A program made the position numbers and the translations under genes. A stretch of DNA of 64,000 nt, from the NCBI RefSeq assembly GCF_009389715.1, contig NC_052399.1, forward strand, positions 3,736,938 through 3,800,937. Direction: 5' to 3'. The DNA is from Phoenix dactylifera. Its lineage: Eukaryota; Streptophyta; Magnoliopsida; Arecales; Arecaceae. Shown one piece after another: positions 1 to 64,000 of the stretch (its first letter is position 1; each line of letters begins with the position of its first letter). Below the pieces are notes generated by a model, which saw only the letters and a program-made list of their open reading frames with translations, was not told where the DNA came from and did no database searches.

Positions 1-1
1 T

Positions 2-800
2 GAGATTATTCTAAGTCAATCTCACAATGTTGAAAAGGTGTTAAAGAAATTTGGGTACGAAAATTGCAAGCCAGTTAGCACCCCATATGATCCTAGCATA
101 AAATTAAAGAAAAATGGTGGGGACAATATTTCTCAATTAAAGTATTCTCAATTAATTGAAAGTCTTATGTATTTATCTAACTGTAAAAGATCAGATATCT
201 CCTATGCTGTAGGAAGACTGAGTAGATACACCAGTAATTCCGATAAAACACATTGGAATGCAATAAAAAGGCTTCTTAAATATTTGAAGGGTACTATTAA
301 CTACGGGATATACTATTCTAAATTTTCTACTATACTAGAAGGATAGAGTGATGCTAACTGGATCTCTGATTCTGAAGACACAAAGGCCATTAGTGGATTG
401 TTTTTATACTAGGTGGTGGTGCAGTTGCTTGAAAATCTTCTAAGCAGACCTTGATTACTAGATCCACTATAGAGACTGAGATGGTAGCCTTAGAGATAGA
501 GTTAGCTGGTGGAGAAGTAGATTGGCTTAGGGGTCTGTTATCAGATATTCCCATGATGGATAAGCCTATTCCTGCTATTTTAATTAACTGTGATAATCAG
601 GCGACTATAGCAAAAGTGAAAAGTAAAAATCACAACTTGAAATCGTCTAGGCACATTCAGCTTCGATATAAAATTTTAAGGAAGCTCAACTCTAATGGAG
701 TTATAACTTTAAGTTATATTAAATCAGTGGAGAACTTGGTAGATCATCTGACCTAGGGCTTGTCGAGAGGATAAGTTCAATATGCTTCAAGGGGGATGGG
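2..800 (+). pseudogene. Ty1/copia reverse transcriptase / RNase H fragment
   Basis: This is the C-terminal end of a copia polyprotein, open at the left edge of the window. Reading from base 2 gives the end of the reverse transcriptase (KKFGYENCKPVSTPYD, then YLSNCKRSDISYAVGRLSRY) followed by RNase H (DANWISDSEDTKAISG; later AILINCDNQATIAK and SSRHIQLRYK). The family normally continues to a DPLTKGL-type terminus, and a degraded form lies near 745-770. The frame is broken at least three times: a TAG at 344-346, a frame change near 400, and a TGA near 431 where the family has Trp. It is therefore a dead copy. The purine-rich run near 790-800 could be the polypurine tract before the 3' LTR. Confidence 0.9.
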
Positions 801-2000
801 TTTAAAGCCTATTTTTGAGTCGCCGTCAGCGGCAACCCAACCTATCTGACTGGAGATCCCAAGACATAGGTTCAATGGGACAAACAAGCTAACTGAGTAG
901 CTGGTAGGAGCACCAAATTTAAAGTGAACTAAATTCACTACCTATCTCTATGGAGCAGGTGCTCAACTGCATGTCTGCATTAGACATGAGGATGGCGTAA
1001 TGCTTTAATGATATCAAGGCTATTATAGCAGGGTATAGAGTTGCAGTATACCCTTGGAGATATCACCAATATGAGTGTAACTGTGAGGCCGCAATCAAAT
1101 AGAGAATTAAGGCTTGTTCTCTAAGAGACACTCACAAAACAAGATACTTGTGCACGGCCGTAATGCGCTACCCCGATGGAACTCACATGCAGGGTCAACT
1201 CTTAGTTGTTCGGTATTTTTAAAATCCATACATAAAGTCCAAGTTCAAGACTTTGTTCACTTCGGACCGGTGTGGATGGCGAAATACCAACTAGATGAAG
1301 GTTCAAGTTCGGAAGACACCTTTCATCGAAAGCCAAGTGTACTGAATGCTCGTACTTTAAATTTTTCAAAATTTTTGACATTTTCAACATTATCTCAATA
1401 TTTTTTTTGAAATTTCAAAATGATAGGGAATGTGAGAGGTTTTGAAATTTGAAACGGCTGAGAACCGTCCCTCCCCATTTAAACTCATTTAAAACCCATC
1501 CTAAATGCAATAGAGATGTTGGGATCCAATGTTACTCCAGGAGGGAGAGAGAGGAGAGTCCTCTCACTCTCATTTAATTCCTCCTCTTCATATCCATTGT
1601 GTGCTTTTTCCTTCTTGGGGTTTCTTCTTTTCTTTATGATTTCTTTCAAACGGTGAGGGGAGAAGAGAAGAGGGGTTATCTTGCTATTGGTCTCTTCTTC
1701 ATCAATCTCTCTTCATCCTTTGGCTCTAAATCAATTGTGTATGAGTATACAGAAAAGTGCCTGCCGAGTTCAAGAGATTTTGTAGTACTGTGTACATCTA
1801 CAAATTCAACGATCCGTTGTATCTTGGGGAAGGATCACCAGAATCCGATGCATGTAAGAAGGCAAATCTCTTTCAAAAACAGTGACTACACGCCTCGGAC
1901 CGTTCTATAGGTATTATTTATTTTCTTTTGGATCAAAGGGAAATGACATCAAAGAGGTACGCATCAGAACCGGTTGTTTCAGTAAAATTAAATTATTTAT
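800..2000 (+). mobile_element. Probable 3' LTR and tail of the copia element
   Basis: There is no credible host gene here. The stretch directly follows the copia RNase H domain and contains LTR-like sequence, including a segment around 1800-1850 (an ATCCGTTGTATCTTGG block followed by GGATCACCAGAATCCGATGC) of the type found in plant copia LTRs. I could not identify both LTR ends or a target duplication, so the borders are approximate. Confidence 0.5.
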
Positions 2001-3200
2001 GAATTATTTGAGTTTTTTGAATTGATTACTCCAACAGTAACCATTTACTCGATCCCTTCAACTTGGGGCAGATGCCGCAGATCCGAACTCTCGAGCTTGG
2101 ATATTGGCGGCAACACTAATATTGATCATTACGATGCCAAGTTGACGAATGACGAGGCTTATAAGCTTCGTAAGCTAGAAATGCGAAGGGAGTACGTGGA
2201 AGAATAAAAACACGATGCCCCACGGCGGCGGCATGCATGATGAACGTCCTGCCATGTACGTATCTGCCCTTTCCTTCTTTTTTTTTTTCTAATGCTTTTC
2301 CAAGGAAAACTATATGCTTTCATCAACCACTTTCAGAGGTGTGAGTTCACAAATTACTCATAAGTGGATAGTTTTCTAAGACTGGTAGAGTGCTGGACTG
2401 ATAACTTAGCCATGTTTCGGGTCTGATAGCAAGAATAAATCTAGCAGCTTTACGCTATTATTTCACATTTTTGAAAGCCAGCAGCACAAAAGTAATTTGC
2501 CAATTGATAAGCCACTTCCATCTATCTGGTATACCAAACTTCTTTTAAAGTAGCGAGCAAAGGAGTCTGAATTTAAGCAGGTATACCAAACTGTTGGTTG
2601 CAAACGAAGGAAGGAAATTTTATTGATCATTTGATTTAATAAATCATGGCTATGCACCGCATGCTAACCGTTCCATCCTCTTATTAACATGGTGAGAGGA
2701 GACAGCAGATTCTTGGAAAACCAGGGTACAGAAATTCCTATTTTCTTTCCACCATGGAGATTGGTGTAATTTACAGAGGGTTGTGTTGTTCATTAGGTGC
2801 TGCATCAATGCCATGCCAAACAGGGAATGGAGGCAGTGGATATAGAGGTGCTGCGAAGCTATTTCAACTCGAAATATGTAAATGATCGCTAGAGATCTAA
2901 TGGGTTCATGTTTCTCTAATCCAAGAATTTTATGGCAGCATGCGTCTCTAAAACCATATTGAGTCCTGGTTGCACTGTCACCAACCGAATTTGGATTCGA
3001 ATTTCAAAATCTTATTGTTTGGATGGGGGAGTTGGATTTCATGTAATCGATCAAGAGAAGAATTAAAAAAAAACAGCAACAGATTGATTGTCTGAGGCAA
3101 GCAGAGGTTGGCAATCTGGAACTCAAATAACTCCCTTTCTTGTGTTATTAATGCAGAGGTTGTAGGGGAGCAGCTTTTGTCCGCATAAGAAGCTTGCAGG
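2001..3200. other. Intergenic, no recognised gene
   Basis: Only short open frames occur, with no recognisable protein motif and no plausible splice structure. Nothing is supported here beyond AT-rich intergenic DNA. Confidence 0.5.
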
Positions 3201-3204
3201 CAAT

Positions 3205-4495
3205 TACTAGAAAAAATTATATGGCTCCCCCCTCAACTTTGGGCCAATCTCGAAGACGCCTCCTTGGCTTTAAAAGATTTCAAATAGGGCCCTTAAGTTT
3301 GCACGCTATTCCAAACTAGTTTTACCATTTATCTCTGTTGATAAAGCAATGGCACATGAGCATTATATGGTGGTATAAAATTGTATTATAACCAAACTAT
3401 CCTTTTTATTATAAAAGGATCTCATCACACAGTAGTGTCAAGACTCACCTTCCTTCATGCGACGATCATCCATCACACAAATCTTAAAGTGCTCCGAACC
3501 CCTTTATTTATCCATCTGCGTAGATTTCAAAACGACTAGTGCATGACCAAGATCGTCCATCCACCTGCTTAGATCTCAAAGTGACTAGTAGATAATCCAA
3601 ATTATTCATTCATCTGCACAGATTTTAAAGCAATCGAATGGATGATCCATATTATTCATCCTTCTACACAGATATCAAAATAATTAATGGATGATCAGGA
3701 TTATTCATCCACCTATACATATCTCAAAATAACCATAAATGATCCAGATATTTACCCATCTACATGAATCTCAAAACAACCAAGAATAATCCAAAATATT
3801 GATATGACTGCACGACTCTCAAAGTGATCAGTGGATTTATGTAGGCAGATGAACATCTGGATCATCCGTAGTTGCTTTGAATCCGTGCAGTCTAGTAAAT
3901 AATCCTAATCATCCATTAATCACTTTAAGATCTGTTTAGATAGATGAACATTTGGATCATCTATGGCTATTTTAACATCTTTACAGATGAATGAGCATCT
4001 GGATCATCTGTGGTTACTTTAAGATCTATACAGATGAATGAATAATCTCAATTATCTATTGATTGCTTTGAGATATGCGCATAAGGATGAATAATTTGGA
4101 TCATCCACACAATTACTTTGAGATTTGCGCAGGTGGATTAATAATCTAGATCATTCATTAGTTGCTTTGAGATCTACGAAGATGGATGGATGATCTCGGT
4201 GATGCACTTGTTGCTTTGAGATCAGTGCAGATGGATGAATAAAGAAGTTTGGAACATTTTAATATCTGTGCGATGAATGGTCCAAATATTCGTCTACCTG
4301 CATCGATCTCAAAGTGATCAATGGATGATTAGATTATTCATTCATATGCACGTATCTCAAAGTAATCCAAATATTCATCCGCCTACATAGATCTCAAAGC
4401 AACCACATAAATGTTCCAAATATTTATTCTACTGTGCAGTTCTCAAAGTGATCTTGTCTAGGTTATTCATCCATCCATATAGATCTTAAAGCTGT
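3205..4495. repeat. Degenerate ~60-bp repeat array in inverted blocks
   Basis: A unit of about 60 bp recurs with many changes. Its core reads roughly ATCTCAAAGTGACTAGTGGA then GATCCAGATTATTCATCCA. From about 3480 to 3830 the copies run in one orientation. From about 3835 to 4265 they run in the opposite orientation (CTTTGAGATC with GGATGAATAATCT). From about 4265 to 4490 they return to the first. The left edge near 3488 (CTCCGAACCCCTTTATTTAT) and the edge near 4255 (ATGAATAAAGAAGTTTGGAAC) are inverted versions of each other, so 3485-4265 is one large imperfect palindrome. The preceding 3205-3420 has the look of a plant TE or MITE end. Confidence 0.7.
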
Positions 4496-4889
4496 AATAG
4501 GCTAAAAAAGGAAGAGGGCATTCACGTCTATTGAAATGGCGGACCATTGGTCAAGGAGTCGAAGGACCGGTTTAGAATAGCTCGCAAATTTGAGGAACCC
4601 GTTCAAAACAAACTCGAGGAAGTGTCTTTGATATTGGCCCAAAACCAAGGAGGTGGTATAAGCTCACACTTGAGCTATATATTCTTGGAGTTTGGACTAG
4701 TCCCCGCGTACTTCCGGCCGAGACTAGTACAAAGTTAACATCGACTCTTCAACATGTAACTGGACGTAGAGTGCCAATATTATATTATAAGTACCGCAGG
4801 GAGTTTGCTGCAAGAATGCACATCATAGTTTTGAACTAATTCTCCGATGCAGCGTGCCGGGACTAGTTCAAACTCAACCATCTGCATCA

Positions 4890-6460
4890 AAGTATGACTA
4901 GAGAAAAACTGTGTTTGGTAAATTTGGGGGAGCTTTTGGAGGGCCAGAAAGCACTTTCTGGCCCTCCAAAAGTACTTTTAGATGAAAAACTGTGTTTGGT
5001 AAATTTTTCAAAAAGCTGTTTTAGCTTTTGCGGGAAGCTGAAAACAGCTTTTGGGAGGAAGCTCCAATTTGGAGCTTTTGGAAGGAAGTTGTTTCAGCTT
5101 TTTTGGAAAGCTGTATTTTTGACAAAAATACCCATATTAAAATAACATAATTACATAGTTTATCCCTGTATAAACCTAAAAATCTGCTGGCGCCAAGAAC
5201 CCAAGCCGTCAGACTCCCTTCCGTAAGAAAAGGTATTTTTCTTTTCAATTTTTATATGCATCTTTTGAACCATATTTTAGAAGAAAAAAATTTTAATCCT
5301 TTTCCATACCTTCCAAAATCAATCTATTGTTTTTTTTTTATCATCAACCTCGCGGCCCACGCTGAGGTCCTCCTCGAGCGTGGACCACGAAGAAGAGCCT
5401 GTGGACCGCGAAAAATTATTTTATGAAAAATTATTTTATACTAATAATTATAATATTTTATACCTTTATTTTTGTATTATACTATAAATATAATATCATA
5501 TTATATTATATCATAATACATTAATATGTTATGTTAAATAATTTAATATTATGTTATATTATGAAAAATTAATTTATACTAATAATTATAATATTTTATA
5601 CCTTTATTTTTGTATTATACTATAAATATAATATCATATTATATTATATCATAATACATTAATATGTTATGTTAAATAATTTAATATTATGTTATATTAT
5701 GGAAAATTAATTTATACTAATAATTATAATATTTTATACCTTTATTATTGTATTATACTATAAATATTATATTATATTACATTACATTATAATACATTAA
5801 TATGTTATTTTAAATAATTTAATATTATGTTATATTATAAAAAATTAATTTATAATAATAATTATAATATTTTATACCTTTATTATTGTATTATACTATA
5901 AATATTGTATTATATTACATTACATTATAATACATTAATATGTTTTTTTAAATAATTTAATATTATGTTATATTATGAGAAATTAATTTATACTAATAAT
6001 TATAATATTTTATAGTTTTATTATTGTATTATACTATAAATATAATATATATTACATTATATCATAATACATTAATATGTTATGTTAAATAATTTAATAT
6101 TATGTTATATTACCAAATATTAATTTACTCTAATAATTATATTACTATTATGCTATATTAACATAATATTATTTTATATTACAATAATATTATACTATAT
6201 AGTATATTTATGTATTAATTTGTGTTATGTTTTATTATGTTCTGTTGTATAATACTATGCAATGTCCTTTATGGTAATTTTGTCATATAAAAGTACTTTC
6301 TCAGTTTGTTTACCAAACACAAAACAAAGTACCACAGCACTTTACGAATGTAGTTACCAAACAGCAAACAGCTTTTTTGTAACAGCTCTACTTCAGACAG
6401 CTCTACTTCCAACAGCTCTACTTCCAACAGCTCTACTGCCAACAGCTCCCCCAAACAGGG
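4890..6460. mobile_element. MITE-like foldback element, copy A
   Basis: The ends are inverted relatives. The left side has TGTTTGGTAAATTTGGGGGA and repeated AGCTTTTGG blocks. The right side has repeated CCAACAGCTCTACT blocks ending CAGCTCCCCCAAACAGGGCC. The inner edges also match copy B at 14182-16738, including the shared block TTTTGTCATA(T/C)AAAAGTACTTTCTCA near 6281 and 16560. No transposase is encoded, so it is non-autonomous. The end sequence is like that of PIF/Harbinger or hAT MITEs, but I could not fix a target-site duplication, so the superfamily is open. Confidence 0.65.
5422..6115. repeat. ~138-bp AT-rich tandem repeats inside copy A
   Basis: About five tandem units each begin with a variant of ATGAAAAATTAATTTATACT, near 5424, 5560, 5699, 5838 and 5976. 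Each contains ATTATAATATTTTATACCTT and ends AATTTAATATTATGTTATAT. The period is about 138 bp and the units are highly similar. Related units occur at 14455-14710 in element copy B. Confidence 0.85.
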
Positions 6461-7118
6461 CCGAAATCCGCAAATATGACTCCACGAGGACAACATACTT
6501 CTCTTTAAGCATTTACCATCACATATATTTTCAACAACTCCAATATATCAGTATATATTTAGTGCTGACATCTCTTGCAGGATGAAGCAAATGAACAAAA
6601 AATTGCAATGTTACTTAAATGGGGACTTTTTTGAGTTCACTCACTAGGTCCCTTGAGAATCACCGGACAGAAGGGTTATCATAATATATAAGACCAAAGA
6701 GAATGACCTTTAATGGAGCGACTGACTTTAGTTGTCAACGAAAAGAGGAACTTAAAACTTCAGCTGGATGTTTCTGAACTAATTGCACAACATATAAGAT
6801 ATTTACCATGCAACTATCTTACAATTCTACAAACAGATTGAAGAGAGTGCCCTTTTAAGTTTCTTGTGCTCTTAGGACCGATCGAGGAGCTTATACTTTG
6901 ACTTCCACTCCCTTGAATAACTTCCAGAATAAGTACATGATCACTAACTAGGGGTTCAAATGATCAGGCTTTTACACAGGCTAACAGCAAAAACTTCCCA
7001 TGGCACGAAGTGGTGCAGCACTAAATAACACTACTTTCCGATGCTACAATAGCAAACTAGACCTCTGAATGGATAACTTTCAAATAAGAATGAGAGAATA
7101 ATGTCAGATTCCTTGGTT

Positions 7119-10100
7119 TCACTCTTCGAAATCGTCCTTGTCATCGAGAGGAATGGACTTGTTCCTCCAAAAAACGGCAAGAGCGCTCCCACCGAGCTGT
7201 CAAAAAGAAAAGGATGTTGTAAGTCAGATTTTTATTTTTTTGATAAAATTGTAAGTCTGACTTTTGAGATTTTAGGGAAGCATTTGGTGTAGTCTCTTCA
7301 GTATCTGGCTCTATCAAACGTTCTAAACAACTCATCACAGAAAAAATTCCATAGAAGAATTTTCCATTTAAAACAAATTTTTATCAAAATGCAGAACAAG
7401 AACCCATAAGATGGGCTGTTTTGAAACTTCTATCATTACTTTTATTTTTCAGGTAAGACAAATCCAAAATGCATGACGAGAGTAAAACTCAATGTTATTA
7501 TTAGCAACATTTTTTTAGTGAAAATCTTCACAGAAAAGATTAGAAGCGTGAAAAAGAAACCACGAGACAATGAGTTCCAAAGTAGAAAGCCATACCGCCA
7601 TGCACACAACGCTCACAGCTGAAGGAACAGCAACAAGTGGATTTGTGAAATGCTTCTGGGCAAGTAGAAACCCAAGTGCAGAACTCTGTAGAAAACAGAT
7701 GAAGATACGGAAAGTACTGATTTAGAAATCTTACCACAAGAAAAGCATCAAGAAAGCTCACGGCCATTTTGCCTTTATGAGCAAATTGTAGTAATTCACA
7801 TGATTATTTAAGTTTTCCCACAAAAATCTAGAATTGGTTCAAGGCAATAGTCGACCTTTTCCTTCTGCCTAATTCATAAGATCCATTATCTTGAAATTAA
7901 AATTTAAACGTATACCTGCATCCCACATTCTATTGAGATGGTACGAGAAGTGGATTCACCAAATGATGATAATCTCGAAAACCAATAACCAAGAGCAAAT
8001 GCAGCAGCATGTAGAACAGCTACAGGAATTATAAGTTGTGCCCCTTGAGCCTTCAGGACCTCAGAAACTTGCCCAATCTTTCCAATCAGTCAAGAAAAAA
8101 AAAATCAGTTACTTTTCTATAACAAGACCAGTATGAGATGTTGTTGCTTTAAAAAATTAAAAAGTTGCCAGATTTAGCTGGAGTGCCTGAGTAAACTCAG
8201 TTATCCAATGCCCAGAATAAAATTCGCAAACCCATGTCGCCATCCAAGTCTTTTTCATTATCATTTTGTATATATAGAAATAGCAAAATCTTCATTTACT
8301 AAGAGGGTCACTTAATAATATGAAGATCAAGTTTAATGAATTATTCAGCATTGCTTCAGCTAACAAAGGACTTCAAACTTACGGCACAGTTTTGTACACT
8401 TACAGGGCTTGCACAAAGCAGCGTGGTAAGGATAACTCCAATCAATGGCGTAACAGTGATTATTCGCTCAGTGAGTTTTGGGAAATACTCATGTGACAAA
8501 ACTGGCAAGAACAACCAACTTAAGTGAAACACAAAAGCCTTGATAAATCTTCAAGATGAGCTATCTCATTCAATGAAAAGTTACTGCGGATGTTAAGCAC
8601 AGCATTCAAAAAAAAAAAAAAAAAAATCCACTTACCTCCAACAACAGTTGGCACCAAGACTACCTGAAAAGTGCTGACGGCTAAACCCTGAAGAAAGGGA
8701 AAAATGAATTTGCCTTAAGAACATGCGGAAGCACTAGCTCAAAATCAAATTGGCAGCATTCTCCAGGCAAAGGATCTTCGTTATATAAATATAGAATTGA
8801 ATTTATTTTTATGCATTTAGCAAGAAATTAGCAAGTTCTTACTGCTGCATCAACAGGAACAAGCTGACCGGCGAGGAGCTTTGTAAGGAGTGGCGTCATG
8901 ACTATAGCACCGATTGTTGAACAACTAAATATTTCACAAGATGGTAGTGAAGTGTCTTAGAATTTGAACAAAACAAACATGCTTGTTCAGATAAAATCAA
9001 GAAAACAAAGAGAAAATACAAAATTAGCATGAATATATTTAAACCATTACTATGCCTTGTTGGATAATGCCGATAGAATAATGACATGTTTGTGGAACAA
9101 CACATTCACTAACTTTAAGTCCAAGTTTACAAGGTAAAAATGAATCAACAACTATGGCTCTACTAAAGTTTCCAGGGTTACATTTATAGTTTAAAAGGGC
9201 TGCCCACGGACCCAGTCAGGCCCAATCCAGGTCTATACGTGCCAAACCCAATGTAAAGGTATCCAGGCACTACATGCATGAACCTCCAAATAACACTCTG
9301 ATTAATGCTTTAATGACTACGCTCAAGCCTGAATTCAACTTAGACCACAACCATAGTATTTTATGGATTATATAGATTGTTAACCATACATATCCAGGCC
9401 AAAAGCTGCTGTCTCATATGAGGTGGTTTTTTCTGAAGGTCTTCAGTTCATTGCAACCATATCATCGATATATCAGTTGGACTATCCTCCTTTCTTAACT
9501 ACGTGTATCAACGAAGGTGTCAGAGCACCTGAACTTCTGAAAACGTACTTGGCATGATGCTGAGGATCAACCAGCACAATAGTGGATTCCGCTAGTCCCC
9601 TGCAAGGTCAAACTATTAAAAGATCCAAGTTTCAAGTGCCAAGAACAAGAATCTCCAATAATTCTACTTGAGAGAATCTCTCACTCCATCTCCTTTAGTT
9701 TTTCCTCTTAAACTTCAGCAACAGCGGTAGCAAATGATATTTGGTAAAGTAAAGATGCCAAAACAGTATTCTAGAAGAATGAAGACATGCCACCAAGCAT
9801 CATTTAGCAGGAGGCTTGGGCCTTCTACAGTTCCATTAGCACCCATGCGATGCTAAGAGTTAAAAAGGAAGTTCTATATGTCAAAGGTATTAAGAGGTGT
9901 TGCACAAATTGCAGGATCCAATGATGAAGAACAATGCGAAGAATTGAGAGAGGAAGAGGAATCAAACACATGAATTTTACGTTGTTCGGCAATGTGCCTA
10001 CGTCCACGGGAGCGAAACGGCTGTAATTTCACTATCACCAAAATAACAAGGGTTACAAAATATTTATAGTTAAACCCTAGCCCTGGAGTCCCAACCCCTA

Positions 10101-13100
10101 TCAGCATCCCTGGTAAAATAAAACATTAGATAATCGCTCCAAAGATAAGCAGATGCCATTGCTTTGCTCCGTTCCGTTAGAATACTAGTGTACCACTCAA
10201 ATAAGAATACCAGTGTACCACTCAAATATGAGCCACTTACTCTAACAAGAGGCAATTCAAACTAGATCCTCAAGAATGAGGTTTCTCTTACTGACTTTCA
10301 ATTTAGAACACATTTACATGCCCTCCCTTTCTCTACCTCCACCAATAATAAACAAGAGCAGCATCACTATATGTTTCATATATCATCAGAAATATTATGA
10401 TGTAGAGGGGAAACTAACCACACTATAATCGCCTAGGTCCAAACTTTTGGGAATGCACCATCCAAGAATCGGATCTAGAACATCTGATTGCTATACTGAG
10501 GCATATGACCATTAAGGAAAGCCCCAATTCGTTACTTCATTACCAATGCAATCAAACAATTAGAGGGCAAAACATCAGACATCATAAAAATTGCGCATTC
10601 ATTTTCTTATTTTTCAGATCAGATAGCTTTGACAAAGTCATATATGTAAATAATATGCAAAAGGTACAGAATAAATCTTAACACACAATTTACATGAATA
10701 AAGTTACTGCTTAAAGATACATTTGTAAGAACAAAAATAACGGATCCCTTGCTTTAAATAAATTTAGCATCTTGATATATACATCAACATACACATACAG
10801 TAACCTATCATTTATGAATATGAGGATGAAAGAACAAAGCTTACGTTGTCATGAGAACTGAAAGTGCGACATTTCCTTTGGATATGTAAGTTGCAACGTT
10901 AGAAGCCTGGCCTCCAGGGCAGCATGATACCAAAATAAGCCCAGTTGCCAGAGGAGCAGACAATTTTAAGGTCTGCAAATCAGACATGAGAATCATTATA
11001 AGAAAGATAAGAGAAATAAAGACATCTAAAAAAAAATGAGTTGACTGACATTTTCATCAGGGTTTGATAGCAGGAAACCAGAGTAACACAGGTTGAAAGT
11101 CTCCATTGAGCATTAATGTTTGTAATATTGCTAAAGTCCAGATCACTGAAATATCTCAATTGAACAACATGGAGTTTTACAATTGACGGTGTTCAAGCAA
11201 CCTTTCATGATACAATACAGAGAGCGGTTCCCGGCAATTGGTCATCCGATCAATGTTTTTGAGGGTTCTGCAAACTCATGTCAGCACTGGTCAACTGAGC
11301 AGCATCTACTGAACTCTACCCACTATTTGACTGGTCTAGGATTTTCAAGCTACATAGCAATCATTAAGATAAAAAGCTTTTGAATGATTTAAATGACAGT
11401 CTACTTTGTTGCAATTTAATTAGAGTTGTGAAACTTGGATTATTGCAGCTTGGTAAATGGGTTGACAAGAGTAGGAGGGAGCATGGGAATGAAAAGTAAG
11501 TTTAGGAACAACACTAATCTCACTTTAGCAAAAACATTTGGTAGCAAACATCACTGATTGTTGGCCGTAAAATGACGAGATTGTTGATGCTTAGCATAGG
11601 AATTCACTCTAGACCAAAAGGAGAATATTTAAAAACCAAAAGAAAAGGATGAAATTTGGATAGGAAATATACAAATTCGATCAATAACATTTCTGAAACT
11701 AAGCAACTGAATTCCTAAATTTAGCAAGACTATAACCAACCGAAAAGGGGCTGATTGACTCAGCTAATATAGCATACCATTGCAATAAAGAACCCTAACA
11801 TGGGTTTGATTAAATACTGTGCAATAAATCCTATGCCAACCTGTTGAAGCCAAAAAGAAAGCATGTTAATCACTAAAAAAGCATTAAAAAGTAATCTATC
11901 CAAGATCCCAACAGGAGTCGAATCTTACTGTCCATGGGTTACGCATACATCTCCTGAAATCCTCAAATGTCAAAGTCAGACCCATTGAAAGCATGAGGAA
12001 GCCCAAGCCAACTGTGAAAAGATCAGTCTCCAGCCAAGTAACCTAAAGGTGGATCGAAGTAGTTGAGTAGTGAGAAATCGTATGTCTTTAATGTAAAATG
12101 GAGCAAACCTCTTCCATCCAAAACTCCACAACTTAAAATGTGAAAGAAAATAGTTTATCAAATTAGAGAAAGACAACAATTACCGCAGCTGGCTTGTATA
12201 TGCCAACAATTGTGCCTATAATGACCTGCCATAACAAACAAGCTAATAAATATAAGCCCACTGCACTTTATCGTTTATCTTAAAAATTCGCTGGACTATG
12301 CAAGCGAAAAGGAGAATGATCTAGAGTGGCTTACCCAGACAGGGAATAGAGTAGTGAGCAATTCAACTATTCTCTCATATTGGCTCATTCCACTAGAAGC
12401 ACTATTAGGGGCGTCTCCAGAAATATTTGCTTCAGCTTTACACAAGACTTGCCGAGTCCTGATAAATTAATAGCCAAGAAAAAGGAACAAAATCAGCAAC
12501 TTCAGACTCCTGTCATATAACTAGCAATTTTGTTTGTTGACAGTAACAGGATGAAGATTCAATATGAGGAGGTCAAAAAGTTGAATTCACTGATGGATCA
12601 AATTACAGACGAAAAAAAAAGAAGATCCTTAACAAAAACAAACCTTTTCTAAAGAGAATTCCTTCAAACAAACAACTATTTAGATAACTAACGGAAGTCC
12701 ACCCTTTAGATATATTATCCATACAAATAAACACACAAGAAATCAATCTAAAAGATGCGACTTTGAATCAACCAGCTGCGTTTTCCCATACCGTGAAGCT
12801 GGGACAATCGATAGAGGCTTCATCGAGCAAGCAACGGCAGCACTCCGACCTCTTCCTTCGCACGATACCGGAAACACACTTCCCAGAACTACATTTTTTT
12901 GGCCATCCAAACAATAAATTTGAAAACAGAGAACATAAACCGAATAGAAGGCGTGCAATAAAGCGAAACCACAGAGAGAAAACTCTCAACGCACTGAAAA
13001 AAGATCCGAACAAATCAGTAGAAAACAACGGAGAGAAGCGCATACTCGGACGGGGTTGAAGGCCTCGAGTAACAACAGAGCAGGAGCTCTGCTTGTATAG

Positions 13101-13169
13101 GCCATGGCAGGCCTGAAATCTGGCGTCCCTGCGAATACATCCGGACATAGAAGCCATCGAGGAAGCCAT
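7119..13169 (-). CDS. BASS2: Plastid sodium/pyruvate cotransporter, BASS2 type
   Basis: A bile acid:sodium symporter family gene in 13 exons. Exons read in order (approximate where marked ~): 13169-13046, acceptor near 12890 to ~12745, ~12475-12350, ~12230-12185, ~12040-11937, ~11840-11778, 10972-10845, 8924-8843, ~8689-8635, 8501-8404, ~8081-7918, 7685-7596, 7196-7119. Early exons give a Ser/Arg-rich, acid-poor leader like a chloroplast transit peptide. Later ones give family hallmarks: [92 protein letters not shown], and the end DDKDDF plus one residue. These match BASS2, which brings pyruvate with sodium into plastids for the MEP isoprenoid pathway, working with a Na+/H+ antiporter. I see no frameshift. 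The ATG at 13169 was chosen because transit-like sequence follows; the frame is open further upstream to 13433. The 3' border of exon 2 is uncertain. Confidence 0.9.
9120..10330 (-). mobile_element. LTR-like insertion in BASS2 intron 7
   Basis: Intron 7 (8925-10844) is 1.9 kb, far longer than most others in the gene. It contains 9900-10110, whose segment ACGTTGTTCGGCAATGTGCC followed by TACGTCCACGGGAG resembles a conserved block of plant LTRs, as does the downstream ACAAGGGTTACAAAATATTT. No coding domain is left. I could not define exact ends or a target duplication, so this is a probable solo or decayed LTR with loose borders. Confidence 0.45.
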
Positions 13170-14180
13170 CGGAGGAGCCCAACGAATGGAGAACGCGAGG
13201 AGAAAGAGGATTAGAGCCTTCGAACTCCGTTCTCTCGCGAGAAGACTGAGGGAGCGGGCAAAGAGCTCACTGATAGGAACTGGTAAGAGAGAGAAGGGGA
13301 AGGGCCTGAGAGCCGTAAACTGATCGTAATAATGGTCAAATGGAGATTTAGCTTGGGGTTGAGAGGCGAGGCTGAGGTCCACCGCCCAGCGGAAACGAAG
13401 AGGTTCGACTGGGCAAGGTAGGGTGCACGGCATGCTTCTAGATTCGCGATATCTCGCACAACTCTTGAAGCCCGCCGTGGACGATTATTGCTCCGTTGGA
13501 ATAAGTTTGTTTCGACCGGGCAGCGGAGGGGAATGAGGCGACGACGAGGGATTCCACTTGCCATGGGGGTGTGGATCGTTGGAACCGAGGGAGCCACACA
13601 GTTTGTTTCAGGCTCTGGGCCCCACGGGGCCTGGAGAGAGGAGCCAAGATTCCGGGGCCGCGTGGATTTTGGGTGCCTTTTGTCTTTCTAAAAATATTTC
13701 CCCCGGAGAGGGGGCGGGTTGACACTAGAGCCGGTAAGAGTTTTGCGTTTCCATTAGAAGATAGAACAGCTTGTTCTGGGAATCATCGTTTGACACATAA
13801 CGGGAGTTTTATGAATTGCTACGTGTCAAGAAGCGATAATGGTGAGATTGCTGTTTCGTGGTGAAAATTTCATGGTTGGGATTATTTTTGGATTTTAAAT
13901 ACCGAGGTTGTAAATTATAAATTTATAACAACCGTTGGAACGGTTTCGCAGGCTATTTGGCTCTATACCGACATAACGTATACTAGAGTAGCAGTTGTCA
14001 CGAGGACATCGTTCCACGTAACAGATGCTGTTCCGCCGGTTTTACTGCTCGCTGATTGAACTGATCAGTAAAATTGACTGAACAAAGGTTAGAGTAATAA
14101 TTTCAAATATAACAAATTCATTGTCGCAGGACTCACAGCCCTGCCGTGCATATCAGGCTGATATCCTTCTCCAACCATTA
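13170..14180. promoter_or_regulatory. BASS2 upstream region
   Basis: This is the 5' side of the BASS2 gene, which reads leftward. The first ~500 bases are relatively GC-rich with several overlapping open frames on both strands; none resembles a known protein, and they are best read as leader and promoter sequence. I cannot place a TATA box or start site with confidence. The rest, to 14180, holds nothing recognisable. Confidence 0.4.
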
Positions 14181-14755
14181 AGGCCCGTTTGGAAGGGCTT
14201 TTGGACCAAAAATATTTTTAAATAAAAAAAATATTTAGTAAAAATTTTAAAAAGCTATTTTAATTTTTTCAGAAAGTTAAAAATAGTTTTTTTGAGAAAA
14301 GCTCTATCCAGAAAAGTACTTTTAGACCCGATTGGAAAAATATTTTTTTACTAAAATACCCATAATAAAATATAACAATTATACAAAATGTTCTTTTATA
14401 ATTCTGAAAATCTGTTTGGAAATTTGTTACAGAGATAAATAGTCATCAGAAAGGTGAAAAATTAATTTACACTAATAATTATAATATTTTAAACAATTAT
14501 TATTATATTATACTATAAATATAATATAATATTATATTTTATCATAATATATTAATATATTATGTTAAATAATTTAGTATTATGTTATATTATGAAAAAT
14601 TAATTTATGCTAATAATTATAATTTTTTATATCTTTATTATTGTATTATACTATAAATATAATATTATATTATATTATATCACACTATATTGATATGTTA
14701 TGTTAAATTATTATGCTATAGTAGATAATATTATATTACTATATTATAATAATAT

Positions 14756-16446
14756 TGTTATCCAAACGTGACAACCCAAGAGAGGGGTGAATTGGATTTT
14801 TCAAATTTTAACTCTTGATGGTGTAGCGAAATGAAATTAATCCTAAGTACTTACTCAAATATAAAACTCAAATATAGAGATAATAGTCACACACACAAAG
14901 ACACAAGCTTTTATAGTGGTTCGGTGCACTCCAAAGCACCTATGTCCACTCTCCAAGGCTCTCCTTGGGAATTCACTATAATCTGCTTGATTACAGTTGG
15001 ATTGTTTTTCCAGGCTCACAATCTAAATCTTATAATTGGTTTTCCAGGATCACCAATTAACTTTTCCGTTGGTTTTGCGAGCTCACCAACAAACCTAATT
15101 GTTGGTTCTTGCGGGATCACCAACAAACCTAACCAAAAGTTAAGGGATTGAAATGTATACAAAACAACTATTGCTTAGTTTGAAATAAAAGCAAACTCAG
15201 TAGATTGAGCAATGGTTGATGGCGCTTTAGATTGTTGTTGATGAGAGAATTGCGCTGAGTTGAGCCGGAGATTGACTGTTGGTGGATCTCTTCTTTGAAT
15301 GTTTTTCTAATTTGCTCAGCTCCTTGCTCTAATTCAATAGCTCACAGAAAAAACGAAAAATCTATTTGACTCAAGCTCTTGATTGTATTCTTTGAACACT
15401 CTTTTTCACTTCTTTTTCTTTCTTGTTTATTTCCCTTGTTGAATCCTTTGTTTTTATAATCTCTGAGTAGGAGGGAATGCATTACTATCCGTTAGACACA
15501 AAAATATAGCAGTTACCAACATTTTTCCCCCGTACTGTTCTTTTGAAAATGTAGCCGTTAGAGCTTCCAGTCGATTTGGAGTCGACTCGTGTAAACTTCG
15601 AGTCGGCTCGTATGGACTTGGAGTCGACTCAAACTTCTGAGGTGTCGACTCGAGTTTGGGTCCTTTATAACTGATCTTCTATCGTTCATCAATGGAGTCG
15701 ACTTGGGCTTTTCTGGAGTCGACTCGCCTAACTGTTCATCTGAGCTTCTTTCTTTGAGTGAGTCGACTCATTGATTTCTGGAGTCGACTCAGCCCTTATT
15801 CATCTGAAAAATTGCTCTTCTGTTGTTCTCTTAGGAAGTCGATTCGATATATCTAGGATTTGACTCGGCCATTGATCATCCGAAAACCAAGTTTCTATCT
15901 TTTCTCATAGAGTCGACTCGATGTCCCTTGAAGTCGACTCGGCCATTGTTTTATCCGAAAACCAAGTTTCTATTTTTTCTTAGGGAGTCGACTTGATGTC
16001 TTCTGGAGTCGACTCGGCTACTGTTTTATCCGAAAACTAAGTTTCTATCTTTTCTCAAGGTGTCGACTCGAGCTTATTATGAGTCGACTCGGCCACTGTT
16101 TCTAACTTTTGTCTTTTAGCTTATTGTGAAGGGAGTCGTCTCTTGATCTTTTGGAGTCGACTCGCACTTTGATGGAGTCGACTCGAGCTCAAACATGAGT
16201 TGGCTCCTTAGCGTGCCAGAAGAGTGCCAACAATCCTGTTTGTGCCAGAGTCGACTCGAATCTTTCTTGAGTCGACTCGAGGACTGTTCCTTGGCCATTT
16301 ACTAATCCAAAGTCTTTTCAAATTAGTTCTTGCTAATTTATCTTGAATTATTTCGACATTTTTCTGAAACACTGAACATAAACTCATTAGTACAATAACA
16401 TATCCTTAATGGCTTTTTAAATATCAAAATCTCACTGGGATCTTCA
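14756..16446. mobile_element. Solo LTR with TG...CA ends and 5-bp target duplication
   Basis: The element starts TGTTATCCAAACGTGACAAC and ends GGGATCTTCA. It is flanked by AATAT at 14751-14755 and again at 16447-16451. A TG...CA unit with a 5-bp duplication and no coding sequence is the signature of a solo LTR or a short non-autonomous LTR element. A block TAGTGGTTCGGTGCACTCC near 14915 is typical of plant LTRs. The 15570-16290 part carries many copies of the palindromic motif GAGTCGACTCG. Confidence 0.75.
15570..16290. repeat. Dispersed GAGTCGACTCG palindrome array
   Basis: More than a dozen exact or near copies of the 11-base palindrome GAGTCGACTCG, or halves of it, recur at irregular spacing of about 25-60 bases. 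They lie within longer degenerate repeats such as CCGAAAACCAAGTTTCTATC near 15880, 15955 and 16030. Each copy contains the SalI-type core GTCGAC. The array lies wholly within the solo LTR. Confidence 0.85.
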
Positions 16447-16738
16447 AATATTATATTACATTACAGTAATATTATACTATATCATATATTTATGTATTAA
16501 TACATATTATATTTTATTATAGTCTGTTGTATAATACTATATAATATTTTTTATAGTCATTTTGTCATACAAAAGTACTTTCTCAATTTACTTACCAAAC
16601 ACATGTTAAAATGTAGTTATCAAACGGCAAACAACTTTTTATAAAAGCTTTTCTTCAGAAAGCTTTACTTCAGAAAGCTCTACCTGCAAAAGCTCTACTT
16701 CCAAAAGTTCTGCTGCCAACAGCTCCCTCAAACAGGGC

Positions 16739-18280
16739 AGAAGTCCTTAACTATCAATATTGGTCCATGTTAAGATAGGCTTATCCTCTTGATGAAGAAT
16801 TTTTGATATTTGTAATGCTAAAACTCAAGTTTGGGGTTGGCAATGATGCCTCGTTGACATTGATGACCTCTTTACCCAAAAGAAAGCAAAAAACATTGTT
16901 GATCTTTTGCAATGGTTGCAAGGATAAATCATAGTATCAAAACTAGAATAATGATCGATCTCATGGCATGGGCATTTACATATATATCAAGATTGTTTTT
17001 TCTTATGCAGCGCTTTAATAATTTAATCCGGTGCGATTGGATTGGATTGGTGATAGCTTTTAACAGTTGACAAGTTATCATTTCATGTGAATATTTAGCA
17101 CATAATTTCAAAGAGAACGTAATTCCAAATCGGGCCACAATTGATGGTGTAGGAAAAATTAAAGTTTTAATGAAGCAAGATATACTTCAAGATGGTTTTC
17201 TCTGGACAATTACTTCAGGATACCATCCGAATGTCAACTTCATTTTGGCTTTTTTTCTGGAAAAAAAGAGAGAAGAAAACACCCTCTTTTGAGAGCTAGC
17301 CTCCAGGTTCAACACATGGCATCTTTTTTGATGGATACTCCTTGCATGGACTCGGCCACGAACCTAATTAAAATGCATTTTTGAACTTTTTTTATTTTTT
17401 TTTAAAAGGTTTGTTAGTAAACAGTGTTCCAGCATCTCTATTTGGAAAAACATAGGCTGCGTTGGACTTTGAGATGGAGAGATGGAAAAATATATGTACA
17501 AGTCTCAAAGTTAAATATGCTTGACTTTTTTTTCCGGTACAATTTACATCCGACGAGTATGAATGCAAGCAACAAAGTCAGAAAACAAAAAGGATCAAAT
17601 ATGGTAGTCCATTCAGATAAAATTCTTCGAGTGGTATGCAGCAAAAAAAAATAAAAAAATAATCAAATTAGTAATACAATTTGTCTTCTTATGTGGGGCC
17701 AGATAGGAGCCGTATTCTCAGCGTGGCACCCCGGGCTCGCGGGATCTGGTTCGATGGAGACTCCTCGCATGGATTTGAGCGAAGGGGTTGCGGCCGGAGT
17801 GGATCAGTCAAATCGGAGACCGACAAAAAGAGCACGAGCCGATATTTAATTAAAAAAAAAGAAAAGAAACGGAAGCTGAAAACGCGAGTGCTTCTGTCAG
17901 ACCCTCAGAATTCCGTCGTCCAATCGCGTGCATAAACATTTTAATGGGAACAAACGATCCAAGCCACCCAAGTAGACGAGACAGGCGATTGATGCCGTGA
18001 TGCTGCGATTAATCGCATACATGTCGTTCAACCGTCCGTCTCTCTCATCCGTCCAAACGCGTCTCTCCTTCGCGGCTCCGCTGTAACCCGCATCTCACAA
18101 TCCTCCATCGAATATCCCTCGCCTGCGCCAGCTGTCAACCTACTAATCTCCAGCGGGATTTCCCTTTTGGGTCGATCCATCCAATTCCCAATCCTAATTA
18201 ACTTCTCCTTATTTTTTTTTCCATTGGCTCTTTTAATTCGATACATCTCCGCGCCCGCTGTTTTCCTTTCTTACTTCTGT
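16739..18280. other. Intergenic and PP2C upstream region
   Basis: 16739-17650 has only short frames with no recognisable product. 17680-18420 becomes more GC-rich and probably contains the PP2C promoter and transcription start. I could not assign individual promoter elements. Confidence 0.4.
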
Positions 18281-18405
18281 TCGCATGGGAAACCCTAAAA
18301 ACCCTTTGAACTAAACCGCCGCGCCCGCTTTCCTCCGCGATTCCTTCTCACGCTTTCGATCTCTCTTCGCAACCCTAAAATTTCCGAAGGTCTTCGGGTC
18401 GAGGG

Positions 18406-18411
18406 ATGTGA
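18406..18411 (+). promoter_or_regulatory. Start-stop upstream ORF (ATGTGA) in the PP2C leader
   Basis: An ATG followed directly by TGA lies 15 bases before the PP2C start codon at 18427. If the transcript starts upstream of 18406, as expected, ribosomes would meet this minimal uORF just before the main start. AUG-stop elements of this kind are known to stall ribosomes and regulate the boric acid channel gene NIP5;1 in Arabidopsis (AUGUAA). Function here is not shown. Confidence 0.5.
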
Positions 18412-18426
18412 CGGGAGGGCGGCGAG

Positions 18427-21400
18427 ATGGAGGGGAGCATGAGAGGTGGAGAGAATGGGAGCCCTGGCGACGGCCGCCCGCCGAATCCGCTCTCCGGATC
18501 CTATCCCCGGTGCCTCAACGCGGCCCACCTGGGGTCCTCTTGCAAGCCCACGCTTCTTCCACACAGCTCTCTCGTAAGTCCTCCATTCTCCTCCTTCGTC
18601 GTCTTCTTCTTCTGAATTCCGTTTTCCTGTTGATAACTCGTGGGCTCTTTGGGTGTCGCTTCACTGTTCTTGACTAGTCATTGATTTTTTCGTGGTTTTG
18701 TGGAAGTCTTGTGAGATTATCCTCGGATGTAATGTCAAAAAGTTGTCTCCTTTTTTGCGTTTTTCTGTAACTCAATAATGTAATATTTGAAATCCTTATT
18801 CTTGCTTCCCTTTTTCCCTTTCCCTTTGTATTTTTGGAGCCGTGCTTATATAAGTATTGCAAGATTTGAAATTTAATCCGTGCCTACATTTTTTTTTTCT
18901 TCAAAATGTTGCTAACAAAACGTTGATAATTTGTTACTCGCCTTTGTTTGCAAAAGAAATTTATTGCGTTGATGTTAGTAGAGGAGTATGTTTCCTCTCG
19001 ATGTTGGTTTTACACAGGGTCATTTTGTCAAGCGGCTTTCATGCTTTTCTGGTCACTGTTCATCCAAAATTATTATTACTTATTCTGGTTTCGCGATCTC
19101 CGTCAATTTAGTGAGTCGGCGTAGTATATTGATTCCAATATCATACAACATATATATAACTATCAAAGCATGGATCGCGTCAAAGCATTGATAATTTGCT
19201 ACTCACCTTAGTTTGCAACAGGAATTGATGGCGTCCTTGTTAGTAGAAGAGCATGTTTCCTCACAACGTTGGTTATACAGGGTCATTTTGTCAAGCGGCT
19301 TTCATGCTTTTCTCGATACTGTTCATGCAAAATTATTATTACTTATTCTGTAGCATCTGTTAATGGTTTCACAGTGTGTCAATTTAGTAAGTCGGCATAG
19401 CATATTGATTCCGATGTCATATATACAACATACATGCGTACATGCATGCATACATACGTACATACAACCTTGTAAGCTGAAGTCAAGTCACCCGAGTGTT
19501 GATCTTCCTGATTGCAGGTTAGCACTGCAGTTACAATTATATCACATATTGATATACTTAAGCCCTTGGAAGGAACGTATGATGCTGGCTTTCAAAAATT
19601 CGTTAAATAATTAAATCCTTAAATTTGTAAAACGTGAAAACATATTAGACCATTTGATTACCACTTCACCGTGAATAAAAAAAACATCATGTTAGCTTTT
19701 GCATAGCAAGCTAATATTTCCATACTGAAGCATAATAACTAAAATTTACTCTGTCTCACACATAATTCAGAAGTTCTGCATAGTAACTCCTGAAGTGTAT
19801 GTAAGCTACCAGTTCACAAGGGGTAATTGAAGACTTGAAGGAGGAACACAGATTGATGGAGAAGTATAAATTAGAACAGATACAGGAAATCAGACAACTA
19901 GATGGAACTTGAGAGATGTACCTATTAATCATGTTGCCTAATTTTAGATTTTTATTATTTTTGCTGAAAGATAAAATAATAAAAATCTAAAATTAGGCAA
20001 CATGATTAATAGGTACAAATGAAAAGAAATGATGATTGTAGGCTTAGATTTTTATTATTCAATTGATGAAAAGAGCAAGTGGAAGGTGAAGGTGAAAATG
20101 AAGAATAAAAATGAAGGCAATAAAAAAAAGAGGAAGGGCAAGGGTGTGTCATAAAGAAGTAATGATGATTGTAGGCTTAATATTCAAGGATCAAGAGAAA
20201 TAAATTTGGCTTTACTTCTCCATACTTACTGCATCTGGTATACATCTGAGGGAGAAAATCTGATAAGGGTTAATCTACTTCATGCAGTCTGATTCTCTTC
20301 TTCCTCCACTTCCTCTTTGGCTCTTCCCTTTGTCCTTGTATATGCCACAAAGTGGCTATAATTCTTTTTCTTCTTCTGCTCTTTGAAAGGTTGAATCTGA
20401 TATATGATTGCTATATTTTCGTGTTCATACCATAAGGTTGGAGGATGGATCTGTTTCTGATATTCTGTTGCATATTATGTGGAAAGTTGTTATAGTCTGC
20501 TATTAGTCTGTTTCCCCCCATTTGTATCAATAGAAAAAAGTTTTAATATTGATATCCAATCTCGACACCCACTGCTAAGTATGTTTTTTCACATCAATAA
20601 ATAAATAATCTAATTATCAACGGGTGTAACGTAAGTTAACATTTTCGTTAACTTTGTTGTGGCTTGGTAAAGAAATTTATCTTTAAGTAATGAAATTGAT
20701 CTGAGACTTGAGTTTGATAATGTCGATGAGATGCGGAACCAAATGTATTTCGATGGATTAATGTTGCAATGCCCACATTTTCGTCTTCAGTGGTTTGTGT
20801 AACTTACTAATCTGGGCTTTTGCAGGTGAAGACAAAAATAATGGATGCAACCTCTGAGCCTGAAATAAGTAGGGAAGATTATGAGGCTGAGTTTATCCCG
20901 ATTTTACGGTCTGGAGGGTGGGCTGATATAGGATTCCGGCAGAGTATGGAAGATGCATTTGTTTGCCGTGACAACTTCATGCAAGATTGTGGGCTGAAGA
21001 ACTTTGGAGAAGGGCCCAGTGCCTTTTATGGGGTATTATTCTGGCATACTTTACTGCATACAAATTCAAATAGGAAACTTTGGTATGCGAAGATCTGACC
21101 AATCAAAAAAGAAAATGAATTCTGAACTATCAACATATTATTGTGTCAGTTGTGTGTGGAAGTTCGCTACCTTTAATTGCTGTTTTATCAATCAATATCT
21201 TGCCATATTTCTGGTTGACTGGTTGCTATCAAGGAATGGTTGAGGGAATCATCAGAAGATAGCTATTCTAACTAATGCGAAGGCCATATTACTAGCTCTC
21301 CCTCTTTCTTTCCTTCAGGTTTTAACATCACCTTAGTCCACAATCTAGAGTCTTCTGTTGCTAACTTGAAGTTTTTCGCATACTGGCTATTGATAGGTTT

Positions 21401-23164
21401 TTGATGGGCATGGAGGAAAGCAGGCTGCTGACTTTGCTTGCAGCAACTTGCCGAGATTTATTGTAGAGGATGAGGACTTCCCAAGGGAGATTGAGAGAGT
21501 GTTTGCATCTGCATTTTTGCAAACGGACACTGCTTTTGCAGAGGCCTGCTCTGTTAATTCTGCCCTCGCATCTGGTACGACTGCACTGGCTGCGCTTGTT
21601 GTTGGAAGGTCAGGCCTTTATCTATTAATACTCGCCTATGTCTTTCTTTTCCTTTTCAGATCCATTAATTCCTCCTAGCAGTCGTGTCAAACTTGTTGAC
21701 CCTAGATTGGAGTAATTCAATGTTTGATATACCACCTTCTGAGTCAACAAGGTCTAAGTGTTCCTATAGATGATCCTGTCTGTTCATATACATATTTATT
21801 TATTTTTTTAGAATTAAACATCAGGTCTTTCTGTTTGCTTTTTTTCTCTCCCTATCCATTTTCTTTTTCAAATGTTAAAGAAAAGCATTCTACAGGTATA
21901 ATCATCTAGGATTGTGATTAAAGGATTTTTGGGTCATTATCTGCCAATGAGGTTGGATTTTAACGCATTTCATGCGAATGAACCGTATAGTGAAATTGCT
22001 GGGAGTGATAATCCTTTATCTTTTATGCTAGTCCTTTTTGTGGACAATAGCTTTATTTTGGTCCATGCTGAGGATTTATCATTTCAGAATAAATTTTCTT
22101 TCTTTGGTGGAGATTGCTTGGAGGTGAATCTTCTATTCATATTATTCTCTTCCCTTTTGATCAAAATGTTGCTTTCTTCTAACTCTGGACTAATTAAAAG
22201 AATTACATATATTGTAATACATCATAATCAAGGTTCATTATGTTGTAATTTTGTTACTGTTTCTCCTGTGTGCGTGGGCCTGTGGGGCCATGCGGCATCT
22301 ACTTTAGCTGCAGTAACCTAGTAGTGTGGGCAGTAAGTACATTCAAATTGTATTATTTTTGGCAGCTGATCATTCAATGTGGTGTGAGCTGCACCCTGAC
22401 TAGTGTGGGTCATAGTACTTTTCCTCATTTGTACTAAGTGATATCAGCCTGCTAAAATAAGCAATTAGGCATTGTTTATTTGTTATTCATGTATACTGTC
22501 ATGATGCTCTGGTAGGATTCCTTTTCTATCCCCCCACTCTTTTGGAATATGTTATTTTTTGCTTAGATTTTTTTTTCCTGGGTGCTGGTGGGACAGGTCA
22601 TTGGTGGTTGCTAATGCTGGGGATTGCCGAGCTGTGCTCTGCCGCAGGGGTGAGGCCATTGAAATGTCTCGGGATCACAAACCAGCTTGCACCAAAGAGA
22701 GGAAGCGAATAGAAGCCTCTGGAGGATATGTGTATGATGGCTACCTCAATGGGCAGCTCAACGTATCCCGTGCCATTGGTGACTGGCACATGGAAGGCAT
22801 GAAGGAGCGGGGTGGTTTGGGACCTCTCAGTGCAGAACCTGAGGTGATGAGGACGAAGCTTACAGAAGAGGATGAGTTCCTTATCATGGGCTGTGATGGC
22901 ATCTGGGATGTGTTCCGTAGCCAGAATGCGGTTGATTTTGCACGGCGGAAGCTCCAGGAGCACAATGACCCTGCCACATGCTGCAAGGAGCTTGTTGATG
23001 AAGCTCTCAAGCGGAAGAGCAGTGACAACCTTGCTGTGGTTGTAGTATGCTTCCAGACAAGGCCGCCTCCAGCTCTGACAGCCCCAAGGCTTCGGGTTCG
23101 AAGAAGTATATCGGCAGAGGGACTGAGGGAGCTGCAGAGCTTCTTGGATAATCTGACGAACTGA
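18427..23164 (+). CDS. Protein phosphatase 2C (PPM family)
   Basis: A PP2C Ser/Thr phosphatase, dependent on Mg2+/Mn2+. Four exons join in frame: 18427-18573, 20826-21032, 21397-21608 and 22597-23164, with GT-AG introns, giving 377 residues. The N-terminal exon is a Gly/Pro/Ser-rich non-catalytic tail. The core follows the family order: RQSMEDAF (exon 2), VFDGHGG with the metal-binding Asp (start of exon 3), [14 protein letters not shown] across the exon 3/4 border, [29 protein letters not shown] and SDNLAVVVV. All expected metal-site aspartates are present. Length and motifs fit the small plant PP2Cs of the PP2C22/PP2C27 kind; the exact subgroup is a guess from memory. It lacks signal peptide or membrane segments, so a cytosolic or nuclear location is likely. 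Intron 1 (18574-20825) is long and repeat-bearing. Confidence 0.93.
18920..19440. repeat. ~270-bp tandem duplication in PP2C intron 1
   Basis: 18920-19180 and 19187-19440 are diverged tandem copies. Both carry GTTGATAATTTG-type starts, GTTAGTAGA then GTTTCCTC, an identical CATTTTGTCAAGCGGCTTTC, CTGTTCATCCAAAATTATTA (or GCAAAATTATTA), and GTGAGTCGGCGTAGTATATTG versus GTAAGTCGGCATAGCATATTG. They differ by small indels, so the duplication is old. Confidence 0.85.
19918..20016. repeat. Perfect 44-bp inverted repeat with 11-base loop
   Basis: Left arm 19918-19961 (starts GTACCTATTAATCATGTTGC) and right arm 19973-20016 (ends GCAACATGATTAATAGGTAC) are exact reverse complements over all 44 bases. 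The loop is TGCTGAAAGAT. It sits in intron 1 of the PP2C gene on the sense strand, so the pre-mRNA could fold into a very stable hairpin. It may be a snap-back template-switch product, a tiny MITE, or a small-RNA precursor; the sequence alone does not decide. Confidence 0.95.
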
Positions 23165-24173
23165 ATCAAGAGGTGTATGGTGATTGGTTGCTCTTTTGCT
23201 CTCTTCTTTGTTGTTGCCCTTCAGGTGGGTCTGTAGGTTTAACTGCTCTCTCTCTCTCTCTCGTTTTTTCCCCCTTTTTTCGCTTGGTGAGATGGTTGTT
23301 GTTGTTGTTAACTAATACTGAGAGATATTTGCACAACTGTAACATATGCGGCAGCTAATTCCCGTCTGCAGTGAGTTTGGTTTTTGGCATTTGCATTTAG
23401 ATCAGAGTTTATTTAATATAATGCAGTGTCTCATTTTTGCGTGGGTAAGATTTTGTGTGACGTTTGACAGCTGCACTTGTGCCTGTATTGCCTGTTGTCA
23501 GACTGCTACTGGGCCCTCACAAGAAAAGTAAATTGATCAGAGTCGATTAATGGCTGGGTGTGGAAGTATGAGATTGATTAATTCCCCAAAGATCTGTGCC
23601 TTTTTAACCATTTGCTGGCTCATAGTCTTGAGTTGTTTACTTTGTAGCGTAAGTGAGTTGTTTACTTTGTAGCGTAAGTGACATTTTGTAGATTGCAGCT
23701 GACTGAATAATATGGTTATATGGTACCAATGCAGCTCCTGCTCTGAAGAACATTGACTGGATTTCCAAGCTTCTAGGGTGGTTGATTATTTTATAATTAA
23801 GTTTTTTTTTGGTATTGGTTATAGAGCTCCGCCTTAAAATTAGCCTGGACATCACAGTAAGAGGAAGTGGTGACTGCAATGTCGTTCGTAAGTGTCGCTT
23901 GTATCATGTTAAATATCATGTTTCAACAAGTATTTTTGAAGTACGAACTCAATTATTATTTGTCTAAACTGATTTGCATATTGATACAAAAGAAATACAT
24001 AGGCAAGATATTCAAGTTCTTACACAATAAACTTCTCAAAATATTTGCATGTAAGTTCTTACTATAATCCAATATCAGGCTATATTATTTTTTTTATATA
24101 AAATTTATATACGAGTATATAAAAAGAAAATTATTTTTTTCTATTTTTTTTTTGTTCTGCAAATATTTTAACA
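23165..24173. other. PP2C 3' flank
   Basis: This holds the probable PP2C 3' UTR, including a CT microsatellite near 23245, and then AT-rich intergenic DNA. A short perfect tandem duplication (about 25 bp, GTTGTTTACTTTGTAGCGTA then AGTGA) lies at 23632-23682. There is no other gene. Confidence 0.5.
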
Positions 24174-24309
24174 CCTTCGGTATACTCTTGGATGAGTGTC
24201 AAACTGGGCCGGGCATGCTACTGGACCTCATGCTGCCAAGGGAAAGTGAAGACAGCATTGGATGAGATGCCTGAAACCTCAAAGGGACTAATCAGCTGCA
24301 GCGAAGGTC

Positions 24310-26220
24310 AACCCATGCAACTAAAAGCCGCACCTCAGAGGATAAAAAGAAAGCTAACCAGAACCTAACACAAACTAAGATAACCATTTCATTGTAACCT
24401 CCTCTTCTCGGTTCGACCAACTTTAAGGATAAAACCGGGCCGTCATGGTGACCCTGGGTTGACCAAATCAGGTGTACGTGAACCCAACTTACCTTACAAC
24501 TCATGTTGCAATCCACTTCTGTACATAACCGCAGAAATAGAACTCAGGTCAAAATCCTTCCTCCCATTTCAACCAAAAAAAAAAGCGGAACGATCCAAAA
24601 AAAAAAAAAAATCTGGGCCATGCTGGGGGGCACAAAAGGCATTTTGCTTTATTATTTTAACTAATCCTGGAGCTTGTCTGGCAAGGACTCGATCGATGTA
24701 GGTTTTAAAGATGCAGAAAATTCAAAGCTCGTAGAAAATCAGTTTATACAGAATTTAATATATATAGAAAATTTATGCACGAAGCTGCAGTAAATTTTTG
24801 CTTAAATTTTTAAATATGCAGAAAATTTCTGCATACTTTTTAAGGTTGCAGAAAAATCTATTTGCACTATTTTTAGAGCAAGATAAATTTCTCAAAAGAC
24901 TGATTTTTGTAAGGAAAATAATCTCTAAAAGAAAAAGATACAAACTTTCTGATTTTATACAATCAAAGTAAATTTAATTCTATACAACCAAAGTAGATTC
25001 GATAAACAACTAGTAGTAATTTCTAGTATAATCAAGATCTTGCTCTTAAACTATAGGAATAAATATACCTAGAAATCACTATTTATGCTTTGAGATAATA
25101 AATTGAAATAAAACTTTATATCTACAAAATTTTGAAAATTAGTTGGTTGAAAGCTTGGTTGGATCGAGGCGTGTGATGTATACTACCCCAAGAACGTGAT
25201 TTGTCCCCTACGTGTGGGTCTACAACGATCTCATCCCAAAGGTATAACAAACTAGTTCAGCTCAATTCTCTTGTAACATGCACAATTGCTAGAAGGCTAG
25301 ACTTGAGTGACTTCCTTCGGTTGCCTAGAAAAGAAGGAAGAAGAAAAGGTGGAGGAAAAATGAAAAAGCAGAAAGTGTGGAAGCAGAGTCTCTATCAGAT
25401 TGCAATAGAGCGCACAAGAGAAAAGTGGATGTGTAAGTGTGTTTCTAAAGCAATGGACCCAAAATTTATTTACAGACTTTGCTGAGATGATCGAGAAGAC
25501 GGATGGTTTCTAAGATATGTGATGTTTCGAAAATACCATATCTCTTCGAAAACCAACATTTTTTTTTGAAGAGAGTTGTAACTCTTCGAAAAGAGGCATC
25601 CGGCAAAAAGTATTTTAATACATTTAAAATAAAATTTTGCGAATAAGGTTGGTTTAATTTTTTTTTCAAATTAAAACTACAACATCTTCTTGTTTGTGTG
25701 GGTTTCTCCAGTTTTTCATATTCTGCATAATCTTTTCTTTTCTTATTGACTAAAATATTTATTATCTTGAATTAGAAGGTTGACGGATACTCCTTCCATC
25801 CAAGAAACCAATGAAAGGCGACATTAAGGAAAGGAAAAAAAATTAGATACTCTCTGCTTCTTTTCGGACTATTTTTTATCTGCTGTTTTCCCATGTTGTT
25901 CCTTTATACTTCATATACTCTCTGCACGTCGCACAGTTTTTAGCCCTTGCATCCACAAAAGAAGTGTACAAATCACAGCAGACACATTTCGTGAAAAAAT
26001 TCAAAGAAAGAAATGCTATCATCATTGTCAACATACCTAACTTACAGGGTACAAAAAATTAATACAAGGTAAAGAGAGAGAAAAAAAATAGCTGACTGAT
26101 TGCCACTGACAAATTCTTCTTTTGATATTTCGCATAGCATCGTGTATCCTTCTGCTTACATTTGATGGTGAGGTCGATCCGAAATGTCACTTTTAAAAAA
26201 TAATTTAATCTACCAAGTAA
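24310..26220. other. PDR copy 1 downstream flank
   Basis: Non-coding flank repeated at 40480-42390. It contains short open frames with no recognisable product. A region near 25470-25620 with an ATCTCTTCGAAAACC block and GTAACTCTTCGAAAAGAGGC resembles a decayed LTR. I cannot define its ends. Confidence 0.4.
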
Positions 26221-26228
26221 ATACTTCT

Positions 26229-29200
26229 CTACCTTCTCTGGAAGTTTAGTACTTTTATTGTCAACCCAAAAAGAAAAGCAAAGAGCACGGCAAATCCAAC
26301 GACAACCACTGCAACCACTCCCAAGAAGTCGTGTCTGAATCCAAGATGTGACCTCACATATTCAGCCACAGTTTGGCTGCCGTCCTCAAATGTGCGCTCG
26401 ATATCCCCGAACTGTGAAGCGACCAAGCCGTACAATGTCCATGCAACGGGGTTTGCCCAGAAATACCACCTCCACCACACAGGCATACTCTGTAAGAAGG
26501 GCAAAGTTTTTTTTGTTTTGTTTTAGTTCATCGTTATTTCAGGAAACCCATCTTAAATAGAGCAATGTGAATCAGAACTTACCGGTCGTGGGATAATGAA
26601 TCCAGAGAAAAGATTCCACATTCCAACAAAAGCAGCAGCTATGATGGCAGCTATGTTGATGTTGGGAGTCATGCCCACCGTCATCATTCCATAAAATGTG
26701 AAGTATAGTAGGGTGAAGTACATAAAAAACAGGTACCAAAAGAACTTGGCAGCCGTCCATTCAAACGCAATCATTGCGTACACTATAACCCCATATACCA
26801 GACACTGAACCAAGACATAGGGAACCTCGATCAACACCTGCAGAGGCCACAGAAGAACATGGTTAGCTGATCTTGATTTGTTTCAAATGCACGTACGTTG
26901 GATGTGGTAAGGTGATGTTGAAGTAATTACTTGTCCAAGAGCATATGGCAAAGCTGAATACATTCCTGCTGCCCTCTCTCTATAGAAGACGGTTCGTTCG
27001 ATGGACACAACGGGCTGGACGGATGTGGAGTTCGAAACCCCGATGAACAGAACAGCAGCGTACATGGAACCCATTGCATTAGCTAAATCCTGTTGATCCC
27101 TCCTGCAACAATGTTTTTGTCAGACAAATCATATTTGGAAACATCAGGGGATTATATATAGCAGACTTGGGTCGTCTCAGAATTACTACTTACGTTTTGG
27201 TACCAAGATCCCAGAATATCGTCCCAAACATCAAGGCTATCATTGTTGTGAAGAAAAACCTGACAGCAGTATATGGAGGATTCCTCCAATACGACAGTCG
27301 TTGTTTCCATAGGCATGCCAAGCATTGTGTGAGGAATGGTCGAGAGTACTGAGTTGGGAAGTGAAGATCGCTGGAGCCAGGAGGAGGTATGCTCAATTCC
27401 TTGATCAAAGCTTTGTTTCTCCTGCAACACAATATAGAGTAAAAGAGTTAATTGTTTCTAGGTAATACCTCCATCAGAAATTAATCCGTTGGAACAGCAG
27501 CCAAACTACTTACTGATACAATTCCGAATTCTTGTACACCTCGCTGAAACTAACCCCCAATATTTCTTCTTGTGATTGTGTTGTTACTTCCAGCATCCAT
27601 GTTGCAGGATTATAGCCGTCTTGTATCTTGCTCACTCCTTCGATTTGCTGATAATATAAATGCAAAGTTACAGACGTCGTCGCGTCGCTCGAATATAAAA
27701 TGTTTCAGGAGCTAAAACTCTGAAAACCAAAAACGATGCAACCTTTCTGCTGTCCATTTTCTTACCTCAAAGTAATCGATCAGATGACAAGAATGTCGCC
27801 CCAACGGGCCTACGTATATCTCTTCTCCTCCTCGCTTCAATAGAAACAGCTGCAGTTGGAAGTAACAAAGCATCAGATACCAGCAACATTTACAAATATG
27901 TCATTTTACGAATACCTGCGAGAGAATAAAGAAAACCTATCGATCCGACCGATCTTCTCACCTCATCAAAAGCTTCAAATATGTCGATGCTAGGCTGATG
28001 AATAGTGCACACTACAGTCCTCCCGGTGTCCACAGTGTTTCTCACTGTCCTCATTACAATGGCGGCCGCCCTTGCATCCAGTCCAGAGGTAGGCTCGTCC
28101 ATGAATATTATGGAGGGGTTAGCAACAAGCTCTACTGCAATTGTGAGCCTTTTGCGCTGCTCGGTTGATAACCCATTCACACCAGGCAGTCCTACCAAGG
28201 CTTCCCTCAATGATGTTAGCTCTACAAGTTCCATGACCTCTTCCACGAACATCTGCACAGAAGATTAATTGTTACAATTAAATTCCTGAAGTTATAAGCT
28301 GAAAGTTGCACAAGAATGGACCCATATGTTCGGCCAACCTTTCTTGTTGCAGAATCTACATCGGCAGGTAAGCGAAGCCATGCAGAGTAAACAAGGGATT
28401 CATAAACCGTGACATGAGGAGAGTGGATATCATTCTGTTCACAATATCCTGATATACGAGCGAAAGTTTCTTGCTTCTTGGGGTAGCCAGATATGGTAAT
28501 GCTTCCATCTATGTATCCACCTGTTTTCCTTCCAGCCAATACATCCATGAGTGTAGTTTTGCCTGCTCCACTTACACCCATTAGAGCTGTAAGTACTCCT
28601 GGCCTGAAAGATCCACTCACTCCCTTTAGGAGCTCCAGTCGGTCTCCCTCAACACCTTGTGCTGTCATTTCCTGGAAATACATATTCCATTAAGGATTGG
28701 TTATTTTGGCAAGAAATAAGTATACCGCATAAAAAAAAAAGTTCGGTGAAATACAGACAGAGATTTATCTTTTACGCAAATGCAGATACCTGTGGCATGT
28801 CCACCGAGTATGTTATATTGTCAAATGTGATGGAAAGGGGGGTGAATGGGAGGACCATTCCTTTCTTATTCTGATTAAGATTAGCAGCAGCATCTGTCAT
28901 GCTTGATGAGGCATCATTATTCCTACTTCCACGAGCACTTTCTGCATCGGAACATGTAAACTAAGATGATAAACAGCGAGAGGGAACTGTCAGAAATTGA
29001 TGAGCAAACTAGTAATGTTATAACTGATTTACTTTTGGATGTGGAATCTCTGCTAATGCTCCTTTCTGTAAGTGATGATGGCTCCATTTCTCCTGTTATA
29101 TTTGCATATTTTTCATTCAATGCCTCTTCAGATAAACTTGGCTGAGCTTTCCCAAATGCTGCAAGCATTTCAAAGTAAGGTATGGGGCAAGGTATCTCAA

Positions 29201-32200
29201 TGTGGACCTCTTTAAGCATCACAATATGCGAGATTGCTACATAGAGTTGATGCCAAGATATAGGGGGAGAACTACTTACGCTTGATATAGGTGAGCGCCA
29301 CAGTGAAAAGGATATTGAAAAGGATCATATATCCGGCCAATGCACCCGTACCAATCCAGTACCATTTGGCCTCTGTAAAAATTCCACGGGACTTCAAGAC
29401 TTCCACTCCTAGTGTTTCATTATGATTCAGAAGAATCTATAACACAGATAAATCAAAGGAAATGCACTTCAGTTCGCTGAAGACATACGATGATATTATT
29501 TACTTGATTGTTGTTTGACATAGATAATTGAAGTAACTGCAGGGGAGTGACTGTAAATGATTTGAAAGCACTCTGTGTCTGTGAAATAAGGACAAATTTA
29601 CTGATAAATGATACCAAGTTTACTTGTTTCTAGTGGTCAAACCAATGTGTATCTGGTTGTCATCTGCTAGCGCATACATTTTTTGAGCAATTATTAGCAC
29701 ATGAATTAGAATAATTGCAATCATCCTTAGAACTTCATGTAGAAGGATATATTACTTAAGCTTTTAAATAATTTTGGATTCCTGTTATTGTCCATCAGAG
29801 TTATTAAAATCATCATATCAATTTATATGTTGATGAAATCTAATGTATTTGATTGTTTAGTTATGATTTATCTGATCCAATCATCCTGTTTGGGAGAAAA
29901 AAAAACAGAGAAAAAAAAGAAAATCATATATAGCATTGACCTTTCAGAAAAGCAAGTGAACTTACATGGCTCCAACTGTGTCCAAGAAATTCATTTGTTG
30001 CAAGTGCATTCTGTGCGTACATCATGGGTGAGATCCAGTAACCCCATATCCACCACTTTTTCACATCCTCTGCCGAAGGGAACAATGAAAATCGATTAAA
30101 TATCAACACTCTGAAACCAGTTGAGGTAAATCGTAACACTTGGCACGGTAAACTGACAAAGAAACAATTTGCTATCGTCTAAAGAGCAAGAACCTACGGT
30201 GCGACAAAATGAATCCACCCAACACTATAACCACGAGCAATGAAAACGCTCCAAAAGTATTTGCAACGATCATGTTTCTACCCAGTGCAGCGATGAAACG
30301 GAATAACCCGGAAGCCATTTGATTGACAAGTAGGAGAAGCAGATACTGCTTAAATAGCCTGTACATGGAAGCGAGAGTAATGCTGTTATTTCTGAGAAGC
30401 CAGAATGGGAGGATCACTTAAATCAGGCTGGAGGTCAAGCTGTGGCAGTTGCAAAGCAAAGAAATACTGACCTTCCGACATTTGGATCAAATCCTATCAC
30501 GTAGTAAGTCATGAACACCCAGACACCAACTTCCACAAATGTTATGGGTATCTTGAGAATCCATGAGGGCACGGCATAAGTCCATGCTGGATAAAAGCGG
30601 TAGTCCCTTTGCTTGAAGAAAACAGGCAGCTTTGCAATGGCCAATGAAAGTTCAGAGAATCCATTGAACATAATCATCATCATTGCGAAGAAAAGGGCAC
30701 CCATATAAAGCCCTCCATCGTTTGTGCTATCGCGGTGCATGTTGGTTCGCAGGAAGAGTGTCATTGTGATCGTAGCCATGAACATGAGCTGATGAGGAGA
30801 GAAATGCAAAATGATAAACCGCTGGCACTTGTTTGTGGAATAGAAGCTCTAAGTTGCAGCGGAGGTGATTCACTTACCTGGAAGGCCCTAAAGAAATAGA
30901 CAAATGAGTTCCGCTTCATCAGCAACAACTCTCTCCAGATGTTAGCTTTCAATAGTTCCTTGCTGCTAGCACCGTATTTTGTAGTTGCGAGAGCAGCAGG
31001 GTGGCTGCTGCTCTTGTCGAACGGGACGGAGAGTTCATTTCCTAAGTTCCGACCCGCATGGAACGACTGGAATGCCTCTGAAAATTCCCTGACAGGCACA
31101 AACCTGTAAGGCTCGTCATGACGCATCCAATACTGCGGCTGATCTTTCTTTGATGTTACCTACATTCCCAAAAATAAATTATCATCTTGGACAATCTTGT
31201 AATCCAAAAGAAAAAAAATAAATGTTGGTGAAGGGAATCTTTCTGGTTTTTGGCTTACTTCCTGCAAGAAGTCTGCAACACCTTTCCTCTCAGGGCATCT
31301 GAAGCCCATGGACTCAAAGAACTCAAGCACCTGCTCGCGGGGACCTTGGTACACAACATGGCCATCTGAAAGAAGTATTATGTCGTCGAAGAGGTCGTAG
31401 GTCTCTGGTGCTGGCTGAAGCAGAGAAATGACGGCTGTCCCGTCGAGAATGTGAATGGATTGCCTGAGCGAGTTCACGATCTGGAAAGTTGTGGAACTGT
31501 CCAGACCTGTGGATATCTCATCCATGAATAGAGCTCTCGCTGGCCCGACAATCATCTCTCCTGTATCACAAGTTGAAGACCCAGAGGGTCAGATCAGATC
31601 AGCATCCCCAAAGATTTTTTTTTTTTTTTTAGATCAAGGGAAGCTTAGCCACCCAAAATTTATTCAATTGAGACAGCATCCTAGAAGATCACATGATCTT
31701 GGAGGTTGGATTTGGCAGTTCGTCTACCTGTTGTGACACGCTTCCTTTGTCCTCCTGAGATGCCTCTCAGCATTTCATCTCCTACCATGGTATCAGCGCA
31801 CACTTCCAATCCTAAAATCTGTTACAGATGGCAAATAAGACGACCTTCTTTCTAGTTTCTTTGAAAGTGTTCTTCCTCTATCTTTGCTTTTTTGTCAAAT
31901 TAATCATCAAAACAGAAGTTTGCACCATGAAAAAACATAACAAAAGGGTCACAGATCAGGGGCAGAGAGCGGCACATACCTTCAGTATATAGTCTGTGAT
32001 TACATTGGTCTCTTGGTTTCCCATTGCAGCTGCCTGATAAGTAGAAAAAGGAAAAATCTTATTGCGCTTTCTGTCCGCTCGATGTCAAGTTAATCAGCTT
32101 ATGAGAAGCAATTTGCTATGGATTAACAACCATGGTGACACTCCGGTAAGTTTTAATTCGCCAAAGCTATCAATTTCTTGAGAGTTTGGGAAGATGAACA

Positions 32201-34063
32201 GAGCAGCTCTGCTTGCTAAGAGGATGCTTATCTCACCTTCATGAAGATATCGATATCGGGGTCTGGCTTGATGTTTGCCTGCTTTTCCCTTCTTGCTAGC
32301 TCGGCCAGCATATCTGCATATTGTCACGTAAGAAGATCTATCGGAATTGTATGAAAAATTATGGAGTAATTTTCTACGTCGAAACAATTTGTGGAGCGAT
32401 ACTGACCGTAACGAGTCCCTACTCCCTGACATCTCGCAGAGAAAGATAAGGTTTCACGCACTGTCATCTCCCCGATGTGGAGATCATGTTGACTGATATA
32501 TGCAGCTGTTCTCTCGGGCATGAACTCATCCATCCCATGGCCATTGTAAGTTACTCTTCCCGAAACCTGTTTTGTGTTTCAGAAAGTTGGAAATCTTATA
32601 GCAGCATTGAGAGCATCTATAGAAATTAAAATTAAGATACAGAGCGAATGAATCTCCTGACCTTTAGATCCGACTCGAGCTTTCCGGCCAACGCCAATAA
32701 CAAAGTCGTCTTCCCCGACCCTGGTGGACCCAGGAGCAAAGTCATCCTACAAAATAGAAGGAACATAATTTAAAAATTTCAGATGCAGAAACGAAATTGG
32801 AACGAGATGTTTGGTATCTAAATCTGAAGCAAACGATATCATACCTGCGGGGCTTAATGATTCCGCTAACGTCATGAAGGATCTCTACTGGTCTCTTCCT
32901 ACTTGGTACTACATGCAGGAGATTGGCAAAGCCCTTGGACCAGAAAAAAAGAGAAGCAAACCCCTCAGTTATAAAGGTACTCACCGAACCTCATAGATAG
33001 CTTTTAATTTTATTTATTTATGAGTTTTTTTTTTGTTTTACATAAATATCTTTCTAAATATATAAAAATTACATGAATATTCTCGTAAAATTACTATTTG
33101 TATGTATTTTTTTTTTTTGTATGTGTATACATACTATCCAATGTTATTAAAAAATAAATAGCTTAAAACTAAAATGGCTGAAATACTATTACGTGTAGAT
33201 ATGCAAAAAAAAAAAAAAAAGTTGTAAGTGTATTTTAGTCATTTTAAATTTTAAATTACTTATTTTTTAATGGCATTAGATGATATAGGTACATATATTT
33301 AAAAAAAATATAGATGCAAAATAAATATTTTATGGAGAAATACATGCAAATAATAATTTTAGAAGGATATTCATACAATTTTATATATTTTGAAGGATTT
33401 ATATGTAAAAACTTTTTCGTTTATTTATTTTTGTCTCTTCTCTTTCCTTCTCAATAGAGTATTTTAGTTATCCGAAATACCTCGAGGACGTTGACTGTAG
33501 CATTGACGAATGAAGGCAAGCCTCTGTTGCCCACATAAGCTTCTGCTTCGATGTTGAGGTGCTCGTAACGCACTTCGATCGTCGGAAGTTCAATTCCAAC
33601 TCTAGAAAAAGGAACAAAAGAAAAGAGGAAATCAGGAAATCGGAATTTAGATAAATCCTCTAGCAGCCAAAGCATTCAAGTAAGGCAAAGGGGAAGGATG
33701 TGCTTGTCCGTACTGATCCATGCGGTTCCTAAGCTTCAACAAGAACTTCTCGTTGTCCTCGTCGGCAACCCGGACCAGCCTTTCGATCAAGTTCTTCCTC
33801 TCTTGATAGCTGAGGTTCTCTATATCAATTTCCCTGGGCTGCCCTTCATTTATAGCAAGTATGCCCCTCCGCAGCCTGTTATAGGTCGGCAGCTTCTCCA
33901 GCGCAGCCCATTTCAGGGCCTCCTCGTCATCTTCCTCTCGCGACGATCTCGAGAAGACATCTTCTCCTCTCATCCAGATGGATGCACTCCCCGCCCTGGT
34001 GCTGCTCGCCCTTATGCTACTCGCCCTTATGCTACCCACCCTGGTTTTCTCCCCTGTCTCCAT
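26229..34063 (-). CDS. Full-size ABCG/PDR transporter, copy 1
   Basis: A pleiotropic-drug-resistance ABC transporter with the reverse layout NBD1-TMD1-NBD2-TMD2, in about 24 exons and roughly 1,450 residues. Exon 1 is 34063-33714, exon 2 33601-33481, exon 3 32933-32845; the last ends at the TAG at 26229-26231 after LNFQRR. NBD1 has GPPGSGKTT (Walker A, ~32715), [12 protein letters not shown] (signature, ~31760) and [18 protein letters not shown]1 exons lie at ~30790-29280. NBD2 has [20 protein letters not shown] (~28560), [19 protein letters not shown] and [19 protein letters not shown]2 spans ~27420-26229. The N-terminus [13 protein letters not shown] and [20 protein letters not shown] are typical of plant PDRs, most like the ABCG40/NtPDR1 group. 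Such proteins pump terpenoids, hormones or defence compounds over the plasma membrane; the substrate cannot be read here. No break seen. A GTG nine bases upstream is in frame, but the ATG at 34063 is preferred. Confidence 0.93.
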
Positions 34064-34100
34064 TTCTTTCACCGTGCTTTCTCTCTTCCCTTCACCCTCT

Positions 34101-34262
34101 ATCAGAGAGGTAGGAAAACAGTCCTCCCGCCGTGCCGAGCCGCTACGAAGTTTATGGGATTGTGAAGCCAGAGATGGAGCTATCCGAGAGGTAGGAAACA
34201 GTCCGTCCTGCCGTGCCGAGCCGCTACGAAGTTTATGGGATTGTGAAGCCAGAGATGGAGCG
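34101..34262. repeat. 81-bp tandem duplication in PDR copy 1 leader
   Basis: Two tandem copies begin ATCAGAGAGGTAGGAAAACA (34101) and ATCCGAGAGGTAGGAAACAG (34182). Each contains GTGCCGAGCCGCTACGAAGT and GTGAAGCCAGAGATGGAGC. They lie 40-200 bases before the PDR start, in the probable 5' UTR. Copy 2 has the same pair (50267 and 50347); copy 3 has one unit only (~60770). Confidence 0.85.
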
Positions 34263-35053
34263 AGGAGAGGCGAGAAGGGTGGAGGGGAGGGAGATGGGTT
34301 GCGTCCGCTGGTTGTGTTGTGTGACAGGGGTGGGGAAAGGGAGGAAACAGGGGCTTAAATAGGGTCGGTTGGTGGTGAGGACTAGGAGGGAGGGCGGCTT
34401 CTGGAACTTCAAAAATAAGGGCCTCGTGTTTCAAATAGTCGGTCAAGCTCTTCCACCTTTGAAATGGCTTAGCGTGCGAAGGCTTTTCTTTTTCATTAAA
34501 TTAAAAAAAAGGCTCAGTTTTCTCGTGTTTAGTCCTTCTGAACGATGCCGACAACGATGCATAAGCTGGTTTTTTTCCCCCTTGTGGTTAATCCCAATAT
34601 CCCCCAGCTCCCGGGAAAGACCCGGATTTGGAAACTACCTCAACGTCCCGTGGCAAGAGTTCAGAAATTTCTTCTAGGCAAGGACAGAGAAAGCGGCGAA
34701 GTCTACATTTTTAACGTGAGTTTGAAATCTTTAGGAAATGTCCCTAATAAATTGGGCTTGGAGACCCAACCGTACATCACAATCATAGGTGCTACTAGAT
34801 TCTGGGTTTTCTGGATTTCCGCCAGAGTTAGATCTTATTTAGATTATGCTAGGCTCCTATTAGATCCGTGTCTAACAAGCCGACTTTGAGGTGGGATCTT
34901 CCTCTCTTTTTTTCCCCATAATTCGCCGCTAAATCCAGTATTATTAGTGTTCGGTTGTTACCATTCTTACCCCAAGTTATCTTTCAACTACAGCCGTGTT
35001 GACCATCTAGAGAGATGCTGCCAGCCATCGGCCATGATGCGGTGGTCAACAGA
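34263..35053. promoter_or_regulatory. PDR copy 1 upstream region
   Basis: This is the probable core promoter and upstream DNA of PDR copy 1, repeated at 50430-51190. On the minus strand, near 34355, the sequence reads CCCTATTTAAGCCCC, a plausible TATA-type element about 290 bases before the ATG. No other gene is supported. Confidence 0.45.
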
Positions 35054-35214
35054 AGTATTATAGGGGAAACTAACGACCGGTCCATTTATTGACTGGTCTT
35101 TAATGTTTAATCCCCGTTGACTGATTGTTTAACAACCGGTCCAACCATATTTCAACATTCCAACATGAGATGAAAATGCCCCCGCCTATACCGATCTCCC
35201 ATTCCCACTGAAGA

Positions 35215-35660
35215 AGGGGAAGAAAAAGGCCGCCGCGGCCCCCAGCCGGCGGCCGGCCGCGGGCCGCCCCCTCCCGTGGCCAACGCCGGCCCCAGCCCGC
35301 CCCCACCCGAGACCCCTTCCGCAGCTGCCACGGCCCTGCCCCCATGGTCTCCTTATGAAGAAGGGAAAGAAAAAGACCGCCGCCAACCCGCCCCCTCCTG
35401 AGCGCCCTCCCGCGGCCGCCGCCGGCCGCGGCCCGCCCCTCCTGAGCGCCCTCCCGCGGCCGCCGCGGCCCCGCCCCCTTCCGCGCCGCCGGGAATGCCC
35501 CCGCCCCCACGGTCCCCTTCCGAAGAAGGGAAGAAAAAGGCCGCCGCCGGCCACGGCTAGCCCCCTCTCGAGCCTCCTCCCGCAGCCGCCACTGGCCACG
35601 GCCCGCCCCCTCCCGAGCCCCCTCCCACAGCCGCCATGGCCCGGCCCCCTTCCTACGCCG
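35215..35660. repeat. GC-rich direct repeats in the left foldback arm
   Basis: Near-repeats of GAAGAAGGG(A/G)AGAAAAAGGC followed by CGCCGCCGGCC and CCCCCTCCCGAG recur about three times. Apparent Pro/Arg/Gly-rich open frames on both strands come from this low-complexity composition and are not genes. The matching right arm is 37560-37800. Confidence 0.8.
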
Positions 35661-35764
35661 CCTGCCTCGCGGAGGAGAAGAAATAAGAAGGGAGAAGGGA
35701 AGAAGAGAAGAACAAAGAAAAGAAAAAGAAAAAAAAAGAAGAAAAGGAAAGAAAAAAAAGAAAA

Positions 35765-35814
35765 GAAAAGGAGAAAAAATAAATAAATAAATAAATAAAT
35801 GCATAAATAAATAC

Positions 35815-35871
<57 letters not shown>

Positions 35872-36074
35872 TGAATGAAGAAATAAATAAATAAATATAT
35901 AATATATTGTAATAAAATAAAATAATAAATAAATAAATAAATAAATAAAGGCAAGGAAAAAAGAAGAAATGGAAACAAAGAAGAAAATAAAAGAAAATAA
36001 AAAAAGGAAGAAAAGGAAATTAAATAAGTAAATACACACACACACACACATATATATATATATGAATGAACAAA

Positions 36075-36113
<39 letters not shown>

Positions 36114-36175
36114 GATAATAAATAAGTATATTGTAATGAAATAAAATAATAAACGAATAAATAAATAAATAAATA
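35765..36175. repeat. Microsatellite cluster (AT)n and (AAAT)n
   Basis: It contains an AT dinucleotide tract at about 35818-35867, a CA then TA tract at 36034-36063, and several AAAT/ATAA runs, the longest about 36068-36113. Mirror-image TTTA tracts occur in the right arm at 37128-37145, 37339-37405 and 37425-37460. Confidence 0.95.
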
Positions 36176-36339
36176 AAGCTTGGAACTCAATTCATATATC
36201 CTCGAACATAGTTAACTCACCATTGCAATTAGGTTAGTAAGTTTGGTACACAAATAATATAGTATGGTACACATTTAAGTAAGCTTGGCTTAATCAATGT
36301 TTGAATACTTAATTTGGCCTCGCATGCAGTTAAATCTTC

Positions 36340-37130
36340 TCATCACATAGTTAAGTAAGCTTGAAACACACTTAATCTAGCATGACATACAGTTAAATCA
36401 TCTTGGAATACAGTTAAATCTTCTTTACACACAATTAAGTTAAGATGGCTCAATGTTGCAAAAAGTCTTCTCTGCACACACTTAAATCTTCTTTGTACAT
36501 AGTTAAGTATTCTCTGTATACAATTAAGTCTTTTCTGCACACAATTAAGTGTGTGCAGAGAAGACTTAATTGTATACAGAAAATACTTAACTGTGTGCAG
36601 AGAAGATTTAAGTGTATGCACACAGTTAAGTGTTCTATGTGTACAATTAAGTCTTCTCTGCACACAGCAGGGAAGACTTAATTGTGTACATGGAACACTT
36701 AATTATGTGCAGAGAAGATTTAAGTGTGTGCACACAGTTAAGTATTCTCTTTACACAATTAAGTCTTCTCTGCACACACTTAATTATATGCAGAGAAGAC
36801 TTAATTGTGTATGGAGAATACTTAACTGTGTACAGAGAACATTTAAGTGTGTGCACACAGTTAAGTGTTCTATGTACACAATTAAGTCTTTTCTGCATAT
36901 ACTTAATTGTGTGCAGAGAAGATTTAATTGTGTACAGAGAACACTTAACTGTGTACAGAGAAGATTTAAGTGTGTGCACACAGTTAAGTGTTCTCTATAC
37001 ACAATTAAGTCTTCTCTGCATACATTTACTTATGCATAGAGAAGACTTAATTGTGTACATAGAACATTTAACTGTGTGCAGAGAAGACTTAATTGTGTAG
37101 AGCACACAATTAAGTCTTCTCTGCCCACAC
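36340..37130. repeat. Palindromic tandem array at the foldback centre
   Basis: A motif, AATTAAGTCTTCTCTGCACA, and its reverse complement TGTGCAGAGAAGACTTAATT alternate about every 30 bases across some 750 bases, interleaved with ACACAGTTAAGTGTTCTCTG-type variants. Every pair can form a hairpin, so the whole block is highly self-complementary. Open frames in several phases on both strands arise because the motif lacks stops; they are not genes. Confidence 0.92.
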
Positions 37131-38248
37131 TTTATTTATTTATTATTTTATTTCATTACAATATATTTTTTATTATCTTATTTATTTATTCTTTCATTTT
37201 TTTTTTCTTTTCTTGTTTATTTTCTTTTATTTTCTTCTTTTTCTTTCCTTTTCTTCTATTCTTTCCTTTTCTTTTTTTCTTTCTATTTTCTCCTCCCATG
37301 AGGCCGGCGGCAGCAGGAGCGGGCCCGGCCGTAGCGCTTTATTTATTTATTTATTTATTATTCTATTACAATATATTATTTATTTATTTATTTATTCGTT
37401 CATTCTATATATATATATGTGTGTATGTATTTATTTATGGATTTATTTATTTATTTATTTTCTTTTATTTCTTTTTTTTTCTTTCTTTCATTTCTTTTCT
37501 TCTTTTTCTTTCCTTTTTCTCTTTTTTTTTTCTTCTCTTCTTCCCTTCTTCTTCTTTCTTCTCCTTCCGCGAGCCGCACACGGGAGGAGGGCAGGCCGTG
37601 GCCGGCGACGGCCGCAGGACGCGAGAGGGCGCCCTTCTTCCTCTTCTTCGGCACCTCCCCACCGTGGGGGCGGGGGCGTTCTCAGCCGCGCAGCCGCGGA
37701 AGGGGGCTCAGGAGGGGGTGAGCCGGGGCCGGCAGCGGCCGCGGGAGGGAGCTCGGGCGAGGGTAGACCATGGTTGGCGGCGGCCGCGTTGGCCTTTTTC
37801 TTCTTCTTCCCCGGAGAATGGGAGATCAATAGGGGCGGGGGCATTTTCGGTATTTGTTAAAAAAAATAAAAGGGGCTCAAGGATCGGAAATTAAACTTGG
37901 TGAAGATATTCGACCGAAGATTTTAAGATCGGTCAACGAGAACTTTTTGTTATATCAGAATTTTTTGGAGGGTGGAAAATTAATTACCTCAATATTATAT
38001 TATGTTTTTATATATAATGATGGTACAATTAATTAAGTAGGACATTTTTTTTTAAGCATAGCTCATTAATTAGAACTAAAAAAAGTCAAGAGCTTGGAAG
38101 GACTTTTGGGCTGGACCTTCTGTATACTCTTTGATGAGTGTCAAACTGGGCCGGGCATGCTACTGGACCTCATGCTGCCAAGGAAAAGTGAGGACAGCAT
38201 TGGATGAGATGCTTGAAACCTCAAAGGGACTAATCAGCTGCAGCGAAG

Positions 38249-38388
38249 GTCACTGTAAAGATCCGAATTGGGCCCATCCTTGGGCCCAACGAATTGAAGT
38301 CGGCAAGGGATGCCGACTTCAGTTTGTTCATCATGGTCATCCCTATGATGAACACGCCGGCCGAATGGCCAGCGAAACCCCCGCACCC

Positions 38389-38419
<31 letters not shown>

Positions 38420-40476
38420 TCGTGGACTCTCAGAGGAGCCCCCATCCCTCTAAAAAAAAAAAAAAAAACTCATCCTTTCCTCCTCTTCTTTTCCCCTTTT
38501 CTTGAGAAGATCGCTGGAGCCACCGTCGCCGCCATCGCTGTCGGGAATCCACTCGTCGACGACCGGAGGTGAGAAAGACAACCAATCTATTTTTTTTATG
38601 GATTTAAGGGGAGAGAAATGATGGGGAGTCATTCGGTTTCACCTTCCCCTGTTTCGGGAAATTTTTTTTGTGAGGTTCGGCCGGCCGACGGTGGCCGGCC
38701 GGGGTCAATCCGGCCGAAACGAGTTCGGCCGGAGGTGGACAAACGGGGGCCAGGCTTCCCAGCCCCGGTCTCTCTCTTGCTCCCTTTCTTCCTCTCCTTC
38801 TTCTGTGCTTCTTCTCTTCCGCTGCTCGTGACAGCGGCGTGGCCGACGATGGCTGGCCGAGCGCCGCCGCCGAGGACCATAGTCGGCCGCCGTAGGCCGA
38901 CCGGAACCACCAGCCACCCCTTCTTCCTTTCTTCCCCTTCTTCTTCTTTTTCTTCTTCTTCTTCTTCTCTTCCTTCTTCTTCTTCTTCTTCTTCTTTCTT
39001 CTTCTTGGGTTTTTCTTGCTTTGATTTCTGTGCCTCATTTGTGGATCAGAACCTGAACCGGTTGAGGCTATGAACCGGTTCCACCTATTCCGTGAATTGG
39101 GTTTGATCTGGATTTGAGTGAATGGGTTTTGGTTATGGTCTGAATCTGAGTCGGAAATTTGAGTTAGTCTGATTTAAGTGTAATCTGGTTCGTTAAGATT
39201 TGATCTAATCTGGTCTGATCAGATCTGGTTTGGGTTGGGCTGGGGATCTGTTTTTGGGCTAAGTTGGACCTGATTGGATCTGTGGGCTGGTTTGGTTTGG
39301 GCCCGAAATCTGATCTGGACTTGTTATCTGGTTTGGTCCAATTGGGACTAATCTGTTTTGAGCCACAATTGGTTTTGGGTTTAAAGGATTCTGATTTTGG
39401 GATTTTGGCTTACTTGTTCTTAGGGTCTATGTTTGATCTTGGGGGCCCATTCTTGAATCTATGAACTTAGAAGTTTAAGGGATTGGAAATAGTTTAAATT
39501 ATGTTTCTTAGTTAATTAAATAATTAATGTTTATGTTTTAATCAGGGGTTCGTGATATCTGTGGCAGGGATTGTTAAGCTAGCCCAGGTAGGTGACCTTT
39601 TGCTTTAAAGTAGAATTTTAACATGTATCTTGCATATGTTGATGTTATGATTTATTATTGGCATTATGTGTTAGAATTAGAATTAAATATTTAATTTCAT
39701 AAACTGTTATGTACTTTACTATTGGGAGTATGATCATGACTTTGATTTGGAAATTTACCAAATGGAAAATTGATTTATTGATATTTTAAAATCCGCGTAA
39801 CTATAGTCTAGGCCCCGCCAATAGGATGATACGTTGGCCCTGTCGACTTGTACTGAGGAACTAGTTCCGACACCGTGACCACCGGTGATAGAATAGTGGC
39901 GGCACAAGGGTGCGTTTTTGCTCTTCGGAGCGGCTCGGTGGAGCGTGAGATTGGCACCAGGGGGTGCGGCACAGTGGTGCGTTGGCTCAGTGGAGCGGCT
40001 CTGCGGAGAGTTGTCCTGGCACCTCGGTGTAACCATGCCACTGGGTGATGTGGCCGTAGTCATGCGGTTGAGTTATTTTGAGTCTCGGATCGGGTTTACG
40101 GATTATCGTGTGGATTTTGGATTTATGAGTTTTAGCTGCTTTTTATATGCATCATCACATGTTATATGATGACTTTATTGCATGATGTTGCCTACTGAGC
40201 TGTTAGCTCACTCCTATTATTTACATTTTTGCAGGTGATGACATATGATTATAGGGATTACGGGATGGAGTGATCATGATGTATTTAGCTAGTAGATATT
40301 GACTTTTCTTTTGACATATGTATATGTGGACATTTGATATGAAAACTGAAATTTATCTTTATTTAGTTATTGATGGTTAATTTGATTTATCTGCCTTGCG
40401 TGCTTGCGGGGTCCGCCCTGCAGGTGCGTGGCGTCTGCTCGCGTCCCGGGCCCCGGGTTCGGGGCGTGACAGTCAC
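38249..40476. mobile_element. 2.2-kb solo LTR with GTCAC target duplication
   Basis: The element 38254-40471 begins TGTAAAGATCC and ends GGTTCGGGGCGTGACA. It is flanked by GTCAC at 38249-38253 and 40472-40476. The equivalent site in unit 1 (24303-24312, GGTCAACCCATG) is uninterrupted. TG...CA ends, a 5-bp duplication, no coding domain and an end of the GGGGCGTGACA type point to a solo LTR of a gypsy-like element. It holds a TTC-rich tract (38935-39005), CT microsatellite (38390-38420), a run of diverged TGATCTGG/GGTTTGG repeats (39090-39330), and GTTAGCTCACTCC near 40203. Confidence 0.88.
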
Positions 40477-42390
40477 CCCATGCAACTAAAAGCCGCACCG
40501 CAGAGGATAAAAAGAAAGCTAACCAGAACCTAAAACAAACTAAGATAACCATTTCATTGTAACCTCCTCTTCTAGGTTCGACCAACTCTAAGGATCAAAC
40601 CGGGCCGTCATGGTGACCCTGGGTTGACCAAATCAGGTGTACGCGAACCCAACTTACCTTACAACTCATGTTGCAATCCACTTCTGTACATAACCGCAGA
40701 AATAGAACTCAGGTCAAAATCCTTCCTCCCATTTCAACCAAAAAAAAAAGCGGAACGATCCAAAAAAAAAAAAATCTGGGCCATGCTGAGGGGGCACAAA
40801 AGGCATTTTGCTTTATTATTTTAACTAATCCTGGAGCTTGTCTGGCAAGGACTCGATCGATGTAGGTTTTAAAGATGCAGAAAATTCAAAGCTTGTAGAA
40901 AATCAGTTTATACAGAATTTAATATATATAGAAAATTTATGCACGAAGCTGCAGTAAATTTTTGCTTAAATTTTTAAATATGCAGAAAATTTCTGCATAC
41001 TTTTTAAGGTTGCAGAAAAATCTATTTGCACTATTTTTAGAGCAAGATAAATTTCTCAAAAGACTGATTTTTGTAAGGAAAATAATCTCTAAAAGATAAA
41101 GATACAAACTTTCTGATTTTATACGATCAAAGTAAATTTAATTCTATACAACCAAAGTAGATTCGATAAACAACTGGTAGTAATTTCTAGTATAATCAAG
41201 ATCTCGCTCTTAAACTATAGGAATAAATATACCTAGAAATCACTATTTATGCTTTGAGATAATAAATTGAAATAAAACTTTATATCTACAAAATTTTGAA
41301 AATTAGTTGGTTGAAAGCTTGGCTGGATCGAGGCGTGTGATGTATACTACCCCAAGAACGTGATTTGTCCCCTACGTGTGGGTCTACAACGATCTCATCC
41401 CAAAGGTATAACAAACTAGTTTAGCTCAATTCTCTTGTAACATGCACAATTGCTAGAAGGCTAGACTTGAGTGACTTCCTTCGGTTGCCTAGAAAAGAAG
41501 GAAGAAGAAAAGGTGGAGGAAAAATGAAAAAGCAGAAAGTGTGGAAGCAGAGTCTCTATCAGATTGCAATAGAGCGCACAAGAGAAAAGTGGATGTGTAA
41601 GTGTGTTTCTAAAGCAATGGACCCAAAATTTATTTACAGACTTTGCTGAGATGATCGAGAAGACGGATGGTTTCTAAGATATGTGATGTTTCGAAAATAC
41701 CATATCTCTTCGAAAACCAACATTTTTTTTTGAAGAGAGTTGTAACTCTTCGAAAAGAGGCATCCGGCAAAAAGTATTTTAATACATTTAAAATAAAATT
41801 TTGCGAATAAGGTTGGTTTAATTTTTTTTTCAAATTAAAACTACAACATCTTCTTGTTTGTGTGGGTTTCTCCAGTTTTTCATATTCTGCATAATCTTTT
41901 CTTTTCTTATTGACTAAAATATTTATTATCTTGAATTAGAAGGTTGACGGATACTCCTTCCATCCAAGAAACCAATGAAAGGCGACATTAAGGAAAGGAA
42001 AAAAAATTAGATACTCTCTGCTTCTTTTCGGACTATTTTTTATCTGCTGTTTTCCCATGTTGTTCCTTTATACTTCATATACTCTCTGCACGTCGCACAG
42101 TTTTTAGCCCTTGCATCCACAAAAGAAGTGTACAAATCACAGCAGACACATTTCGTAAAAAAATTCAAAGAAAGAAATGCTATCATCATTGTCAACATAC
42201 CTAACTTACAGGGTACAAAAAATTAATACAAGGTAAAGAGAGAGAAAAAAAATAGCTGACTGATTGCCACTGACAAATTCTTCTTTTGATATTTCGCATA
42301 GCATCGTGTATCCTTCTGCTTACATTTGATGGTGAGGTCGATCCGAAATGTCACTTTTAAAAAATAATTTAATCTACCAAGTAAATACTT
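40477..42390. other. PDR copy 2 downstream flank
   Basis: This is a near-identical repeat of 24310-26220, with the same LTR-like remnant (41640-41790) and no recognisable gene. Confidence 0.5.
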
Positions 42391-42392
42391 CT

Positions 42393-45300
42393 CTACCTTC
42401 TCTGGAAGTTTAGTACTTTTATTGTCAACCCAAAAAGAAAAGCAAAGAGCACGGCAAATCCAACGACAACCACTGCAACCACTCCCAAGAAGTCGTGTCT
42501 GAATCCAAGATGTGACCTCACATATTCAGCCACAGTTTGGCTGCCGTCCTCAAATGTGCGCTCGATATCCCCGAACTGTGAAGCGACCAAAGCCGTACAA
42601 TGTCCATGCAACGGGGTTTGCCCAGAAATACCACCTCCACCACACAGGCATACTCTGTAAGAAGGGCAAAGTTTTTTTTGTTTTGTTTTAGTTCATCGTT
42701 ATTTCAGGAAACCCATCTTAAATAGAGCAATGTGAATCAGAACTTACCGGTCGTGGGATAATGAATCCAGAGAAAAGATTCCACATTCCAACAAAAGCAG
42801 CAGCTATGATGGCAGCTATGTTGATGTTGGGAGTCATGCCCACCGTCATCATTCCATAAAATGTGAAGTATAGTAGGGTGAAGTACATAAAAAACAGGTA
42901 CCAAAAGAACTTGGCAGCCGTCCATTCAAACGCAATCATTGCGTACACTATAACCCCATATACCAGACACTGAACCAAGACATAGGGAACCTCGATCAAC
43001 ACCTGCAGAGGCCACAGAAGAACATGGTTAGCTGATCTTGATTTGTTTCAAATGCACGTACGTTGGATGTGGTAAGGTGATGTTGAAGTAATTACTTGTC
43101 CAAGAGCATATGGCAAAGCTGAATACATTCCTGCTGCCCTCTCTCTATAGAAGACGGTTCGTTCGATGGACACAACGGGCTGGACGGATGTGGAGTTCGA
43201 AACCCCGATGAACAGAACAGCAGCGTACATGGAACCCATTGCATTAGCTAAATCCTGTTGATCCCTCCTGCAACAATGTTTTTGTCAGACAAATCATATT
43301 TGGAAACATCAGGGGATTATATATAGCAGACTTGGGTCGTCTCAGAATTACTACTTACGTTTTGGTACCAAGATCCCAGAATATCGTCCCAAACATCAAG
43401 GCTATCATTGTTGTGAAGAAAAACCTGACAGCAGTATATGGAGGATTCCTCCAATACGACAGTCGTTGTTTCCATAGGCATGCCAAGCATTGTGTGAGGA
43501 ATGGTCGAGAGTACTGAGTTGGGAAGTGAAGATCGCTGGAGCCAGGAGGAGGTATGCTCAATTCCTTGATCAAAGCTTTGTTTCTCCTGCAACACAATAT
43601 AGAGTAAAAGAGTTAATTGTTTCTAGGTAATACCTCCATCAGAAATTAATCCGTTGGAACAGCAGCCAAACTACTTACTGATACAATTCCGAATTCTTGT
43701 ACACCTCGCTGAAACTAACCCCCAATATTTCTTCTTGTGATTGTGTTGTTACTTCCAGCATCCATGTTGCAGGATTATAGCCGTCTTGTATCTTGCTCAC
43801 TCCTTCGATTTGCTGATAATATAAATGCAAAGTTACAGACGTCGTCGCGTCGCTCGAATATAAAATGTTTCAGGAGCTAAAACTCTGAAAACCAAAAACG
43901 ATGCAACCTTTCTGCTGTCCATTTTCTTACCTCAAAGTAATCGATCAGATGACAAGAATGTCGCCCCAACGGGCCTACGTATATCTCTTCTCCTCCTCGC
44001 TTCAATAGAAACAGCTGCAGTTGGAAGTAACAAAGCATCAGATACCAGCAACATTTACAAATATGTCATTTTACGAATACCTGCGAGAGAATAAAGAAAA
44101 CCTATCGATCCGACCGATCTTCTCACCTCATCAAAAGCTTCAAATATGTCGATGCTAGGCTGATGAATAGTGCACACCACAGTCCTCCCGGTGTCCACAG
44201 TGTTTCTCACTGTCCTCATTACAATGGCGGCCGCCCTTGCATCCAGTCCAGAGGTAGGCTCGTCCATGAATATTATGGAGGGGTTAGCAACAAGCTCTAC
44301 TGCAATTGTGAGCCTTTTGCGCTGCTCGGTTGATAACCCATTCACACCAGGCAGTCCTACCAAGGCTTCCCTCAATGATGTTAGCTCTACAAGTTCCATG
44401 ACCTCTTCCACGAACATCTGCACAGAAGATTAATTGTTACAATTAAATTCCTGAAGTTATAAGCTGAAAGTTGCACAAGAATGGACCCGTATGTTCGGCC
44501 AACCTTTCTTGTTGCAGAATCTACATCGGCAGGTAAGCGAAGCCATGCAGAGTAAACAAGGGATTCATAAACCGTGACATGAGGAGAGTGGATATCATTC
44601 TGTTCACAATATCCTGATATACGAGCGAAAGTTTCTTGCTTCTTGGGGTAGCCAGATATGGTAATGCTTCCATCTATGTATCCACCTGTTTTCCTTCCAG
44701 CCAATACATCCATGAGTGTAGTTTTGCCTGCTCCACTTACACCCATTAGAGCTGTAAGTACTCCTGGCCTGAAAGATCCGCTCACTCCCTTTAGGAGCTC
44801 CAGTCGGTCTCCCTCAACACCTTGTGCTGTCATTTCCTGGAAATACATATTCCATTAAGGATTGGTTATTTTGGCAAGAAATAAGTATACCGCATAAAAA
44901 AAAAAAGTTCGGTGAAATACAGGCAGAGATTTATCTTTTACGCAAATGCAGATACCTGTGGCATGTCCACCGAGTATGTTATATTGTCAAATGTGATGGA
45001 AAGGGGTGTGAATGGGAGGACCATTCCTTTCTTATTCTGATTAAGATTAGCAGCAGCATCTGTCATGCTTGATGAGGCATCATTATTCCTACTTCCACGA
45101 GCACTTTCTGCATCGGAACATGTAAACTAAGATGATAAACAGCGAGAGGGAACTGTCAGAAATTGATGAGCAAACTAGTAATGTTATAACTGATTTACTT
45201 TTGGATGTGGAATCTCTGCTAATGCTCCTTTCTGTAAGTGATGATGGCTCCATTTCTCCTGTTATATTTGCATATTTTTCATTCAATGCCTCTTCAGATA

Positions 45301-48300
45301 AACTTGGCTGAGCTTTCCCAAATGCTGCAAGCATTTCAAAGTAAGGTATGGGGCAAGGTATCTCAATGTGGACCTCTTTAAGCATCACAATATGCGAGAT
45401 TGCTACATAGAGTTGATGCCAAGATATAGGGGGAGAACTACTTACGCTTGATATAGGTGAGCGCCACAGTGAAAAGGATATTGAAAAGGATCATATATCC
45501 GGCCAATGCACCCGTACCAATCCAGTACCATTTGGCCTCTGTAAAAATTCCACGGGACTTCAAGACTTCCACTCCTAGTGTTTCATTATGATTCAGAAGA
45601 ATCTATAACACAGATAAATCAAAGGAAATGCACTTCAGTTCGCTGAAGACATACGATGATATTATTTACTTGATTGTTGTTCGACATAGATAATTGAAGT
45701 AACTGCAGGGGAGTGACTGTAAATGATTTGAAAGCACTCTGTGTCTGTGAAATAAGGACAAATTTACTGATAAATGATACCAAGTTTACTTGTTTCTAGT
45801 GGTCAAACCAATGTGTATCTGGTTGTCATCTGCTAGCGCATACATTTTTTGAGCAATTATTAGCACATGAATTAGAATAATTGCAATCATCCTTAGAACT
45901 TCATGTAGAAGGATATATTACTTAAGCTTTTAAATAATTTTGGATTCCTGTTATTGTCCATCAGAGTTATTAAAATCATCATATCAATTTATATGTTGAT
46001 GAAATCTAATGTATTTGATTGTTTAGTTATGATTTATCTGATCCAATCATCCTGTTTGGGAGAAAAAAAAACAGAGAAAAAAAAGAAAATCATATATAGC
46101 ATTGACCTTTCAGAAAAGCAAGTGAACTTACATGGCTCCAACTGTGTCCAAGAAATTCATTTGTTGCAAGTGCATTCTGTGCGTACATCATGGGTGAGAT
46201 CCAGTAACCCCATATCCACCACTTTTTCACATCCTCTGCCGAAGGGAACAATGAAAATCGATTAAATATCAACACTCTGAAACCAGTTGAGGTAAATCGT
46301 AACACTTGGCACGGTAAACTGACAAAGAAACAATTTGCTATCGTCTAAAGAGCAAGAACCTACGGTGCGACAAAATGAATCCACCCAACACTATAACCAC
46401 GAGCAATGAAAACGCTCCAAAAGTATTTGCAACGATCATGTTTCTACCCAGTGCAGCGATGAAACGGAATAACCCGGAAGCCATTTGATTGACAAGTAGG
46501 AGAAGCAGATACTGCTTAAATAGCCTGTACATGGAAGCGAGAGTAATGCTGTTATTTCTGAGAAGCCAGAATGGGAGGATCACTTAAATCAGGCTGGAGG
46601 TCAAGCTGTGGCAGTTGCAAAGCAAAGAAATACTGACCTTCCGACATTTGGATCAAATCCTATCACGTAGTAAGTCATGAACACCCAGACACCAACTTCC
46701 ACAAATGTTATGGGTATCTTGAGAATCCATGAGGGCACGGCATAAGTCCATGCTGGATAAAAGCGGTAGTCCCTTTGCTTGAAGAAAACAGGCAGCTTTG
46801 CAATGGCCAATGAAAGTTCAGAGAATCCATTGAACATAATCATCATCATTGCGAAGAAAAGGGCACCCATATAAAGCCCTCCATCGTTTGTGCTATCGCG
46901 GTGCATGTTGGTTCGCAGGAAGAGTGTCATTGTGATCGTAGCCATGAACATGAGCTGATGAGGAGAGAAATGCAAAATGATAAACCGCTGGCACTTGTTT
47001 GTGGAATAGAAGCTCTAAGTTGCAGCGGAGGTGATTCACTTACCTGGAAGGCCCTAAAGAAATAGACAAATGAGTTCCGCTTCATCAGCAACAACTCTCT
47101 CCAGATGTTAGCTTTCAATAGTTCCTTGCTGCTAGCACCGTATTTTGTAGTTGCGAGAGCAGCAGGGTGGCTGCTGCTCTTGTCGAACGGGACGGAGAGT
47201 TCATTTCCTAAGTTCCGACCCGCATGGAACGACTGGAATGCCTCTGAAAATTCCCTGACAGGCACAAACCTGTAAGGCTCGTCATGACGCATCCAATACT
47301 GCGGCTGATCTTTCTTTGATGTTACCTACATTCCCAAAAATAAATTATCATCTTGGACAATCTTGTAATCCAAAAGAAAAAAAATAAATGTTGGTGAAGG
47401 GAATCTTTCTGGTTTTTGGCTTACTTCCTGCAAGAAGTCTGCAACACCTTTCCTCTCAGGGCATCTGAAGCCCATGGACTCAAAGAACTCAAGCACCTGC
47501 TCGCGGGGACCTTGGTACACAACATGGCCATCTGAAAGAAGTATTATGTCGTCGAAGAGGTCGTAGGTCTCTGGTGCTGGCTGAAGCAGAGAAATGACGG
47601 CTGTCCCGTCGAGAATGTGAATGGATTGCCTGAGCGAGTTCACGATCTGGAAAGTTGTGGAACTGTCCAGACCTGTGGATATCTCATCCATGAATAGAGC
47701 TCTCGCTGGCCCGACAATCATCTCTCCTGTATCACAAGTTGAAGACCCAGAGGGTCAGATCAGATCAGCATCCCCAAAGATTTTTTTTTTTTAGATCAAG
47801 GGAAGCTTAGCCACCCAAAATTTATTCAATTGAGACAGCATCCTAGAAGATCACATGATCTTGGAGGTTGGATTTGGCAGTTCGTCTACCTGTTGTGACA
47901 CGCTTCCTTTGTCCTCCTGAGATGCCTCTCAGCATTTCATCTCCTACCATGGTATCAGCGCACACTTCCAATCCTAAAATCTGTTACAGATGGCAAATAA
48001 GACGACCTTCTTTCTAGTTTCTTTGAAAGTGTTCTTCCTCTATCTTTGCTTTTTTGTCAAATTAATCATCAAAACAGAAGTTTGCACCATGAAAAAACAT
48101 AACAAAAGGGTCAAAGATCAGGGGCAGAGAGCGGCACATACCTTCAGTATATAGTCTGTGATTACATTGGTCTCTTGGTTTCCCATTGCAGCTGCCTGAT
48201 AAGTAGAAAAAGGAAAAATCTTATTGCGCTTTCTGTCCGCTCGATGTCAAGTTAATCAGCTTATGAGAAGCAATTTGCTATGGATTAACAACCATGGTGA

Positions 48301-50229
48301 CACTCCGGTAAGTTTTAATTCGCCAAAGCTATCAATTTCTTGAGAGTTTGGGAAGATGAACAGAGCAGCTCTGCTTGCTAAGAGGATGCTTATCTCACCT
48401 TCATGAAGATATCGATATCGGGGTCTGGCTTGATGTTTGCCTGCTTTTCCCTTCTTGCTAGCTCGGCCAGCATATCTGCATATTGTCACGTAAGAAGATC
48501 TATCGGAATTGTATGAAAAATTATGGAGTAATTTTCTACGTCGAAACAATTTGTGGAGCGATACTGACCGTAACGAGTCCCTACTCCCTGACATCTCGCA
48601 GAGAAAGATAAGGTTTCACGCACTGTCATCTCCCCGATGTGGAGATCATGTTGACTGATATATGCAGCTGTTCTCTCGGGCACGAACTCATCCATCCCAT
48701 GGCCATTGTAAGTTACTCTTCCCGAAACCTGTTTTGTGTTTCAGAAAGTTGGAAATCTTATAGCAGCATTGAGAGCATCTATAGAAATTAAAATTAAGAT
48801 ACAGAGCGAATGAATCTCCTGACCTTTAGATCCGACTCGAGCTTTCCGGCCAACGCCAATAACAAAGTCGTCTTCCCCCGACCCTGGTGGACCCAGGAGC
48901 AAAGTCATCCTACAAAATAGAAGGAACATAATTTAAAAATTTCAGATGCAGAAACGAAATTGGAACGAGAAGTTTGGTATCTAAATCTGAAGCAAACGAT
49001 ATCATACCTGCGGGGCTTAATGATTCCGCTAACGTCATGAAGGATCTCTACTGGTCTCTTCCTACTTGGTACTACATGCAGGAGATTGGCAAAGCCCTTG
49101 GACCAGAAAAAAAGAGAGCAAACCCCTCAGTTATAAAGGTACTCACCGAACCTCATAGATAGCTTATAATTTTATTTATTTATGAGTTTTTTTTTTTGTT
49201 TTACATAAATATCTTTCTAAATATATAAAAATTACATGAATATTCTCGTAAAATTACTATTTGCATGTATTTTTTTTTTTGTATGTGTATACATACTATC
49301 CAATGTTATTAAAAAATAAATAGCTTAAAACTAAAATGGCTGAAATACTATTACGTGTAGATATGCAAAAAAAAAAAAAAAAAAGTTGTAAGTGTATTTT
49401 AGTCATTTTAAATTTTAAATTACTTATTTTTTAATGGCATTTAGATGATATAGGTACATATATTTAAAAAAAAATATAGATGCAAAATAAATATTTTATG
49501 GAGAAATACATGCAAATAATAATTTTAGAAGGGTATTCATACAATTTTATATATTTTGAAGGATTTATATGTAAAAACTTTTTCGTTTATTTATTTTTGT
49601 CTCTTCTCTTTCCTTCTCAATAGAGTATTTTAGTTATCCGAAATACCTCGAGGACGTTGACTGTAGCATTGACGAATGAAGGCAAGCCTCTGTTGCCCAC
49701 ATAAGCTTCTGCTTCGATGTTGAGGTGCTCGTAACGCACTTCGATCGTCGGAAGTTCAATTCCAACTCTAGAAAAAGGAACAAAAGAAAAGAGGAAATCA
49801 GGAAATCGGAATTTAGATAAATCCTCTAGCAGCCAAAGCATTCAAGTAAGGCAAAGGGGAAGGATGTGCTTGTCCGTACTGATCCATGCGGTTCCTAAGC
49901 TTCAACAAGAACTTCTCGTTGTCCTCCTCGGCAACCCGGACCAGCCTTTCGATCAAGTTCTTCCTCTCTTGATAGCTGAGGTTCTCTATATCAATTTCCC
50001 TGGGCTGCCCTTCATTTATAGCAAGTATGCCCCTCCGCAGCCTGTTATAGGTCGGCAGCTTCTCCAGCGCAGCCCATTTCAGGGCCTCCTCGTCATCTTC
50101 CTCTCGCGACGATCTCGAGAAGACATCTTCTCCTCTCATCCAGATGGATGCACTCCCCGCCCTGGTGCTGCTCGCCCTTATGCTACTCGCCCTCATGCTA
50201 CCCACCCTGGTTTTCTCCCCTGTCTCCAT
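42393..50229 (-). pseudogene. ABCG/PDR transporter copy 2, two frameshifts
   Basis: Exon structure is the same as PDR copy 1 and sequence is nearly identical through exons and introns, but with two single-base insertions in coding sequence. In NBD1 the Walker A codons contain five C on the plus strand (48875-48879) where copies 1 and 3 have four, so GPPGSGKTT reads GPPGSGED and goes out of frame. In the last exon an additional A near 42590 (GACCAAAGCC against GACCAAGCC) shifts the frame about 70 residues before the natural end, altering the TMD2 tail. A point change also gives EFVPERT for EFMPERT in exon 5. With the first break in ATP-binding site 1, the product would be a short N-terminal fragment. 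Both differences are homopolymer-length changes, so assembly error must be excluded before calling it dead. Confidence 0.8.
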
Positions 50230-50266
50230 TTCTTTCACCCTGCTTTCTCTCTTCCCTTCACCCTCT

Positions 50267-50430
50267 ATCAGAGAGGTAGGAAACAGTCCTCCCGCCGTGC
50301 CGAGCCGCTACGAAGTTTATAGGATTGTGAAGCCTGAGATGGAGCTATCAGAGAGGTAGGAAACAGTCCGTCCTGCCGTGCCGAGCCGCTACGAAGTTTA
50401 TGGGATTGTGAAGCCAGAGATGGAGCGAGG
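50267..50430. repeat. 80-bp tandem duplication in PDR copy 2 leader
   Basis: Two copies of the ATCAGAGAGGTAGGAAACAG unit start at 50267 and 50347, matching the pair upstream of copy 1. The pair therefore predates the copy 1/copy 2 duplication. Confidence 0.85.
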
Positions 50431-51367
50431 AGAGGCGAGAAGGGTGGAGGGGAGGGAGATGGGTTGCGTCCGCTGGTTGTGTTGTGTGACAGGGGTGGGG
50501 AAAGGGAGGAAACAGGGGCTTAAATAGGGTCGGTTGGTGGTGAGGACTAGGAGGGAGGGCGGCTTCTGGAACTTCAAAAATAAGGGCCTCGTGTTTAAAT
50601 AGTCGGTCAAGCTCTTCCGCCTTTGAAATGGCTTGGCGTGCGAAGGCTTTTCTTTTTCATTAAATTAAAAAAAAGGCTCAGTTTTCTCGTGTTTAGTCCT
50701 TCTGAACGATGCCGACAACGACGCATAAGCTGGTTTTTTTCCCCCTTGTGGTTAATCCCAATATGCCCCAGCTCCCGGGAAAGACCCGGATTTGGAAACT
50801 ACCCCAACGTCCCGTGGCAAGAGTTCAGACTTTTCTTCTAGGCGAGGACAGATAAAACGACGAAGTCCTCATTTTTAACGTGAGTTTGAAATCTTTAGGA
50901 AATCTCCCTAATAAATCGGGCTGGGAGACCCAACCGTATATCACAATCACGGGTGCTACTAGATTCTGGGTTTTCTGGATTTCCGCCTGAGTTAGATCCT
51001 ATTTAGATTATGCTAGGCTTCTAACAAGCCGAGTTTGAGGTTGGATCTTCCTTCTTTATTTTTTCCCCATAATTCGTCGCTAAATCCAGTATTATTAGTG
51101 TTCGGTTGTTACTATTCTTACCCCAAGTTATCTTTCAACTACAGCCGTGTTGACCATCTAGAGAGATGCTGCCAGCCATCGCCCATGATGCGGTGGTCAA
51201 CAGAAATATTATATTATGTTTTTATATGTAACGACGGTACAATTAATTAAGTAGAACATTTTTTTTTTATAAAGGAAACGGGAAGGCTTTTAAGCTGTCC
51301 CCAGTTTAAGCATAGCTCATTAATTAGAACTAAAAAAGTCAAGATCTTGGAACGGCATTTAGGCTGG

Positions 51368-52280
51368 CCGTAGAGTCATCGATCCTTTTAATTCGTTCCA
51401 GATGTTCATCGCTGTTGCTGTTTGCTGTTTTCTCGCTCTTGTTTTGTTTTTGCCATACGGTTACTAGAAACCAGAGCAAAGTCATGAGAACGTACCGATC
51501 AGGCCAACTTTGACACGCTAACGAGTTATAACTTTTCTTTATTTCAAGTCTACTTCCTCGTGATTTCCGGACGATAAAGATAAGACCTATCAACGCTGTG
51601 TTTTCAGTTCGTTGGAATGCAGTCACATCTCTCTCACACACGACGGCTGTCATTTCCATAGTCAGACTGGATTTTTCTAGAACAAATCAATGACAGCCGT
51701 GGCAGCCAGTTTTTAGCCACAGTAATACGAAATAAATCGTAAATTATTTGGTAGTTGGCGTGCATGGGATGAAGTTGAGTTGGATGTACGTTAATGTCTC
51801 TCACGGAAGAACTTTCCTCCTTACATGCCCTGGTAAGACCGGCAGCTTCTTTTCTTCCTGTTCTTTCATCATCTTCTCAGCTTGAGATTAAATCTTGGTT
51901 TTTTTTTCTTTTTTTGATGAAAAGTTTGACATTAAATCTTGATAATTGAAATTATTCTGCACACAAGCCTAAACTGTAAAACAATGGCAACTTATCATGC
52001 AACATGGATGCCATATCTACTTGTCTGCTCTACCGAACAATCTGGAACGGCTCATGGTATTTTACTGGTTAATTTTCAATTTCAACTTGCATTCAATAAC
52101 AAAAGCAAAATATAAGCTCAAATGACAAAATCAAACCATGAGTATTATTGATATTGAATTTGATGCATTTTTTAATATGAGTAGATCTTGGTTAATATTC
52201 TATGGTACTTCTTCTTGTAATAGTATATTTTATTCCTTCCAGCATTATAGAGTTATAAAAAAACGGATAAACGGATAATT
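51368..52280. other. Intergenic between unit 2 and NB-ARC fragment
   Basis: Single-copy-looking AT-rich DNA that is absent from the duplicated units. An open frame on the minus strand (51339-51659) has no recognisable domain. Nothing else is supported. Confidence 0.4.
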
Positions 52281-52700
52281 AGGGATGTGTGTTTCTCAGG
52301 AATTTTCAGAGACAGGATTGCTAAAAGAGATAATTAGGGCTGCAGGTGGAAATTATAGGGCGGCTGAAACCGAGGCGGAGCTCGTACCCCTTCTTTGCTC
52401 TGCACTTTCAAAAAGATTATTTATTGTATTAGATGATGTATGGACTATGGAGGATAGATGTATGGGAACATTTGCTTCGATATCCCATTGAAAGTGCAAC
52501 AACCAGTGGCAGGATTCTGATTACCACTCAAAATACAAACATGACCAAAAATATGCGAGCAGAGATCCGCCGTGTTAATAAAATGGATAATGATAGTGGT
52601 TGGGAATTGCTCCACAAGAATGTCTTTGGAGACGATGATGAGGAGGGGGAGGAGGAGATCTCTAGATTAAAAGAAATTGGAGTTCAAATTGTTGAAAAAA
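52281..52700 (+). pseudogene. NB-ARC resistance-gene fragment
   Basis: A piece of a CC-NB-ARC-LRR type disease-resistance gene. It begins inside the NB-ARC domain at CVSQEFSETGLLKEI (RNBS-A end), continues to LFIVLDDVW (kinase-2), then a +1 shift near 52456 moves the frame to DVWEHLLRYP and GRILITTQN (RNBS-B), then WELLHKNVFG (RNBS-C region). It stops at EIGVQIVEK, where sequence homologous to the PDR downstream flank begins (GTTAATACAAGGTAAAGAG, compare 26057). The P-loop, the GLPL/MHD part and the LRRs are all missing. It is a non-functional relic truncated on both sides. Confidence 0.85.
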
Positions 52701-52876
52701 AGTTAATACAAGGTAAAGAGACAGAAAAAAAAAAAAAAGCTGACTGATTGCCACTGACAAATTCTTCTTTTGATATTTCGCATAGCATCGTGTATCCTTC
52801 TGCTTACATTTGATGGTGAGGTCGATCCGAAATGTCACTTCCAAAAAATAATTTAATCTACCAAGTAAATACTTCT

Positions 52877-55800
52877 CTACCTTCTCTGGAAGTTTAGTAC
52901 TTTTATTGTCAACCCAAAAAGAAAAGCAAAGAGCACGGCAAGTCCAACGACAACCACTGCAGCCACTCCCAAGAAGTCGTGTCTGAATCCAAGCTGTGAC
53001 CTCACATATTCAGCCACAGTTTGGTCGCTGCCCTGAAATGTGCGGTCGATATCCCCGAACTGTGAAGCGACCAATCCGTACAATGTCCATGCAACGGGGC
53101 TTGCCCAGAAATACCACCTCCACCACACGGGCATACTCTGTAAGAAGGCCAAAGTTTTTTTGTTTTGTTTTGCTTTAGTTCATCTTTATTTCAGGAAACC
53201 CATCATAAAAAGAGCAATGTGAATCAGAACTTACCGGTCGTGGGATAATGAATCCAGAGAAAAGATTCCACATTAAAACAAAAGCAGAAGATATGATGGC
53301 AGCTATGTTGATGTTGGGAGTCATGCCTACCGTCATCATTCCATAGAATGTGAAGTATAGTAGGGTGAAGAACATAAAAAACAGGTACCAAAAGAACTTG
53401 GCAGCCGTCCATTCAAACGCAATCATTGCGTACACTATAACCCCATATACCAGAGACTGAACCAAGACATGGGGAACCTCGATCAACACCTGCAGAGGCC
53501 ACAGAAGAACATGGTTAGCTGATCTTGATTTGTTTCAAATGCACGTACGTTGGATGTAGTAAGGTGATGTTGAAGTAATTACTTGTCCAAAAGCATATGG
53601 CAAAGCTGAATACATTCCTGCTGCCCTCTCTCTATAGAAGACGGTTCGTTCGATGGACACAACGGGCTGGACGGATGTGGAGTTCGAAACCCCGATGAAC
53701 AGAACAGCAGCGTACATGGAACCCATTGCATTAACTAAATCCTGTGGATCCCTCCTGCAACAATGTTTTTGTCAGGCAAATCATATTTGGAAACATCAAG
53801 GGATTATATATAGCAGACTTGGGTCGTTTCAGAATTGCTACTCACAGTTTGGTACCAAGATCCCAGAATATCGTCCCAAACATCAAGGCTATCATTGTTG
53901 TGAAGAAAAACCTGACAGCAGTATATGGAGGATTCCTCCAATACGACAGTCGTTGTTTCCATAGGCATGCCAAGCATTGTGTGAGGAATGGTCGAGAGTA
54001 CTGAGTTGGGAAGTAGAGATCGCTGGAGCCAGGAGGAGGTATGCTCAATTCCTTGATCAAAGCTTTGTTTCTCCTGCAACACAATATAGAGTAAAAGAGT
54101 CAATTGTTTCTAGGTAATACCTCCATCAGAAATTAATCCGTACGTTGGAACAGCAGCCAGACTACTTACTGATGCAATTCCGAATTCTTGTACACCTCGC
54201 TGAAACGAACCCCCAATATTTCTTCTTGTGATTGTGTTGTTACTTCCAGCATCCATGTTGCAGGATTATAGCCGTCTTGTATCTTGCTCACTCCTTCGAT
54301 TTGCTGATAATATAAATGCAAAGTTACAGACGTCGTCGCGTCGCTCGAATATAAAATGTTTCAGGAGCTAGAACTCTGAAAAACAAAAAAGATGCAACCT
54401 TTCCGCTGTCCATTTTCTTACCTCAAAGTAATCGATCAGATGACAAGAATGTCGCCCCAATGGGCCTACGTATATCTCTTCTCCTCCTCGCTTCAATAGA
54501 AACAGCTGCAGTTGGAAGTAACAAAGCATCAGATACCAGCAGCGTTTACATATATGTCATTTTACGAATACCTGTGAGAGAATAAAGAAAACCTATCGAT
54601 CCGACCGATCTTCTCACCTCATCAAAAGCTTCAAATATGTCGATGCTAGGCTGATGAATAGTGCACACCACAGTCCTCCCGGTGTCCACAGTGTTTCTCA
54701 CTGTCCTCATTACAATGGCGGCCGCCCTTGCATCCAGTCCAGAGGTAGGCTCGTCCATGAATATTATGGAGGGGTTAGCAACAAGCTCTACTGCAATTGT
54801 GAGCCTTTTGCGCTGCTCGGTTGATAACCCATTCACACCAGGCAGTCCTACCAAGGCTTCCCTCAATGATGTTAGCTCTACAAGTTCCATGACCTCTTCC
54901 ACGAACATCTGTACAGAAGATTGTTATAATTAAATTCCTGAAGTTATAAGCTGAAAGTTGCACAAGAATGGACCCATATGTTCGGCCAACCTTTCTTGTT
55001 GCAGAATCTACATCGGCAGGTAAGCGAAGCCATGCAGAGTAAACAAGGGATTCATAAACCGTGACATGAGGAGAGTGGATATCATTCTGTTCACAATATC
55101 CTGATATACGAGCGAAAGTTTCTTGCTTCTTGGGGTAGCCAGATATGGTAATGCTTCCATCTATGTATCCACCTGTTTTCCTTCCAGCCAATACATCCAT
55201 GAGTGTAGTTTTGCCTGCTCCACTTACACCCATTAGAGCTGTAAGTACTCCTGGCCTGAAAGATCCACTCACTCCCTTTAGGAGCTCCAGTCGGTCTCCC
55301 TCAACACCTTGTGCTGTCATTTCCTGGAAATACATATTCCATTAAGGATTGGTTATTTTGGCAAGAAATAAGTATACCGCATAAAAAAAAAAAGTTCGGT
55401 GAAATACAGGCAGAGATTTATCTTTTACGCAAATGCAGATACCTGTGGCATGTCCACCGAGTATGTTATATTGTCAAATGTGATGGAAAGGGGTGTGAAT
55501 GGGAGGACCATTCCTTTCTTATTCTGATTAAGATTAGCAGCAGCATCTGTCATGCTTGATGAGGCATCATTATTCCTACTTCCACGAGCACTTTCTGCAT
55601 CGGAACATGTAAACTAAGATGATAAACAGCGAGAGGGAACTGTCAGAAATTGATGAGCAAACTAGTAATGTTATAACTGATTTACTTTTGGATGTGGAAT
55701 CTCTGCTAGTGCTCCTTTCTGTAAGTGATGATGGCTCCATTTCTCCTGTTATATTTGTATATTTTTCATGCAATGCCTCTTCAGATAAACTTGGCTGAGC

Positions 55801-58800
55801 ATTCCCATATGCTGCAAGCATTACAAAGTAAGGTATGGAGCAAGGTATCTCAATTTGGACCTCTTTAAGCATCCCAATATGCGAGATTGCTACATAGCTA
55901 GAGTTGATGCCAAGATATAGGGGGGGAACTACTTACGCTTGATATAGGTAAGAGCCACAGTGAAAAGGATATTGAAAAGGATCATATATCCGGCCAATGC
56001 ACCCGTACCAATCCAGTACCATTTGGCCTCTGTAAAAATTCCACGGGACTTCAAGACTTCCACTCCTAGTGTTTCATTATGATTCGGAAGAATCTATAAC
56101 ACAGATAAATCAAAGGAAATGCACTTCAGTTCGCTGAAGACATACGATGATATTATTTACTTGATTGTTGTTTGACATAGATAATTGAAGTAAGTGCAGG
56201 GGAGTGACTGTTAATGATTTGAAAGCACTTTGTGTCTGTGAAATAAGGACAAATATACTGATTAATGATACCAAGTTTACCTGTTTCTAGTGGTCAAACC
56301 AATGTGTATCTGGTTGTCATCTGCTAGCGCGTACATTTTTTGAGCAATTATTAGCACATGAATTAGAATTATTGCAATCATCCTTAGAACTTCATGTAGA
56401 AGGATATATTACTTAAGCTTTTAAATAATTTTGGACTCCTGTTATTGTCCATCAGAGTTATTAAAATCATCATATCAATTTACATGTTGATGAAATCTAA
56501 TGCATTTGATTGTTTAGTTATGATTTATCTGATCTAATCATCTCTGTTTGGGAGAAAAAAAACAGAGAAAAAAAGAAAATCATATATAGCATTGACCTTT
56601 CAGGAAAGCAAATGAACTTACACGGCTCCAACTGTGTCCAAGAAATTCATTTGTTGCAAGTGCATTCTGTGCGTACATCATGGGTGAGATCCAGTAACCC
56701 CATATCCACCACTTTTTCACATCCTCTGCCGAAGGGAACAATGAAAATAGATTAAATATCAATACTCTGGAACCAGTTGAGGTAAATCGTAACACTTGGC
56801 ACAGTAAACTGACAAAGAAACAATTTGCTATCGTCTAAAGAGCAAGAATATACCGTGCGACAAAATGAATCCACCCAACGCTATAATCACGAGCAATGCA
56901 AAAGCTCCAAAAGTATTTGCAATGATCATATTTCTACCCAGTGCAGCGATGAAACGGAATAACGCGGAAGCCATTTGATTGACAAGTAGGAGAAGCAGAT
57001 ACTGCTTAAATAGCCTGTAGTATGAAGGGAGAGTAATGCTGTTATTTCCGAGAAGCCAGAATGGGAGGATCACATTTAATCAGGCTGGAGGTCAAGCTGT
57101 GGCAGTTGCAAAGCAAAGTAATACTGACCTTCCTACATTTGGATCAAATCCTATCACGTAGTAAGTCATGAACACCCAGACACCAACTTCCACAAATGTT
57201 ATGGGTATCTTGAGAATCCATGAGGGCACGGCATAAGTCCATGCTGGATAAAAGCGGTAGTCCCTTTGCTTGAAGAAAACAGGCAGCTTTGCAATGGCCA
57301 ATGAAAGTTCAGAGAATCCATTGAACATAATCATCATTATTGCGAAGAAAAGGGCACCCATATAAAGCCCTCCATCGTTTGTGCTATCGCGGTGCATGTT
57401 GGTTCGCAGGAAGAGTGTCATTGTGATCGTAGCCATGAACATGAGCTGATGAGGAGAGAAATGCAAAATGATAAAGCACTGGCACTTGTTTGTGGAATTG
57501 AAGCCCTAAGGTGCAGCGGAGGTGATTCACTTACCTGGAACGCCCTGAAGAAATAGACAAATGAGTTCCGCTTCATCAGCAACAACTCTCTCCAGACGTT
57601 TGCTTTCAATAGTTCCTTGCTGCTAGCACCATATTTTGAAGTTGCGAGAGCAGCAGGGTGGCTGCTGCTCTTGTCGAACGGGACGGAGAGTTCATTTCCT
57701 AATTTCCGACCCACATGGAAAGACTGGAATGCCTCTGAAAATTCCCTGACAGGCACAAACCTGTAAGGTTCGTCATGACGCATCCAATACTGCAGCTGAT
57801 CTTTCTTTGATGTTACCTACATTCCCAAAAATAAATTATCATCTTGGACAATCTTGTAATCCAAAAGAAAAAAAAATGTTGGTGAAGGGAATCTTTCTGG
57901 TTTCTGGCTTACTTCCTGCAAGAAGTCTGCAACACCTTTCCTCTCAGGGCATTTGAAGCCCATGGACTCAAAGAACTCAAGCACCTGCTCGCGGGGACCT
58001 TGGTACACAACATGGCCATCTGAAAGAAGTATTATGTCGTCGAAGAGGTCGTAGGTCTCTGGTGCTGGCTGAAGCAGAGAAATGACGGCTGTCCCGTCGA
58101 GAATGTGAATGGATTGCCTGAGCGAGTTCACGATCTGGAAAGTTGTGGAACTGTCCAGACCTGTGGATATCTCATCCATGAATAGAGCTCTCGCTGGCCC
58201 GACAATCATCTCTCCTGTATCACAAGTTGAAGACCCAGAGGGTCAGATCAGATCAGCATCCCCAAAGATTTTTTTTTTTTTTTTAGATCAAGGGAAGCTT
58301 AGCCACCCAAAATTTATTCAATTGAGACAGCATCCTAGAAGATCACATGATCTTGGAGGTTGGATTTGGCAGTTCGTCTACCTGTTGTGACACGCTTCCT
58401 TTGTCCTCCTGAGATGCCTCTCAGCATTTCATCTCCTACCATGGTATCAGCGCACACTTCCAATCCTAAAATCTGTTACAGATGGCAAATAAGACGACCT
58501 TCTTTCTAGTTTCTTTGAAAGTGTTCTTCCTCTATCTTTGCTTTTTTGTCAAATTAATCATCAAAACAGAAGTTTGCACCATGAAAAAACATAACAAAAG
58601 GGTCAAAGATCAGGGGCAGAGAGCGGCACATACCTTCAGTATATAGTCTGTGATTACATTGGTCTCTTGGTTTCCCATTGCAGCTGCCTGATAAGTAGAA
58701 AAAGGAAAAATCTTATTGCGCTTTCTGTCCGCTCGATGTCAAGTTAATCGGCTTATGAGAAGCAATTTGCTATGGATTAACAACCATGGTGACACTCCGG

Positions 58801-59949
58801 TAAGTTTTAATTCGCCAAAGCTATCAATTTCTTGCGAGTTTGTGAAGATGAACAGAGAGCAGCTCTGCTTGCGAAGAGGATGCTTATCTCACCTTCATGA
58901 AGATATCGATATCGGGGTCTGGCTTGATGTTTGCCTGCTTTTCCCTTCTTGCTAGCTCAGCCAGCATATCTGCATATTGTCACGTAAGAAGATCTATCGG
59001 AATTGTATGAAAAATTATGGAGTAATATTCTACGTCGAAACAATTTGTGGAGCGATACTGACCGTAACGAGTCCCTACTCCCTGACATCTCGCAGAGAAA
59101 GATAAGGTTTCACGCACTGTCATCTCCCCGATGTGGAGATCATGTTGACTGATATATGCAGCTGTTCTCTCAGGCATGAACTCATCCATCTCATGACCAT
59201 TGTAAGTTACTCTTCCCGAAACCTGTTTTGTGTTTCAGAAAGTTGGAAATCTTAGAGCAGCATGGAGAGCATCTATAGAAATTAAAATTAAGATACAGAG
59301 CGAATGAATCTCCTGACCTTTAGATCCGACTCGAGCTTTCCGGCCAACGCCAATAACAAAGTCGTCTTCCCCGACCCTGGTGGACCCAGGAGCAAAGTCA
59401 TCCTGCAAAATAGAAGGAACATAATTTAAAAATTTCAGATGCAGAAACGGAATTGGAACGAGATGTTTGGTATCTAAATCTGAAGCAAACGATATCATAC
59501 CTGCGGGGCTTAATGATTCCGCTAACGTCATGAAGGATCTCTACTGGTCTCTTCCTACTTGGTACTACATGCAGGAGATTGGCAAAGCCCTTGGACCAGA
59601 AAAAAAGAGAAGCAAACCCCTCAGTTATAAAGGTACTCACCGAACCTCATAGATAGCTTTTAATTTTATTTATTTATGAGTTTTTTTTTTGTTTTACATA
59701 AATATCTTTCTAAATATATAAAAATTACATGAATATTCTCGTAAAATTACTATTTGCATGTAAATTCTTTTTTTTCTTTTTTGTATATGTATACATACTA
59801 TCCAACGTCATTAAAAAATAAATAGTTTAAAACTAAAATGGCTGAAATACTCTTATGTGTAGATATGCAAAAAAAAATTATAAGAGTATTTTAGTCATTT
59901 TAAATTTAAATCATTTATTTTTTAATGGCGTTAGATGGTATAGGTGTAT

Positions 59950-59982
<33 letters not shown>

Positions 59983-60737
59983 AGAAAAAGAAGAATATAC
60001 ATACAAAATAAGTATTTTTTTTGGAAGAATGCATGTAAATAAGAATTTTAGAAGGGTATTGATATAATTTTATATTTTTTGAAGGATATATATGCAAAAA
60101 TCTCTTTATTTATTTATTTTATTCTCTTCTCTTTGCTTCTCAATAGAGTATTTTAGTTATCCGAAATACCTCGAGGACGTTGAATGTAGCATTGACGAAT
60201 GAAGGTAAGCCTCTGTTGCCCACATGAGCTTCTGCTTCGATGTTGAGGTGCTCGTAACGCACTTCGATCGCCGGAAGATCAATTCCAACTCTAGAAAAAG
60301 GAACAAGAGAAAAGAGGAAATCAAGAAATCGGAATTTAGATAAATCCTATAGCAGCCAAAGTATTCAAGTAAAGCAAAGGGGAAGGATGTGCTTGTCCGT
60401 ACTGATCCATGCGGTTCCTAAGCTTCAACAAGAACTTCTCGTTGTCCTCGTCGGCAACCCGGACCAGCCTTTCGATCAAGTTCTTCCTCTCTTGATAGCT
60501 GAGGTTCTCTATATCAACTTCCCTGGGCTGTCCTTTATTTATAGCAAGTATGCCCCTCCGCAGCCTGTTATAGGTCGGCAGCTTCTCCAGCGCAGCCCAT
60601 TTCAGTGCCTCCTCGTCATCTTCCTCTCGCGACGATCTCGAGAAGACATCGTCTCCTCTCATCCAGATGGATGCACTCCCCGCCCTTAAGCTACTCGCCC
60701 TTATGCTACCCACCCGGGTTTTCTCCTCCGTCTCCAT
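52877..60737 (-). CDS. Full-size ABCG/PDR transporter, copy 3
   Basis: Same exon order and domains as copy 1, but more diverged, with differences in exons and larger ones in introns. Exon 1 starts at the ATG at 60737 ([15 protein letters not shown], missing one RASSIRA-type repeat of the copy 1 leader segment). NBD1 keeps an intact Walker A with four C on the plus strand near 59370, and [12 protein letters not shown] is present near 58395. NBD2 keeps GVSGAGKTT near 55215 and [14 protein letters not shown] near 54805. The last exon ends LNFQRR and stop at 52877. Distinct residues include GHEMDE for GHGMDE in exon 5, AHVGNRG for AYVGNRG in exon 2, [10 protein letters not shown] for [10 protein letters not shown] near the C-terminus, and [11 protein letters not shown] for [11 protein letters not shown] in TMD2. 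I see no break. Substrate unknown. Confidence 0.92.
59940..59985. repeat. (CA)n/(TA)n microsatellite in PDR copy 3 intron 2
   Basis: A compound ACACACAC then ATATATAT tract sits at the site where copies 1 and 2 have only a short AT run. It accounts for part of the intron length difference. Confidence 0.9.
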
Positions 60738-61010
60738 TTCTTTCACCCTGCTTTCTCTCTTCCCTTCACCTCTATCAGAGAGGTAGGAAACAGTCCGTCC
60801 TGCCGTGCCGAGCCGCTACGAAGTTTATGGGATTGTGAAGCCAGAGATGGAGCGAGGAGAGGCGAGAAGGGTAGAGGGGAGGGAGACGGGTTGCGTCCGC
60901 TGGTTGTGTTGTGTAACAGGGGCTTAAATAGGGTTGGTTGGCGGTGAGGACTAGGAGGGAGGGTTGCTTCTGGAAATTCAAAGAAAAGGACCTCGTGTTT
61001 GAAATAGTCC
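60738..61010. promoter_or_regulatory. PDR copy 3 leader and promoter region
   Basis: Homologous to 34080-34440 upstream of copy 1, but with only one unit of the ~81-bp leader repeat and a further short deletion around 60915. Homology to the other copies stops near 61010. Confidence 0.6.
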
Positions 61011-61417
61011 TAGGCCCAGTGAAAGGCAAGTCGCCCCGTTAAGTGGGACAGAACAAAGACAGAGAGTGGACCTTAGCTCAGCCAAGCCTAAGAGTGGACC
61101 TTTTTTCCTACCGAGTCGACATCGGGACAGATCGAGTCGACTCCAATATTTTCGGAGTCGACTCGTTAAGAGTCTCAGATTAGGCAAAGTCGAAGGAAAG
61201 CCGGGAAACGAGATTTTAGGTGTCAATATATATTTTTCCACGCCATATTCAACTATTGTAATTGTCAGAGCTGACGTCGAATGCTATGCCAACTGTTGAT
61301 TAACTGTGTATCATTATGTGTTTGTAACAATTTTTTAACTGCATTCCGGTTTGAAGTAACTGAATTAAAATTTAACAAAAAATCAACATATACAATTGAG
61401 TTTGCACTTCATTAACA
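61011..61417. other. MULE 3' flank with GAGTCGACTCG motifs
   Basis: Non-coding. It contains GTCGACATCGG, ATCGAGTCGACTCC and GGAGTCGACTCG at about 61114-61168, the same palindrome family as 15570-16290. I could not place the left terminal inverted repeat of the Mutator-like element. Confidence 0.4.
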
Positions 61418-63874
61418 TCAATACAAGAGATTCCCAGTTAATATGCTGTGACTAACATGAAAATACATTGCAGGTATCTCGATACATTCTTCATAATGTC
61501 CATATTCTTTACTTGATGACCTCATTACAAGTCCTTCTATTGTGCCCAACCTTCCCGCATCGTCCACATCTATTTCACGTACTGATTCCACTTGCGAAGG
61601 TCTTTTCTTCTTTTTAGGCCTGCCAGGACGTGTCTTTCTGATAGGGGGTAGAATGTGAATCTCTTCAGAGGCACTTTGGGGCTTCTCCATGTCAGGAATT
61701 GGACTGATTGCTTCGGCATATGTTACTCTATACAATTCAGCTTGGAAGCAATTGTCGGTGAATTGGTATAGTGATCTGCCGGCCTTCTCGATGCATGCAC
61801 AAGCATGCTTACATGGCATGCAGAAGATTCGCCACTCGCCACGAGAGCAGCTACACATCTGCAGGTCAACTTTGCATGAGTAGTTGGTATCCTTTACGTC
61901 ATATATCATTATGTTGGACATAAATACAGCTAATCTTCGACCATCTTCCGCATTTTTATGCAACACTTTCTCTGCATCAGGACAAAGTTGAGATTGAATG
62001 CTATATCCTCGATTACGCCGTTCATGCATCATCTGCATTATTTGGATCCTTATATGGTCAACCATCTGAGGCACAGGGAGATGACGAGCCTCCAGGATCC
62101 AACTATTAAAAGACTCTGCCACATTCGATGTCATGATGCCCCAGCGTGGACCTGGAAATACAGCATTCGCCCAATGCTCCGGCTTTGCATGTAGAAGAAA
62201 GGTGGTAGCACCAGGGGCTTCTGATGTAAGCTTTGCAATTAGCTTTCGGAATACAGTAAGCCTTGGTGTATAGGCAGCAGCATTTAGTAAATCAATGAGC
62301 CTCTTTCTCTCAGCTGCACGATAATGGACAAGGACCTGCATTGATAATTAAAATCAGATATACCACATGCTACATTACTTAGATACTTTGTAGTTTAAAT
62401 TATTCATAATATGACGATGCAAACCTGATTCTTGAAGTTTTCTTTCACATGACGTATACAATGTGAGTGGTAAGAATCAGGAAAGTACTTCGGCACGGAT
62501 TTAATAATGCCCTGATGTCTATCCGTCATAAATGTGAACTGTTGACCACTATACTCAGTACAACTATGAATAGCTTCTTTCAGAAACTGGCAAAACCATT
62601 CCCAATTTTCATCACTTTCTGTATCTACAACACCATAAGCTATAGGAAACATATCATCATTTCCATCTGTGGAAGTGGCTCCAAGCAATACACCTCCATC
62701 CTTATGCTTTATAAATGTGCCATCCATAAAAATTAGAGGACGACATCCTTTTATGAAACCCATTAGTGAAGCATGAAAACAAATGAATAGACGTCTGAAT
62801 CGACCATCAATTGTTTCATACTCTGCAATGCTGTCAGGGTTGGTCGGACGAATGGCATCGCAATACCAGCGAATCCGTTCATAAGATAGCCTGCTATTAC
62901 CATAAAGATCCATCATAGCCACCTCCTTACCACGCCAAGCTTGATGATACGGCAATTCAACACCATATTGTCGTCGAATATCCTTTACAATATCACTCGG
63001 CTTATATAACGGCATATCTTGAAGTTGATCTTTAACAATTTTGGAAACCCAACGTTTTGAAGCCTTTGGATGAGACCGCACTTGCAATCCTCCTCCACAT
63101 GTGTGGTTACAGTGCATTTTTTTAATTGCAAACTTTTCACCATTTCCAAGGCGAGAAGCATGAATACGCCATTCGCAACCTTCATAAACACATTCTACAG
63201 TAACTCGATCACGATCGTTCTTCACGAAGACAAAATCCCTGCAATTTGCAATGCAATAGTTGCGAATGGTGTCACGTAGAGTTTCCACATTCATGAACTC
63301 CTGACCAACACCCTCTATACTATTTTTTCAATCATCCAACGAATTTTTTTGACTTGCTTCCTCTTCAATTGCGGCTCTTGTTTCTTCAACAACTTGACCA
63401 AAATTACTTGAGCTACCCTTCGAAAAATTTTTCCCTCTCGAACTAATTTCAGGATAATGCGATGAGCCACTGTTCATACAATAGGATAAACATTATTTTA
63501 GCAAACTTACTAAAATCCGTTGCACAAAACAAAATTTTAAAAATAGAATACCTCTCAATTACCACAGCAGCACCTTCGATCAAGGTTGGAGAATGAGTAA
63601 CAACCATCTCGATCACCTTGGCATTTAAGTTGACGTGTATTTCATGCATGTTACGAACATCCTTATCGCTCATAAGCGTAACAAGCATTTTAGACTTGTT
63701 TGGAATATAAAACTTAACTTCTATCATTGTAGAAGATAAATGTCTCCACCTTTCAACTATTTCCTTAAAAATTTGATCAAGAATTGTGTCTTTTGAGATG
63801 GAAATAATCACAGCTTCGCTACCATAACAACAAATGACCATAAAAACAGAGCTAGCAGTGTCTTCCGAAGCCAT
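61418..63874 (-). pseudogene. Mutator-like (MULE) transposase gene with one stop
   Basis: Three exons in order 63874-63552, 63469-62425 and 62335-61418, with consistent phases and about 760 codons. Exon 1 (starts MASEDTASSVFMVICCYG) gives an N-terminal domain of the PB1-like type seen in plant MULEs. Exon 2 has the MuDR DNA-binding region (CEWRIHASRL ... HTC) and the transposase core with FMDGTFIKHKDGGVLL and DENWEWF. Exon 3 has WGIMTSNVAESFN, then a SWIM zinc finger (CSCSRGEW ... CMPCKHACA), and an AT-hook-like RPGRPKKKKR. A TGA at 63330-63328 interrupts exon 2 about 46 codons in; the frame continues unbroken afterwards. It is therefore nearly intact, and either inactive or dependent on a start downstream of the stop (an ATG at 63292 follows). 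The element's right terminus probably lies beyond or near the window end. Confidence 0.88.
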
Positions 63875-64000
63875 GACAATGGAAAAAAGAGGAGGCAATG
63901 AACAGATAATTCCGAATTGCAAATAGACTTAGAAATATAGTGGAGCAGAGTCTCACTACACAGAGAAAGAGGGACTATCAGCGTTCTCTCAAACAGGGAA

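What the first reader, a model, noticed from the sequence alone, without database searches (positions are those of the whole stretch)
24174..51367. Recent tandem duplication with a readable junction at about 38115
Two ~11-kb units carrying PDR copies 1 and 2 align across exons, introns and flanks. The junction GGCTGGACCTTC joins the unit end (GGCTGG at ~51362) to the unit start (CACCTTCGG at ~24172), sharing only about two bases. Such a border points to end joining or template switching rather than unequal crossing over between long repeats. Removing the two exclusive insertions gives about 11,005 and 11,029 bp, an independent check on the borders.
Basis: seen in the sequence. Interest (0 to 1): 0.72.

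Follow-up and report, generated by a model that had tools for sequence, protein, structure and literature searches.

The report
Old tandem duplication with rejuvenated core
Two neighbouring copies of a plant transporter gene look like a recent duplication, but their outer ends differ about twenty times more than the genes between them, so the duplication is probably older and the gene cores were made alike again later by copying between neighbours.

Summary
The tandem duplication is there in this sequence: unit 1 is 24173-38114 and unit 2 is 38115-51367. Both insertions are transposable elements with target-site duplications and an empty site in the other unit.

"Recent" does not hold for the whole unit. 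Divergence is 0.26% over 24480-34454 (26/9965), but 3.9% at the left edge (12/307) and 5.5% at the right edge (39/707). No permutation of 500 came near this contrast. Introns and synonymous sites share the low value, so coding constraint does not explain it.

Best reading: an older duplication joined without visible homology, followed by recent homogenisation of the roughly 10-kb core by ectopic gene conversion. A third PDR copy (52696-61009) shows conversion-like patches too. The strict junction microhomology is 0 bp, not about 2.

The genes are full-size plant ABCG/PDR transporters on the minus strand. Copies 1 and 3 are open; copy 2 carries two frameshifts as assembled. The closest known case is Arabidopsis halleri HMA4. 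A recent duplication followed by allelic exchange, and haplotype mis-assembly, remain possible. Neither reads nor the rest of the genome could be consulted.

The parts
24173..38114 (.). Unit 1 of the tandem duplication (11,005 bp without its insertion and one copy of the target-site duplication)
   Evidence: self-BLAST, border read-out, alignment without inserts
38115..51367 (.). Unit 2 of the tandem duplication (11,030 bp without its insertion)
38109..38120 (+). Tandem junction GGCTGG|ACCTTC; 0 bp strict microhomology
24173..24479 (.). Diverged left edge of unit 1 (12/307 against unit 2, 3.9%)
   Evidence: segmentation
24480..34454 (.). Homogenised core of unit 1, matching 40645-50618 in unit 2 (26/9965, 0.26%)
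34455..38114 (.). Diverged right edge of unit 1 (39/707 outside the insertion, 5.5%)
26229..34063 (-). PDR/ABCG copy 1: 24-exon model, open frame of 4,386 bases including stop, 1,461 aa
   Evidence: splice-site model, Pfam
42393..50229 (-). PDR/ABCG copy 2: same 24 exons; two 1-bp insertions shift the frame (exon 4 at 48875 and exon 24 at 42589)
52877..60737 (-). PDR/ABCG copy 3: same 24 exons, open frame of 4,371 bases; BLAST homology to units 1 and 2 only over about 52696-61009
35063..37990 (.). 2,928-bp insertion exclusive to unit 1, flanked by a 9-bp duplication (AGTATTATA/AATATTATA); imperfect inverted ends; probably a non-autonomous Mutator-like element, about 1.0 kb upstream of the copy 1 ATG
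38254..40471 (.). 2,218-bp insertion exclusive to unit 2, TG...CA ends, 5-bp duplication GTCAC (38249-38253 and 40472-40476), no internal direct repeat found: solo LTR
31300..31951 (.). 652 bp without a difference between copy 1 and copy 3 (17.9 expected from exon and non-exon rates): candidate conversion tract with the third copy
34099..34261 (.). 81-bp tandem repeat upstream of the copy 1 ATG, also in copy 2 (50265-50426), single in copy 3

Best explanation
A block of about 11 kb holding a PDR-type ABCG transporter gene with about 1.1 kb of upstream and 2.1 kb of downstream sequence was duplicated head to tail by a join without visible homology (end joining, or template switching during replication). 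This happened long enough ago for its free edges to differ by 4-6%. Each unit then received one transposable element near an end: a Mutator-like element in unit 1 and a retrotransposon, now a solo LTR, in unit 2. These limited uninterrupted homology between the units to about 24311-35062. Inside that stretch, ectopic homologous exchange recently copied about 10 kb from one unit to the other, resetting the gene, its introns and near flanks to about 0.26%. The edges next to and beyond the elements kept diverging. The third gene exchanges shorter patches with the first two. Shown: structure, junction, insertions with empty sites, uneven divergence, identical runs with copy 3. Inferred: conversion as the process, the order of events, and the fence role of the elements.
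For: Segmentation by likelihood prefers three segments by BIC (810.9, against 926.6 for one rate and 815.3 for four segments): 12/307, 26/9965, 39/707. The two-change-point log-likelihood gain is 75.8; the highest of 500 permutations is 15.5. Introns differ at 8/3443 sites against 43/1096 upstream of the ATG (Fisher p 1.2e-19). Synonymous divergence between copies 1 and 2 is 0.0030, so protein constraint is not the cause. The right edge is high on both sides of the insertion (30/593 inside, 9/114 outside). Transitions at the edges show no strong one-sided bias (right 15 with T/A in unit 1 against 10 the other way, left 3 against 2), so methylation decay spreading from one element is not clearly indicated. 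Exchange with copy 3: the longest identical run is 652 bp (copy 1) and 792 bp (copy 2), 0/2000 permutations each; introns alone 308 and 394 bp, 0/5000 each. Change points lie 170 bp inside the LTR insertion site and 608 bp inside the Mutator-like site.
Against: A conversion tract of about 10 kb is long. One haplotype without reads or outgroup cannot separate conversion from two crossovers or from allelic exchange. No outgroup covers the edges, so a locally raised mutation rate near the insertions cannot be measured. Both elements sit in the inner block around the junction, which the allelic-exchange rival predicts and this reading does not. The low rate also runs about 1.6 kb past the point where homology with copy 3 ends, so copy 3 was not a partner there. 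Inside the core the transitions lean one way (13 with T/A in unit 1 and C/G in unit 2, against 4), which this reading does not explain. The longest identical run between copies 1 and 2 (2,431 bp) is not clearly beyond chance given their few differences (64/2000).
Confidence: 0.58

Rival explanations
1. Recent duplication plus allelic exchange. The duplication arose recently on a haplotype already about 5% diverged from another. Recombination then joined its inner part (from within unit 1, across the junction, into unit 2) to outer flanks of the other haplotype. The edges then measure allelic, not duplication, divergence, and the two elements may predate the duplication.
For: Predicts three segments with sharp changes, which BIC prefers, equal edge divergence (3.9% and 5.5%, Fisher p 0.35), and both elements in the inner block 34455-40645, as seen. 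One event could do it.
Against: Both exchange points must fall within about 300 and 700 bp of the ends of an 11-kb unit. Needs haplotypes about 5% apart. Leaves the patches shared with copy 3 to a separate process.
Confidence: 0.16
2. Expansion and contraction: an unequal crossover between the old units made three, and a second removed one, leaving unit 2 as left end of unit 2, core of unit 1 and right end of unit 2. Same history as the best reading, with crossovers instead of conversion.
For: Gives the same divergence profile without a 10-kb conversion tract.
Against: Needs two exchanges, each close to an end of the homologous stretch.
Confidence: 0.12
3. Assembly artefact: units 1 and 2 are two haplotypes of a single locus placed in a row.
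For: Both elements could be presence/absence alleles; two frameshifting 1-bp homopolymer expansions sit in copy 2 and 12 of 14 indels in the core lengthen or shorten a run of one base, as sequencing error could give.
Against: No N in the window; the join shows no overlap, although assemblers join by overlap, so a chimeric read would be needed. Patches shared with copy 3 are not explained.
Confidence: 0.09
4. One reading: one recent duplication, with edges mutating faster because of nearby element insertions.
For: The high edges do lie next to the two insertions.
Against: Needs a roughly 15- to 20-fold rate difference over several hundred bases on both sides; no strong one-sided transition bias at the edges.
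Confidence: 0.05

Closest known systems
HMA4 tandem triplication of Arabidopsis halleri (PMC3749932; abstract and the section on ectopic gene conversion read)
   Same: Three tandem transporter genes; coding parts homogenised by ectopic gene conversion, while promoter segments behave differently.
   Different: There it is shown by population sampling and linked to dosage selection (and one individual also shows exchange between two promoters); here one haplotype, another transporter family, one copy frameshifted, and element insertions near the limits of the homogenised core.
Plant full-size ABCG (PDR) transporter genes
   Same: Two nucleotide-binding and two membrane regions with the plant PDR-associated domain; recent tandem duplication of plant ABC genes is ordinary (67 tandem duplications in the seven species of PMC4358917, Table 2; passages seen).
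   Different: Nothing unusual in the proteins; species and subfamily could not be fixed here.
Tandem duplication by patch-mediated break repair in plants (recalled; the paper tried by DOI is not held)
   Same: Direct duplication with a junction that lacks long homology.
   Different: Here about 11 kb and too diverged at the borders to read the join exactly.
Gene duplicates whose flanks escape homogenisation after insertions, as in mammalian alpha-globin genes (recalled)
   Same: Homogenised gene blocks between diverged, insertion-bearing flanks.
   Different: Plant locus; the fence role is inferred, not tested.

Membership tests
Direct tandem segmental duplication | Two adjacent same-orientation copies with a shared border sequence at the junction | tested here: met
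Direct tandem segmental duplication | Presence in the organism rather than in the assembly only (spanning reads, depth) | not testable with these tools
   no reads; search of the own genome unanswered
NAHR-type duplication | Homologous repeats in register at both borders | tested here: not met
   0 bp strict overlap; best direct local match within 300 bp is out of register and marginal (11 of 300 shuffles as high); inverted 132 of 300
Concerted evolution by ectopic gene conversion | Neutral sites in the gene far more alike than flanking sites of the same duplication | tested here: met
   introns 8/3443 against 43/1096 upstream; dS 0.0030
Concerted evolution by ectopic gene conversion | Patches of excess identity between paralogues | tested here: met
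   copy 3 runs, 0/2000 and 0/5000 permutations; the copy 1-copy 2 run alone is not decisive, 64/2000
Concerted evolution by ectopic gene conversion | Network-like haplotypes or shared polymorphism in a population | not testable with these tools
   single haplotype
Plant full-size ABCG/PDR transporter | Two ABC_tran and two ABC2_membrane regions plus PDR_assoc | tested here: met
   Pfam on the copy 1 model
Mutator-like element (35063-37990) | 9-bp target-site duplication | tested here: met
   AGTATTATA/AATATTATA, one mismatch; empty site AATATTATA in unit 2
Mutator-like element (35063-37990) | Long terminal inverted repeats | tested here: inconclusive
   Imperfect inverted match that begins 26 and 54 bp inside the two ends
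Mutator-like element (35063-37990) | Transposase or relatives that carry one | not tested
Solo LTR (38254-40471) | TG...CA ends with 5-bp duplication and no second LTR | tested here: met
Solo LTR (38254-40471) | Complete relatives with two such LTRs elsewhere in the genome | not testable with these tools

The most novel reading that the evidence does not exclude
The two element insertions act as fences: by breaking homology near opposite ends of the duplicated block they confine ectopic conversion to the transporter gene. The proteins then stay alike while the promoters are free to diverge, and a copy damaged by frameshifts could be reset by its neighbours.
Probability: 0.28. Interest if true: 0.5.

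Novelty: new member of a known kind. Interest (0 to 1): 0.33.

Why it matters
It shows concretely that identity of a tandem gene pair need not date the duplication. Gene-body identity gives a date about 15 to 20 times younger than the borders of the same unit. Gene-family studies that date tandem copies by coding divergence would misplace this event if the best reading holds. The locus is also a clean natural test, with a readable junction and two insertions with empty sites, of whether transposable elements limit conversion between tandem genes.

Tried and rejected
A first global alignment of the two units with the insertions left in forced false mismatches at the edges (196 substitutions) and was replaced. 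Coding constraint as the cause of the low core was rejected because introns and synonymous sites are equally low. Methylation decay near the elements was judged unlikely for lack of a strong transition bias at the edges. Crossing over between the older PDR copies as the source of unit 2 was rejected: unit 2 carries 3' flank (40472 to about 42217) absent from copy 3, and BLAST at E 1e-10 found no homology between 51368-52695 and the unit start. A more graded profile (segments of about 1% on both sides of the core, Fisher p 0.0013 and 0.0067, chosen after looking) was not preferred by BIC, so it is not claimed. Paper searches on conversion in ABC/PDR arrays, on homogenised tandem genes and on escape from conversion after insertions were read as listings; HMA4 was the closest title, and I read only parts of that paper and passages of PMC4358917, where 'gene conversion' occurs once, in the reference list. 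A search on duplication by break repair was also read only as a listing. Species and subfamily of the genes were not determined.
Full report
What was checked. The window is 64,000 bases without N. Self-comparison confirms two adjacent, same-orientation units, 24173-38114 and 38115-51367, with the junction at 38114/38115. Each has one exclusive insertion. In unit 1 it is 35063-37990 (2,928 bp), flanked by AGTATTATA and AATATTATA, with AATATTATA once at the empty site in unit 2: a 9-bp target-site duplication as Mutator-like elements make (family rule recalled). In unit 2 it is 38254-40471 (2,218 bp), with TG...CA ends and GTCAC on both sides; unit 1 has GTCAA at the empty site. No internal direct repeat was found, so it reads as a solo LTR (rule recalled).

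The junction. Left border ...TTTTAAC|ACCTTC, right border ...GGCTGG|CCGTAG, junction ...GGCTGG|ACCTTC. The strict overlap is 0 bp both ways, not about two. No homology in register with the junction was found within 300 bp of the borders; the best local match is AT-rich and out of register (score 29; 11 of 300 windowed shuffles as high, so marginal; inverted score 23, 132 of 300). A join without homology is therefore supported, but the flanking edges have changed by 4-8% since, so one or two shared bases cannot be excluded.

The uneven divergence. Over 10,979 ungapped columns there are 77 substitutions. They are not spread evenly. The best three-segment fit is 24173-24479 with 12/307, 24480-34454 with 26/9965 and 34455-38114 with 39/707. 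The two-change-point gain in log-likelihood is 75.8, against a maximum of 15.5 in 500 permutations. Introns carry 8/3443 and exons 6/4386, but the stretch upstream of the ATG 43/1096 (p 1.2e-19). Synonymous divergence of copies 1 and 2 is 0.0030. Kimura distances are 0.053 for 34455-35062, 0.084 for 38000-38114, 0.037 and 0.043 for the two parts of the left edge, and 0.0026 for the core. With a grass-like rate of 6.5e-9 per site and year (recalled, and possibly wrong for this plant) these would be about 4 million years for the right edge and 0.2 for the core. The ratio does not depend on the rate.

The genes. All three genes lie on the minus strand. The copy 1 model has 24 exons joined at GT/AG sites and 1,461 aa, two ABC_tran and two ABC2_membrane regions and the plant PDR_assoc domain. 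Among the best 60 of 478 PDB matches of its second part are fungal CDR1-type pumps and plant and animal ABCG proteins. A few splice choices (exon 15 especially) are approximate. Mapped to the other copies, copy 3 is open (4,371 bases), while copy 2 has a 1-bp insertion in exon 4 at the P-loop (48875) and another in exon 24 (42589). Both lengthen short homopolymers, and 12 of 14 indels between the units in the core are changes in a run of one base, so sequencing error is possible. If real, copy 2 was broken after the homogenisation, since copies 1 and 3 agree against it.

The third copy. BLAST homology of copy 3 to units 1 and 2 covers only 52696-61009 (26053-34440 in unit 1). Exons differ from copy 1 at 82/4371 and introns at 131/3430, but patchily: individual introns range from 0% to 8.4%. 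The longest identical run is 652 bp with copy 1 and 792 bp with copy 2, each matched by 0 of 2000 permutations that keep exon and non-exon totals; the longest run between copies 1 and 2 themselves, 2,431 bp, was matched by 64 of 2000. In introns alone the copy 3 runs are 308 and 394 bp, 0 of 5000 each. Exchange among the three genes is therefore likely. Substitutions between copies 1 and 2 at 26060-34440, polarised by copy 3, split evenly, 8 private to each, with sites where copy 3 has a gap left out, as expected after a reset. Against an even picture, transitions in the core lean towards T/A in unit 1 and C/G in unit 2, 13 against 4; I have no explanation.

Interpretation. The simplest history that meets most of this is an older duplication without homology at the join, element insertions near opposite ends of the two units, and recent ectopic homogenisation of the core between them. 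The change points lie 170 bp inside the LTR site and 608 bp inside the Mutator-like site, as if the insertions limited pairing. That is inference. The strongest rival keeps the duplication recent and explains the edges by exchange with a haplotype about 5% away. It predicts the same three segments, and it explains why both elements sit in the inner block. It needs two exchange points very near the ends of the unit and leaves the copy 3 patches to another process. Two unequal crossovers would give the same picture as conversion. Haplotype mis-assembly is disfavoured by the overlap-free join but not excluded.

Known or new. The pattern resembles what is described for HMA4 in Arabidopsis halleri: three tandem transporter genes, concerted evolution of coding sequence by ectopic conversion, promoter segments that behave differently apart from one exchange in one individual (PMC3749932, abstract and the section on ectopic conversion read). 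Recent tandem duplication of plant ABC genes is itself common (PMC4358917, Table 2 passage). Three searches for conversion or tandem clusters in ABC/PDR genes listed no title describing this pattern (listings only), and the library omits most subscription journals. I file it as a new example of a known kind, with an unusually readable history.

Limits. Presence in the organism, the population pattern, and the identity of the species are untested.

Noticed in passing
42589 and 48875: Two 1-bp insertions shift the frame of PDR copy 2, one at the P-loop of the first nucleotide-binding domain; copies 1 and 3 are open. Real decay or homopolymer error.
   Followed up: partly
24480-34454 against 40645-50618: Transitions between the units in the core lean one way: 13 with T/A in unit 1 and C/G in unit 2, 4 the other way. 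Unexplained.
   Followed up: partly
61418-63327 (-): Two long reading frames about 0.4 kb beyond the upstream end of copy 3 homology; the upstream one (62404-63327) has DBD_Tnp_Mut and MULE transposase domains, the other has no Pfam match.
   Followed up: no
5416-6141 and 14455-14712: The same 138-bp AT-rich tandem repeat in two places about 8 kb apart, about 87-91% alike.
   Followed up: no
34099-34261, 50265-50426, 60772-60853: 81-bp repeat just upstream of the start codon, doubled in copies 1 and 2, single in copy 3.
   Followed up: partly
22505-23164 (+): Reading frame with a protein phosphatase 2C domain about 1 kb left of the border of unit 1.
   Followed up: no
38050-38051 against about 51265-51304: 40-bp presence/absence difference in the outer right edge of the units.
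   Followed up: no
433-756 (+): Reading frame that looks like the RNase H end of a copia-type retrotransposon (recognised from memory; no Pfam hit).
   Followed up: no
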